A stretch of DNA of 64,000 nt from Chlamydoabsidia padenii (taxonomy: Eukaryota; Mucoromycota; Mucoromycetes; Mucorales; Cunninghamellaceae). A model generated the notes under the pieces. The model worked only from the letters and a program-made list of their open reading frames with translations. It had not been told where the DNA came from and did no database searches. The stretch covers positions 186,001 to 250,000 of the forward strand of contig JAIWND010000021.1 in assembly GCA_025330725.1 (NCBI GenBank), in the 5' to 3' direction. Made by a program: the position numbers and the translations under genes. This document shows, in pieces, positions 1 through 64,000 of this stretch; position 1 is the first letter of the stretch; each line of letters opens with the position of its first letter.

Positions 1-273
1 TAGGTATTATTGGGTCTATTTACACTCCCTTTGGAATGAAAAACAACAACATCAACCATCTGATCGTCATACTTTTGACACTTGCAGATTTCCTTTTTTC
101 TGGTCACAACGTGTCAATCTATTGAAGTTATTATTATTATTATTTCATTTCATTACTTTTTCTACTTTATGAACTTTTTCTTCCTCATAGAGTCTCCTTT
201 TTTTTTTAATCGAATAATGGATTTTAAGCACCTTTTTCATTTGATTTATGCGGTCAGACCACCTTAGTCGAAA

Positions 274-289
274 GCGGGATTTGAAAATG
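274..289 (+). promoter_or_regulatory. CGGGATTTGAAA element
   Basis: Reads GCGGGATTTGAAAATG, the fullest form of an element repeated throughout the window and found at the head of the dispersed repeat units at 11.5 and 39.0 kb. No start codon within 300 bp is identifiable, so its target is unknown. Confidence 0.5.
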
Positions 290-1233
290 TCTTGAGCGGA
301 AAAATCATCCCATCCAAAAATGGAGGAGTCCTTCAATTTCTTCTTTTACTTTTAAATGTTGCCGCTCTGAATGGAGCTACCCCCTCCTTAATGAACGTAA
401 GTATAGAGAGGTAAAACATATCTGTTTATAATACTAATACTCTCCTGCCTTACCAATCATAGATACTCGGGCTTGTGTCAACCAAATAAACCAAGTACCT
501 TGAAGAAACTGCTGCTGCTGAATCTATTTACAATGTCACTATCAACAGAACGCAAAGCCTTACCGGACTTTAACGATTCGACCACGACTTCCTATTGAAA
601 AGGGATCTAGCTTTGAACCAGTAAAACAAAATGGATGTGGATCTTACTATTAGGTAACTAACAAAAAAAAAAAAAAAAACAAGGCTGTAAAGAAAACAAG
701 AATTGATGACTAACCATTGTATTTTACTTATCGATCAACATCAAGGTAATTGCATATATACTTTTTACCCTTGGCATGTCGCCTAAGACAAGAATCCAAC
801 GGACCTTTGTCTTTTATAGTAAGGAGCAGGGTCAACACTGTTTTTACTGGGAAGGGTCCGTGCTTTATGTGTAGGATTGATCTCAATTCAACAAATGACA
901 TGGGTGACTCGACGACTCCACCAACAGATGATCGGTAATCCGGCATGATCAGTATTCATCTTATACAATGCGGCTCAACAACCATCATCATCTGTCTTGC
1001 TCTGGCCCTTCTCCAATCACACTGGGCCAATCGACTGAATAACCTTACTGATCCTAATACTTCTCATTTATTAAATTATTTCATTAGTGTCCCTCTAGTA
1101 TAGTATAGTCTTTTACTTTTATGTATATATCACTATTAGTAATAATAATAAAAGCATCAATGAATGTAATATGATCTAGTAGGTGTTGGTATTAACTAAT
1201 ACAAGACCCTGTCAATGCCCCATGGATAATATA

Positions 1234-1246
1234 ATTGAAATCCCGA
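1234..1246 (-). promoter_or_regulatory. CGGGATTTGAAA-like element upstream of TIM44
   Basis: Plus strand ATTGAAATCCCGA, a variant of the reverse-complement element, about 130 bp before the TIM44 ATG. A pyrimidine-rich tract follows at 1288-1350. Confidence 0.5.
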
Positions 1247-1374
1247 CAGTGAAGATAGTCAAGCCACAACCAAAATCCCCTTAACTTTTTTTTTTCCGTC
1301 TCCCTTGCCCCCCCCTGTCTTTCTCTTCCCGCTTTTTTTTTTCTTCATTAATTCTTCTTCCCCATTTAACAATT

Positions 1375-3081
1375 ATGTCTGGTTACCGTCTTCTTTTGAC
1401 ATCTGCCACCCGTACTGGTCTTCGTCACTCACCTGCCCACCAAGTGACAGCTGTGCGTCATTATAGCTCTCCTCTCAGGGTATTCATGGACACTATCAAG
1501 GATCAACTGAACAAGAACAAAGAAGTACAACAAGGTGTCAAGTCATTACAGGATGAATCCGGTAAATTTGCCGATAGCGAAGCATTAAAACGAGCCAAAG
1601 AAATGTTTGAAAAAGCCAAGGTAACTATTAAAAAGAAAAAAGAAGGGTCTTCTTATCCACTTATCCATCCTCTACATAGATGCAACAAAGCGCCTCACAA
1701 GAACGATTGAAACAAGCTACAGAAAAATTGACGGAAACTGCTGGCAAAGTTGGACAAACGGTGAATGAATCGTGGAAAAAAGCGTCTGAAACGGAATTCG
1801 CCAAAGAATCAAGCAAACGAATCAAGGAAGCAGCGGAAAACATCAACAAACAAGCGGAACCACTCAAGAACAGTGCTGTGGCCGGCAAGATCAGCGAATC
1901 CTTCCGAACCGTAACCAAGGACGAATCAGGTCGATACTCTGGATTTATCGACAAGGAAACTCGACGAAAGATGCGCGCGGAAGGAAAGGACGCGGCAAGC
2001 AAAGACGGACGAAAGGTGGTGACGGAAAATCCTGATGCTGGGGCTGGTATGGTCTTGCACAAGGACTCTAAATGGAAAGAAAGCTGGAATAAATTCAAGG
2101 AAGATAGTCCTATTATGCAAGGTAAACTAGATTAAATATAATAATGAAACTATCGTATAGTTGTGTATTAATCCAATTATTTTATTGTTAATAGGTATCT
2201 TCCGGGCTAGAAAAAACTATGAAGATTCAGATAATGTCTTTGTGTCATATACCCGTGCATTCACTGATCGTGTATCAGAAACTTTTGGTAAGTTTTATTA
2301 ATAACATTATGGGACTGTCACTAACCTTTCTCTCTTTCTTTAACTAAATAGGATCTATCTTTGAAGAATCTGATCAAGCTCTTACCATCCGTGCCTTCCA
2401 ACAAATTGATCCCTCATTCAACATGGATGAATTCATGAAGGAAGCTCGTGGATTCATTGTACCTGAAGTGATGGAGGCCTACTTGAAGGGTGATGTTGAA
2501 ACCTTGAAAGTATGGTGCTCTGAAGCGGTAAGGAGAGAAAAAAGAAAAGAAGAGAAAACCAAAAAGTGATGATGAACTCATAACATTTTTTTTATTTTTA
2601 TTATATAGACTTATAATGTGTTGACAGCCGTCATTCAAGCCCAGATGCAACAAGGATTGATCAGTGACTGCAAGATTCAAGATTTACGGGATGTCGATGT
2701 AAGTACAGACTGGTAAAAACAAAAAGGACACTCATCTGATGACTACTCTAACACCTATTTATAGTTGGTTGCTGCTAAAATTTTAGAAAACGATGTCCCA
2801 GTTTTGGTCTTGTCCTTCCGAACTCAAGAAATCATCGTTTTCCGAAATGCAAAATCTGGCGAAGTGGTTTATGGCAAAGAGGTAATAAAAAAAAAGAGTT
2901 TTGATCATGATCATCATAATCAACTGACTTTATTATGTAAACACTTTTATAATAGGATCAAATCGAACAAGTGACTTATGCTTGTGTCTTCACCAAGGAA
3001 CCCGAAGACCTTCAAAACCCTGTAACGGCTGGTTGGAGAATCATCGATATGGCCAAGCATGACTCTCGACCTGTTTGGTAG
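1375..3081 (+). CDS. TIM44: Mitochondrial inner membrane translocase subunit TIM44
   Basis: Tim44 tethers mtHsp70 to the TIM23 channel on the matrix side of the inner membrane and couples ATP hydrolysis to presequence-protein import. Exons 1375-1620, 1680-2121, 2195-2287, 2352-2527, 2609-2698, 2765-2881 and 2956-3081 give 429 aa, the usual family length. The N-terminus is basic and hydroxylated with no acidic residue before about residue 38, a good matrix-targeting leader. Residues 40-230 are charged amphipathic helix. The C-terminal ~200 residues are the conserved Tim44/MBA1-like domain, including FEESDQALTIRAFQQIDPSF and an ending on W-R-I-I-D. The start is the first ATG after a long pyrimidine-rich leader. 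Identification is firm. Confidence 0.96.
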
Positions 3082-3709
3082 ATAACATCGGAATGCAATG
3101 TACATAGATTATATTATTATTATTATTAGATGTCGTTGGCAACAACAACCATTCTCTCTCTCTCTCTCTCTTTTTTTTTTTTTATAGTTACTAGATTAGA
3201 AGACGATATGTCCACTCACTTACCCTCATCCCCTCTCCTCCTTTATTTACTCAATCTTAGTCTTATTATCATAATAAAAAACCACAGTCATCTTGTATCT
3301 TTATTTATATCTCTCTGTTTATCCCATATAAAGATCCTCTTAATATGTTTCGACATGTTGGGAGATTGAAATGCTTAAAGGTAACCAAATATCATACGTT
3401 TTTTTTTTTAAGCATGTCCGCTCTTACAAGATCGATCGCGTCTGTTCCTTTTTACCATCATCTGCCGCTGATGACAAAGAATAGGATGACCGATCGGATC
3501 AACTTTTGACATGTTACATTTCCTAAACTGGATGATTCTAGTTTATGCCATGCAATATCCTCGATCCACGTTTTTTCTCGTTCCCCCATGATCTGGTTCC
3601 TTGGAAAAACGGGATTTGAAAACTGCATTGGCCGGGCGGTGAAAAATAGAGCAATCCGATTGGTTTAAAAGAATGTCATGCCACTGGGGCTCAAAAATAA
3701 AACTTTCCC

Positions 3710-3740
<31 letters not shown>

Positions 3741-3794
3741 TCCGTATTTTTTATATTCTATCAAACACTAGGTCTCATCTATACAAATCACTCG
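3082..3794. other. TIM44 3' region and promoter of the RGS fusion gene
   Basis: Contains AT and CT microsatellite tracts (3155-3185) and poly-T runs, including about 22 T just before 3740. No credible coding exon is visible. The only structured signal is the promoter element at 3610. Confidence 0.6.
3610..3622 (+). promoter_or_regulatory. CGGGATTTGAAA element upstream of the RGS-oxidoreductase gene
   Basis: Exact CGGGATTTGAAAA, about 185 bp before the start codon at 3795. Confidence 0.6.
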
Positions 3795-6200
3795 ATGGTA
3801 CCTTCTTTCCAACAATCAACAACCCCTGCCATTTCCTTTGTATTACAACGTGTCTTGACCGATCCCAAACTCTTGAAAGATTTTGAACACTTTCTGGGTC
3901 GAACATGGTGTCATGAAAACCTCTTGTTTATTGAAGCAATGTCACAACTACGCCATGAAGAAACCCAACGTTATGTAGAAGACGCTCTGTATAGGTAAAT
4001 ATACATATAAAGAAAAAAGAGGAATAGTAATGTGACTAATCTTCTCTCTTAGAATCTACAAAACCTTCATTATGGTAGGGGCACCAATGGAACTCAATAT
4101 CTCAACTCAAGACCAAGTGAAAAGAAGAATGGAATCCCTAAGATGGTCTATTGTCAATCGGGAAGAAGCACTGGATACACTTAAAGATACTGAAACTGAA
4201 GTATTGGCTATATTGGTAAGATACATAGTATAATGAAAATGATACTAATGTGATGATGAACCTAACTACTTTATTGGGTAATGATAGCAATGGAAATTGT
4301 CAGAATTCATTGACACTCAACAACAATCCACGTCCTTGGAAGGGGCAAAGTAAGTTGTAGAATCCTATGTAACACAATTATACTAATATCATGTCACTTT
4401 TTTTTGATTTTACATAATAGTACTATTTACCATGACAAGAAACAGATCCATGTTTGTATTATTGGAGGGGGTTTCGTGGTAAGTGCGCTATTTACGATGA
4501 CATAACGTTGTACACTATCTAACTTCATCTTCTTTTAATAGGGATTCAGTGTTGCTTCTATTTTGGATGCCATGCCTATTTTCCATGTCACTTTGATTGA
4601 TACTAAATGTAAGTAGATAAATGATGAAACTTTTATGAATGACTATACTGATTTTTTTATGTTATCTCTTAGCTGCTTTTGAATATACACCGGGTATAGT
4701 CAAGAAACTCGTTAACCCTCATCAATCTACCTCTTTACGTGTACAACATGACTCTTATGTCCGCAATGGTAAGGTGATTATTGGTCATGCTGACGAAATC
4801 AGTGAAGATGCCAAATCTGTCCTTGTCAACAATGAACATGTAAGTAGTATTACTTTATATATAATAACAGAATGGATAACTCATCATCATCACCATCATC
4901 ATCTTTTTATTTTATTTTATTAGATCTCCTTTGATTACTTGGTTATGGCCACTGGTAGCTCTTATAGCTCTCAATTAAAGTCCAATGACATCTCTGATCT
5001 CTATCGTTTAAATGGTTTGGAAGAAGCATACTCGGAACTTTTGACCGCAGAGACAATTCTCATCATTGGTGGTGGTCTGGTGGGTTGTGAACTTGCAAGG
5101 TAAAACAATCTTTCTCTCTCTCTCTCTTTTCTCTTTCATGTGATACTTACTTCGTTTTAATGTAGTGAAATCTCTCAAACATGCTTTCCTGGCCCATACA
5201 CACGCAAGAAGGTGACTATTGTGGAATCAAACTCATCCCTCGTCTGTCGAAGTGGCTATGAACAACAACAAAGAGCCATCAAATACCTTACCAACATGGG
5301 TGTCACTGTCATTTGTAACGAACGCATCATCGATTTTGATGTGGCTACAACCAACAATGTCTACATTGGATCCAGCGGAAAACTCTACCAAGGCTTTGAC
5401 AAAGTCTTCTTAACCACTGGCACCTCACCCAACAGCAGTCTCTTCTCAACCTCACTCTCTCTCAGTGTGTGTGTTGATACCTGGGGGCGGATTCAAGTCA
5501 AACCTACACTTCAAGTCGATCATTGGGAATTCCAACATATTTTTGCCGGTGGCGACGTGACCAATGTCATTGAAGAAAAAACAGGGTATGCCGCCACTAT
5601 CTCTGGAGTATGTATTGCAAGAAACATTTGTCGAATGGTCAAGGGCAAAGAACCTCTCAAACAAGGCACAAAAGGTACTTTGGCTGCTCCTAGAAAACCA
5701 TTGCATGGTATTGCTTCTCATGGTGGAATAGGGAAACGTAAGTAAAGATCGGATCTTGTTTATATATATACTAAATCATCATTTTGTGTTAACTAGAGAA
5801 ACTGGGTGGACTTAAAAAGGCATTTGCATTTCTAAATCCATCATGGGCTGCGTTAAAATACTTTAATGAACAACAATTCCTTCAGCTTGTACAAGGCCAG
5901 CAACTCTATACAACACATGGTGGCATCGGTCGACTACCCCGTCTATTAACCTTCGCCTCCTTAGAACAAACCTCAACCCGTCCTTCCCTTTCTTCTTCCA
6001 TCTCAAGAAACATGTACGAACACAATACACTTAACAGCAGTTTATCACTACATACCATTGGATCTACTGGCAAGGATCAAGCGGATCTCTTTGGCTCAAA
6101 CTCTTTGAAACAATTCATGACGAGCCATTACCCTTATCAGCAGAATGGAAGCACACACAGTATTGCATCGGACCATCGCCCACTAGACAGCAAAGCCTGA
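3795..6200 (+). CDS. RGS domain fused to an FSP1/AIFM2-like FAD-dependent NAD(P)H oxidoreductase
   Basis: Nine exons (3795-3994, 4053-4215, 4288-4349, 4421-4478, 4542-4608, 4673-4839, 4924-5099, 5166-5737, 5797-6200) give 622 aa. Residues ~12-140 match an RGS fold: VLTDPKLLKDFEHFL, then H-E-N-L-L-F-I-E-A, then IYKTFI..GAP.ELNI. RGS domains accelerate GTP hydrolysis by G-alpha subunits. A two-dinucleotide-binding-domain flavoprotein follows: first Rossmann motif VCIIGGGFVGFSVA, second IIGGGLVGCELAS, and the FAD-closing IFAGGDVTN. The order and the TPGIVKKLV segment after the first strand resemble FSP1/AIFM2 and other Pyr_redox_2 quinone reductases. The last ~130 residues are Ser/Thr-rich without known domain. 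Both halves lie in one frame across nine consistently phased exons, so the fusion is unlikely to be two merged genes, but no transcript was seen. The start is the ATG after the poly-T leader; an upstream near-cognate start would add only a poly-Phe stretch. Confidence 0.88.
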
Positions 6201-6746
6201 ATTATGCCACATATACATATACCAACCCATCTCTCTTTATATACTGTTAGTCTCTTTATTAGATATAGACTTTATTTGCTTTTTCTCTTTTTTTTTTTAT
6301 ATAACTATGATGATTCCTGTTATGTACGTATTATGTTATGTGCTATTTGCACCTTAATTTTTTATAATAATAAAAACCAAAAAGTAACTTACTTCTATTT
6401 ACTCTTTGCGTCCTTTAGTTTTGCATGAATTGCGGGAATCCAAAATTAATTTTATACTCCGCGCATGGCGTCGATGTTTGATCCCTTGTAGCAAGTAAAT
6501 TGAATCGCAAACCTATGATTGGTTCTATTGAAAGGACACAATCACTTCCTTCTTGCTAAATATCAACAAGTTATAAGGAAAGGGGAAAAAAAGTAGAGTC
6601 ATTTGATCTTTATACCATCTCAAGAAAAAAGCGGAGGATCCCCCTTGTTCAAAAAAGTTCTTCCCGTTCGGGGATTGAAACAGTACGAATAAAAACGACA
6701 GGGTTATTTTTTTTTTTTTTTTTTGCCATCTTTCCACCGACCTTTC
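6201..6746. other. 3' region of the RGS fusion and SDHAF4 promoter
   Basis: AT-rich, with AATAAA-like tracts at 6366-6375 that could polyadenylate the upstream gene, and a 17-T run just before SDHAF4. No coding signal. Confidence 0.6.
6669..6680 (+). promoter_or_regulatory. CGGGATTTGAAA-like element upstream of SDHAF4
   Basis: CGGGGATTGAAA, 67 bp before the ATG at 6747. It keeps the GGGATT and GAAA halves with a one-base shift. Confidence 0.5.
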
Positions 6747-7016
6747 ATGTTACGACGAACCTATACCACATTGAATCGCTCCGGGCCCATTCCCCTAGGC
6801 AACAAGAAACAACAAAAAGAAATGCTCAATCTTATTCGACAGAAACAACAAAAAGATGCCCAAGATCAAGATGGACTTCATGCCGATGCTCGACAACCTT
6901 TGAAACCTGAATTCCAAGGTGATGTGAATCCCAAGACAGGTGAAGTCAATGGTCCAAAAAACGAACCCACCAAACACAATGACTGGAGTTTTGGTGGCAG
7001 AGTCACCGACTTTTAA
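6747..7016 (+). CDS. SDHAF4: Succinate dehydrogenase assembly factor 4
   Basis: Single-exon, 89 aa. SDHAF4 (yeast Sdh8) binds flavinylated Sdh1 in the matrix and promotes its assembly with Sdh2 while limiting ROS. The C-terminus carries the family signature G-E-V-N-G-P-K-N-E-P-T-K-H-N-D-W-S-F-G-G, ending V-T-D-F at the stop. The N-terminus MLRRTYTTLNRSG is a short basic, hydroxylated mitochondrial leader. The first ATG is chosen; upstream in-frame codons are non-ATG. The G/C-rich tail after the stop faces SPO7, which converges from the other strand about 140 bp away. Confidence 0.95.
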   Translation: MLRRTYTTLNRSGPIPLGNKKQQKEMLNLIRQKQQKDAQDQDGLHADARQPLKPEFQGDVNPKTGEVNGPKNEPTKHNDWSFGGRVTDF

Positions 7017-7157
7017 ATAACTAGCCCCCCCCCCACACCCTATTCCCCCCCTCCGACACACAGTATAGTATCATTTGACATTATGTTTAATCAATTAATA
7101 AAAAGTTTATTACAATAAAAAAAAAAAAAAGACTATTTACAACAATATATACTACTA

Positions 7158-7883
7158 CTAGTTTGACTTTGTCTTGTTGGATTGTTGTCGTGCCTTTTTA
7201 CGTGCATGGTATTGTTTTCGATACCGGTCAAATCCATCTTGTAGTTGTTTTGGTATGGTTGGGTAAAAATCAAGTTCGCCAGAATCACCATGTCGAGTGA
7301 ATTGTAGGTTAAAGGAGGATAACGCTCGATTACAGTGAGGAACGAATCTAGTCGAAGGAAAAAAAAAATGGAGTTAGTACCCTGTATCCGGGTGTATGTT
7401 GTGTTTATTACTTACTGAGCGGCATACATGATTTTTTCAGAGTACATGCCTGACCTATAAAAGAATACCAAACTACCTGCTACCACCAGTAATGTCATTG
7501 TATTAAGTAAATGATTCGTAAATGTCTACATGTTCCGAATACAGAGTGAGATGATGCTTCAATAGTCTTTTCTTATTTTTATTTTTTTCATTACCTTGCT
7601 AGGATCCACAAACACCGCATAAAAAAAGTAGCCAAGCAATGCCAGTAAACAACATAAGAGTGCTATTATTCATGAGTATCAACATCAATGTGAGTTTTGT
7701 TTCCTTTTTTCCATTTTGCCCTTGTACTATAGAATTACCTTCGAATTTCCTTTTTCTTTTCCGTAATCGAGTCATATTACCACGAAGTCGTTCTTCAAAG
7801 ATAACAAGATCTCTGTATGTGACCTGGTCATATTTAGTTGTTGCATCAGGTGTTGCTTTATGTGGTGCAACGGTATCGTCCAT
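7158..7883 (-). CDS. SPO7: Spo7/NEP1-R1-like regulatory subunit of the Nem1-Spo7 phosphatase
   Basis: Spo7 binds the ER/nuclear-envelope phosphatase Nem1, which activates the lipin Pah1 and so controls triacylglycerol versus phospholipid synthesis and nuclear membrane shape. Exons on the minus strand are 7883-7739, 7662-7595, 7525-7416 and 7347-7158, giving 170 aa. The order is YRDLVIFEERLR helix, basic linker, first membrane span (ALLCCLLALLGYFFYAVFVD), second span (MTLLVVAGSLVFFY), RSGMYSEKI, then a C-terminal domain with P-H-C-N-R-A-L. The R.GMYSEKI segment and P-x-C-N-R are typical of fungal Spo7. The exon 1-2 junction was chosen over reading through because only splicing restores the DPSK that ends the first span. 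Confidence 0.87.
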
Positions 7884-8196
7884 GGTAGTTGTATATATAA
7901 AAAATAGGTGGAGGAAAGAGAATTGGAAAAAAAGGGGTGGGGCAGGAAAATGGTTTTGTCGATATTCGGGATTTAAACATTGAGGGCGTCTTCAAAAAAA
8001 AAAAAAAAAAGTCCAGTTCTGTTCAGTTGATGTGTGAAACCCAATGATGGTTTCATCCATGCTTGCTATGGTGGAACCTGCCCAACACTTGTCGCCTTGT
8101 TCATTTGAACGAGACACACATAAGAAACCAACTTGATTTTTTTTTCTTTTTCCCCACACTTTACTTTTCTTTTTCACCACGCCATTATTTTCCTAA
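7884..8196. promoter_or_regulatory. Divergent promoter between SPO7 and a helical-protein gene
   Basis: A 313-bp head-to-head intergenic region. It holds the element at 7967 and a 17-A run at 7993. No coding signal. Confidence 0.6.
7967..7978 (+). promoter_or_regulatory. CGGGATTTGAAA-like element in the SPO7 divergent promoter
   Basis: CGGGATTTAAAC, 84 bp upstream of the SPO7 ATG and about 220 bp from the divergent gene's ATG. Confidence 0.55.
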
Positions 8197-8830
8197 ATGA
8201 TGAATATCACGAAAACCAAATCTATAACTCTACTCATGCGCCAACAGCATATCAATTCTCTTGCTCGAGTCTCGACTTGTTTATTGCATACATCATCGAT
8301 CCAGGTAAAAAGGGAAGGAGAAAGATCTTATTTAATCTAATGACTTTCCCCCCCCCACACAGCGAAAAAGCATCATTGAACAAGCCAAAGAGACGGTGAT
8401 GAAAGCTGGTGAGACCAAAATAGGACAACAAACGATTCATGATCTCAAGGAAGCCGTGCAAACATCATCTAGCATGAAAGACCTAGGTGATAAAGTCCAA
8501 GCGGCGGTGAATCAAACCGCCGAGAATTTAAAATCCGATATCCAATCCAAAGCGAGTAATCTCGATTTCATGGACGAACAGACCCATCACTTGAGTGAAC
8601 AACTCCAGCGTGAGAAGGATACCAAGTTGGACAGTGTAAAGACACGAGCTGAGGAATGGAAAAAAGTGGGAGAAGAAAAAATAGCAGAAGGAGTGGATCG
8701 AGTGGAAGACGCTATTCTTGATACGAGTGAAAAATTGGGTGCCAAGGAACAGGATAGGAAACAAGCGAAACACAGATTGGAAGACGAAGTGGAAGATGCG
8801 GTACAGCGACTTCAGCATAAACGAGATTAA
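8197..8830 (+). CDS. Charged, helical LEA-like protein with possible mitochondrial leader
   Basis: Exons 8197-8304 and 8363-8830 join in phase to 191 aa. The first 36 residues carry Lys, Arg, Ser and Thr with no acidic residue, consistent with a mitochondrial leader. The remainder is almost entirely predicted amphipathic helix with alternating Lys/Glu/Gln and Ala, and repeated 11-residue-like patterns such as K..A...AE.LKSD and ...KLDSVKTRAEEWKKVGEEK. This composition resembles late-embryogenesis-abundant group 3 and other stress-protective or membrane-associated helical proteins, but no family is certain. TIM44 nearby has a similar helical segment, so an unrelated import accessory role cannot be excluded. 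Two adjacent ATGs exist; the first is used. Confidence 0.7.
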
Positions 8831-9103
8831 AGAAAAAAAAATGCCTCTTCCCCCCCCCCTCATATTATCTTAGTGTAATCTTGACTCAGTCACACCAATA
8901 AAAATGTCGGAGGTCTGGCCTCCTTTTTTTTTTTTTATTTCTCTCTCTCTCTCTCTTTCTCTTTCCCTCTTACGTTTTTTTATTTTATTTTACTTCTATT
9001 ATACCATTTGTCCACCACTTGATTCCTCTCACTCATTCACGTTCTTCCTTTTTTCTTTTATTCCATCTTTTTACAAACTTCCTTGTCCTTCCATCTTTTC
9101 TTC

Positions 9104-10584
9104 ATGCATTCCAACTCTCAACTTCACCAATACTTTCAACCATCGCCGTTATCCGGTCCTACTACCAATAACCCATTAGCAGCGGTATTGCAGTCTGGTG
9201 GTGGTTCGGGTAACATCAACTCGATAACTCCACAACACTTTGGAGGCACCAATCCACCACTTCATCCTGGTCTTCCTCGTACACCTGTCACTAGTCGAAC
9301 GGCTGACTCTTTTGCTGCTTATGCGGCCTTGATGGGTAATAACACTCCTATAGGTTCCACTCCTATCAACAATACCAACTTTCCTTTACTTCAACAACAA
9401 CAACAACATGAAGGACAACAGCAAAAGATGGGTCCAATGGATGAAGAAAAGATATACGTGCTGGTATTGGATCTATTGAACCCTGCCTTCCGCGAACAAG
9501 CTCTTTTGGACCTCAGCAAGAAACGAGAACAATACGATGATTTGGCTTTGGTACTATGGTATTCCTATGGTAAAGTAATAACAGGACGGTGGGATCTTAT
9601 TTTTTTTTTTTTCACTCATTTATTATATGTGTTATTAGGTGTGATGTCTGTCTTACTTCAAGAAATCGTCTCGGCTTACCCATTGTTGACTCCTCCTACT
9701 TTAAGTGGTGGTGCATCTAACCGGGTGTGTAATGCTTTGGCTTTACTTCAATGTGTGGCCAATCACAACGAAACTCGTACTTTGTTTTTGCATGGTAAGA
9801 TATACTAAAAGGGGTAGGAATGACATTAAGCTCTTTTTTTTTAAAAAAAAAAAACTTATAATCTAGCTCATATACCATTGTATTTGTATCCATTCTTAAA
9901 TACCACCAGCAAAACTCGACCTTTTGAATACCTGCGATTGACAAGTCTCGGTGTGATTGGTGCTTTGGTGAAAGTAAGAACAAAATAGAATGGATGAACT
10001 CTCTCTCTGATCTCTCTCTAAAATATATATAGAACGATAATCCTGAAGTGATTACTTTTTTGTTATCGACCGAAATCATACCTCTTTGCCTCAGGATCAT
10101 GGAAACTGGTAGTGAATTATCCAAAACCGTCGCCATTTTTATATTACAAAAGATTCTCTTGGATGATACCGGACTTGTAAGTTGTTGTTTTTTCTATTAA
10201 AAAAAAAAAGTCAGTGTGATGAAAAACTAACATTCTCTCTCTTTATAGTATTATATTTGTCAAACGTATGAACGATTTTATGCGGTGGCCACAGTGTTGA
10301 ACAATATGGTGAATCAATTGGTTGAAACACAAGCGATGCGACTCTTGAAACATGTCATTCGCTGTTACTTGCGACTCTCTGATAATCCAAGGTAAGGGAC
10401 TAGAATTGTGAAATTCGTCAATAGACACCAACTCTTTTTGTTTGGTAGAGCACGTGAAGCCCTTCGACAATGCTTACCTGATCCTTTACGTGACACAACC
10501 TTCCATCAAGCATTGAAGGATGATATGGGGACAAAACGTTGTATGGGACAGTTATTGATCAACCTCTCCGATGGCATGCATTAG
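9104..10584 (+). CDS. CAF40: CCR4-NOT complex subunit CAF40/RCD1 (CNOT9)
   Basis: CAF40 is an armadillo-repeat scaffold of the CCR4-NOT deadenylase that docks NOT1, GW-type and other RNA-regulatory factors. Exons 9104-9569, 9639-9794, 9867-9973, 10033-10176, 10249-10391 and 10449-10584 give 383 aa. Residues 1-105 are a low-complexity Gln/Asn/Pro/Thr-rich extension containing a Q5 run, common in fungi. From about residue 110 the core is highly conserved: [89 protein letters not shown] and a terminal [16 protein letters not shown] donor abuts the TAG stop and an acceptor ends at about 10644, so a 3'UTR intron is possible. Confidence 0.97.
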
Positions 10585-11285
10585 GTAATACTGAAAACAC
10601 AACTTGAATGTAGTGGTCATCATCTCATCTTTATTCACAATAGGCAATGAAGTCAAGCCTTGGCCTTCCTCTTTATATATAGTATTACACTTGATACATA
10701 CACGTCCTTACCCTTTATACTTCTTACATACAACCCATCTCACCACCATCATGTACAAATCTTTATTAATTCTTTGTTTTACATCCATCCGATCCTTCCA
10801 TGTAGTCATGTAAAAAAGTATGAACATACAATTCCCTACTCTAACATCATCCCTTTTTTATTTATAACCATTCTTTACCACCATCATACATTCCCCTTCA
10901 CTGTATTTTTTTTTTTTTTGTTTACTTTAATAAAGTTGATCCATTTTTATTATTATTATTATTATCATTGACCCAACATATCTCTTATCTCTTATAAAAA
11001 ATCTCTTTTGAAAAATAATGGAACAAATCTCAAACTCACCGTCCTTTACACCCCGCTTAAATCCCTCGAAACGTTGATGTTGTAGGGTGCCGACCATTTA
11101 GCCAAAGGGCAAAGGGGATATGAAACCAAGATTATATCATAGCTATTGATTTAAACTAATACTTGAAATATAAAAGTAGTGTAGTTACAGTGCAACAAAA
11201 CACTCTTCTATATAAATAAAATCCTGCTGTTGTTTTTAAACGCCAAATCGTACGGACATCTCAAACTTCTTCATCATCATAAAAC

Positions 11286-11298
11286 TTCGAAATCCCGC
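11286..11298 (-). promoter_or_regulatory. CGGGATTTGAAA-like element (orphan)
   Basis: Plus strand TTCGAAATCCCGC, i.e. GCGGGATTTCGAA on the minus strand. No gene start nearby; it lies about 200 bp before the tandem repeat array. Confidence 0.4.
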
Positions 11299-11482
11299 TT
11301 TTTTGCGCAACAATGTGTTGATAGTAATAGAAATGGAATGGAGTGCCCTCGCGGAGGGGGGGGGGACACGGGAAAAGTTGGGTGGAGAGAGACTGCATAT
11401 ATAAACTCGGGCTCTACAACGAGTAACAAAATCTCGACTGACAACGCTTCCCCTCCATGATCATGCCCCCCAAATCGGCAAT

Positions 11483-12078
11483 TGCTAGGCGCATTGAATT
11501 TTGGTATTCGGCGTTTGAAAATGAAGCTTTCTTTCGTCTACATAGAAAAAAAATCTTTCGAAGCAAAGAAAAGGTAAAAGTCATTGCAAGTCTAAACATC
11601 CTAACACAAGGATCTTGGAGCTTGGCTTTTGCGGTAAAGTATGTTGGAAATAGGTCATAGTGTCCACATGGCCACTTTAATCGTTAGCATCCTTTAACAA
11701 CGGAGCGAGTAAAGCTCCTTCCAACTCTGACTAGGGACTGGCGGGATTTGGAAATGATTTTTGCTTCTGTCTGTAAAAAAAAGTCTTCGTCCTTTTTTCT
11801 TGCAAGAGACAGGTAAAACTTATTACAAGCTTGGACAGACTAGCACAAGAATTTTGGCGCTTGAATTTTGTGGTAAAATATATTGGAAATGGGTTATAGT
11901 ATTCACATTACCACTTTAATCATTAGCATCCTTTAACAACGGAGCGAGGAGAGCCCATCCAAAATCTTGGTAAGGAATCAAGGTGAAGCGGGGTTTGAAC
12001 ACGAAGTGGGTTTCATGACAGGTAAAAGTCATCGCAAGTTCGGGCAGGTTGACACAAGGGACTTGGTGCTTGGCTTTT
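11483..12078 (+). repeat. Dispersed repeat, two and a half tandem units
   Basis: Two head-to-tail units and a partial third share segments with each other and with 39.0-39.5 kb. Each unit starts with a form of the window-wide element (11509 CGGCGTTTGAAAATG, 11741 GCGGGATTTGGAAATG, 11988 GCGGGGTTTGAAC), at spacings of 232 and 247 bp. Shared blocks inside a unit are, in order, GGTAAAAGTCATTGCAAG, ACACAAGGATCTTGG, GGTAAAGTATGTTGGAAAT, CCACTTTAATCGTTAGCATC and CTTTAACAACGGAGCGAG. Copies differ at roughly a tenth to a fifth of positions by eye. No ORF is conserved, and I see no terminal inverted repeats or target duplications. Confidence 0.85.
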
Positions 12079-12687
12079 AACCTAAATACCATAACCACTT
12101 GACGTCTAATAAAGGCCCCATATTTTTGTATTACTTTATTGATTTGATTGACTACATCTAGACATGATCCTATCATTGAGACATTCTTATCCATTGTTTG
12201 AATGATTGGTTCACCATTAACTTTCGCACGGTATCATTTCCCAACACTGATTGACAACTTTTTTTTCCCTTCATCGTCTTCTTTCTGCCCTCCTTCTTCC
12301 ACTTCCAATATGGTTGGATGAATCCTCTCCTCTGTCTTCTTTCCGCTCTCCTTCCGCCACTGTCAATGTGATCAGCCGGCTGCAACGGTTATACAATCAA
12401 ACAATTCATGTAATAATGCTGGCTACTTGGTATGGGAAGTTATCGCAACCCACACACACTGCACTTGGGTGATGATTTTTATCAATCAAGTGGTAAGTTT
12501 TATCATTTCCGTAGACAGAAGGGGCTGATCACAGTACTAACTGATTGTTTGATTTCATTTCCTATGTATGATTGCTTTTGATCATTTCTTTCAACCACTT
12601 TTAAACATTGTATATTTTATTGTTGCTTTTATTTGATTAATTAATAAAACTAGTAATACATACAATAAAACAATAGCATCATTTTTA

Positions 12688-14333
12688 TTAGGATAATATC
12701 AAATTAGGATCATAAGGGTCATCACTATCACTACCATCCACAATCGTCTTCTTGTCGTCGTTTATTTCGATGGCTTCCAATGTCGGCAAGATCTTTTCCC
12801 ATATGGAGACACCCTAAATAAAAGCAAATTAGTCTTGCCTCGAAAAAGGGTCCTTTTTACCTTTTGATAAAAATCCACATGACAATCAGCATAAGCGGCC
12901 AATCCACGTTTCAGTTCATTCGTTTTACATTGTTGGAAGAGATCGAATTCATGCACGACTTGTTCGGAGAAGCCATGCGATATATCATTGGTCCGAGCCA
13001 CTTCGTCTTGCAATTCCTTGATTTTCATTTCCAGTCGTACAAGTTTTTCCTTTCGTGCCCGTTCCATATCCATCCCCCGTACTTGTTTGATCTTGTCCAG
13101 GACCATTTCAGAGAGATGCCATGATCCATTGTCGTTCCTTCCTGGGTACATGATTCTTTCCTTGTCTTGAATCGATTGTTGTAAATAGGTAGATAGTTCT
13201 TCAAAATCCACCTGTTTTTGATCCCGATCACGTAGGACGGCCTGTTTAAACAAGAGTGACATTTAGTATTTACCTTGTTATATATAGTGTGATTGATAGG
13301 ATACCTTGGCAGATCGACAATAGTTTAATAGTTCATGGATTGAGTTCAAATAGAGGATTTCTTCTTGGCTGGACTATATATAAAGGAGAAGGATTAATAA
13401 AGTGAAGTAATGGTTTGCTATTTTCAGTTATACCATTGTTTTCAGAGCAGCGGCATATGCTTTTGTGGTTTCAGCAAACTGATGAAGAGGTTGATTTATA
13501 TTTGATTCCAAACTTGATAATCCTTGAATACTTTGCCCAAAGCTGGTATAATCTTGTTGTAAATCTATATAAATAGAAAGAGTGAGATGCATGTATGATA
13601 CATAAGTTATGATACAACTTACCATGTTGTCGTTTCCCAATTCTTGAATAAAGTCGTTCCACCGTATTGAGATTATCTTCGAGTTTGTCGATCCGGTCCT
13701 TCATCATTGTAAATCGTTCTTCGGGTTTCTTTACCTTGGCAAACGCATTGAGTAAGGTATCACTGATAGATTCCAATACTGTGACAGAAGGAGGGACATA
13801 TCTGGATTGTGATTGTTTGTCATTTTTCTGAATGTATCACAGAGCGAATAGTTAGTTGAGCCATAAGGAGAGTATTTATATTTTACTTACAAAGTCGGAG
13901 GATTCCAAGAAGAGTCTGGTACATTGCGATTGTTGTAAAATGGGGTGCCTGGCTATCCGATCCAGAAACCACTGTAAGCTAATTAAAGGGCGTGTGAGCA
14001 TCGTATGATGGTACACCTATATATATGCTTACCAGAATTTCCGTCGTTCTATAAAATCAGAGCTGAATCGATCCCCCTTGATATATTCTATAAAGTAAAA
14101 AGTTGAGTTATCTTGGCTTGCATAAATCTTGGCATTTTAATGATTTCATTTACCTAATCGATGTTTTTCAGGCAATGGCGGTACAATACAAGCAGGGTAT
14201 TCCAAACAAAGAGTATTATAGAGCCAAACAAAGTCTTGGAATCGACGCCACACAGGCCTTGGGTTGGTAGAAGAGAATATTTCCACTGATGTCTATATTT
14301 TACAAAAATATCAGTAAACATATATCTCTTTAC

Positions 14334-14364
<31 letters not shown>

Positions 14365-14941
14365 TACCGTTGTTGTCACCAAATAAGATACATAGGCACC
14401 TTGGTTTCCGTCCAAGTGTTTCTGGGCATCACCCACACAGATGATCATTGGCTTGGCAATCTTGGGTGTGGAGTGTCTTCGAGTTGGACCATCTTGGTAA
14501 GCGCTGGTAGAAGAACCATGAGTAGACAAAGAAGAAGTATTATAATAAGTTGGAGGTGTATTGGATATAGTATCAATAGGATCCCCATTAGTGTTATTGT
14601 TGTTATTGTTGTTGTTGAATGGTGACAACGGTGACGTTCGCTGTTCAAACGATGTACTTTCGTCCGAATAGACTGGTGAATCAGGCTAATATCAAGTTGC
14701 ATCCAAATAAGATGGATACAAAAGCGAAAAAGAAGAAGAAACAATAGTATGGATTAGTACCAGTCGTACTAAACCCTCCCCCCCCCAATGGTTATTTGAT
14801 TGTTGTAACCAGACATCTTACCTGAGTGTCATAAGTGGATGAAGCATAGGTTGATAAAGGATCAAGTGTATCCAAACCTGGTGTTAGTGTATTACTCGTA
14901 GCATGTACATTCCATTCCACATTGTCGTAATCGTCACCCAT
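12688..14941 (-). CDS. SNX4: Sorting nexin SNX4/ATG24-like (PX-BAR)
   Basis: SNX4 binds PI3P on early endosomes and recycles cargo such as v-SNAREs; in fungi it also supports selective autophagy. Ten minus-strand exons (14941-14822, 14685-14368, 14292-14154, 14087-14033, 13978-13891, 13827-13623, 13564-13434, 13373-13305, 13241-12861, 12813-12688) give 543 aa. Residues ~1-105 are a low-complexity leader with Asn runs. The PX domain follows: G-A-Y-V-S-Y-L-V, then WRRFQDFVWLYNTL, PPLPEKHR, GDRFSSDFIERR, and LQWFLDRIARHPILQQS. The FIERR...FL.RI.RHP.L pattern is characteristic of SNX4 rather than Vps5/Vps17. The C-terminal ~270 residues are helical, as expected for a BAR domain, and end in an acidic tail DGSDSDDPYD. 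A (TAA/ATT)n microsatellite lies in intron 2. Confidence 0.92.
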
Positions 14942-15012
14942 ATTGTAATCAAAAAAAAAAAGTAAAAGAAAGAAAGGGGAATTTGCCTTTGCCTTTTTAC
15001 TAGTATTGTGAT

Positions 15013-15025
15013 TTTAAATCCCGAC
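15013..15025 (-). promoter_or_regulatory. CGGGATTTGAAA-like element upstream of SNX4
   Basis: Plus strand TTTAAATCCCGAC, 72 bp upstream of the SNX4 start on the minus strand. Confidence 0.55.
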
Positions 15026-15854
15026 ATCAAATCTGGGGAGTAAATTTAGTTTTTCGTCGATTAGGGCAATAGGCTTCATCTCATTAATGCGAACTATGAT
15101 GGCCAATGTCCTGTATAAGATTGTTATAATTTGACAATGCATGGATTTTGATCATCTGATTTTTTCTCATAAAAGAGCTTTTTAAATTCTTTTCAGCTTT
15201 CCTTGGGGATGCCCACCCAAACAATAACAACTTGTCAGTCAATTCTTGGATGAGAATATGGCTGTCACCCCACCTTTGAGAGGGATGGATACGGGACTTC
15301 GGCCAACGGTAAGTGAAAAATAAAAGGAAACCACATAATTCCCACATAATATTAACTGATATTTCATCCTCCGCTTATTCGACGAAAAATTCAAGTTACC
15401 CAATTCTAGGACCCCAGGCCGGTCAGTCATACAAACACGTACAAAAAAAAAAAGTTCCCCGCATAAATAAGCATTTACACCGCTACAATCTAGACCAACA
15501 ATAATACATATATACATAAATGCTCCATGTTTTATTAACGGACCAATAAGAGTAAAAAACCAAATAGAGGCACACATATGAGAAGTCCACCTTTAGTACT
15601 GACGCCCTTGGCAAATGATTTGATTCCCAATTTGACAGTTCATCATAGAAGAGTCTTGTTCTTGTATATCACAAACAACATCACCATCAGCATATTAGGT
15701 GATAATAGCAGAAGGAAGATAGTGCTTTTTCAACCAAAAGACTATCCACCAAGGAACACAGTATTCCCTTGTTTTACATCCATCTAGAGTGGATCCTAAG
15801 AGTGTCGATTTGATTTTGTTTGATACAAATGGGTTGGTTTGAAAAAACAGAGAT

Positions 15855-15857
<3 letters not shown>

Positions 15858-15891
<34 letters not shown>
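15858..15891 (+). repeat. 34-nt poly-T tract
   Basis: Uninterrupted T homopolymer, one of the longest in the window. It could be a poly-A remnant of a retroposed copy on the minus strand, but no source gene body is visible beside it. Confidence 0.8.
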
Positions 15892-15892
<1 letters not shown>

Positions 15893-16137
15893 GGTTGCAG
15901 AAAGGTGGCTAACAATGAAAGAAGAAGAAAAAAAAGCTGAGAGTTATTATGCAGGCGGAATTTGAAACCATCCTGTTGGGGAGATGCCATAAATGGCTGA
16001 GTTAAAAAGTTCAATGCCAATATACTTCAAAATAAATAAACAGTAAAAGAGACATTACTTGATCCCGCAAGATAGAAAATGGTATGAGCTATTTTGCCTG
16101 ATTGTACAGTACTTCAATGATCCATGCCCTGTCGGGC

Positions 16138-16151
16138 GATTCAATCCCCGC
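16138..16151 (-). promoter_or_regulatory. Element with tRNA T-arm-like sequence
   Basis: Plus strand GATTCAATCCCCGC, close to the window-wide element and also to the B box/T-arm of tRNA genes (GGTTCRANYCC). No cloverleaf can be folded around it. Confidence 0.35.
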
Positions 16152-16346
16152 ATCTTACCCACTCTCTTTTTTTTTTTTTTTGCTCCTGGCCAAGAGTTCT
16201 CCTTCCACTAAAGCAAGAGTCATCCTAATTTAAGAAAACTATCTTTTTTGATGTCTGATTATGTATTTTTGTTATCATGAATTCATGAAATGCTTTTTGT
16301 CTTTGGTTTTACTCCTGCCTCATTCAAAACCAGCAAAATGCAGCTG

Positions 16347-16360
16347 GCGGGGATTTGAGA
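16347..16360 (+). promoter_or_regulatory. CGGGATTTGAAA-like element upstream of MYSM1-like A
   Basis: GCGGGGATTTGAGA, about 157 bp before the ATG at 16517, followed by a T/C-rich leader at 16453-16500. Confidence 0.55.
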
Positions 16361-16516
16361 TACCAAACTTTTGAGGTATGGCATTTACTACGATCTGATT
16401 GGCCAGAAATGGTAGCCTGAAAAAGGGCGTATTAGGAACAAACAAATAAGCCTTTCTTTTTTCTTTTTTGTTCCATTTGTTTTTTTTCTTTCTTTTTTGT
16501 AGTCTTCTCTTATCAA

Positions 16517-18773
16517 ATGGATCCCTGCATTACCAACAACCTTTATAGTCTTCCTGCCAACTTGGAAGAAGACGGTACAAAGCTATTTGAAGCCAATCAT
16601 TATCCTGTGTCAAAAGGTAATAAAGAAGAGAAATTACTGTGGGAAATGTCAACTAACATTTTAATGAAACACTGTAGAACCTGACACTATGATTAAAACA
16701 AGCGTCCCACAGGACACGGACAATATTGAACCTGTAAGTAAATGTAAAACCCCCCTTCCCCTCCAATGAAAAACCATATTTCAGGAGCACTAATCTATCT
16801 ATTACTTTCTTTAAAGGACCCATCAACTAAAGAGTACGCGTCTGACAACAACAAGAACAACACCGAGGTGGAAGAACTGGCTATTAAACAGTCTGGGAAC
16901 TCTGTAAAAGAAGAAAAGGTAAACAAGATGAATCATGCCAAAATCATCACACTCATACATACATTATATTAGACCTTGGATCGTGATACTATAACTGATT
17001 ATGAACAACAAAGAAATCCGGAATGGTTTCTCGAAGGAAAACCTGCCAAAACACCTGCCAAATACATGTTGATCAGAAACTTTATACTGGATTATTGGAA
17101 CAAGCATAAACCTCAATACATTGCCAAATCTGTCGTCCGCAAACAAATGTCCAACTGTGGTGATGTCAATTCCTTTGGTCGTGTCCATTCCTTCCTTGAA
17201 TCGGCGGGGTATATCAATGTCAACTGTCCAATGTCCACCAGAACCGGTCATTCTACCGTCAAAAAACCACGTGTTCCTCGTCCCTATCAGCCCAAGTCTC
17301 TATCGGAAAAGTCTTTGGATAGAAAAAGGTAAATATGGGAAAGAGGTGTAGAGTTGGTTATATTAACTTGTCATTCTTTATATAAAACAGAAAAAAGAAT
17401 CATAATCTCGAAATGTGGTAAGTATTTGATTTGGATTTTACAATCATCTTTTAACTCGCTGTTTGTTTTTCTTTTTTTCTTTTTAGGAACAGCGCTGACA
17501 TTCCCCGTAATGCAAACCAGAGGAATCGGGATTTGAAAAAAAAGACTAACCTTCTCTTCCTCCTTTTTATAGCAAGCAAATCGAAAAGAAGACGCGATAA
17601 ACCTCGATATGCTAACAATGGTGCTGAAGATGGTGAATCTGATCCCTATCAATTGGTTCCTCTTGAAGATTACACAGACAACTATCCTGCACCTTTCAAA
17701 GTCAGTGTGAACAGTGACGCCTTGGTAAGTCTTGTCGAGATGATCATCATCCAATACTGATTCTTCTTCTTTTTATATATATATATATATACGTAGGCCA
17801 TTGCAGATTTTCATTCTCATTTGGTATTGACTGAAATTATTGGATTGCTTGGTGGTACCTTTGAAACAAACGATAATGGTGAAAAAATCCTCACTGTAAA
17901 GCAAGTCTTCCCTTGTAAAAGCACAAGTACCGATATCCAGGTAAGTATACCCCTTCACTAATCAATCACTTTATAAATATTTATTATTATTATTGTTATT
18001 ATTATTACATATAGTGTGAAATGGATCCCAATTCTGAAATGGAAGCAAGGGAATGGTTTGCAGAGAAGGGGTTGCAGGTAGTAGGTTGGTACCACTCTCA
18101 TCCGACATTTGTGGCAATTCCTAGTATCCGTGACATTGAAAACCAAATGTCTTATCAGGTAAATATACAAATGTTGATACAATCAATCTCTTTAATATTC
18201 TCTTTACTACTTTATAGGATCTCTTCCGCATCAAGGAAACTGGCGATGAACCTTTTATTGGTCTTATCATCAATCCATATAATACAAAAGATGGAATCTC
18301 AGCCATGACCTATGTGCATATCAGTAATGAAGTAGACAGCACAATGACCTTCCGTAAGTACGATCTACTTTGATACGTATTGTAGGACGATTCATAAATA
18401 TTTAATCTTGCCTTTGTTTTTATTTAGGTGTACCTTACAAATGTGATCAGATCACTACTCCAAACATCGTTGATGTGGCTGCGACTATGGCTACTTTTGA
18501 ACATCTTGTTGAGGAGTACAAGGACCATCAAGAGTAAGTTGTTTTTTTATGCATTAATACCAAAGAAATGCTCATACTCACACTTTTTTTTTTTAACCCC
18601 ACACATATAGAAAAGTGGACATGTCTTCCAAGATTGATGGACAACTAGCCACGGATATATGTTTGAACTCTTTGGAACGATTTGTACATTTGGAACCTGA
18701 TTCTCATCAATATTTTACTGGTCAAGTCCGACGTCTCATTACCGATCACTTTCAGCAATTACATCAAGACTAG
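16517..18773 (+). CDS. MYSM1-like SWIRM-MPN+ deubiquitinase, paralogue A (no SANT domain)
   Basis: Twelve exons (16517-16616, 16678-16733, 16817-16918, 16973-17328, 17391-17417, 17487-17506, 17573-17724, 17797-17940, 18015-18158, 18218-18353, 18428-18533, 18611-18773) give 501 aa. After an acidic N-terminus, residues ~95-180 are a SWIRM domain: [43 protein letters not shown]. Residues ~265-430 are an MPN+ (JAMM) metalloprotease domain with an intact motif: E284, H346, H348, S356, D359 in GWYHSHPTF...PSIRDIENQ. Animal MYSM1 joins Myb/SANT, SWIRM and MPN and removes monoubiquitin from histone H2A; here the SANT is absent, whereas paralogue B at 30.9 kb has it. By inference this is a chromatin deubiquitinase with altered DNA targeting. 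Intron 6 contains a copy of the window-wide element. Two exons are very short (27 and 20 nt), but phases agree throughout. Confidence 0.9.
17527..17539 (+). promoter_or_regulatory. CGGGATTTGAAA element inside an intron
   Basis: Exact CGGGATTTGAAAA within intron 6 (17507-17572) of MYSM1-like A. It could belong to an intronic regulatory site or be a passenger; it is one of two intronic copies in the window. Confidence 0.5.
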
Positions 18774-19275
18774 GTCTCCTATTTGATTTACCCCTTATGT
18801 GATTGGATTGTACCAACAAATCTATTATCTGATCTCCACTCTCTTAGTACAATATAGTATTATCATTATCATTATTTTATGCACATTTTGATAGTTTATC
18901 TCCGCTTTTAGTTTATAGCTTTACCTTTTATCAAAATGAAATAAATAACACAATTTGCCTCTACTCAAAACATTTAAAACCCGACATTCATGCAAGGGAA
19001 GCATAGATTTGATCTAACACACACTATTGGAAAGCTTGATACAAAGTTTAAATGAAATCAATACCAGGAATGCTATCATAAATCCACCATTCTATTATGT
19101 GTTACCTATAACAGTGTGATGACGTGAAGATCATTTTAAATATAAAGGGCAAAAGACAGATACATAACAGTAGTATAGTTTATTATTTATTAATCAATTA
19201 ATTCATAGTAATCAACCCTACCATCTATTCTATTAATACAATAATCTAATTGTAAACCCCTCCATCAAAAACATA
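18774..19275. other. Convergent 3' region of MYSM1-like A and ABHD11
   Basis: About 500 bp, AT-rich, with AATAAA-like sequences for the plus-strand gene near 18938 and TTATTT/TTTATT for the minus-strand gene near 19176-19190. A weak element variant sits at 18973. No ORF of note. Confidence 0.6.
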
Positions 19276-20376
19276 CTATACTTGTGCATTCTTGTCAGAG
19301 ATAAAATTTGAGACCAAAGACAAAAACAGATCCGGGTTTTCCGCATGTAACCAATGACCACAACCAGGCATGGTTACCATCCGAGCATTAGGAAATTGTT
19401 GGTCGACCAATTCCGGATACGACACAAAGGGTTTACGATAAGGGCTTGACCCTCCAGTGATAAATAACGTCGGACCGGTGTATTGATGATGTTGGATAAA
19501 CTCGGCCAAGTTACCGAGCGCATTACCCAACGTGTCCAAAGGCACACGGAAGCGATAGATGCCATCTTTAGGTGATTTTTTCAAATTGGTGAGTAAGAAT
19601 TGACGGACGGCAACTATGATAAATATAAAAGAGTTAGGATAGGTCAGGTATGTGTGTGTGTGTATTTGTTTACCATCAGGTTCATAATCTTTCATGATTT
19701 GATCCGCTTCGCTTTGTCGTTTGAGTTGGGTTTCTTGAACCACCTTCATGCCTTGGACATATTTTGGAAATTCAGGTAAAAGTGTCATATGTACAGGGGC
19801 AATGTCGGCGACGATTAGTTTGTAGACAATGTGAGGGTGCGTCATGGCCAAGGTCATCACCGTCTTTCCGCCCCTATTTTTTAAAAAGAAGAAAAAGTGT
19901 CAGTTTTTTTTTTTTTTTTTGTGATGGGTTGACTTACATGGAGTGCCCAAGAAAGATAGGTTTTTTTAGTCCTTGTTCAAGTACCCATTGATGGACGTCT
20001 AGTGCCATGGCTTCATAGGTATGTGGTAAACTGTGAGGACTTTCACCATGATTTCGTAAATCCTATTTCCAAAAGTAAACGATCAACAAAGATTAGTCAT
20101 GCTTATCCCACTCTATCTTTATATATTACCTACCAAAGCATACACATCTCTCGATAAGCGACGATTAAGTGCCTTGGCCAAGGCCTTCCAGTTTTGCTTG
20201 CTTCCAAAAAGACCATGACAAATGACAAGAGGTGATGAATCGTTAGGTGAGGTTGTGTTGGTTGCTGAATATTTGGTGTAAGATAAAGGCACAGTCGATG
20301 TCATAGATGTGTATAAACGTCTAGGCATCACTCTAAATGAGCGAGTTAAAAGACGTCTAGAATGTAAAGATATCAT
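19276..20376 (-). CDS. ABHD11: Mitochondrial alpha/beta hydrolase of the ABHD11/Imo32 family
   Basis: Minus-strand exons 20376-20134, 20062-19938, 19873-19674 and 19613-19276 give 301 aa. The N-terminus MISLHSRRLLTRSFRVMPRRLY is a classical Arg-rich mitochondrial leader. The fold follows with oxyanion motif HGLFGS.QNW, DLRNHGESPH, nucleophile elbow GHSMGG (Ser122), MTLAMTHP, DIAP, and a C-terminal PGCGHWLHAENP carrying the catalytic His. This order matches ABHD11, which in animals protects lipoylation of 2-oxoglutarate dehydrogenase, and yeast Imo32. The substrate is not evident from sequence. The ATG at 20376 is chosen over an upstream TTG because it places the leader correctly. The GHSM-GG junction is restored only by a phase-2 splice. 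Confidence 0.93.
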
Positions 20377-20502
20377 TGTGGGTGAATAATTAGGAAGAGA
20401 AAAGAAGGAACCTGAGCTGGATGACAAAATGATACTTTTTTATTTAACCGGTCGGAGTTTGTTTTATTTTTTTTACCCCTCTCAATAACTAATAATGGGC
20501 AC

Positions 20503-21078
20503 CTATTTCCATGAGAAACAAGAACTACCAAACCCATTTTCCATGACTTTTCCACCCCATGATGCAATGGATTCTGATTCTAGCGTTATACTGGAAAACG
20601 TTGCCATTGAACCAGAAGATCGACGATCAGAAGAGGCAGCAGGCTTAATCGCCAACACTGTCGGTGTTAAGAATTTCCAGCGAGAATCCTTCTTTGTATC
20701 CATGGATACCCTTTTTCGCCTTCTTTTTTTCAGCATGGATCCATCTGTGTGGATGATTTGTAATGGGCTTGGTTTATCGGTGCATAATATTTCCGGAGTT
20801 TCAAATCGTAGGGGTGGTAGCCGAGCATGGCCACATGGTCGATCCTTCTTGATGATGTGGGGAGAGAATGTACTTGGTAGAGGAGATAGCAGAGGACAGA
20901 AGGGTTGCGTATGGTAAAGTGGTGGGGTGAATAGAAGACGTGTATTCTTATCATCCTGAAAAAAGTAATCATGCTCATTATTATGCTTTTGGATCGGCCT
21001 TCGTCGATCGGTATATGCGCTATGATCCTCTCCACTGAGAAGAAAAGAAATAGGAGGCAATGTAATAGATTTTTTCAT
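20503..21078 (-). CDS. Hypothetical basic Ser/Pro-rich protein, 191 aa
   Basis: Uninterrupted minus-strand ORF beginning MKKSITLPPISFLLSG. It has no recognisable domain; it is rich in Ser, Pro, Lys and Arg and contains a KKRRRKR cluster (a possible nuclear signal) near residue 115. The element at 21163 sits 85 bp upstream of the ATG, the same placement as in the known genes, which favours this strand over a 140-aa plus-strand ORF covering the same bases. It ends 126 bp before the ABHD11 start on the same strand. Function unknown. Confidence 0.5.
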   Translation of the reverse strand: MKKSITLPPISFLLSGEDHSAYTDRRRPIQKHNNEHDYFFQDDKNTRLLFTPPLYHTQPFCPLLSPLPSTFSPHIIKKDRPCGHARLPPLRFETPEILCTDKPSPLQIIHTDGSMLKKRRRKRVSMDTKKDSRWKFLTPTVLAIKPAASSDRRSSGSMATFSSITLESESIASWGGKVMENGFGSSCFSWK

Positions 21079-21749
21079 TTTGTTTTATGAGAAAAAAAAA
21101 AAAAGAAATGGAAGGTGATGGCTTTTAAAGGAACATGAGAAAAAAAAAAAGATACTCGTACAGTTTAAACCCCGCTTTTCATCTCTTGTCTCTCATGGAT
21201 CCATGAATCTTATCTCTTCATCTGTAACACAATATGACAAGGAAAAAAAAGCACAGTATATTCATAAGATTCATGCATTGAAGGCTGTGTAATGAGAAAC
21301 TTCATTTGTTCCTGACATTGAACCTCGACGGGATTTCAATCTACAGGATTTTGTAATCTTTTTTTGGAAATGTTGATCCAGTAACTGTGCCTCGTTGATG
21401 ACAAAACAAGAGTTGAAACTAGCATCACTATTTGATAAGAAAGGTCCCCGACCAATGAGAGAAAAGTGGTGGAATCTTATTTCCACCAAATAAAGCAATC
21501 ATGAGGGAAGAGATGAACAAATCCAGTGGATCCAATGGTATTCATATGGCTTCCACTGAATGATCACAGTACCTTTTATCACCTACCCAAATACCCAACC
21601 CATTGTTATCTCCATTGTATTATAAAACCCTATATTGCACTATTATGTAAAATACCAAGACAAAACAAAGAGTAATAAATAGATAAATGTGGTTTTTATT
21701 TGATGTGATGAATTTGCATTATAAACCATTCATCAAGTATTGATCGACT
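21079..21749. other. Intergenic region downstream of RPEL protein 1
   Basis: Holds the promoter of the 191-aa ORF (element at 21163) and the 3' region of the RPEL gene. A 75-aa minus ORF at 21271-21498 shows no family resemblance and is not called. Confidence 0.5.
21163..21175 (-). promoter_or_regulatory. CGGGATTTGAAA-like element upstream of the 191-aa ORF
   Basis: Plus strand GTTTAAACCCCGC, 85 bp upstream of the minus-strand ATG at 21078. Confidence 0.5.
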
Positions 21750-22367
21750 TTAAGAGAGTTGTTCACCTAGATTGTAAAAAAGACATTAGTATCACCAACA
21801 ATGCAAACCCACTTTTTTTTTTTCTTCTTTTACCCTTGTTTACCTTGTAAGATACCTTGATCCATTAATGCATCCATGGTAGGCCGCCCAGCAATCTTTT
21901 GTTCAAGATTCCTTTGTAATTCCAATTTATCATTATTAGGATTTTGAAAAGCAGGTGCGACAACACAGTCTATACAAAACAATAAAGTGAGCAAAAAAAA
22001 AAAAAAAAAAGCATCATGTAGAATTATACTTTGTAAAATGTTTTGTTGCACCAAGGATTCAGGTGTGGGGCGGTGAGCGATCTTGTGACGCAAGGCATCT
22101 TCAAGTTTTCGTTTCGAGAGCTCGTCGCGTTGTTGTTGGATGGCAGGAGCGACATGAGGATCTATATAACATGAGTTGGTTTAAAAGAATGATAGAGGGG
22201 AGATTACTTTACCTTTCAAGATGTTCTTGTTAACAAGATCCATGACATTAGGTCGTCGAGCCAGTAGGTTTTCAAGTGGGTTTTCTGGTACGGCTAACCG
22301 TTCATTACATATAAACGTAAAGTTATATTAGTCTATAAAGTTTGTGGTCATCTTTTTACTTACTCAT
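21750..22367 (-). CDS. RPEL-repeat protein 1 (three repeats)
   Basis: Five minus-strand exons (22367-22364, 22293-22213, 22161-22030, 21969-21844, 21766-21750) give 119 aa. The protein is little more than three RPEL motifs, each near RP...(D/E).L(V/M)....IL: R-R-P-N-V-M-D-L-V-N-K-N-I-L-K, then HRPTPESLVQQNILQ, then GRPTMDALMDQGILQ. Each repeat ends an exon, and the repeat-bearing exons begin and end in phase 1, a layout suited to exon duplication. In animals RPEL motifs bind G-actin (MRTF, Phactr), and fungal stand-alone RPEL proteins are poorly characterised, so actin binding is an inference. The first exon encodes only ATG plus one base; its donor and frame agree with the plus-strand paralogue at 34.6 kb, which supports the model. 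Confidence 0.85.
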
Positions 22368-22446
22368 TGTTGAGATGGGAGAAAGAGAAACAAAAGGGAT
22401 TGAAAAAATCCAGGGGGTTGAAACATATTTTATGCCTCTCTGAAGT

Positions 22447-22459
22447 CGGGGGTTTAAAT
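22447..22459 (+). promoter_or_regulatory. CGGGATTTGAAA-like element upstream of RPEL protein 1
   Basis: CGGGGGTTTAAAT, 80 bp upstream of the RPEL1 ATG on the minus strand. Two weaker relatives, GGGATTGAAAAA at 22397 and GGGGGTTGAAAC at 22413, lie between it and the gene. Confidence 0.45.
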
Positions 22460-22623
22460 ATGCAATGCACACCTGCATAGGGCAACGCCATGCTATTTGA
22501 ACATTATTGTTTCACACCTATTTACAACAATCCTAAAAAGTAAAAAAAACTGAGTTTTTATTTGAATGATAAGAATAATACAAATGAGAATAAGCTATAA
22601 CTACATGGGTGGATCTATACTAT

Positions 22624-25600
22624 TTATTGCGGATAGTGGTGGTCGTGCCGTTGTTCTTGATACTGAGGTTGGTGAGAAGACGGACCTTCATCAGTCAAAT
22701 AAGACGATGCTTCGGAATAGAGAGTGTGAGGGTTGCTAGTGGGTGAAGGAGTTGGCGGCACGAAATCACGAGTAGGGTTGGCCAAGGACGGCATTGCATC
22801 AGTGTTGGCAGATGATGTACGCAGATCCCATAACATTGTTGTGCCGCTGTTGTTGTTGTTGGTTTTGAATGCAGAAATCCAGCTTTTCCGTCTTTTCTTG
22901 ATCATCCGTCTTTTTTCGTTGTCGCTAGTGTCGTCATCATCGTTACTTTTGGTCAGGATGTTTTCATTGGAGGGTATTGTTGCTGCTAATGTTGTTTGGG
23001 TCGTATTAGGAGTACTAATCGTCGTTGCTGTTGGTGGAGTATAGGCGACCATGGATGACCGTTGCTTGTCTTTTTTGAGTGCCTTGTCGAGTGACTGGAA
23101 TACTTCGTCATTGATGTAGTAAGATTTAAATAAAAGTTCCAGCAGTTGCAGTCGTTCTTCCATCACCTCCATCCGCGCCAACCGTGTTTCTTCATTACCG
23201 ATAGGAGTAAGTGGTTCATTTTCCAAAGTGGTGCCTTTCTCCAAAGAGTCCAATGGGTCGTTCGAATGATAGTCACCGCTATGTAGTGGTCCCTGGTTCA
23301 TATTGCCGTAACTTTTGATGTCGAGTTTAGAGAATCGCCGGTGTACAGGATTCACCATAGGCACAGGAGTTTGCAATGAGCTGAATCTTGATACTAAACC
23401 ATCAGATATTGACCTTTTCATGTCACCAACCGACCAGCGATGGACAACACCAAATGGACTGCTGGGACGATAGCCAAAGAGAAGGGTTTGCACGGCAAGA
23501 AACAAGCTGAATAAACCACCAATGTAGCTGAGAGCAGATATCACCGAAAACATCTTGGCTTCTCGTAGAGTCCTGTTTAACATGGCTTGTGGCATAACAT
23601 AGATAGTAGCAATTGGTTGATTTAGTGAGAGTATTGGATTGGTGAGTGTGGTGCGCTGCTGTGTGATTAACTGCGTTGTTGTTTCAAACTGAGGTGCCAA
23701 TCCAATATAGTTCCAAGCACTCCCTGTCAGGCGTTCATATATTTCCAGCTGGTAGTTGACTGTCATTGTTTGACCCGATTGAATAGTGTATGAGTTCTCC
23801 ACTAAAAGATTGTTGTGATCGTCGTTCCGCCAGTTGCTGATATCCAGTGGTGACATGTAGGTTGGTAGATTGTAAAAGATGCTTTCGATAGGATCCCAGC
23901 CAGGTGCAAAGGCGTCAACATGGATTGCCCCAGGTAGTGACCCGTTCCCACCATAGATTGTGAATGACATTTTTGTTCCTGTGTTTGTTGGTGTTTCGAG
24001 TGCTGGACCAATGGTAATGTTGGAATAGGCATGATAATAGTAGCATTGCATAGGACCGAGTGAAGGAAGATAAACTGGTTTTTCAATTGTCGAGTCAAGA
24101 GCCCTGATAGCGAAATTACAGTTGGTGCCATCATCGAGGAAGCAAAGAATCGAAGGTGCGGATTGAAGTGTTGGATCGTGGTAGCCTTCTGTACAGATTC
24201 TTATATCTAATATTTAAAAATATATATAAAGATATGAGTTCTGTTTTTTAATACCATACAATGACATTCCTCCCCTTCCGATTACTTGATATCAGTGAAC
24301 TTACTTGGTGTAGTGACAGCCGCAACTTCTTTGTCGATAGTAAGGATATTGGTAGGACTGTCCCTGACTTGTATCCCAATATACACAGTAAAGACCAGAA
24401 ACAAAAAGAAGAGGAATACTTGGGAGATCACACGACTTGTTTCTGTCCACAGAGGCTCCCCAGTTCTATAGTTACAAAGAGTGATGATTAATTTCATGCT
24501 TCTCTGAGAGACACATACATCCTTTTTCTTTATTTGCTTCCTTACCTTGGCCTCCAAATATCATAATGTAGGTTGAGTATGACATAACGAATATATCTTC
24601 CACATTTCCATACAAACAATCCTAGTAAAAGTGTCCCGAGAACCACACCAATGACAATGCCCGCAATTCGACCACCATTAATGCTGTTTGATTCATCAGT
24701 AAACAAGTCTTGATAATAAGTTTTAACCCATTGAGGAGATTGTCCAGGTATCAAAGGGAAGCTGAGTACATTAATATCATTGAATGCCTGGATGTTGAGC
24801 ACACCTATACAAAGTATACAAAAAAGAAGGTTTAATGTTACTCCAGTCATCACTATAAAGACATAACAGCTCCTTACCACCAGATACTAGGATATGATTG
24901 CTATCCAAAAAGCCCCCAAATGCCCAGGTACGTGCTCTTGGTGTAATGCCATTGGGTTGTTGTTGTTGTTGTTGCCAAGAGTTTGTTGCAAGATCAAGAA
25001 TATGAGTCCGATTGGTATAAGCCTGGTACAAGATCCCGGCACAATTATCACCTATCAAATCAGGGGAAAAAACATATATTAGAATATGAGTATCACAACA
25101 TTTCTTTTCCCCCCAAACCACTGGTTTGTATGTGGTGTATTTCCACCAATTTACCTCCAAATGCCACAATTGATGATTCGTTCGGGCTGAGCATAGTAGT
25201 AGCACCACATCGTTGATACCCCGGGTTTTGTGTGGTTGTAAGAGTCCATTGATTCGTATTGACGTTAAATGTAGGTATTTTACTGGCACTGATGGCAGAA
25301 TAAAGATTGTTGACTTGCTGTAAACCAAACATCACCATGAGATTGCCATTCCTAAAATATGCAAATCAACAAAGTGTTTTGAAGAAGAAGAAAAAAAGTA
25401 CTTACGAGAGTGATACCAATGAAGAAGCTTGAGCAGCGGGAGAAGGCAGGGTTGAAGTGAGATTGTTGAATACACCAGTGATAGGGTTATAAGACCAAAA
25501 ATCAGACAGATAACTATCGCCAGCATACCCACTTAGACCACCATAGATATACACCAAATTGTTTACCTTTGACAATGCAGCGCCAAATCGTTGTCGATTG

Positions 25601-26049
25601 GGCGGGGCAGGAGAATGGATAGGTGGTGAAGACCAAGAAGAGTTTATAAGATGATATATTGACATGACCAAAGGGGGATTTGTTGCGTTGATAGGTATCG
25701 CCCCGCCTATCATTAAAAGAGACTGAGTTTGAGCAAGGTACACCATTTGTCCAAAAGAAGCATTGCCATGAGAAGATAAAAGTGTGTAGCTGAGATCACT
25801 GCCGTTGTGAGTGGGATTCGGAATGGATATTTGGTAGAGATCACCAGAGTCGATGGTGACACCTTCACTAGTTATAGTTTTGCCCCCGTAACTGTAAATG
25901 GTGCCGTTGATGGAAGTATAGGCTGACCCATACACCAAAGGTAGATTGTTGTATTGGTCCGCCGTCACCGTGTATGTCCCATCTATAGGATGAGTGTAGA
26001 TTAGTAGGGTCACCAGTAAAGAGAAGAGTAGAAGGATCCTAGATTTCAT
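22624..26049 (-). CDS. Kelch-repeat membrane protein with three predicted TM segments, 1005 aa
   Basis: Six minus-strand exons (26049-25406, 25351-25155, 25051-24878, 24804-24546, 24465-24305, 24206-22624). The protein begins with a signal peptide (MKSRILLLFSLLVTLLIYTHPIDG). Residues ~25-370 are an extracellular beta-propeller of kelch-type blades (IYSYGGK, LLMIGGA, RQRFGAAL..NNLVYIYGG, RARTWAFGGF..NHILVSGG). A TM segment lies near 383-405 (IAGIVIGVVLGTLLLGLFVW), then a short cytosolic loop with H-Y-D-I-W-R-P-R-T-G-E-P-L-W-T-E, a second TM near 439-460, a second extracellular domain rich in N-glycosylation sequons, a third TM near 696-722, and a ~280-residue Ser/Thr/Asn-rich cytosolic tail with a helical stretch (RMEVMEERLQLLELLFKSYY). 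Phases agree across all introns, so I model one gene; a split into a kelch protein and a second membrane protein is possible but needs an extra start. Function unknown, plausibly cell-surface sensing. Confidence 0.78.
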
Positions 26050-26053
26050 AGCG

Positions 26054-26091
<38 letters not shown>

Positions 26092-26710
26092 AAAAATAAA
26101 GAAAAAGAGAGATAGAAGTGTGAGCCAGTTGAAATATGTTAAACTTTTTGAAATGTTTACATTTACCTTTATTGGGTGCTTCAGGTCGTAAAAATAGTTT
26201 TAGTGTTTTAACAATAACTTTCGACAAGATAAAAATAAGTCAAAAGCTGATGTTGCAAGGGCTGAAGACTGTATGTACACCAAGTTAAAAGTCGTTTGGA
26301 TTCCTACGTGCAATGACAAGAAGAAAGAGAGAGAGAGTGATTAGAATATGAGTTTTCATTCCATTTTTTCTTGTTTTGCTTTGTCTTAATTACCAAAGCA
26401 AAAGGTACTTTTCTACACATAAAACGAAGTGGATTGATTTGGCTTGTAAATAAAATAAAAGAGAGAAGATCCAAGCCCAATTTACAGTAACCAACATACA
26501 AAAGTCAGCCAGGGCTGAGCGGGATCTGAAACCAGTCATGCAGATTGTCTTGAAGAAATAGATAATGATAAGTTTATACTTTATTGATTTGACAAAGGAA
26601 TAACATATAAAAAGGTATTGGAGAATAATAATAATAAAAAAAAAATACATTAAAAACTATGGTGATGATGTTTTCTAAACTAGGGAGGGATTAAATGGTA
26701 GATATATTAA

Positions 26711-26741
<31 letters not shown>

Positions 26742-26778
26742 AGAGAGAGGTACAAAAGAGAAGGGTAGTAAATAGCCA
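26050..26778. other. Promoter of the kelch gene and 3' region of PMA1
   Basis: A 36-A homopolymer (26054-26089) lies just upstream of the kelch ATG (poly-T on the coding strand), a (TA)13 tract at 26715-26741, and an element-like site at 26519. No coding exon supported. Confidence 0.6.
26519..26533 (+). promoter_or_regulatory. CGGGATTTGAAA-like element, distal to the kelch gene
   Basis: GCGGGATCTGAAACC, about 470 bp upstream of the kelch gene's ATG, farther than in most genes of the window. Confidence 0.4.
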
Positions 26779-29700
26779 CTATCTGCTGCTTGTTCCACTA
26801 AGAATTTGAGACGCATGATTTGTCTATGTTAAAAAAGAAAGAAAGAAAGAGAGAGAGAGTTGTAAGTAATTTGAGTGTTTTTCCTTCTTTCTTTTATTGT
26901 TCTTTACCTGAGCAGAAGAGAATCGACGCATTTCATTAGGTTCCATGGACATTTTCTTTTCAAGACCCAAAATACGTTTCCCAAAGTTACGAGGACGTTC
27001 CAATCCACGAAGAGAATGAGTACGATTTGCATAATAACGAGCAGAAGCCGAGCTAGACATCATCGAAGACCGTCGAGATCGAGGAGCACCAGAAGCATGG
27101 TCAGGTAAAGGTGCAATCAGTTTAGGCTTGAAGATACGTTGCATGGCAAATTTGATCAAATCCAAAGGCACAAACCACACAAAGTTCCAGATCCAGGCAA
27201 TACCAGCCCACGACCATCTACAACCAGTAATCTTTGTGAATTCCCAATTGGCATAAACCGAGATAAAAGTAGCCACCAGTTGCGCAACCACAAATGCACA
27301 CATCAACAACACCGAAGGTCGTTCCGTAAAGAACCATCCCTGTGACCGAGTGACAAATATAAGACCCTGAGAGATGGTTGATACTTGAAGATAGATGATA
27401 GAGTGAAGCATACCATCGTTAGGATCGTGGAATGTGTCGACGCCAAATTTGCTTTGGAAAAAGTTCGTCTTGAAGATCACCGCATAAAAGGACACAGTGG
27501 ATAGAGCGAGATAAAGACCATAGACAATAGCATAGGAGAAGATTTCAAAAAGATTCCATTGGTCAGGGTGAGGAGAAGGTTTGACCCGATCCGTCGAGAT
27601 CGTCATGATAGTTCCGTCATTGAGAATAGCCAAGATCAACACCATAAAGGGAGGAAAGTCGTACTCGAAGGCAAAACACATGACGGCAAAACCTACCACC
27701 ACACGAATAGTCACCGAGCAAGTATAGATAGAGTAATTCCGCATGCGTTGGAAGATTTGCCGAGAATGAATGAGGGCTTCGATAATAACAGATAACCCTG
27801 GTTCCGTCAATACAATATCTGCTGCTGATCGTGCTGCGTCGGATGCATCGGCGACGGCAATACCCACATTTGATTTAGAGAGTGCAGGAGCATCGTTGAC
27901 ACCATCACCCGTCATAGCGCACATGTGCCCAAGACCTTGCAACCGTTCGACGATTTCATACTTGTGTTCAGGATAGACACCAGCAAAGCCATCAGCGCCT
28001 AGAACCATGTCGTCCAAAGTCGAATAACCAGATCCAGCAGGAGGTCCCTCTTTAAGTGTCTTGGATAAAAACATATTGTCCCCCATACCGAGACGTCGAC
28101 CAGTCTCTTTTGCGATAGCCAGTTGGTCACCAGTTATCATTTTGACTTGGACACCCAGTTCAATAGCACGATCAATGGTTTCTTTAGTATCCGATCGAGG
28201 TGGATCATAAATAGGCAGCAAACCCACCAGTTGGAACCCAAGACCGTCACCATCCACTTTGCCCGAAGGCACTTCGTCCACCGCTACAGCCAGAGATCGT
28301 AACCCACGTCGAGCAAATTCATCCACATCATCATTCAAGGCTTGTATTTGTTGTTCAGTCTTGTCACGAGTACAGAGATCCAAGATAAAGTGAGACATCC
28401 CCTTGGTCGCCCGCAACACCTTGCCATCCGAGGTTTGCTTGTAAGTGATTTCTGTTCGTTTGATCGTAGGGTTGAAGGGCACAAAGTCCAGTTCTTCGAT
28501 ACCATCACGAGCCATGGAAGGATCGGGAAGGGAGTTGACGATACAAAAATCAATAGCATCTTGATTTTCGGTACGAGAGGCATAGGCGCATAGTCTGATC
28601 ACATCGTCGGCTGTCAAGTCACTGTAAGTTTTGATGGTCGGTTTATCCACAATAAGCTTGTTCAAAGTAAGAGTCCCGGTTTTGTCGGAGCAAAGAATCG
28701 TCACCGCCGCCATTTCTTCAATTGCCGTGATGCGGGTAACAATGGCCTTGTGTTCCGCGAGTTGTTTAGCACCGATCGCAAGTGTCACAGACAGCACGGT
28801 AGGCATGGCAATAGGAATACCACCAATGAGCAACACTAGGATATTATCGATACCCCTGCGATAGTTATAATGGAAGGCAGGATACATCACCAAGATTTCC
28901 ACCAAGACAAAAGTACCAATGGATACCAAACAAAAGTTACCAATTTTAGCCAAAATCTGTTGCAAGTGACCCAACCCATCGTTGGCATCCCCGACCAGTT
29001 TTGCGGCGCGACCAAAGAAGGTGTTGAGACCAGTGCCAATAACGACAGCTTCCGCTTCACCTTGCTTGACTGTCGATCCCGAGAAGATTTCATCACCCGC
29101 TTCTTTTCCCACCGGAAGAGACTCCCCCGTCAATGCTGCTTGATCAATAGATACTTGACCATGTGCTTTAATGAGACGACCATCGGCAGGAATTACATCA
29201 CCAAGTTTGACACTAATGATATCGCCAGGTACTAGTTCTGCAGCTTCCATTGTTTGCCATTCACCATCGCGCTTGACCTTGCATTCCGGAGCCAGAGATT
29301 CCATGAGCGCCTTGACTGCATTGCCCGCTTGACGTTCTTCCAAAAAGCCAATAATGGAGTTTGCCAAGAGGAGGAGAATAATACCTATAAAGTCTTCCCA
29401 GTCTGGAGGTTGACCTTCACCATTAGATAGGGCAATGGCGACCAGAGCAGCGGCTTCCATCACCCACGACAGAGGATTCCACATGAAGCCAAGGAATTGT
29501 AAGAAGGGATTGATTTCTTTGTGTTCAAGACGATTGTGACCAAATTTTTCAATACGAGAGGCAGCTTCTTCAGAAGTAAGGCCATTGGTAGTGGTTCTAT
29601 AGGTTGATGAAAAGAAGAAGAAAAAGAAAAAGAGAGGGGTAAGTTTAGAATCATGATAGTAACGATGCCTCTTTTATATAAATTTACTTACTGTAGTAGT

Positions 29701-29933
29701 GCAAAGACGTCATCAAATTCCATGGTAGACAGATCGAACTTTTCCTTGTCGTAGAGTTCTTCCACCGTTAAACTTTGCATTCCAGGAAGGTCATCATGTT
29801 CATTGTTGGCTTGAGGTTGCTTTTCGTTGGAGGTGTCCTGGTTAGTGGTGTCCACCAAGTCATTGTCTGAATGTTTACTACTTCCACCAGAATCGTCCTG
29901 AGGATGTTTGGGAGATTGTTTTTCAGCCGACAT
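26779..29933 (-). CDS. PMA1: Plasma-membrane proton-pumping P-type ATPase
   Basis: PMA1 (P3A ATPase) exports protons at the cost of ATP and energises nutrient uptake at the plasma membrane. Three minus-strand exons (29933-29692, 29596-26908, 26823-26779) give 991 aa; 2.7 kb sit in one exon, unusual in this intron-rich region. Residues 1-80 are a polar cytosolic leader. Visible motifs are LTGES (actuator), the phosphorylated Asp385 in CSDKTGTLT, KGMSHFIL (nucleotide binding), MITGDQ and GDGVNDAPAL. Ten hydrophobic spans surround them, including IPIAMPTVLSVT before the P domain. The Ser/Arg-rich tail (RSRRSSMMSSSASARYY) before the end suggests a regulatory phospho-site region. The last exon encodes only 14 residues; its acceptor and stop are inferred from frame. 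Confidence 0.97.
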
Positions 29934-30102
29934 TACAGATCCTATATAAATTTATAGTCAAGAAGAGGATCAACAAGGTGAATGAATCAATGAAGGACAA
30001 GAAGAAGAAGTAAAAAAAAAAGATCAAGAGAAAGAAAGGGAAATCAAAATGTGGAGTTTAAAATATTCCTTTTTTTTATGTTAAAAAAAAAGCGTGTGGG
30101 AA

Positions 30103-30121
30103 GGGATTTAGAAAAATCCCG
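30103..30121. promoter_or_regulatory. Inverted pair of element halves upstream of PMA1
   Basis: GGGATTT and AAATCCC separated by five bases (GGGATTTAGAAAAATCCCG), 170 bp upstream of the PMA1 ATG. A perfect 7-bp inverted repeat that could bind a dimer or form a small hairpin. Confidence 0.5.
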
Positions 30122-30740
30122 ATATTCGTCTTGGAGCCCCCCCAAGTTTGTATATGATATACCCAAATATGGTTGATTTCCTTTTCGTTTATCACAAAAA
30201 GGTTTCGTTTCTTTGTGATACAAAAGCGCTATTTTTTGTAGTTGCGATGATGTGCGCGTATGATATAATAGACGTAACTTCATCAATCCTGTCCTCCCAA
30301 AAACGATCATGTCATCGATCAAAAACCATGCCTATTGTTTTGGAAGAAACGTCATGAGTAAACTTTTCCCACTCACCTGATCAGCACATGCCCGTACTAT
30401 TTTAAACGGGTTTCGGACCAAAGGGAAAAAACTTGATCCAGATTAATATTTGGGCTCATACCATTTGGAATCGTTTCACGAATACATTGTGTAAAATCAA
30501 TAACAACAACAGTCAAATGATAAACAAAAAAGAGTTTTCCTTCTCTGTTCCCTTTTTTGCTAAAGATCGAGCTCTTTTTGTGATCTACCTACCTCATGAC
30601 TATGTATATATGTAATTATTATAAATGGATGACTATTACTGCAATGTTTAAAAAAGACAAAGATGTGTGCTGTCATACCTATTTTCTCTTATCTGAGTTA
30701 CTTTTATGCATTGCATTGATCTTTTCAGGTACCGCGTGAG

Positions 30741-30756
30741 GCGGGATGTGAATTGG
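30741..30756 (+). promoter_or_regulatory. CGGGATTTGAAA-like element upstream of MYSM1-like B
   Basis: GCGGGATGTGAATTGG, about 136-151 bp before the ATG at 30892. Paralogue A carries its copy at a similar distance. Confidence 0.5.
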
Positions 30757-30891
30757 GCCACCACCAAAAACACAGAAGAAAAAAGAAGGCGTCTGCAATT
30801 TTTTCATTTCCCGACTTTTCTTCCTTCTCTTGTCATCAAAACATACAAAAATAACCCCCACCTTCACCGTATCTGTATAAACTCAATTTTG

Positions 30892-33715
30892 ATGACAACG
30901 GAAGAAGATATCATAGACATTGGTGACTCTGGATCCATTACCGAATCGCCCCCTTTTAATCTGACTGAACTGTAAGTCTCTTTTTATTTTTTATTTATAA
31001 AATTGGACATACATTTTACTTACTGGCTAACCTCTTTTCATCTACCTGTAGTAAACTTGCAACAACAGAAACGGATCCTAGCTCTGAACAAGCATTCAAA
31101 AATCATGATTGGTCAGACAATACGGTAAATTGATAATTGGACAACTAATGTAATAAACGCAAATGAAAACTAAATGACTAGTTATGTCGGAACCTTTTCA
31201 TAGTATACGGACATGGATTCGGACTCTAGGGCCCTGATTGAACAAATGCTGGCGGAAGAAGAATTCTATTATGGACAAAACACAATGACCAACATGAAAC
31301 GACAAAAGAAATCAGAAACGACTACAAAGAAGAAAACGGGGGCGAAGAAACGAAAAGTGGGAAATGGTAGTTATGAAGGTAAAACCAGATCGGAAACGAA
31401 TGGAATGCTGATCATACTAAACTGGTTTGTTATAGGTGAAAAAGTTACAGCACTGTCATCAGCGTCTCTACCTTCTCACAATACTCGATGGTCAACAGAT
31501 GAAGACACACAACTGACACTAGCTCTCGTAAGTAACCTTTTTAAATATAAAGCATGATATGGACTGATCCTTTACATATATGACATAGGAAAAGTTTGGC
31601 TATGGAAACTGGAAACCTATTGCTGACTTTGTTAAAACTAGGAATCCATTACAATGTAAGAATCGGGCGCGACATTGGGCCGTCTATGGAAAGGTAAAAG
31701 ACAACAGCAAACAAGAAGGGGAGGAATAATCATATATATATATATATATATATATTTCTTTCTTTGAACTATAGAACAATATACCAGCACCATCATCATC
31801 ACAAACCACAATCGAAAATACTCAACAGACAGACTCGACAGATGCATCAAAATCATCATCATCAACAACAACACCTCTGCCGACCACCAAGGTGAAGACT
31901 GACAACTCACCAAGGACGAAGCTTGAATCGCTGACAAACGACGACAACGAGGAGAATATATCAGTGGAAGGTGATGATGACTCGTCGCTTTCTGCATCGA
32001 AAACAAAATCAGTAGGTGAAGGACATCAGGCTCGACAAACTTTTGACGAAGGTACGACTTTTTCTAACAAAGAAACAGGTGTTGGAAATGGTGGTGATAC
32101 TGGTGACAAGGGCGATTTAACGAATAAAGATAAGGTCGACAGTGACGGTACCTCATTGGATTCTACACTTGCTCCCATGGCAGAAATAGCAGCATCCACT
32201 CAACAAGACAATGAATCAAAAACCAGTGAAACCAATATCTTGAAGATACCCACCAATGATCAAGAAAATGATGATATTATCAATGTAAGACTAATTGGTA
32301 ATATGGGAAAGTATACTAACTTGTACTTTTATAATCAACTATCTATTTTAGAGCTTTGACCCTCGCATCATCTCTGACGAAGAAAAACGCTGTAATCCCG
32401 AATGGTTCAAGAACAAACACTCTAAAACACCAGATCGCTATTTGAAGATTCGGAATCATATGCTCAAATGCTGGCGATCCTGTCGACCTCGTTATCTTAC
32501 CAAGACAGGCTCACGGAAGGAACTCAAGGATTGTGGGGATGTGAATGCTATTGGTCGTGTCCATACTTATTTGGAAAATATCGGTGCCATTAATGTCAAC
32601 TGTGTCAACTCAGCACCACGACCACCTCGAACGAACTCTGTATCAACAAAGAACAAGAAACCCATTCTGACTAGCGACGACGATGATGATGATGAAGATG
32701 ATTATCCACCAAATTTTGATCTAATAATAGGATATGAAGGGTAAGGGTTTGGTTTTAAATTGATCTCCACGTGTACTTACTTTTTTTTTTTTTAAATCTT
32801 CTTGTTCATATAGGCCAAGAAAACGAAAAGTGCGTAACGAATTGGGTGATTGGTATGTTATTGTATTTATTGAATATATTATGTTATATGATGCTGATGA
32901 TGTCTCATCTTTGGTTGTTGTAGGGTGGATCCAAGGGAACTTGAAGGGCGTGTGATTGAACATGGTCAACCAAAAGAACAAGGTAAAACAAGAACAAGAA
33001 CAAAAATGTTGTCATGAAAAGATATGATTAAAATAATATCATCTTTTCATAATAGTACGATCCAAACGTATCATCAAACGATCACAACATTATTATAGTG
33101 GCGACGATTTTGGCCGAGGATACGACCCCTTCCGACTCATACCAGTGGAATATTATGACGATCACTACGTCGCACCATTTACAGTCGAAATCACCAGTAA
33201 CTCTTTATTGGTCATGGATTTCCATTCCCATCTTGCCCATACTGAAATCATTGGATTACTTGGTGGGACTTATGAGACGGATATCAATGGTGGAAAACGA
33301 TTGGTGGTGAAAAGCGTGTTTCCATGTAAAAGTACTAGCACTGGTATTCAATGCGAAATGGACCCTGAATCTGAAATGAAAGCCCGCGACGTCTTTGCTG
33401 CAAATGGTTATATTGTGGTTGGTTGGTATCACTCTCATCCTACGTTTGAACCTCACCCTAGTATTCGTGATATTGAAAATCAAACATCATATCAGGTATG
33501 ACTATAGGATCATATGGATGATATACAGGAAACTGATCTCTCTCTCTGTTTTAATAGACTTTATTCCGTGATGAAAAAACAGGTGACGAACCCTTTATTG
33601 GTGTGATTGTAACTCCCTATGATTTAACTGTGGCAAGTGATCAGTCTCAGATCCAATACCTTCATATTAGCAATCAATGGAACTCAAACCACTCATTCCG
33701 TAAGTAAACAACCTT

Positions 33716-33749
<34 letters not shown>

Positions 33750-34308
33750 ACCTTTTGTTCTTTGTGTTTTGACTTTAATAGGTATACCTTATGCTTGTCG
33801 AAGAATGGTCAATCAAGACAATGACGTACCGCCAATAATCATGGATCAAATGAAGGAACTGGTAGATGAATTTAAAGATTATGAACAGTAAGTAATGATG
33901 TTTGAATTACCTGATTGTAACTAATATTATCCCCGTCATTCCCATAGTAAAATGAACATGCTGTCAACATATGGAACACAATCAAGATTGGACAAGCTAT
34001 TGGACTCGATGCGATCAAACCTTTTTATGAATGTTGATCGAGCGGATAGGTTTTTACAGTTTGTACAATCATTGATGCTGGAACAGTTTGTGGATGGTGA
34101 AGACGAACAAATGCGACAAGACGAGGAAAAGGATATTGCAAAGGATATTGCTCCTCAGCCTTTAGCCTCAACAGATCCAGTACCATCAACAGATCCAGTA
34201 CCATCAACAGATCCAGTACCATCAACAGATCCAGCGTCATCAACACAGCCAGCACCGACACCATCAGTAAATACGTCGCCATCAACAAATCCAGTACCCT
34301 CAACATAA
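30892..34308 (+). CDS. MYSM1-like SANT-SWIRM-MPN+ deubiquitinase, paralogue B
   Basis: Thirteen exons (30892-30971, 31052-31124, 31204-31378, 31436-31527, 31589-31693, 31775-32284, 32352-32740, 32814-32852, 32924-32982, 33056-33495, 33558-33699, 33782-33887, 33948-34308) give 856 aa. Domain order is that of animal MYSM1: SANT/Myb near 127-175 (RWSTDEDTQLTLAL, FGYGNWKPIADFV, Q-C-K-N-R-A-R-H-W), a low-complexity linker, SWIRM near 355-440 (NPEWF, DCGDVNAIGRVHTYLE..GAINV), then MPN+ near 540-720. JAMM residues are intact: E571, H633, H635, S643, D646. In animals this arrangement deubiquitinates H2A at promoters. The C-terminal ~70 residues hold four near-identical TDPVPS hexapeptide repeats (18-bp tandem repeat at about 34170-34236). 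Paralogue A shares the SWIRM and MPN halves but not the SANT or this tail. Confidence 0.92.
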
Positions 34309-34641
34309 TACTAATTGACACTACCATTTGTATTTATCACCCAATGCCTTTCCTAGTCATCATCTTACACATAGTTTATACATATACTGCATTTTACTGA
34401 ATAAAATAAAACTACCAATATTATCATCATCATATATATACTTGTCTTGGGGTTAATAGTGGTTTGTCTATAAATATCATCAATGGTGGGAAGCTCCAAG
34501 TGCACGGCAATGCATCGGGATTTGAATTGTTTCACGTGAACTAATCGAAAACGGTGTAGCCCCAAAAATAAAACACCTACTTTTTTTTTTTTTTTCCTCT
34601 CTTTTTCTTTTCTTCTTCATCACTTTTTTTATTCCTCCATC
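34309..34641. promoter_or_regulatory. Intergenic region between MYSM1-like B and RPEL protein 2
   Basis: Contains GAATAAAATAAAA at 34399 as a likely polyadenylation signal, the element at 34516 and a T-rich leader at 34580-34632. Confidence 0.6.
34516..34529 (+). promoter_or_regulatory. CGGGATTTGAAA element upstream of RPEL protein 2
   Basis: CGGGATTTGAATTG, 126 bp before the ATG at 34642; an exact match to the 11-base core CGGGATTTGAA. Confidence 0.6.
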
Positions 34642-35269
34642 ATGACAGTATCACGTAAGGCAGAACAAGAAAAATAAAATGATTCTTGATAGTAACGTTT
34701 TATATTCTCAATAGCTCAAGAAAACAAAACGACAGCGGATCTTGATAACTTTCTTAGTCACCGACCTGACCCTCAAGAATTGGTGGACAGAAACATTATG
34801 AAAGGTAAAACACCCAAGGGGGGAGGAGTTTTGTTTTTAACTAACACTTTTATATAGATCCCAAGTTGGCACCTTCGCTTCAACAACAAGCAGAAGATTT
34901 AGCTAAACAGAAAATTCAAGACTCGCTTCGTCACAAGATTGATCATCGACCTACGCGGGAAGAACTCGTTGAACACAATATTTTAAAAGGTAAAATAAAA
35001 AGAAAATAATTATAGAATGATCAGGGATTAATAGGAATGATGATAGATAGTGATGTTGCCCCAGCTCTGCAACGGCCTCAAGCGGAACTTGAACGACATC
35101 GTCTAGAAGATAATTTGGATCGTAAAATGTTTAATCGACCACCAGTCTCTAAATTGGTTGAACAAGGCATTCTCCCAGGTAAAAAAGAAAAAAAAATACG
35201 AAGCTTTTTAATATATTCATCCTTTTGGTATTCCCTCTCTGTATAGCTGATCAAGCACCTCCAGCTTGA
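34642..35269 (+). CDS. RPEL-repeat protein 2 (three repeats)
   Basis: Five exons (34642-34654, 34715-34804, 34858-34989, 35047-35178, 35247-35269) give 129 aa. Three RPEL-type motifs are visible: HRPDPQELVDRNIMK, HRPTREELVEHNILK and NRPPVSKLVEQGILP, each at the end of an exon as in paralogue 1 at 21.8 kb. Between repeats run conserved D-x-x-x-A-P-(A/S) and L..KLEDALRHKI-like segments (here L..QKIQDSLRHKI). The tiny first exon and the phase-1 junctions match paralogue 1. The protein ends ADQAPPA, whereas paralogue 1 ends GEQLS. It lies 333 bp downstream of MYSM1-like B on the same strand. Actin binding is inferred from the animal family only. Confidence 0.87.
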
Positions 35270-36556
35270 TAAACTTGGACACTCATCCCCCATTTTGGAT
35301 ACTTCCTCTATTTATTGTATTGTGTTACCAGTGTTGTATGTATTAGTTTATCTAGGTAGTCTCTTTATATGTCTATAATAAAACTGGGTTGTTTCGTCTC
35401 AAGTGAGGGCCAAAATAGGTTGAATCCGAACTGGGAAACTCCGCTCTATATTCTCAAGATAATAAAAATGGGCGGCGGGGATGGTTTCTTCTTTTTTTTT
35501 TTTTTTTTTTTTACATTCTGTAGTGGATACGATCATTCCTTGCTTGGAATAATAAAGTTGGGAATTAGTCAACAATAAAGCAGTGAATATAAAACGCATC
35601 GGTATGAAAAAGTATGTACTTGGACTAATAACTCACATTCACACTTTTTTATTATAACAGCATTCAAGGAACAATACGGAATTGCTAAACTTCTTGGGCG
35701 TAAAGATTTAGACAAGCACGATATAGGTACAAACTTTATTGGGTACTTTTATGTCGACCATGTGCAACTACTTGGTATCTTACTAAAGTTGTGATTCCTC
35801 TTTGGTTTATTGTCTTCTTATCAGCACAATGGAGTGTATTCAGCAACTATGGAATTCTCAGGTAAAAGAAACTACTTGCTGTATTCTTGACGAAACACAT
35901 AGGTTTAACTAAAGTCGTGACACCAGTGTGGTACACTATTGAACTGGGACACCCATTCTAGAACTGGACCGATTATTATCATGCATGCACTGTGATATTC
36001 AAGTACAAGTAGAGGTAAATAGGGTGGCGGGGGTGGTGGGGTTTGACATTATCTTACTCTTCTTTTAATGTCTATATTCATCCACAGCAACTCAATGTCT
36101 TACTAATCCACATTGCTGCCATGTTTACTTGGTCAAGCACAAATTAATATTGGTATTCTCGCTGTTGTAGGCGGAGGGGTGGTTATGAAGTGGATGATGA
36201 TATAATATAGCTGTACGTGTGATATGTTGAAGAATAAAATAAAAACTAGACCTATTAACTAATTCACCTTTCCCCTCTCCCCCCCTTTTTTTTCCCTCTC
36301 TCTCTCCCTCTCTTCTTCATTATGATATAGGTACCGATCAACCTTCGACCTCATCCATTGGCATTGGAGTCAACATAACATAGTATAATAGTTAGGCATA
36401 TAGTTTAGAATGTTTATTCATGCAAAGAATAAAATAAAAACTTTGGGATTTTTATTATTATTGCTATTATTAGTGATGTTATGATATATATAAAGGTAAA
36501 ATAGAATGACTTGTTGGGCAGATCAAAAAGAGGATGGATGGTCTATATTAAAATCC
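35270..36556. other. Splice-signal-rich region, possible small spliced gene
   Basis: On the plus strand 35661-35726, 35825-35861 and 35927-35942 join in phase with good acceptors and donors to about 39 codons ending in TGA. The peptide includes EQYGIAKLLGRKDLDKHDI. No convincing ATG exon precedes it; the best candidate ATG, at 35469, would need a non-consensus GTTTCT donor. A second exon-like piece near 36130-36206 starts with the same A-Q residues and reads I-G-I-L-A-V-V-G-G-G-V-V-M-K-W, suggesting a duplicated exon. Also present are 17 T at 35495 and CT-rich tracts at 36270-36320. Function not recognised. Confidence 0.3.
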
Positions 36557-36775
36557 CTACATGATATAGCACTGGGCATCTTCAACAACATGGCCTTTTG
36601 CTGCTACTACCCGAGGATTCTTCCAATTGGGAGAGTCTTGAACCAGAATCAATTTAGGCGGACTAGGTGGAGGACATTTACATGCTGGCGGTGGTGGCGG
36701 TGGTGGAGGACATGGACCGGGTGACATGATATAAAAGGTTGTACCAGGTGGTGGTTGTGGTTGTGGAGGACTCAT
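36557..36775 (-). CDS. Small proline-rich protein, 72 aa
   Basis: Single-exon minus-strand ORF with MSPPQPQPPPG at the start, an uninterrupted run of eight prolines near residue 23, and a Pro/Cys cluster ACKCPPPSPP. No family is recognised. A TATAAA-like sequence sits about 55 bp upstream on the coding strand (plus strand TTATATAAATCC near 36830). The plus-strand ORF covering the same bases is Trp/Arg-rich only because it mirrors proline codons. Modest support; a noncoding explanation is possible. Confidence 0.42.
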   Translation of the reverse strand: MSPPQPQPPPGTTFYIMSPGPCPPPPPPPPACKCPPPSPPKLILVQDSPNWKNPRVVAAKGHVVEDAQCYIM

Positions 36776-37901
36776 TAGTGATATCGTATAAAAGAAAGAA
36801 AAAGAGGTGGAATATGATTTGGCTTTGTCCTTATATAAATCCTGTTTTAAACTTTTTACTTGTCAGAGATACACAAGCCTACCTTTTATGGTATACAGGA
36901 AAACATGGTTCAGCGATCTCGTTTATGCAATTTTAATTTCCCCACAATCCAATCCACTCTTACTATAAACTTGATACAAGAGTTATATTTTATATCTTGG
37001 TAGAATAAAAGTGGTCTATGGAGATGGGAGAAGGAAGGACCTGGAATCTCACTTTTCAATGCCGACGGTCATTGTCTGCATGATTAAGCGGGGATCGAAT
37101 CAGCTGACGGACTGTGCAAAAGACCATCTCTGTACGATCAAATGATAAGCCTTTTCGTCTTTTGATGGTTACATATAATTATTTTTTGTTTTAACTCAAG
37201 GCACAGACCACGTAGGATAAATCAAAATAAAGACAAGCAATTTCTTTTTTTTGTGTGTGTCATCCATCAGACTGCGGAAGGTCTTTTTTTTACTTGTGAT
37301 CATTTGATGCTGGCTTGTCGTTCTGACCCACATTACAGTATACTATGTTATGACTTCATTCATCACCTTTGTAAAATAATACAAGCATGGTGCCTTTAAT
37401 TGAACTTGCGAATGCGGGCTTTAAACGTGCATGAATATCAATATTTTTTTAAAAATCCCGATAAGTCTTCGTCCAAGGATTCGTCTACAATGATGGTTAT
37501 CTTTTCCCAAAAGGAATTTGATGTATATGGTGCCACGATGGCTGAAGCCCCCTTTTTTTCAATTTCATATAGGAAAGCGCTAGATTGACTAGTGAAAGCT
37601 TTTTCCTGTTCCTTCAGTAAGCAAGCAACTATAAACTAGTAAAAAATAAACCATCTTTGGACATAAAAAAAGTTTGCCTATACCAATTCTCAAACTGGAT
37701 CAATTATTCGTTTGTGATGATTTACCAGTTTTCCATTTTCCTGCATTTCAAACAAGTGTTATACATATGTAGCCTGATACAGTAAAGAGTTGATGTGATA
37801 TGTTTATTGTTAAACAAGATTATATAATATTAGAGGGATGGGAGTGTCTATAATCAAGTAACCTGTTCTAATACTGATCGAAACTACAACTAATGAGTAA
37901 T
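36776..37901. other. Gene-poor stretch
   Basis: No supported gene. It holds an element-like sequence at 37088 and a weak one at 37414, poly-T runs, and ORFs below 70 codons without recognisable content. AATAAA on the minus strand near 37806 could terminate the locus to the right. Confidence 0.5.
37088..37101 (+). promoter_or_regulatory. Element resembling a tRNA T-arm (orphan)
   Basis: GCGGGGATCGAATC; its complement GATTCGATCCCCGC is a textbook tRNA T-arm/B-box sequence. Flanks do not form acceptor, D or anticodon stems, so no tRNA gene is called. Confidence 0.35.
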
Positions 37902-38983
37902 CTACCGCCTATTCAACAAGGTTTGGTGGTATTCGCCAACTAAATCTTTAAAACAAAGAGATGCAGTAAGTAGCTGTTGATCATCGATTAAGCCTTTCCC
38001 ATCCACTTTTTTTTTTTTCTCGCACTTACCATCTTCAAATAAAAGCACGCACCAAAGATAAACAACCATGTTGAGTGTAGAGGATCAAAGGTAGTAGTTT
38101 TTCGAAGGAGGAGGATATTAAAAAGGATCGTTACTAATCTACCCAAGAGCACGCCACAAAAAAGCTGGGTTAACTAGTAGATTGATAATGTTGTGTCAAG
38201 TTGGAGTGAAGTAATGTGCTGATTTGGAAGCTGATGATCCAGTTATTGGTCTGGGAGGAATTGTCGTAATGTGGGTTGTGGATCATTCCTATTGCAAATC
38301 AGGCCGTCCTAGTGTATCGATCATCAGAGTGTTTCTATTTCGGCACAGTCCTTCGTTTCCCTGCAATTTAGATATATAGTTAGTATGTTCGGATGACTGA
38401 TGAAGAAGTTACCTACCTTAAAACTGACCGCAAGGCAAGAGCTAATTAGTGCACCAATTCATGATCAGGTTGGAGTCCATAGTAAAGACGTGGCCTACAA
38501 GTAATAAAAAAGAAAAAGAAGAAAATTTGTTGTTAGTAAAGTAAAGTGAGAGTGGGTAGATTTACCTGTCTCTTATTTTCAAGCTTAATACTAGGTGTCT
38601 GGATGTGTTGGCCATTTCTTCCAGGCTTATTTTTTTAAAAGCATCAAGAGACCACATGGATGCAAAAGTCGATCCAAGTTAGTTCCACGCATCTTGATAT
38701 CGATAATCATTTTTAGTTGTATAGCGTCGATTAGGGTCACTTTGTAATGTCAATAGAGTGGTGCACTATTCAATGACCAAGAGTCAACCTTGAATATGTA
38801 TCCTTGTTGTGGGTTGACTGACAATAAAAGACATCTATAGAAAAGGAGAAGGGTTAGAATTAAGAGAGTCAGTTAAGCAATCAACCAATTAGTTATGTGT
38901 CAGGTACTTACTTTCTGTGTCTATTGTTTTGTGTTTTACAGTTCAATAGAATCTTCAGTGTAGGTTGTTAAAATAGTCGTCAT
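37902..38983 (-). pseudogene. Candidate decayed five-exon gene or spliced noncoding RNA
   Basis: Minus-strand blocks 38983-38912, 38834-38566, 38494-38417, 38360-38030 and 37973-37902 are linked by four 56-77-bp introns with strong donors (GTAAGT, GTAAAT, GTAGGT, GTAAGT) and polypyrimidine acceptors, and total 822 nt, a multiple of three. The joined frame starts at an ATG and ends at TAG but has 11 internal stops: two in block 1, three in block 2, one in block 3, five in block 4. All eleven could derive from CAA, CAG or CGA by one C-to-T change, and there is no frameshift. Longest open pieces read QSDPNRRYTTKNDYRYQDAWN-like and T-F-D-P-L-H-S-T-W-L-F-I-F-G-A-C. Stop density (about 1 in 25 codons) is near random, so a spliced noncoding transcript fits equally well. 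Family not recognised. Confidence 0.35.
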
Positions 38984-39670
38984 GATTAAAAAGTGAAAGA
39001 AAGTGGGGTTGTCTCTTTTTGTGGGAATTGCTAGGCGGACAGAATTTTGGTATTCGGCGTTTGAAAATGAAGTTTCCTTCCGTCTAGAAACAATAAAACA
39101 ATCTTCGTCGCAAAGGACAAGTAAAAGTCATCGCAAGTCTGAACATACCGACACAAGGGTCTTGGAGCTTAGCTTTTGCGGTGATTTATGTTGGAAATAT
39201 GCTATAGTGCTCACATAGCCACTTTAATCATTAGCATCCGTTGACCATTGGAGAGAGTAGAGCCCTTTCCAAATCTTAGTAGAGGCAGACGGAATCTGAA
39301 AATGAAGCTGGTTCCTCTTATTTTTTTTCTTTCAAATGACATGTAAAAGTCATCGTCGCTTATAATCGTTAGTATCTGTTAACAATTTAGAGAGTAGTGC
39401 TCCTCCAAAATTCCGTGAGCCCAGCATTTCCCCCTTTGTGAGGAACAGCTACGGCGACATTTGAAAATGAAAAACGGGATTTGAAAATCCATTGTCGCAT
39501 ATATAATAATGATGATATACGATAAATCAGTTTTATTGTAAAAAACTTTTCAAAAAAAGGAAACAAATGGGAAATAAAATGTGATTATGTATCACTGGTT
39601 TGAGATTCAGGCCAAAAGAAGAAAAAAAACAGGCTATAATGTGATTGGAGGGGATCATCATCCAAAAAGT
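38984..39670. other. Repeat-occupied interval
   Basis: Almost entirely filled by the second array of the dispersed repeat (39023-39490). 39490-39670 is AT-rich with no coding signal. Confidence 0.6.
39023..39490 (+). repeat. Dispersed repeat, second tandem array
   Basis: Same family and orientation as 11483-12078. The first unit begins with CGGCGTTTGAAAATG at 39055 and shares AGTAAAAGTCATCGCAAG, ACACAAGGGTCTTGGAGC, TATGTTGGAAATA, CCACTTTAATCATTAGCATC with the first array. A second unit begins at 39290 (CGGAATCTGAAAATG), 235 bp later, and is shortened by an internal deletion between TAAAAGTCATCG and TAATCGTTAGTATC. The array ends with two further head motifs at about 39453 and 39475 (CGGGATTTGAAAATCC, exact core). 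Confidence 0.85.
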
Positions 39671-39674
39671 ATCA

Positions 39675-40078
39675 TGGACCTAAAATAAAAGAGCAAGCAT
39701 CATGTTCATAGCCAGTAGTGTCAGGAGGCATAGTCGGTATGCCCAGAGGCACAATATCCAACAAGCAGTCCATCCACTCCCCCTGCGTCCGCAGCCTTCT
39801 ATTGTGAACTGGTATAGTCAGCCGTTGTGCGACAATCCATTCATTATGTTAGTGCGCTCTAGTGCGTGCTAACACCAGCTCATCAACCAGAAGAATTATA
39901 AGATTAGCAGCCGAGGTTGGCATATGAAGTACATGGATTGAGCTCGACCATAAAGGATTGGAGTCATCAAGGGTCTATCAAATGGGTTATTAGTAGAGGT
40001 CATGATCAACTTTATGGAGGGGAAGGGGAGATATGTACTTACTTTGATTTGAGTGAAGAGCAACTTGGAATGTGTCAT
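39675..40078 (-). pseudogene. Candidate decayed two-exon locus
   Basis: Minus-strand exon 40078-40043 (MTHSKLLFTQIK) ends at a GTAAGT donor; a TAG acceptor at about 39975 opens a second block running to a TGA near 39675 in the same phase. It is interrupted by one TAA (about 39847) that could derive from CAA. About 112 codons in all, with hydrophobic SAANLIILLVDELVLA and a segment rich in charged residues after the stop. No family recognised; support rests on one intron and frame continuity. Confidence 0.3.
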
Positions 40079-40084
40079 TAGGGA

Positions 40085-40268
40085 TAAACGTCAACTTGGG
40101 TAGTAGAAAGAGAGACCATCATGTTACAGGAGTGGAGGTCAACTTGAAAGAAAGAGAGAGAGATTTGAAAGCACCATGTTACAGGATTGGAGTTCAACTT
40201 GAGGAAAGAGAGAGATTTGAGGCCATATTACAGGATTGGAGATCAACTTGGAGAAGAGAGAGAGAGCA
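40085..40268 (+). repeat. Minisatellite of about 55 bp units
   Basis: Four diverged copies of a unit of roughly 48-58 bp. Each contains GT/GG/TT/GA-TCAACTTG, then a GAAAGAGAGAGA tract, then CATGTTACAGGA(G/T)TGGAG. The GA-rich part varies in length, which is typical of replication slippage. It lies upstream (minus-strand sense) of the candidate locus at 39.7-40.08 kb. Confidence 0.8.
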
Positions 40269-41250
40269 AGTTTGTTTGTTTTGGATAGGTAAGAAAAGAA
40301 TGAAGATGAAGACGAAAGAAAAGAAGAAAATTGGGCGTGTTTTATAGACATTTTCCACCGTGAGGGACTTTTTTCAAAAAAGAGATGGAAGGAAATCGAT
40401 TATGATGGAAGGAATCTAAGCCAAATAAAATCAAATCATGTGGTGTTTGTTTGAGCGATAAACAAAAGATGGATGTCTTCCTCCTTATTTGTGTCACTAA
40501 TTCAAGTGGCGTTGTCATTAGATATTTACTCGTTTCCCACCTCTTAACTCAAACACTCATGTGAATTCTATCTTTATGATGATAACAAAGGACCATGAAA
40601 AAAGGACAGTAGTTGCATCGAGGATGGCGGGATATGAAAAAAGCTTTTTTTGCATGAACGGCAGGTTTCGAAATTGACATCCCGACAATTAATAGTGATA
40701 CAGTTACATGATGATAAAAAAGTAGTTCACATTGCTGACACTCTTGTTAATACACTGATTACCTTTTTTCCAAAACGGGTTTCTTGCAGGGTGACACGAT
40801 GGCTGGGGGCCCCACTAATAGCCATTTCATGAGTACATCTTTTGTCAAACTCTAGTTCATCGTTACCTTCATTAAGGTGATTAGAATGTACCTATTATAA
40901 GGTGTCGTATAATCTGCTAGGCATCATTCAATTAAAAAAAATCAGAAGTCTTTTTTTTTTTTTTGTTCAACGGGATTTCAAAAATGACTTTTTATGGATT
41001 CTGATTTTTTTAGGAGGGATCTCTTCCTTCACTCCGCTTCACCACTTTTTATTTTATTCTCATATACACACCAATCACACCAGTACGAACATTCTTCAAT
41101 AAACTCTGGTAAAAGTGACAACAAATAGCAAAGACGATCAATCGGACTCTAGGCTACTAATGAAGACAAGCTGAACAACAAGAAGAAAAAAGCACCAACA
41201 TTATACTCACTTTAAACAAAGTCATACTATTCGCATTTACACCATCACCA
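40269..41250. other. Gene-poor stretch with two element copies
   Basis: No supported gene. Element-like sites at 40627 (GCGGGATATGAAAA) and 40971; poly-T at 40952. The second could serve the locus that begins near 41270. Confidence 0.5.
40971..40986 (+). promoter_or_regulatory. CGGGATTTGAAA-like element upstream of a candidate decayed gene
   Basis: CGGGATTTCAAAAATG, about 300 bp upstream of the first exon-like block of the 41.27-41.97 kb locus. Confidence 0.45.
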
Positions 41251-41269
41251 AACGATCAATTCTCTTAAA

Positions 41270-41975
41270 AGAAGCTTCTCTTGAAAACTATATTGGTTTT
41301 CTTCGACTTGACAGTAAGTAATTTTGCCTATCTGCAAATCCCTTCTAATCTGTTTATATTGCTTATGATACTTGTTATAGGTGATGGCAACATTCGCTTG
41401 GTGATTGAAAACTGGTTGGCATATGGTTTACTGGTTAGATATACCATTCCGCTTGATGTTCTCTTATTATGGTGGAATACAAGATCTGCTTTTTTATTGA
41501 ATCATCCTTTAGGTAAGCATATGTGGATGTGCGCGTTGGAATGGGTATTGGATATGGAATCAACCAGTTTACCTCTTCTTCAAAAGACATGTTTATCTAC
41601 CTAGTGTCCATCATGGTCTGCCTCCTTATCTCGCCGTATTGCATGGTGGCCATTCCTATTCATTCAATCAACGGTGTTATACTAGATCAGATTCCTTCAA
41701 TCACTAATACGAACCATTTGAAAAAGTGGTGCCTTTGATGATACCTTCATTCGCCAAGTATAAAAAAGGACTATCGGGTTGGATCTAACACATATTACTT
41801 TTACTGGGTTATCATAATTATGTTAGGATTATCTTTTGTGTCATTGGTGGCCCAACCTACTATCGTACTCATGTATTATCATCGATGGACATGTAATGGG
41901 AATAACAAAGTATTCATTAACAACTCCTTGATGTATTCTACTCGAGGTTATCTAGTCCGGGGTTAGTATAGTACT
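41270..41975 (+). pseudogene. Candidate decayed gene, unrecognised
   Basis: Exon-like block ending at 41312 (GTAAGT donor) joins a block starting 41391 (TAG acceptor) in one phase. It reads ENYIGFLRLDS then NIRLVIENWLAYGLLVRYT and I-P-L-D-V-L-L-L-W-W. The P-L-D-V-L-L-x-W segment recalls the DUF1399/GRDP-type fold, but this is a weak resemblance. The frame stays open for about 80 codons, to near 41600, then meets eight in-frame stops up to 41970, again all explicable as CAA/CAG/CGA to stop, without frameshift. Alternative frames in the same stretch also encode hydrophobic segments. A promoter-like element lies upstream and AATAAAG occurs at about 42066. Confidence 0.3.
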
Positions 41976-42655
41976 TTTACCCCACAATATAATACAAACA
42001 CATATCAACCCCCACATATAATATAGACTACAGTGTTATGTTTTGCATAAATGACTTTTAACCATAATAAAGAAATGTATTTTTTTTTGTCAGACATTAA
42101 ATAAATCATCCAACACAATGAAGAATGCTATACAACTATTGATTAACCCACTATTGTAACCAAAAACTATTGTCACATAACGATATCAGATCAATCAGAA
42201 GAAACCATAGATAAATACTGGGCATATAATAGTTGATATAGTAAGCCAAGGTATACGAAGAGTAATGTTTAGGGAATCCAGCAAGTTGATTAATACCCTA
42301 ATCAGGGGAAAATGTGGCGGCAGGAACGAGTATTCATGTATATGCATATTATTCAAACGCCGCTTCAACGTTTTGATACCAAGTGATCATGTCCCTTACA
42401 AGGCCCATCGTTGTATACGAAGGTCCTAGTTGATTAGCATGTATAGTTTTTTGTGGTCTATACAAAAGTTACAAAGATGACACTTGGATGGTTAAAGACA
42501 AGGGACACGATTTTTAAACGCATTCAATCGTCGAATTGATCAAATTTCAAACCCCGTAAGTAAGTAAAAAACACAAGTTTATTGTGATTAGATATAACAA
42601 AGAAGACAAGTAAAATAGCTAATGAATAGTATATATAATTAATAATTGAGGTCTA
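41976..42655. other. Gene-poor stretch downstream of acyl-CoA oxidase
   Basis: AT-rich, no supported gene. One element-like site at 42545 (plus strand TTTCAAACCCCG) lies 100 bp beyond the acyl-CoA oxidase stop codon. Confidence 0.5.
42545..42556 (-). promoter_or_regulatory. CGGGATTTGAAA-like element (3' of acyl-CoA oxidase)
   Basis: Plus strand TTTCAAACCCCG. No divergent start codon nearby; an orphan copy. Confidence 0.4.
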
Positions 42656-45352
42656 TTACAATTTGGAAGATATTTTCAAGTTATCACCATGGTGGAGCAT
42701 ATCAAACAGCACAGCCTATTTGTTATTTTTTTTTTATTTAAAAAAAAAGGGTATTAGTAAAGCCACTATTATACACAACAATACAACTTACATCGATTTC
42801 CTTACGACCGGCTTCATTGTTCAAAGGATTCTTCTGGACGGCTTCCCATAGGCGTTCATAGGCACGACCATCATACGATCCAAGAGCACTGGCCAATTCG
42901 CGATCACTGAATCCAAAAGCATCAGTCAAAGGCACAGCGTTAACGGCTACATTGTCGAGGAGTTGTCGGAATTGGGCCTGAATGGCGTCTAAATCTTTGG
43001 ATTGAATGGTACCCGTAGACAGGAAGGAGGCAATAGAAGATTGGGCCACGATACTGACAGCAAACTAAGGGAGGGAAAAAAAAACATAATCGTTAATCAT
43101 CATCCTCCACAATAAGCCTTTTTTCTTCTTCAAGTAGGTTTACCAAGTTGGCCAATTGAGTCATTGTCTTTGCCAAAGAAGGTGTATTTGCAGACACAGA
43201 AGCCACACGTTCGTTGAATTGTCGGACAAGGTTATATTCAGCATGAGCAAAGCAGACATTCCAGCATTCGATATTGACATCCGACCAAGATCGACCTGAT
43301 TTCAATTGGTAACCTAGATCCGCAACCAGACGAGCCGCACGCAATCCAAACAGATTTTCTTGTACCTTAGGTTCAAGGATATCTTGATTCGCATCAATGA
43401 ATTTGTAAGGAGCATGAGGCGTATCAGTAATCAACAAGTTGAGGTAAGAGGTATTGGTGGATTCGATCTTGGTGCCCCGAGAGACGCTGTCCAGTTGTTT
43501 CAAAAGCGCACGACCCACTTGTTGACAAAGCACGTAATTATCCCCTTCATAAGTATTAGATGGCACCGCAGTAGCAAACAGTTGACCCACCCCACTAAAC
43601 ACAGAATAACCATGACCACCCATCGCCTTTCGACATTCTTCTTGACCATCCGTAGATCGCCGAGTACACCATACTTTAAGAGAGCATGTGGTAATATGCA
43701 TTTCAGGCAACATGCTGGCGTCTTGTTTCAATAATTGCTGAGTCATCTTTTGGAATTGGGCACTGACGCTTTGTCCTGCAAACAGCAACGCATAGGCCAC
43801 TGCCACCAAAGGGAAGAGACGATGTTTGACCGAGGAGTAGTTAATCACTTGTTGTTCGAGAGTGGCGTCTTTTACCGATGTGTCGTGGAATTGTCGTCGT
43901 ACCGTACCGTACCGAATGGCAATAGTTGCTGCTTTTCCGAGCTTGACCCCAGCATCTGCCACCATACCTACTCGGAGTTTAACCATACTGCCATAGGATA
44001 ACTTGTCATGTACAGGTCGAATGTATTGTCCATCCCGTGTTACTTGAGCAAATCGCATGAGCATGTTTTCCCGAGGAATGCGGACATGATCAAAGAGGGC
44101 GACTAGAAAAATAGAAAGAAAAAAAAAAAGGGGGGAAAGGGGTTAGTTATACTTCGTCTTTATTTATTGCAACACCTTTACTTACACCCATTGTCCACAT
44201 TGGCAAAACCGCCATAGGCTTTGGGTCCAATATCACCAACAGTTACACCTTTGAGTGGTTTGAGATTCACTAAAAGAAAAAGAAAAAAAAGTATACAAAT
44301 AAATGAGCATTTCGTGATAACGATCTTTTTTATTTTCTTATTACCTGGAGATCGCACGGGGACAATAAAGATATGAGGACCGAATGATTTGCCGTCAATC
44401 ATCAGTTGAGCCTAGTTCGAAAAAGTCTGTTAGTAAAGTATTCACTGCATTTAATGATTTTTCCTTTTACCTGAAGAGCACAATGACTTGATGAGATACC
44501 TAATCCACCAACCCACCATTTGGCAGCCTATATATATATATATATAAAAGAAGTAAAAATTGTTAATCATTAGGCATTGCATCAAAGACATAGCAACTTA
44601 CAGTTAGGTCTGGAGTGTGGATAATGAATTCATCAGTGTTGGTATCAAGTGTGGCAGTTGTTCGCAGACCTTGTACATTGGATCCATGACTAGGCAAAGG
44701 TTTTGTTTAATAACAGGCTGAGAGAGAGAATCTTCATATTGATAATATCTTACCCCAATTCAGTTTGAGCATAGCAGCCCATGATGGCCAATTTCTTTGC
44801 CGGTTCCACCCATTTTTCAACTTGTTCGTCCGTGCCCTGAGATTGAATGACAGGAATAAAAGCTGTATATATATATATATATAAAGAGAGTTGATTCCAG
44901 TTTCCATAAGACTAGTATTTCATTCTTTTGACTTACCAGAGTAGTGTAGACCTAGTGGAGACATTGCATCGGAAAGCAAGACAAGACCCTGGAATTCAAC
45001 TTCGGACAGACCTTCTTCTTCGACCATCTGTAACAAACGTTTGTGCACCAAAAGAGAATGATGAAGCATCTATTGTGAAAAAAAAACAAAGAAAGATATG
45101 TGTAAGTGGCCCTGTTTTTTTTTTTTTTTTTGTCTCTTTATTAAACAAACATACCTCTGCGCGACTCATGTAATCGAGTTTAGACTTGTCCAATAGGGGT
45201 TCCTTTTCCATAATGGCACGCAGTTTCGTTGCAACGCTGAGGATGAGTTCGCCACCATAGAGCACCTTGGTCAACTCCTTCACAGGAAAAGTAGCCTGTT
45301 GGCGAGCCACTTGGATATCAGTTGCCATTTGTTGTAAAGATGAATTCGTCAT
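42656..45352 (-). CDS. POX1: Peroxisomal acyl-CoA oxidase
   Basis: Catalyses the first, FAD-dependent step of peroxisomal beta-oxidation, acyl-CoA to trans-2-enoyl-CoA with H2O2 formed. Ten minus-strand exons (45352-45155, 45069-44937, 44862-44754, 44689-44602, 44527-44471, 44411-44345, 44269-44186, 44102-43144, 43064-42792, 42715-42656) give 675 aa, a normal ACOX length. Visible family features are [22 protein letters not shown] (the FAD/substrate region), [31 protein letters not shown] and TYEGDNYVL, which contains the catalytic Glu region. The last exon encodes a C-terminal SKL, a PTS1 peroxisomal signal, which confirms the otherwise short final exon. Exon 8 must splice at 43144; reading on would give a premature acidic end. 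Confidence 0.96.
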
Positions 45353-45391
45353 TGTTGAGTTGGGGAAAGAAAAGAAAAATGAAAAAGATGA

Positions 45392-45405
45392 GCGGGATTT
45401 GGTTT
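45392..45405 (+). promoter_or_regulatory. CGGGATTTGAAA-like element upstream of acyl-CoA oxidase
   Basis: GCGGGATTTGGTTT, 40 bp upstream of the acyl-CoA oxidase ATG. Confidence 0.5.
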
Positions 45406-45744
45406 TTCTGGCGTTTTTATACTTTTCCCCTTTTGAAAAGAAAAGAAGGCCGCCTGTCGGTCTTCACATGGTTGCTTTTTTTTTTGATGTTCCCCACCTT
45501 TTTTCTTTTCATCATGGTCAATGCAAGTGAATAATGGATCATGCCATTTATGAAGAATATCATGGTAGTAATACGGATGAAAGGCGAAACTTTTCTCCGG
45601 ATTAGAGTTTTTCCCTTGATGACAATGTGAGAATGATCACTTGTTTTTATGCAACATTAGAGCCTATCACTGATTGGCACATCTATCAGGGCGGTCATTC
45701 AATGTCTCTTCCCCTCAACATGCGGGTGGCCCCTCTCTAATGCA

Positions 45745-45759
45745 CGTTCAAACCCCGCG
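45745..45759 (-). promoter_or_regulatory. CGGGATTTGAAA-like element upstream of DIM1
   Basis: Plus strand CGTTCAAACCCCGCG, 82-96 bp before the DIM1 ATG. It matches the tRNA B-box consensus as well as the window-wide element. Confidence 0.5.
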
Positions 45760-45840
45760 TGGCTTTTTCGGGTTGTCTGAATTTTTTTTTTTTTTTCGTT
45801 CCCTCCCTCTCTTTTTTCTTTTTGAATCCAACTATACACC

Positions 45841-47169
<1,329 letters not shown>

Positions 47170-47385
47170 GTTCCCCGCCCATCTCTCCCTCATCCTACTT
47201 CATTCTTCTCTAGTTATATATTATTCATATCATTCATCCACTTTACACTTTAGATTGTTAGTTTTACTAATTACTAGTTATCATTCTATCACATTACAAT
47301 AAAACCTAGTCGAATCATGATTTGGAATTGAATCACTCTTACACAAAGATCGATAAACTGATCTTTTACGTTTTGTGCATGAATC

Positions 47386-47399
47386 GCGGGATTTGAAAT
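47386..47399 (+). promoter_or_regulatory. CGGGATTTGAAA element, distal to CCT3
   Basis: GCGGGATTTGAAAT, an exact core match, 370 bp before the CCT3 ATG and 217 bp after the DIM1 stop. Confidence 0.55.
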
Positions 47400-47593
47400 A
47401 AATAAAATAAGGATGGTGTGCTGTGCCTGTGTTGACAGGATCCAACTACTACAAATCATTTTTCATAAAGCATTAGTGCTTTATTTGGTTGTAAATGTTG
47501 AATCAAAAACCTATTAAGGAAGAATAAATGTACATACAACTCAATTCCTGTCCTTTTAACTAATCAAGGTGAGGAAGATGAAAGTGCCGGTGT

Positions 47594-47604
47594 CGGGGTT
47601 TAAC
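47594..47604 (+). promoter_or_regulatory. CGGGATTTGAAA-like element upstream of CCT3
   Basis: CGGGGTTTAAC, 162 bp before the CCT3 ATG; the same orientation as the upstream copy at 47386. Confidence 0.5.
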
Positions 47605-47755
47605 TTTACCGTGCCTGCTTTTTCTAAAATTTGGCTGTCGGCGTACGCGAGAGAGAACGGACTTTTGATATTTTTTATTTAACTTTTTTTTTTTTTCCCT
47701 TCTCTTCTTCCTTCTTCTTTTACCACTTTTTTTTTATCAATCACATACTTACAAG

Positions 47756-50067
47756 ATGCAATCACCAGTTGTTGTTATGAGTAAGTAAAAAGAAAAAAGA
47801 GAAAAGAAATACGACATGTCCTCCTCCTCCTCCTTGTTAGGCGATCAAGTCAACGATGATTCCACCCTGATTTGCCTCCTGTCAACTCATCTATACGTCA
47901 TATTAACAATATACTTGTCTTTACTTCAATGTAGATACCAATATGGAGCGGGAATCCGGTCGTAAGGCTCAAGTCTCCAATATCACTGCTGCAAAGGTAA
48001 TCTATGAAAACATTCGAACCATCTGACGTTGTTACTGCTTTGTCAAATTATACTGATTATTTATTTTTTTTTCAATTCGTCTCCTTATTAGACTGTCGCT
48101 GATGTCATCCGTACTTGCTTGGGTCCTCGATCCATGTTGAAGATGTTATTGGATCCTATGGGAGGTATCTTGTTGACCAATGATGGTAATGCGATCCTGC
48201 GTGAAATCGAAGTGGACCATCCTGCCGCCAAAAGCATGATTGAACTCTCAAGAACACAAGATGAAGAAGTAGGTGACGGTACCACTAGTGTCATTATCCT
48301 AGGTAAACAATGCTGACTATTTCTCTTTGTATTTTGCTATGAACTTGACAATTCTTTTTATCTTTTAGCTGGTGAAGTCCTTGCGCGTGCCCTTCCTCAC
48401 ATCGAAAACAACATCCACCCTATTGTCATCATCAGTGCATTTAAAAAAGCTCTGGAAGATGCTTTACAGATTGTGGAAGATATCTCAACACCGGTGGACG
48501 TGAACAGCGACGAAGAAATGCTCAAATTGATCAAGTCTTCCATTGGCACCAAATTTGTCAGCACCTGGAGCGACCTCATGTGTAAACTTGCTTTGGATGC
48601 CGTCCGAACAGTGGCTAAAGATGAAGAACGAACTGGTAAAAAAGAAGTAGATCTTAAGCGATATGCTCGTGTGGAAAAGGTAACTATAAAAAAAAAAAGA
48701 GAAAGGTGGTGATACTGTGATTCATAACTTAACCCTTGTTGATAGATCCCTGGTGGTGAAATTGAAGAATCTCAAGTATTGGATGGTGTTATTCTGGCCA
48801 AGGATGTGACCCACCCCAAGATGCGTCGTCGTATTGAAAACCCTCGTATCATCTTACTGGACTGTCCTCTTGAATACAAGAAGGGTGAATCTCAAACCAA
48901 CATTGAAATCACAAAAGAAGCCGATTGGAACCGTATTTTGGAAATCGAAGAAGAACAAATCAAGGCCATGTGCGACAAGATCATTGAATTGAAACCTGAT
49001 TTGGTCTTTACTGAAAAGGGTGTCTCTGGTAAGTATGGCTTATTGAATGGTTTGAATTAAACATTTATTCTTTTACTCAATCTCTCTCTCTCTCTCTCTT
49101 TTGTATGTCATTAGATCTCGCTCAACATTACTTTGTCAAGGCCAACATCACTGCTATTCGTCGTGTGCGCAAGACTGACAACAACCGTATTGCTCGTGCT
49201 GTGGGTGCCACCATTGTTAACCGTGTGGATGATCTTCGTGAAACTGATGTCGGTACTGGATGTGGTCTCTTCAACATTGATAAGATTGGTGACGAGTAAG
49301 TTGATGGAAAAGAAGAGGGAAGGGAACAGAGTATACTTAATTATTCTCTTCTTTTGTAGATACTTTACCTTTTTGACTAAATGTGATAATCCCAAGGCTT
49401 GTTCTATCATCTTGCGTGGTCCCAGTAAAGACATTATTGCCGAAATCGAACGAAACTTGCAAGACGCGATGTGTGTTGCTCGTAATGTCTTTTACAATGC
49501 CAAGCTTGCTCCTGGAGGTGGTGCCACTGAAATGGCGGTGTCTGTCAAATTAGAAGAACGTGCTAAACTGATCGAAGGTGTCGAACAATGGCCTTATCGC
49601 TCGGTGGCCGAAGCCATGGAAGTGATCCCTCGTACTTTGGTCCAAAACTGTGGTGGTAATTCTATCAAGATCTTGACTCAATTAAGAGCTAAACACTCCA
49701 ATGGTGAACATTCGTTTGGTATTGATGGTGAATCTGGCAAGGTGGTAGATATGAAGGATTATGGTGTATGGGAACCCAGTGCTGTCAAAGTACAAACTAT
49801 CAAAACGGCTATTGAAGTAAGTACAGGGCTATAGCTTGGTTAGGAAATGAGTGGGCATGTCTAACTCTCTCTCTCTCTTTCTCTCTCTCTTGTAGTCTGC
49901 TTGCTTACTGTTACGTGTGGATGATATTGTATCTGGTATTTCCAAGAACAAGAGTCAGGCTCAAGGAGGTGGTCAACCCAGTCCGGAGGTAAATTAAAAT
50001 ACTTTGTTACTCATGACTTTGATACTCACACTTTATGTTGTAGGAAATGATGGAACAACAACAATAA
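47756..50067 (+). CDS. CCT3: T-complex chaperonin subunit gamma (CCT3)
   Basis: One of eight subunits of the cytosolic TRiC/CCT ring that folds actin, tubulin and WD-repeat proteins. Nine exons (47756-47780, 47935-47996, 48092-48302, 48369-48679, 48746-49028, 49115-49295, 49360-49816, 49896-49988, 50044-50067) give 548 aa. Group II chaperonin motifs are clear: LGPRSMLKMLLDPMGGILLTNDGNAIL, E-V-G-D-G-T-T-S-V-I-I-L-A-G-E, and C-terminal KLAPGGGATEMAVS. The gamma-specific apical segment includes ITAIRRVRKTDNNRIARA. The end is Gln-rich (GGGQPSPEEMMEQQQ). First exons are tiny (8 and 21 codons) but in phase. Confidence 0.97.
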
Positions 50068-50393
50068 AACATTCGATGGTAGTTTAGTTTAATGATAGCT
50101 TTGTCACTTTTTTTTTTTATTTAACTTTACTTTATCTTATTACATATCTTTTATAATAAAGAACAGCATGATCAGATGAGGAATATGCACCTCTCCAGTT
50201 TATATCATCCACTTACTGTTTGTCTTTTTGTTGCACAAAAGACTCGTTCCCGTCTATTTAACCCCCGACTATTTTTGATTTTATTCTTCAAGCAAAAATC
50301 CTCCCGTTTTCCCTTCTTTCTTCCACTTTCTTCCACCTCCATCCACTCCCACCTTTTATATATACCACCGACATTCACTTTAAACCTTTATTT
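50068..50393. other. CCT3 3' region and promoter of the reductase gene
   Basis: 326 bp; TAATAAAG at 50155 is a likely polyadenylation signal. A C/T-rich leader and TATATATA at about 50357 precede the next ATG. No copy of the window-wide element was found here. Confidence 0.55.
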
Positions 50394-51849
50394 ATGACCA
50401 AACAACACAGTCTAACAGTCTTTGGTGCTACTGGATTAACGGGCAAATACATTGTGGAGCACATTTACGAACTAGCGACCTCACAACCCGATAACTTCCC
50501 TTCCGACTTTACATGGGCTATTGCAGGACGAGCACAAGGTAAACTCGAGGAAATACGACAAGAATGCAACACCAAGTACCCACAGGCAACTATTCCACCA
50601 CCTGCGATTGTCGTGGCCAATATTGTACGAAAAGAACAACTGGATATCATGACCGCTCAATCAACAGTACTCATTAATGCCGTGGGACCTTTCCGGTTTA
50701 TGGGCGATTATGTCGTGCGGTCTTGTGTAGAACAACGGTGCCATTATGTCGATGTTACTGGTAAGTGAAGGTATTCGTGTGGGATTAGTCTCACCTTTTT
50801 TTTTTTTTTTTTTAGGGGAACCTGAATTCGTTGAACGTATGCAACGTACATATCATAAACAGGCGGTGGATAAAAAGATGACCATTGTTCATTCTTGTGG
50901 ATTTGATAGTGTAAGTGGTATATGGAAAAAGGAATAAATCATACTAACACTCTTAACTGTTTTGCAAATAGGTACCGACTGATATGGGCGTGTTATGGAT
51001 CAAACAATTATATGCATCCAAAGGCTGGACACCTACACAAATCGAAATGTTTTTTAAACTACATACTGGTCCATCTGGTGTACGTGCTGGTTATGCTACC
51101 TATGAATCTGCAGGTAAGAGAGAGAAGGGTATCTCTCTTTTTTTTTTTTTTGTACTAACAATGTCATTAATCCTCTAGTCCATGGCTTTGGCTCGGTGGA
51201 ACTACTCAAAGAAATCAGAAAAGCATCCGATCTGGCCACTTTACCTCGTCCCCAAGGCCCCAAACTGACCTTCCATAAACGACTCACATACGATAAACAA
51301 CTCGGGTATCATGTTCCCTTTGTCTTTGCCGACCCATCCATTGTCCGACTCTCACAACAACTCTTCTTGTCTGGTTACGCTCAAGAAAACAACAACATAC
51401 CCCCAACAGTCCAATTTGCTGCTTACTGTTTATTGCCCTCATTGTGGATTTGTGTTTTATACTACTTGTATGGCTTTGTCTTTGGTTTTTTGGCCTCATC
51501 ACCTTGGGGTCGTCAACTTTTACTGCGTTATCCCGAACAATTTTCAGCCGGTGTCTTTTCCAAGGATCATCTGACTTTGGAACAATTACAACAAACCAGT
51601 TTTGAAATCATCCTCCGTAGTAAAGGGTATCAAACAAACAGTCTGGATGCGGAAATGACGGTGGCGGTGCGTGGGCCTGAACCTGGGTATGTGGCAACCC
51701 CGCGTATTGTCGTCCAATGTGCTTTGACTTTATTGAAACACACCGATGCTATTCCCCATGGTGTGCTGACCCCTAGTGTTGCTTTTTGGAAGACGGATTT
51801 GATCGATCGCTTGGTCAAGGTGGATATTACATTTAATCAAGTAGGATAG
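50394..51849 (+). CDS. Saccharopine dehydrogenase-like oxidoreductase (SCCPDH family)
   Basis: Exons 50394-50760, 50816-50910, 50972-51113 and 51179-51849 give 424 aa. The N-terminus has a Rossmann dinucleotide-binding motif, LTVFGATGLTGKYIVEHI, followed by WAIAGRAQGKLEEI, LINAVGPFRFMGDYVVRSC and HYVDVTGEPEFVERM, the standard order in SCCPDH/trans-acting enoyl reductase-like proteins. A hydrophobic stretch (YCLLPSLWICVLYYLYGFVFGFLAS) near residues 285-310 suggests membrane or lipid-droplet attachment, as known for the human protein. True saccharopine dehydrogenase activity is unlikely because the family lacks the catalytic domain arrangement. Substrate unknown. Confidence 0.93.
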
Positions 51850-52059
51850 CCTTTTATTTAGTTGATAATTATAATAATAAAAAACCCCATTTATATATAT
51901 ATATATATATATTATAATCATTTTATTGTAATAATGTCTTTATTGAAAAAAAAAAGAAGTATTGGTATGTACATAACTTTGTGCGTGTGTGGAAGAAGAT
52001 AAATAAGATGACTAGATGGAGTGGGAAGGAGGAGGAGGGGGGTAACTAAAGATTCTATT

Positions 52060-52660
52060 CTAAAAGTCTACGTCCATGGGAGCTCTGTGTTGATCCATAG
52101 ACATGGGATCGTCATAAATACCAGCCCCACCACCCATACCGCCTTGTGTCGCTTTAGCATCTTCAAAAGTTCGGTGACGAAGGACATCCATATCGAATTT
52201 GTTCTTGAGCGCATTGATTTCCCCAATCAGTTCTGACGTGGCATCGTTCAAGGCTTTACCGGGTGAAGTTCCAGGTACGGTTTGAATCTTGATCAAAAAG
52301 TTGTGTTCCAAAGGATGAGGTACTTTATAACCTGCAAATAATACTCTTGGATCCTTCAAAAGTTGTCTAGATAAAATATATATATAAATATAAATATAAA
52401 ATGGTTAATGACATCTTTGTTATTGTTGTTGATGATGTTGTTTTATCATTTGACCACCTACGCTCTTAACATGTTGGCTAACGTATGATCTTCTCGTTCG
52501 ATTTTAAAAGTGGCAGCATTAGGAATACGGGTATCTATTTCCATTTCCACTCTTCAATATATTCGTCAGTTAATGTTTTACTCTACTTGTTCTTTTTCAT
52601 CACTTACTTTTTGTGTCCTTCAGGAATCACAAACAGTTCAAACCGATCAGGAGCATTCAT
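52060..52660 (-). CDS. RPB11: RNA polymerase II subunit RPB11 with C-terminal extension
   Basis: RPB11 pairs with RPB3 to nucleate Pol II assembly (alpha-like heterodimer). Minus-strand exons 52660-52608, 52551-52462 and 52366-52060 give 149 aa. Core motifs match strongly: MNAPDRFELFVIPEGHKKV, PNAATFKIEREDHTLANMLRAQLL, and DPRVLFAGYKVPHPLEHNFLIKIQT. The usual length is about 115-120 aa; here about 30 extra residues follow the last helix, containing GGMGGGAGIYDDPM and ending APMDVDF. The extension lies in the same exon as the core without a splice that would remove it. Its function is unknown. Confidence 0.95.
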
Positions 52661-52747
52661 TGTTGTTTGGTTATAATTAGTGGAAAGAAGAGGGGGAAGA
52701 AAAAAAAAAAAAAAAAAAGTTCTTGTATACTTTGCCGCCTATAAAGT

Positions 52748-52759
52748 CGGGATTTGAAG
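52748..52759 (+). promoter_or_regulatory. CGGGATTTGAAA element upstream of RPB11
   Basis: CGGGATTTGAAG, 88 bp upstream of the RPB11 ATG; an exact core match. Confidence 0.6.
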
Positions 52760-53115
52760 TTATACCTGTGACTTGGGCGGTGGGCTATTGACAGTATACG
52801 GCGATCCGCATGAATTTTATTGGGCCCCCTTCAACTACAGAGTATCTTGGTAATCCCCTTTTTTCAGTATCTACTTTAATGTTTATGATATCTAGTTACT
52901 AATTGTTTCATTTCAAGGTTGACCCATCCAGGGAGAAGAAGAAGAAAAAAAAAAAAAGAGAGAGAGATCGGAAGGTCTCCTATACATTGGGATGCATATT
53001 TCTTCTGTGTCAACAATAGTTAGAGTTGTAAAATATATATGCAACAACGACTGAAAAAAAAAAGAAGATCAACTTGTCAGTAATGGGCGAGGCACGGTCT
53101 GAGAGCAGCCTAAGA

Positions 53116-53159
53116 GCGGGATCTCAAAAAGCTGATTAATGCAACTTTTCAAATCCCGC
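53116..53159. promoter_or_regulatory. Inverted pair of CGGGATTTGAAA elements
   Basis: GCGGGATCTCAAAA at 53116 and, 17 bases on, TTTCAAATCCCGC at 53147 in the opposite orientation (exact core). The pair could fold into a hairpin. It lies 157 bp beyond the OPT stop codon and 456 bp upstream of RPB11. Confidence 0.5.
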
Positions 53160-53315
53160 TTTCCCGCCTACTGTAAATCCTTTCAAGACATGACATTAAA
53201 ACCGAATGATAGGATAAAAGTGATGGAATACATTTTATTAATTAAGATTACATAATATACATTTTTTTAAAAAAAGCAGAGGGGAGATAGTATGTGATAG
53301 GGAGAAAGATGAGAA

Positions 53316-55674
53316 TTAAGGGCAGTTTTCATACAGACCATCGATACAAGAGCCAGTGTATACGTATTTTTCGACATTGGAGATAGTAAAGACAGCTTGC
53401 AAAATAGCAGCAATACCCATACCAGCAATTTGACCACCTGCCGTACTATACATGTAGTTTTCATAAGCTGTAGGGTTCACGCGTTTCCAGATCTTGCCAC
53501 TGACCCAACCAATAAACATCGCCAAAGGCACTTCAGGGCTAGAGTTAATCATCGAGATACCCACGGCGCTAAAGGAAGGACAATAGCGGTGATACTTTTG
53601 AGGGATAAAGAAAGTACGGAAGAAAGGCCAGATCACACCGAGAACAGCACAGACGATGGTAACAATGATAGAACCCCGAGTCAAAGGTTGAGAATCACCG
53701 GTCAAGATCTTGGTCACGTTCGTCCAGGTCAAGACTGCCACCAATTGGAATTCACACTTTGCATCAAGATTAGGATCGACAATACAGGGGTAAGCATCAG
53801 CAAACAAGATGAAGAGACCGACAGAAATACCAATGGCAAAGAAGGAAGCGACGAATTGAGCCCAGAATTGAGAGCGGGGAGATGCTCCGACGAGTTGACC
53901 AGTCTTTAAATCGCCGACCATATCCACTGCTTGACTTGCTGCTGAAGACGAGATGTTACCGGCCATCAAATTGTTCTTTTGGACATCTTGGAGTGAATCC
54001 GCGGGCATACGAGCAAACACCAATTGAGACATTTTACCCACTGCACCAGTGGGATTGATATCGGTTTCACCAGATGCTTGGACACCCACAAAGGAGAAGA
54101 TAAAGGCAAGAATGATGGAGATGATGGATTGGTACACAGGCATGCCAAAGTATTCACCCATGATAGCACAAGTAAACACAATCGAGATCAAGGTGCCAGA
54201 GAGCCACCACCAGGTAGGTACCAATTCGTGATCAGCAAAGATTTCATCAGGATCGCGTTCGAGAGTGAGATGTTTCTTTTCATCTTCGGATAATTCTTGA
54301 CGGAAGACGACCATTTTGACCTTGTAGAAACCTTGTCGACAGGATTCGTACAGACCCACCATACCACCCTTGATACCACGCCATAAAGTATCATATCGGC
54401 ACAATAGTTCGGCAAATGTCGAGAGCACCATCAGAGCAATACCGGGCCATAAGAAGAAGGATTGTGTGGTTTCGCCGAGATCGGTGAAGCCGTACGCCTT
54501 GACAAAGTTACCGTTGATGACACTGACTGGACCGATGATACCATAGATGATGAGAGAAGAGAGGAAGAAGGACAGGACGGTTGAGCCAGGCGTCATGAGA
54601 CCAGCACCGAAGAAGGGGAAATCCCAACGGAAAGACCAGCGCCATTGTTCATCAGCGCTCATGAGTGGGACATATCCAGCATCATGACCGATCCACCATA
54701 AGATATGAACTATGCACACACAAAAAGAAAAAAAGAAAAAAAAAAGAGTTGGTCAATGATTGTTCTATTTATCCCCCCTTTCCTTTTTTTTTTTTTTTTT
54801 TTTTTTTTCTTTTCTTTCCTACTTACTGGTATCAAAGAAGGGAACCCAATAAGAGATTAATGACCAGAGGAAAGAGATAGCAAACCAGATAGCCATCCAT
54901 TTGGCCTTTTTCATCGCTTCTTTTTCACCTTCCAGAGAGCTATGCAAAGAGATGATGGTAGTGGCAGCAGCACGAGGAGTAGGGAATGTTAAATCTTGTT
55001 TCACTACAAAGTGTTGACGTAAAGGCACAGCAAAGAAGAGACCATAAAACGCACAAGAGATAGTGAAGAGAATAAGAGCAGGAGCATCTTGACGAGGTGT
55101 AGTCATCAAACCCAATTTATACATTGCTACAAAAGAGAAATAAAGGTGAGATCTTTTTTTTTTTTTTCATCTTGTTATTTGTGTTGAACTTACCAGGAAT
55201 ACCAGCAACAAAACCAGCAGAGAGACCGCCCGCGGTAGTAGCAGCTGATTGAGCAGTACAGTTTTCCTTGGCACCAAAATAACCACCACCCCATTTTTCA
55301 GGAATGACCCGGGATAAAGGTTTGATGATGGCAAATGAGAAGATGGCACCGAATAATGAGGCACCAAAAGTCCAACCAATCTTGAGACCAAGGTAAGTAT
55401 TAGAAGCAGCTATATAATAATAAAAAGAGAGAGAGAGAGAGATGAGTCAAACCATTCTACTTTTTGTTTTTGTTTTTTTCAACTTACCAACCAAACATCC
55501 AAGTAAAGAGCCTATAATAGCAGCTCTCCAAGTGAATTGATGTTCTTCAATGAATTCTTCGGCCAATGATCGATCTTCATCAAAATGGGGGACTTGAACT
55601 TGTTCATCAAAAGTAGTTTCGAGCTTGGTATCATAGTATTCAATCTTTTCTTCATGTTTCTCCGTCGTAGACAT
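53316..55674 (-). CDS. Oligopeptide transporter (OPT family)
   Basis: Proton-coupled OPT carriers move small peptides, glutathione or metal-chelator complexes across the plasma or vacuolar membrane. Minus-strand exons 55674-55488, 55409-55194, 55126-54827 and 54709-53316 give 698 aa with many hydrophobic spans. Features: N-terminal acidic leader, FTWRAAIIGSLLGCLV, SNTYLGLKIGWTFGASLFGAI, G-G-Y-F-G-A-K-E-N-C-T-A-Q-S-A, FPTPRAAATTI, a cytosolic loop with ERDPDEIFADHELVPTWWW, and TDINPTGAVGKMSQLVFA. These fit the YSL-like/fungal OPT branch rather than the PTR2 family. Substrate not deducible. PMA1 elsewhere in the window would supply the proton gradient. Confidence 0.93.
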
Positions 55675-55776
55675 GATGAAAGATATATACAATTGAGAGA
55701 GAATAAAGAGAAAGAAAAGGAAAAAATAAAAAAAGACCAACCCTAATTTTTCTGCCAACCTTATAAAAAGTATAAT

Positions 55777-55790
55777 TTTCAAATCCCGAC
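55777..55790 (-). promoter_or_regulatory. CGGGATTTGAAA element upstream of the OPT gene
   Basis: Plus strand TTTCAAATCCCGAC, 103 bp upstream of the OPT ATG on the minus strand; an exact core match. Confidence 0.6.
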
Positions 55791-56556
55791 CAACTGCCCT
55801 TTTATCTTGTCGGACAATTTATTGGTTAAACCAATCAAATGCGATTAGATCTTTTATGTCACATGAAGCATCATTACAAAATATACCGAGCACTTCAATG
55901 AATGGTTTATTTTCGCACGATGAATCGATAGGTCCCTTCCCAGTTAAGCATTTTCTACTGTTTTTGGCAAATTGTTCCCAAAACCTTCTTTTGATCCCTT
56001 GGTTTTTGATTATCACCCATCAAAACTGAATCGTCTTTTTGATCGTTGATGGGTAAATGTCCTTCCCCCCGGATTTTCACTTATCCATGCTTGATCCGTT
56101 TACTACTCTCCTTTTTTTTTTTTTTTTTTTTTTTTTTGGCTATGCATTCATTGGCTACACTCCACTGCGGATGGTGTATCATGACTCATCACAGCGTCTT
56201 TTTTTGGAAGGCAGCAATGACTCTTTCCATCCCCCTCTCTTTGCTGCCCTTTTAATTCATTTATGCGTACAACACAAAGTCAAGGATAGATTCTTCTGGA
56301 GGACAAAGATTGGATTTTTACTTTTTGAACAGAAAAAGAAAGACGATCTATAATACATTTGCTAATATGACTATCGGAGTAACCTTCCATTTGCACAAAT
56401 GAGGACAATTTCACATATCTTTTACTCGACATTTGGATGGTGTAACAATATATTGGTAATCTTCTTCTCCGTCCCTCCCCTTCTTATCACGCCCAATCAT
56501 TGACCTTCATCTTATTCCGAAAAAGATCACACCTATTTTTCCTCAACTTGATCCAC

Positions 56557-56569
56557 CGGGATTTCAAAT
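56557..56569 (+). promoter_or_regulatory. CGGGATTTGAAA-like element upstream of the DHHC gene
   Basis: CGGGATTTCAAAT, 126 bp before the ATG at 56683. Confidence 0.55.
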
Positions 56570-56682
56570 AATGAATCGGCGAAGGAAAGAGGTAATTTGA
56601 AGAGGCTCCTTATTTTCATTTCCCTTTTTCTTCCTTTCTTTTTTTTTTTTTTTTTTATTATTAAAAAAAACGCACCGTAATC

Positions 56683-58515
56683 ATGACATTTATACCCTTT
56701 TTACGACAAAGACGATCGAATACAACATATACAACACCACCATATTGGGAACGAAACGATTGGAAACGTCGACATGGATATCAATTTCCCTTGGATTCGT
56801 ACCTTTTATTACAATGGGCAGCTTCACTTGCTCTTGATCTGTTTTTTTATTACTTTCTCATCCACTTTATTACAACCTTACCCGATACCCCACATTTGGA
56901 TGCTACTTTGGAATTGGTCAAGCAATGGCCTTTGGCGGATCCACCACAAGACCATGTCACATCATCTTGGTTATGGGCTTCTCATGCTCGTGAAATATCC
57001 TTTTTTTTATATATATATATATATATTATGATTTTGATTCTACAACAACAACTGTATTCCTTAACCTTTTATATATACGTGATGGGATTGATTTGTATAG
57101 GTATCAAGGTGCTTAGTGTGATTACATCTTTTATCGACACGGAGGAACCAGCAGTCAAAAATAGTCAAGCTCCACGAAGTAAATCCTATGTCAAGAAATA
57201 TGGTATCTCTGTCATTGATCCTTATACTAGTATATGTGGTATTTGTCGGGTCAAAGTGTAAGTCTACATAAAGAATCATGTTTGAGTCACTCACCTTGTT
57301 TTTTGTTTTATATAGGCCGAAAACAACAAGACATTGTAAACTATGTAACAAGTGTATAAGTGGTATGGATCATCACTGCAAATGGCTAAATTGTTGTATT
57401 GGGTGGTCAAATTATAGGTAAATATCAATTAAAGTGAATAGGGGGTGGGAAGGGTTATCACACTAAAACAACATGCTTCTTCCTTTTTTTTTTTTTTTTT
57501 GGTGATGATACTTTTAAGACTTTTTATTGTCTTGGTCACTTGTGCCTTTGTATCTTTGGTATGGTATTCTAGTCTGGCTCTCTATGTTGTGTTTTTATGC
57601 TTTTTTAGGAAAAACATATTCATGTTACGTGGTAAGTAAACAAGTTTCAAATCATCAAGTCGTACTAATAGTTCTCTTTATAGTGATACAATGGCTCAAT
57701 ATGCCTTTGAACGATGATACTATGGTATCATTGACTCGGACGTACTATACATCAATGACATTCACCTGTTTTGTGGCATTGTTTGCGGTATGTGCTTTGG
57801 TGGCTATGGTCAGACTATTGGCTTTTCATATCAGACTAGGTAATAACACAAAGTATGACATCTTGATGACTCTAACTTTCTTTCTTTCTTTGTAGCATTC
57901 TTGAATATGACGACTATAGAATTCATCAGCCATTCCATGAACCGACCCACAGTTTACGATGACGATACTACCGACGATGAATACGATATGGATGATGATG
58001 ATTCGGATACTATGGACGAAGATGAAACACACGACTATCCCTGGAAACGACCAAGAAAAGTAAACGCACCAAAACAAGAAGGACATGTGATGGGTATGTT
58101 GAATGCATGGACATACAGCACTTTACGAGTAGGCTATCGACTGGTGAATGGTCGGAAAAGGACGAGCTGGTGGCGAAGAATAATACCTAATCAACGGAAA
58201 AAAAGATCATGGGCGGCAAGGAAAAAAAGGGAATCATATACACATCGTCGCAACACGGTGGATTTGGAGGAAATCTTGGCAACAAGGACAATTCGACCTA
58301 TTACGACATTGGATGATGATGGTCCTGATTATGATGATGATATGGGATTGGATATGAATATTTTGGATGAAGGTTATGCGACAAATGGGAAACAACAACA
58401 ACAACTTGGTGATAATAGACTCTCATCAAAAGCGGCTCGGTTATTGGATATGACTGATAGTGAAGCCAGGTTATATCAAGCTTCACAAAAAACTGATACC
58501 ATCTTAATAGATTAG
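56683..58515 (+). CDS. DHHC-type palmitoyltransferase
   Basis: S-acylates cytosolic cysteines of target proteins at endomembranes. Exons 56683-57257, 57316-57417, 57519-57631, 57684-57839 and 57896-58515 give 521 aa. Two TM segments precede the zinc-finger CRD, where C199, C202, C205 and the catalytic DHHC at 210-213 are followed by [13 protein letters not shown], and two more TM segments follow. The post-TM TTxE-like motif is present (NMTTIEF). The C-terminus is a long acidic ([17 protein letters not shown]) then basic tail without domain. The order fits plasma-membrane or ER/Golgi DHHC enzymes, but the orthologue (Pfa-type) is not certain. A TA microsatellite near 57010 is read through in exon 1; an alternative short intron there cannot be excluded. 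Confidence 0.93.
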
Positions 58516-58818
58516 TTATTCCCCTCAATCCTTAGTATATAGACTTTTTATTTAATTACTATGATACATACTTCTATTCCCTCACTTTTAATAAAGCTTA
58601 ACTACTACTACTCTATCATGTGACTAAAAAAAAAAAAAAAAAAAAAGTGTATTACTGTATGTGACATAAAAGCGTTGTTTTTATATTTAAGGTTCAAAGG
58701 AATGCTTATATGCTACATAAAAAGCTTATCACCCACTCTCTCACTTTTCTCTTTTTTTTTTATTTTTATATATACATCTTCTTCTTTTACTCTGTACCTA
58801 TACTCTACTCTACAAACC
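58516..58818. other. 3' region of the DHHC gene and arrestin-like promoter
   Basis: 303 bp; TTTTAATAAAGC at 58587 likely polyadenylates the DHHC transcript. A 22-A run at 58627 and a TATATATA sequence at about 58768 precede the next gene. No clear copy of the window-wide element. Confidence 0.55.
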
Positions 58819-59788
58819 ATGTCTTTGTCAATTGAATTGGAACATGACTCCATCTGTCAATTAGAAACTGGCTGTTCAACCATCACCGGTCATCTTGTGC
58901 TTGCCATGGATCCATTCGGCCCCTCGCCGCATTATTCAGCATGCATTCGACTGACAGGAAAAGAAACCATCAAGAACGATGATATCATTCTCCTTGATGA
59001 AACCTATCGACTCGATGACTATTACTACCAGGACAACTCTTACCTGATTCCTTTTCATCTCGTCCTTCCTCGGGACCTCCCCATTTCCTTTTTGGGTGAG
59101 AATAGCAGGATTGAATATTGCCTCAGTGCCACCGCGCGGAATTTGAAATGTGGTGACTCGGAACTCCGATCAATGCAGCCTTTAACACTCATCCCGCCCC
59201 CTCTCAGCCCGTCTTCCTCCTCTACCTGCTCCTCTCAATCAGAAGTAGACAGAGTAAGACTGTTCTGGGGTATGTCTGAACGGCATCAATGGCAATACGA
59301 GCTGGAACTTCCTCAGGTGATCGATACTACTCAACCTGTTGTATTCACACTTCGAACTCGGATGCGCGGTTTTTCTCCTTTTAATGACACTCACAATTCA
59401 TGTATGATTGGTGTACAACTCTATGAATCTGTTCAAATGGGGTAAGAGAAGATAGGCATTTTTCAAACTTTCAAACCCCGGTATGCGTTATTTTTTTTTT
59501 TTCTTACTCGACCTCTGTAGATCATCTTATTCAGGGTCCTATCGTATCCTCATGACATCAAGTCGCGTGCTCAGTCAACCATCTTCTTCTTGGTCTAGTC
59601 CTTGCTTGTTCATGCTTGACCTGGATCAACCCCCACTTTCAAGTACGGTGTGTAGTACTCGCATCAAGGTCACCCATCATTTACAAATTACTCTTAATTA
59701 TTGTTCTGCGCGAGGTGACACGGATTGTCTTCGATTGGATTGCCCTTTGGCTTTGGTTGTGCCATTTGACAAAGTAGATGAGCATTGA
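58819..59788 (+). CDS. Arrestin-like protein
   Basis: Exons 58819-59441 and 59521-59788 give 296 aa. The first ~125 residues resemble an arrestin N domain of the alpha-arrestin type (SIELEHDSICQLETGCSTITGHLVLAM, ACIRLTGKE, FHLVLPRDLPISFLGENSRIEYCLSATAR), and the second half an arrestin C domain with V-F-T-L-R-T-R-M. Fungal alpha-arrestins recruit Rsp5-type ubiquitin ligases to transporters through PY motifs; none is obvious here. It is shorter than typical ART proteins (400-1000 aa), so it may be closer to stand-alone arrestin-domain proteins. The intron contains one element copy (59469) and another overlaps the stop codon. Confidence 0.78.
59469..59480 (-). promoter_or_regulatory. CGGGATTTGAAA-like element inside an intron
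   Basis: Plus strand TTTCAAACCCCG within the single intron of the arrestin-like gene. Confidence 0.45.
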
Positions 59789-59797
59789 AACCCCGAC
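59784..59797 (-). promoter_or_regulatory. CGGGATTTGAAA-like element at the arrestin stop codon
   Basis: Plus strand ATTGAAACCCCGAC overlapping the TGA of the arrestin-like gene, so the element here is partly coding. Confidence 0.4.
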
Positions 59798-60114
59798 AGA
59801 TAAGACAATCACTGTGCAACTAGGAAGATCATGATACCCCACCCCATTATATACATAATGCATATGATATGTGTTTATTCCAAAAAAAAAAAGTCCATAA
59901 TGACCTATATATAAAGTAGTCTATGCATAGATAAGTGTATTTTTTTTTAATATTTGAAAATGATTTAATATATAAGATAGCTAGATACATGTATTTATAA
60001 ATAGATGTGGAGAGGGTAGTGACAAAGAAGGAAGGGAAAAGAAGTATGTATATATATATATGGAGAGGAATGTTAAAAAAGGGATAGGAGATGATGTTGA
60101 TCTATACTATTTCT
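59789..60114. other. Convergent 3' region of arrestin-like and homocitrate synthase genes
   Basis: 326 bp of AT-rich sequence with TATATA runs at 59908 and 60050. No coding signal. Confidence 0.55.
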
Positions 60115-61588
60115 TCATTGCGCGGCATTGATAGTAGCGATCATATCAGGAGTGTCGATTTTATCCAAGACTTGAGTATGTAAACCTTGATCCTTGGCTT
60201 GATGATAAGTACGTAACAAAGTATCAACATCATCCAACGACAATGGACGTACATCGGCCAATTCCTTGATCTTTTGAGTCACATGCTTAGCATCATCATC
60301 TGTCAGACCCAAGTTGAGTTGTTCCACCCGGTTCTTGACAGCATTCCAGCCAGTGAGACGATGACCAATCGAGACATAACGATTCATACCAAAGTCATGA
60401 GGATTCAGGATTTCATAAGTAGAAGGATTGTTAAGAATGGCCTTGGCATGGATACCTGCCTTGTGAGTGAAAGCACAATAACCAGTAATGTAATTGTTAA
60501 AAGGCACCGTCACTTCCACCGAATCGGCCACGATATTTTCCACATCCCGAATCTTGGTCAAATCATACTTGTTCATCACGAATTCCTTGTCTGCCGTATA
60601 CATTCTTGCCAAAAGTCCACCAAGAGGAGTAATACCGTTTCGTTCCCCAATGCCCAAGACGGATGTATCAATATGTGTGGCACCAGCTTCCAAAGCTATA
60701 GTTGACAAGGGTGTTAGTTTTTTTTTTTTTTTTTTTTTTTTCCCTACATGTCAAACCCATCCATTCTCTCTTTCCCCCCCCTTTCTTACCAGTATAAGCA
60801 TTAGCAATGGCACAACCAGTATCATTATGGAAATGACATTCGATATCACAACTAACGACACTTCGTAAAGTTCGTACCAATTCATATACTTGACGAGGAT
60901 TAGCACAGCCTACGGTATCAGCAATCCCTACGCGAGTCACACCAATCTTGTCCACAGCCTTGTAAATCGAGAGCAAATCCACCAGATCAGATCGGAAAGA
61001 GTCTTCAGTTGAGAATCGCACTTCGAGACCTTTGCTCTTGATATAGGTGATGACTTCAATAGCCTTATTGGTGATGTACTCCATATCTTTGCCATGAGAG
61101 AATTCGCGCAGGAAACTTGAAGTTCCGATCACCACGTCGAGACCATCCACACCAGATTCAATCGCCAGTTTGGCATCGTCCATATGGCACCGTACATGAG
61201 TCAAGATCTTGGCTTTGAGTCCCAGACTGGAAATCACCCGGCAGTCGTTCAATGATTGTTCAGAGGCAGCAGGTGAAGTGAGTTCAAGGTAATCCACACC
61301 AATCGCATCCAACGCTTTAGCAATTTCCACCTTCTTGGCCGTGTCGAAGAATGCATTAGCAAACTGTTCACCCTCTATATAATAAAAGAGGCCAAGTATG
61401 AGTCATTGTTCTGTTGTTGTTATTGTTTTATATTACTTACCGCGTAGAGTAGATTCGATAATCTTAAAGTTGGAGATGTTAGACATGGGATCAGGATATT
61501 TGGGCATATAGGGAGAGGCAATAGGTTCCCTAGGTCGAGAAGCATCATTGCTCTTCAAGCCGCTACCATTAGTGTTGTTTGTTGACAT
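60115..61588 (-). CDS. LYS21: Homocitrate synthase (lysine biosynthesis, alpha-aminoadipate pathway)
   Basis: Condenses 2-oxoglutarate with acetyl-CoA to homocitrate, the first committed step of fungal lysine synthesis. Minus-strand exons 61588-61441, 61374-60790 and 60695-60115 give 437 aa, close to yeast Lys20/Lys21. Visible motifs: [16 protein letters not shown] (alpha-IPM/HCS N-terminal motif), [46 protein letters not shown] with metal-binding HxH, and [19 protein letters not shown] cannot separate the LYS20 from LYS21 assignment. It shares a 330-bp divergent promoter with MTHFR. Confidence 0.96.
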
Positions 61589-61918
61589 GTTTGTTTTTAA
61601 ATAGAGAGTATTGCAAGTAGAAAAAAAGAAGGAAACAATGAAAAAAGAAGAGAAAAAAAGAAAGAAACCTCCCATTCTCCCCCACTTTATATCTTTGGCA
61701 AAAGATTATCTTGCCGATTGATGGGCGGCGTTTCAATTTTGGTCTCATTTTTTTTTGGCGTTAGTTGCTAGTTGAGTCAGAGACGCATAGTTTAAGAAGC
61801 AAATGTCCTGATTGGATGACGGGATCTAAATAGTTGGCTGAAGTGTGAACGATTTTTTTTTTTTTAAAGATTTCTTTCCATTCTTCTTTCTTTTTATTAC
61901 ACAACTTGATAAATAACA
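61589..61918. promoter_or_regulatory. Divergent promoter between homocitrate synthase and MTHFR
   Basis: 330 bp head-to-head region containing two element variants, CGGGATCTAAA at 61820 and GCGGCGTTTCAATTTT at about 61725, in the same strand orientation. T-rich leaders flank both starts. Confidence 0.6.
61820..61830 (+). promoter_or_regulatory. CGGGATTTGAAA-like element in the LYS21-MTHFR promoter
   Basis: CGGGATCTAAA, 99 bp before the MTHFR ATG and 232 bp from the homocitrate synthase ATG. Confidence 0.5.
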
Positions 61919-63997
61919 ATGAAGGTCATTGATAAAATTCACGCTGCTGAAAAAGAAGATCGTTTGTATTGGTCTTTTGAATACTTCCCACCCAAAACAC
62001 CACAGGTAATTAAACCGGAATGTAAAAAGTTGACCGAGTATACTAAACTATCTTTTTTTATATAATTACTAGGGTGTCCAAAACTTGTACGATCGTATGG
62101 AACGTATGCAAAGGATGGGGCCTGAATTCATTGATGTTACCTGGGGTGCTGGAGGAACTTCTGCTGATCTGACTACTGAAATCGTCTCGACTGCTCAATC
62201 GGTCTATGGTCTGGAAACCATGATGCACTTGACGTGTACTAATATGGGGGTGGACAAGATAGACAATGCACTCAAGGTAGGGAGAAAATAAATGTAGGAA
62301 CTGGGGAGGGTTTTAAAAAAATTAACACCATGGTATCTTTTCAAACACTCTAGGCGGCTAAAGAATGTGGTTGTCAAAACATCTTGGCACTACGAGGCGA
62401 CCCACCCAAAGGACAAAGCAACTGGGAATCATGCGACAATGGATTCGAACATGCGGTGGATCTTGTGAAATACATTCGCAAACAATACGGTGATTACTTT
62501 TGTATTGGTGTCGCTGGTCACCCTGAAGGTCACTCTGATTGTCCTAGCAAAGAACAAGATCTATTACATCTAAAGGAAAAAGTGGATGCCGGTGCTGATC
62601 TCATTGTCACTCAACTCTTCTTTGATGTCGATGCCTTTTTGGACTTTGTCAAACGAGCACGTGCGATTGGTATCACTTGTCCTATCCTTCCTGGTGTGTT
62701 CCCCATCCAGAACTATAGTGGTCTGAAACGTGTCATCTCATTTAGCAACAACTTTGTGCCGCAAAAGATTTGGGACGACTTGGAACCATTAAAGGAAGAC
62801 GATGCTGCGGTCAAGGAATACGGTATCAACCTCACCATCGACTTTATTCGCAAATTCCAACAAGCAGGGATCAAGGGCTTCCATATTTATACCTTCAACT
62901 TGGAAAGATCTGCTCGATTGATTCTAGAACGACTCGAATTGGTGGCTCCTTTGGAAGCGATTAAACCTTTACCCTGGCATCCTGTAAGTAATAATAATAA
63001 TAATAATAGAGGGAAAGAATCACTGTCAACTCATCTCCCCCTTTTGTTGTAGGCATTGACTCAAAAACGCGCCAAGGAAAATGTACGACCGATCTTTTGG
63101 AAAAACCGCACCAAGAGTTATATTCAACGCACTGAATTCTGGGATGAATTCCCTAATGGACGATGGGGTGATTCTCGATCTCCAGCATTTGGTGAATTGG
63201 ATGGATGGGGTGTCTCTTTAAAGTACTCGACTGAACAGTGCCAAGACATGTGGGGTCAGCCTGAAACGGTGGATGATATCTCTATGGTGTTTGCCAAATA
63301 CTGTAAAGGGAAAATTGCCGGTATTCCTTGGAGTGCTCAACCTTTAGAGGCGGAAACTGAAACTATTCGACAACGTCTGGCTGGTATCAATTTACTGGGT
63401 TATCTCTCTATCAATTCTCAACCTGCTGTCAATGGCGTCAAGAGCTCACATCCTACTTATGGTTGGGGTCCTAAAAATGGCTATGTTTATCAAAAGGCTT
63501 ACTTGGAATTCTTTGTGTCGCCTCAACGATTGGATGATTTGATCAGCAAAATCGGCAAGGATCCTAATGTTACTTATTATGCAGTTAACAAACAGGTAAA
63601 TAAAAAGAAAGAAAAAAGAGGATGGACATGCTTAGTGGACTAATCTGATTTAATTCATTTGTAGGGTGATCTACGAGCAAATACACAAAGTGATCATCCA
63701 AACGCAGTAACATGGGGTGTCTTCCCAGGCAAAGAAGTGGTCCAACCAACTATTGTGGAATCAACAGCGTTCATGGCCTGGAAAGACGAAGCATTTGAAC
63801 TATGGAATGAATGGGCGCGTATCTATGATCGTAAAACCAAGTCTGCTGAACTGATTCTGGATATTGCCAATAATTGGTACTTGATCAACATTGTCCATAA
63901 TGACTTCCAGGATGAAGGTGGTATCTGGCGCTTATTTGATTTGGAAATCGATGGAGAAATATCTAGAAAGATTAGACAAAAGGATGGTGATTATTAG
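61919..63997 (+). CDS. MET13: Methylenetetrahydrofolate reductase
   Basis: MTHFR reduces 5,10-methylene-THF to 5-methyl-THF, supplying methyl groups for methionine synthesis. Exons 61919-62005, 62073-62276, 62354-62983, 63053-63595 and 63665-63997 give 598 aa with the stop codon three bases before the window end. N-terminal TIM-barrel catalytic domain: [24 protein letters not shown] (Glu of FEYFPP), [17 protein letters not shown]-like [16 protein letters not shown], and [12 protein letters not shown]-terminal regulatory domain from about residue 340: [25 protein letters not shown], and T-Y-Y-A-V-N-K-Q. Length matches fungal Met13/Met11. The C-terminal domain binds S-adenosylmethionine in animal enzymes; fungal forms vary. 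Confidence 0.97.
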
Positions 63998-64000
63998 AAT

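Follow-up and report, generated by a model that had tools for sequence, protein, structure and literature searches.

A bipartite 14-bp motif upstream of most predicted genes in Chlamydoabsidia padenii, the putative binding site of a general promoter factor

The yeast factors Reb1, Abf1, and Rap1 have short, non-palindromic sites, which occur in either orientation upstream of many unrelated genes and near open promoters; the core of the Reb1 site is CGGGTAA. Metazoan housekeeping elements include the DRE, the M1BP motif, and the Ronin/THAP11-ZNF143 element GFY, some of which are direction-bound. According to the excerpted text of PMC4974476, the CHR of LIN54 is TTYRAA, and the CDE is located four bases before the CHR. 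Hybrid E2F/CHR motifs are described in worm, fly, and human (PMC3093354, in excerpt), and in Tetrahymena a hybrid E2F/CHR motif is located at about 3,000 loci, with targets that include general gene expression (PMC8216455, likewise in excerpt). Promoter definition in early-diverging fungi seems to be little studied. The literature searched contained no account of it, and no account or name of the element described below or of its setting.

The sequence analyzed here (the window) is a 64,000-nt stretch of the Mucorales fungus Chlamydoabsidia padenii (contig JAIWND010000021.1, positions 186,001–250,000 of the forward strand; GCA_025330725.1). The element found in it resembles the yeast Reb1, Abf1, and Rap1 sites in being positioned at a large share of promoters in an orientation-neutral manner. 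Unlike that of Reb1, its core is CGGG[AG]TTTGAA, and it differs from the yeast general regulatory factor sites in that a single motif occurs at over 60% of the sampled promoters, with pairs spaced at ~190 bp and many distal copies. The DRE, M1BP, and GFY elements likewise lie close to the starts of many broadly expressed genes, the sequence and the lineage being unrelated. As far as the excerpted sources describe it, the promoter CDE/CHR of animals and Tetrahymena likewise has TTTGAA placed after a GC-rich half with CGG.

The motif spans 14 bp in two parts and has the consensus [AG][GT]CGG-NNN-TTNAA[AT]; its best form is RKCGGGATTTGAAWW. The exact word CGGGATTTGAA occurs 3,811 times in the genome (1902 and 1909 copies on the two strands), compared with 2 (1 + 1) for the reversed word. 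Copies with at most one mismatch numbered 25 in the window and 1.79 ± 1.39 in 100 dinucleotide shuffles. Among the 10-mers with at least 12 occurrences in 260 kb around the window, CGGGATTTGA was the most over-represented (35 vs 0.32 expected). The genome-wide control, the shuffles, and the 10-mer ranking rule out chance as the source of the copies. The nine exact 11-mers listed in the first-pass annotation were all found, the seven on the plus strand without change of position and the two on the minus strand at 53148 and 55778, one base from the 53149 and 55779 reported earlier.

Motif sites were defined as matches to a position weight matrix (PWM), which was trained on the same sequence that it scanned, gene positions not being used in the training. 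A site scoring 11 or more at 60–200 bp before an ATG was called as being at promoter distance. Gene placement was analyzed in a 310-kb sample with 114 genes, using our own predictions of gene models and ATGs, and the predicted ATG served as the stand-in for the transcription start in all placement tests. The reversed word was the control for exact counts, and the reversed motif or PWM for degenerate matches; in the 310 kb, the PWM matched 293 sites and the reversed PWM 23.

The copies in the window are listed in Table 1. Seventeen of the 25 predicted window genes had a site at promoter distance (16 from the raw gene models, plus CCT3 with its ATG read by eye); PMA1 and seven others did not, the best score within about 500 bp upstream of PMA1 being 8.9. 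Among the genes previously said to carry a copy, the exceptions were PMA1, the acyl-CoA oxidase gene (a marginal site scoring 10.0 at −45), and the 191-aa ORF (site at −228); the reductase gene, said to lack a copy, has a variant. For only four of the nine exact copies (3610, 34516, 52748, and 55778) does a predicted ATG follow within 200 bp. The others are intronic (17527), in a gene-poor stretch (39475), past OPT (53148), far from CCT3 (47387), or near the window edge (275). Among eight 3-kb loci for the first exact copies listed on C1 (two of which overlap), three (L003, L005, and L006) showed, by eye, a predicted ATG about 110–130 bp away. Since few exact copies are at promoter distance, the promoter claim rests on the degenerate motif and not on the exact word alone.

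Table 1. Motif copies in the 64-kb window. Gene names without a Pfam identifier come from the first, sequence-only reading.
Feature	Position	Strand	Distance before ATG (bp)	Score	Remarks
Exact copy	275	+	>1 kb (TIM44)		Near window edge
TIM44 copy, GTCGGGATTTCAAT	1234..1247	-	134	18.0	Tim44, PF04280
RGS fusion copy	3608..3621	+	180	18.0	Exact core
SDHAF4-like copy	6667..6680	+	73	15.7	PF07896
SPO7 copy	7965..7978	+	88; 228 (191-aa ORF)	13.2	SPO7 on -; PF03907
Three copies in and beside short tandem array of interspersed repeat	11507..12000	+			Spacing 233-247 bp; repeat block about 11562-12078
SNX4 copy	15012..15025	-	77	18.1	
MYSM1-A intron copy	17525..17538	+			Exact core
RPEL1 copy	22445..22458	+	84	13.4	Gene on -; relatives carry PF02755
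MYSM1-B copy	30740..30753	+	145	17.8	
MYSM1-B second copy	30802-30815		83	15.3	
RPEL2 copy	34514..34527	+	121	18.8	Exact core
~235 bp repeat, another copy	39059..39305	+			Motif sites start at 39053 and 39288
Distal copy	39473..39486	+			Exact core; gene-poor stretch 35.3-42.6 kb
DIM1 copy	45746..45759	-	88	15.8	PF00398
CCT3 copy	47385..47398	+	about 360		Exact core; likely ATG about 47756 (by eye); PF00118
CCT3 weaker copy	47592-47605		about 157		Distance to likely ATG
Reductase variant copy	50256..50269	-	131	14.3	
RPB11 copy	52746..52759	+	92	18.7	Exact core; gene on -; PF13656
Copy past OPT	53147..53160	-	493 (RPB11)		Exact core; about 160 bp beyond OPT end
OPT copy	55777..55790	-	109	20.7	Exact core
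DHHC gene copy	56555..56568	+	121	15.1	
Divergent promoter copy	61724..61737	+	142 (homocitrate synthase-like, -); 188 (MTHFR, +)	16.8	PF22617 and PF00682; MTHFR named in the first reading
Divergent promoter weaker copy	61818-61831			11.3	

In the 310-kb sample, 70 of the 114 genes had a copy at 60–200 bp before the ATG, compared with 2 for the reversed motif. For genes with a pyrimidine-rich leader at the ATG, the number was 36 of 47 (control, 1). The site density peaked at 75–125 bp before the ATG (49 sites in 5.6 kb, 8.75/kb), while only 2 sites in 5.85 kb were found within 50 bp of the ATG; the density was 1.2–2.0/kb at intergenic positions 150 bp or more away, 0.39/kb in introns, and 0.24/kb in coding DNA. 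Enrichment upstream of genes relative to introns and intergenic DNA, on which the first-pass annotation had staked its proposal, is therefore seen in these 310 kb with predicted ATGs. The 300-bp stretches upstream of the 114 genes contained 19 exact copies, of which 12 were at −78 to −121. Among intergenic regions shorter than 600 bp, a site was present in all nine divergent ones and in 6 of the 20 convergent ones; none of the 10 convergent regions below 290 bp, a limit picked after seeing the list, had a site.

The promoter sites were neutral in orientation (38 the same as the gene and 35 opposite; p = 0.82). The numbers contradict the fixed orientation of a strand-specific core element of the TATA or Inr type. 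A second feature was observed downstream of the motif. In 73 promoters, the purine fraction, 0.56 at +28 from the motif, was down to 0.17 by +56, and the fitted onset of the resulting pyrimidine tract had a median of +43.5 for the 38 same-orientation sites and +42 for the 35 opposite ones. Such a tract flanked 97% of 61 promoter sites, compared with 30% of 800 random distal positions, and is likely to be the initiation zone. A TATA box between the motif and the tract was found in 8 of 62 promoters. The motif-to-tract and motif-to-ATG distances were correlated at 0.69 over all 73 promoters, which counts against strict start-setting by the motif, because strict setting predicts a tract distance independent of the motif-to-ATG distance. 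The correlation was 0.45 for the 62 promoters within 160 bp, with spreads of 18 bp from the motif and 21 bp from the ATG. It was 0.21 after 10 promoters with a tract at least 88 bp away were dropped, a cut chosen after seeing the data, and the spreads were then 13 and 27 bp, respectively.

The bipartite 14-bp motif, the unrelated flanks, the set distance to the ATG, and the independence of orientation argue for one sequence-specific factor at most promoters. We consider it probable that a single general promoter factor, with a Reb1/Abf1-like action, binds the element. Its place at the majority of Pol II promoters would be about 100 bp ahead of the ATG, with the pyrimidine-rich zone of initiation about 40–45 bp downstream. 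As the factor would work either way round, the direction of transcription would not depend on it. Most likely, the factor would displace or border nucleosomes and keep the promoter open, allowing an A-rich, weakly TATA-like stretch together with the pyrimidine tract to direct initiation. A single motif at 60–75% of promoters would offer a direct biochemical handle on the factor and a rule for start-site prediction and promoter design in Mucorales. It would also be an example with which to study how dependence on a single general promoter factor arises in a lineage.

The core, which reads GCGGG-A-TTTGAA, resembles animal E2F/CHR sites. In another reading, a fungal DREAM/E2F-type hybrid site is used at most genes, with GCGGG recognized by E2F/DP and TTTGAA by a CHR reader, in the manner of animal CDE/CHR promoters. 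Six matches to E2F_TDP over the cut-off in the genome indicate that E2F/DP is present, whereas the LIN54/Tesmin CXC domain was not found by a family search or a human-domain search, neither of which had a working positive control. The site also departs from the CDE/CHR as the excerpted sources give it: CGG is separated from TTTGAA by 2 bp instead of the usual 4, T is allowed and is about as frequent as G just before CGG, and the CHR half, with the consensus TTTGAA, is looser, a purine occupying position 8 in just 327 of 416 sites (T occupies position 5 in 305). In addition, the presence of the site at 70 of 114 genes, including those for Tim44, RPB11, and DIM1, means that its use cannot be confined to cell-cycle genes. 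We regard the hybrid site as improbable.

TFIIIC B-boxes, as Pol III or extra-TFIIIC sites, would be a most surprising origin. The reverse complement, TTCAAATCCC, resembles a tRNA T-arm, and some tRNA papers contain exact words. The B-box consensus is GGTTCRANNCC, with some positions near-invariant. Its GG is missing here, one of 204 sites fits the consensus, and motif positions 3 and 8, expected to be near-invariant, are weaker than the motif ends. Neither a tRNA nor an Rfam family was matched in the 64-kb window at the curated threshold.

An interspersed, partly tandem repeat of roughly 235 bp carries the motif and occupies about 4.5 kb of the 310 kb. Nine repeat blocks were found, and the sites in these blocks do have homologous flanks. 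Another reading is that a mobile or tandem repeat spread the copies. After removal of the blocks with 300 bp of padding, however, 205 of 240 intergenic sites were left. The flanks of 20 neighboring same-orientation sites had a mean local score of 19.5, compared with 20.6 for random ones, and in non-repeat sites the information ended at the motif borders with little further conservation in the flanks. A repeat origin is very unlikely and is largely refuted for the promoter sites, although older, diverged copies could escape these tests.

Many copies are distal: 116 of 204 non-repeat intergenic sites were outside the 300 bp before any predicted ATG. A pyrimidine tract accompanied 42% of distal sites (30% at random positions); as most of them have none, promoters are not the whole story. 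Neither these intergenic copies nor a nucleosome-like spacing was mentioned in the earlier reading. A possible, if somewhat doubtful, alternative is that the factor anchors or spaces nucleosomes across intergenic DNA, promoters being just its commonest address. Pairs of sites in the 310 kb were depleted at 40–160 bp (14 vs 31.7 expected; none of 2000 permutations reached so low a count) and at 240–330 bp (9 vs 18.7; p = 0.01), and enriched at 160–240 bp (32 vs 18.6; p = 0.002), but the second peak, at 330–390 bp, was not significant in this sample (15 vs 11.4; p = 0.16). Genome-wide, same-orientation pairs at 80–110, 180–210, 260–290, and 345–375 bp numbered 7, 118, 27, and 61, with controls of 0. 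Of the two pair types counted at 180–210 bp, same-orientation pairs (59 per class) outnumbered convergent ones (33), which speaks against this alternative. The ~235 bp repeat supplies part of the spaced pairs, accounting by eye for 2 of the 12 listed, but the repeats found do not explain the ~190 bp spacing, which would represent a nucleosome-like rhythm. This spacing suggests that nucleosome order may be readable from sequence alone in this genome.

The base composition around the distal sites points in the same direction. GC content oscillated (0.38, 0.31, and 0.38 near 0, 100, and 180 bp) while random positions were flat, the sites being GC-rich with poly(A/T) at about ±70–110. The sites could be phased to nucleosomes in more than one way; this composition would suit a nucleosomal location and a linker location equally well. 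The AA/TT 10-bp periodicity around the sites gave no clear peak. More tentatively still, one factor might serve as a genome-wide ruler, marking most promoters, whichever way it faces, ~45 bp upstream of initiation and also intergenic DNA at one-nucleosome intervals, with a repurposed E2F/DREAM-like complex perhaps as its reader. The layout of nucleosome arrays would then be encoded in the DNA by one repeated word.

The first-pass annotation had proposed an activator of housekeeping genes. One sequence-specific factor at most promoters is what we retain of this proposal; the term activator and the restriction to housekeeping genes are not retained. The 70 of 114 genes, which were chosen regardless of function, do not support housekeeping-only use, though they fall short of refuting it. 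Genes with a site (47) did not differ from those without (17) in coding score (p = 0.94) or length (p = 0.60). A bias toward housekeeping genes is hinted at by genes with ATGs guessed by eye, for which sites at promoter distance were present in 5–6 of 7 proteasome pieces and about 1 of 5 aspartyl-protease pieces, numbers too small and ATGs too uncertain to amount to more than a hint. In the upstream pieces as a whole, a site scoring at least 10 was found in 6 of 7 for the proteasome (reversed motif, 0 of 7) and in 4 of 5 for the aspartyl proteases (reversed motif, 2 of 5).

All nine exact copies of the 11-base word CGGGATTTGAA that the first-pass annotation had listed are present in the window, and 25 copies occur there when up to one mismatch is allowed, compared to 1.79 ± 1.39 in shuffled sequences. 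In the scanned genome (34.2 Mb in 95 contigs, the window being C14:186001-250000), the exact word had 1902 + 1909 matches, compared to 1 + 1 for its reversal. Further analyses used a 310-kb sample consisting of C14:1-260000, which includes the window, and C1:200001-250000. Of the 10-mers with 12 or more occurrences in the C14 part, CGGGATTTGA was the most over-represented (35 vs 0.32 expected); other leading 10-mers were splice donors, simple repeats, and words judged by eye to derive from an interspersed repeat. Refinement by EM gave the matrix [AG][GT]CGG[G][AG]TTT[G]AA[AT][AT], which is strongest at CGG and the final AA and loose in the middle, with the information ending at the motif edges. 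At a score of 11, the sample contained 293 sites, compared to 23 with the reversed matrix.

Genes were predicted with a purpose-written, self-trained, splice-aware gene finder, which yielded 115 genes at a score of at least 12, with a median intron of 69 bp and sharp splice signals (GTAAGT / YAG). Pfam matches were obtained for all eight window proteins tested: Tim44, DUF1674 (the SDHAF4 family), Spo7, Rcd1 (CAF40), the Rpb3/Rpb11 domain, RrnaAD (DIM1), Cpn60_TCP1, and a homocitrate synthase-like protein. The predicted RPEL1 protein has relatives carrying PF02755 in Halteromyces radiatus (62%), Absidia cylindrospora (60%), and Radiomyces spectabilis (51%). Judged from this one protein, the fungus belongs to the Mucorales and is probably close to the Absidia group. 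Other window gene names are those of the first-pass annotation, whose list lacked the homocitrate synthase-like gene; this gene shares a divergent promoter with the gene named MTHFR. The two MYSM1-like and two RPEL genes, alike by eye, lie as neighboring paralog pairs, an arrangement that suggests local duplication.

The motif is concentrated just upstream of genes. Coding sequence had 0.24 sites/kb and introns 0.39/kb, compared to 2.6/kb in the 400 bp preceding ATGs. After removal of repeat blocks, the density was 8.75/kb at 75–125 bp before the ATG, 0.34–0.35/kb within 50 bp of it, and 1.2–2.0/kb in intergenic DNA from 150 bp outward. A site lay 60–160 bp before the predicted ATG in 61 of 114 genes and 60–200 bp before it in 70, with the reversed motif giving 2 in either range; among genes with a pyrimidine-rich leader, the numbers were 36 of 47 and 1. 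Intergenic regions shorter than 600 bp contained a site in 9/9 divergent and 6/20 convergent cases, and none of the 10 convergent regions shorter than 290 bp had one. The proposal that the element marks most promoters in the window holds for the motif, found at 17 of 25 window genes once the CCT3 start is corrected (read by eye, probably near 47756, not 47943). Taken by itself, the exact 11-mer indicates promoters less reliably, being at promoter distance in 4 of its 9 window copies and, by eye, in 3 of 8 other 3-kb loci. The counts of motif-bearing genes are probably too low, because first exons are absent from some predicted genes.

In 73 promoters, the motif center lay at a median of 103 bp before the ATG, oriented with the gene in 38 and against it in 35. 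The motif is followed by a stretch rich in A (about +20 to +35) and then, abruptly, by a pyrimidine tract; the purine fraction is 0.56 at +28 and has dropped to 0.17 by +56. The fitted tract onset was +42 (quartiles 35–57), or +43.5 and +42 for the same and opposite orientations, respectively. A true TATA word was rare between the motif and the tract (8 of 62 promoters). Leaders were strongly pyrimidine-rich (T about 0.5–0.6 and G no higher than 0.05 between −40 and −24; 73 promoters), and the tract presumably comprises the initiation zone and the leader. Over all 73 promoters, tract onset correlated with the motif-to-ATG distance (0.69), which counts against the motif as a strict ruler. When the 10 promoters with the tract at least 88 bp away were left out, the correlation was 0.21 and the tract position varied less relative to the motif (standard deviation 13 bp) than relative to the ATG (27 bp); for the 62 promoters whose motif lay no more than 160 bp from the ATG, the values were 0.45, 18 bp, and 21 bp, respectively.

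The best-supported reading is a general, orientation-independent promoter factor that would bind the motif some 45 bp ahead of initiation, keeping the promoter accessible; factor binding, promoter opening, and activation are what we infer from these patterns. The motif core is also similar to an E2F half with a CHR after it, and it could be a fungal site of the DREAM type, an identity that we consider improbable. Such E2F/CHR hybrid sites are described for worm, fly, and human (PMC3093354) and for Tetrahymena (PMC8216455), and six E2F_TDP matches occur at six loci of this genome (L029–L034), perhaps three E2F and three DP by match length. However, a search that lacked a working positive control found no LIN54-type CXC protein in the genome. 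According to PMC4974476, LIN54 recognizes TTYRAA and the CDE lies four bases before the CHR in many DREAM-repressed promoters, whereas the gap within the motif is 2 bp. The motif targets are, moreover, general. For these three reasons, the E2F/CHR identity is kept as a rival to the general promoter factor.

Many sites are distal: 116 of 204 non-repeat intergenic sites fell outside the 300 bp upstream of every predicted ATG. Their matrix closely resembles that of promoter sites. A pyrimidine tract adjoined 42% of distal sites, 97% of promoter sites (n = 61), and 30% of random positions (n = 800); few distal sites are promoter-like. Neighboring sites avoided distances of 40–160 bp (14 vs 31.7 expected; none of 2000 permutations gave so low a count). 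They were overrepresented at 160–240 bp (32 vs 18.6, p = 0.002), with a second depleted range at 240–330 bp (9 vs 18.7, p = 0.01). A second peak at 330–390 bp was not significant in the sample (15 vs 11.4, p = 0.16). Genome-wide pattern counts agreed with the sample spacing and revealed the second peak, with 7, 118, 27, and 61 same-orientation pairs at 80–110, 180–210, 260–290, and 345–375 bp, respectively, and 33 convergent pairs at 180–210 bp (controls, 0). Two of 12 inspected sequences among the 118 pairs were, by eye, repeat copies, and the flanks of 20 same-orientation pairs in the sample were no more alike than random flanks. Around distal sites, GC content dropped from 0.38 at the motif itself to 0.31 some 100 bp away and was back at 0.38 by about 180 bp (flat around random positions), and poly(A/T) was commonest at 70–110 bp. 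At the level of sequence, spacing and GC pattern form a nucleosome-scale rhythm. The spacing fits placement of distal sites either in linkers or on nucleosomes; the composition leans toward a site within GC-rich DNA flanked by poly(A/T). A 7.4-kb stretch of the window has no predicted gene at a score of at least 7 and 13 motif sites scoring at least 11, some of them about 200 bp apart.

General promoter-proximal elements are a known class; what appears to be new is the motif sequence, the proportion of promoters that carry it, and the spacing of its pairs. No account of the element was among the open-literature matches listed for its words and for Mucorales promoter motifs (subscription papers and preprints lay outside this scope), and the passages of PMC11258239 consulted give none either.

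An interspersed, partly tandem intergenic repeat of about 235 bp carries roughly one motif site per unit in the copies examined, and may spread promoter sites.

Coordinates of repeat copies and other features
Feature	Sequence	Position	Strand	Remark
~235-bp repeat	window	~11562-12078		
~235-bp repeat	window	39059-39305		
~235-bp repeat	C14	42060-42751		
~235-bp repeat	C14	102479-102857		
~235-bp repeat	C14	121213-122301		
~235-bp repeat	C14	153793-154006		
~235-bp repeat	C14	162113-162359		
~235-bp repeat	C14	253052-253886		
~235-bp repeat	C1	~249311-249492		
MYSM1-like gene	window	16517-18773		first pair
RPEL gene	window	21750-22367		first pair
MYSM1-like gene	window	30892-34308		second pair
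RPEL gene	window	34642-35269		second pair
Stretch with 13 motif sites	window	35269-42656		
Homocitrate synthase-like gene	window	60115-61588	-	PF00682, PF22617
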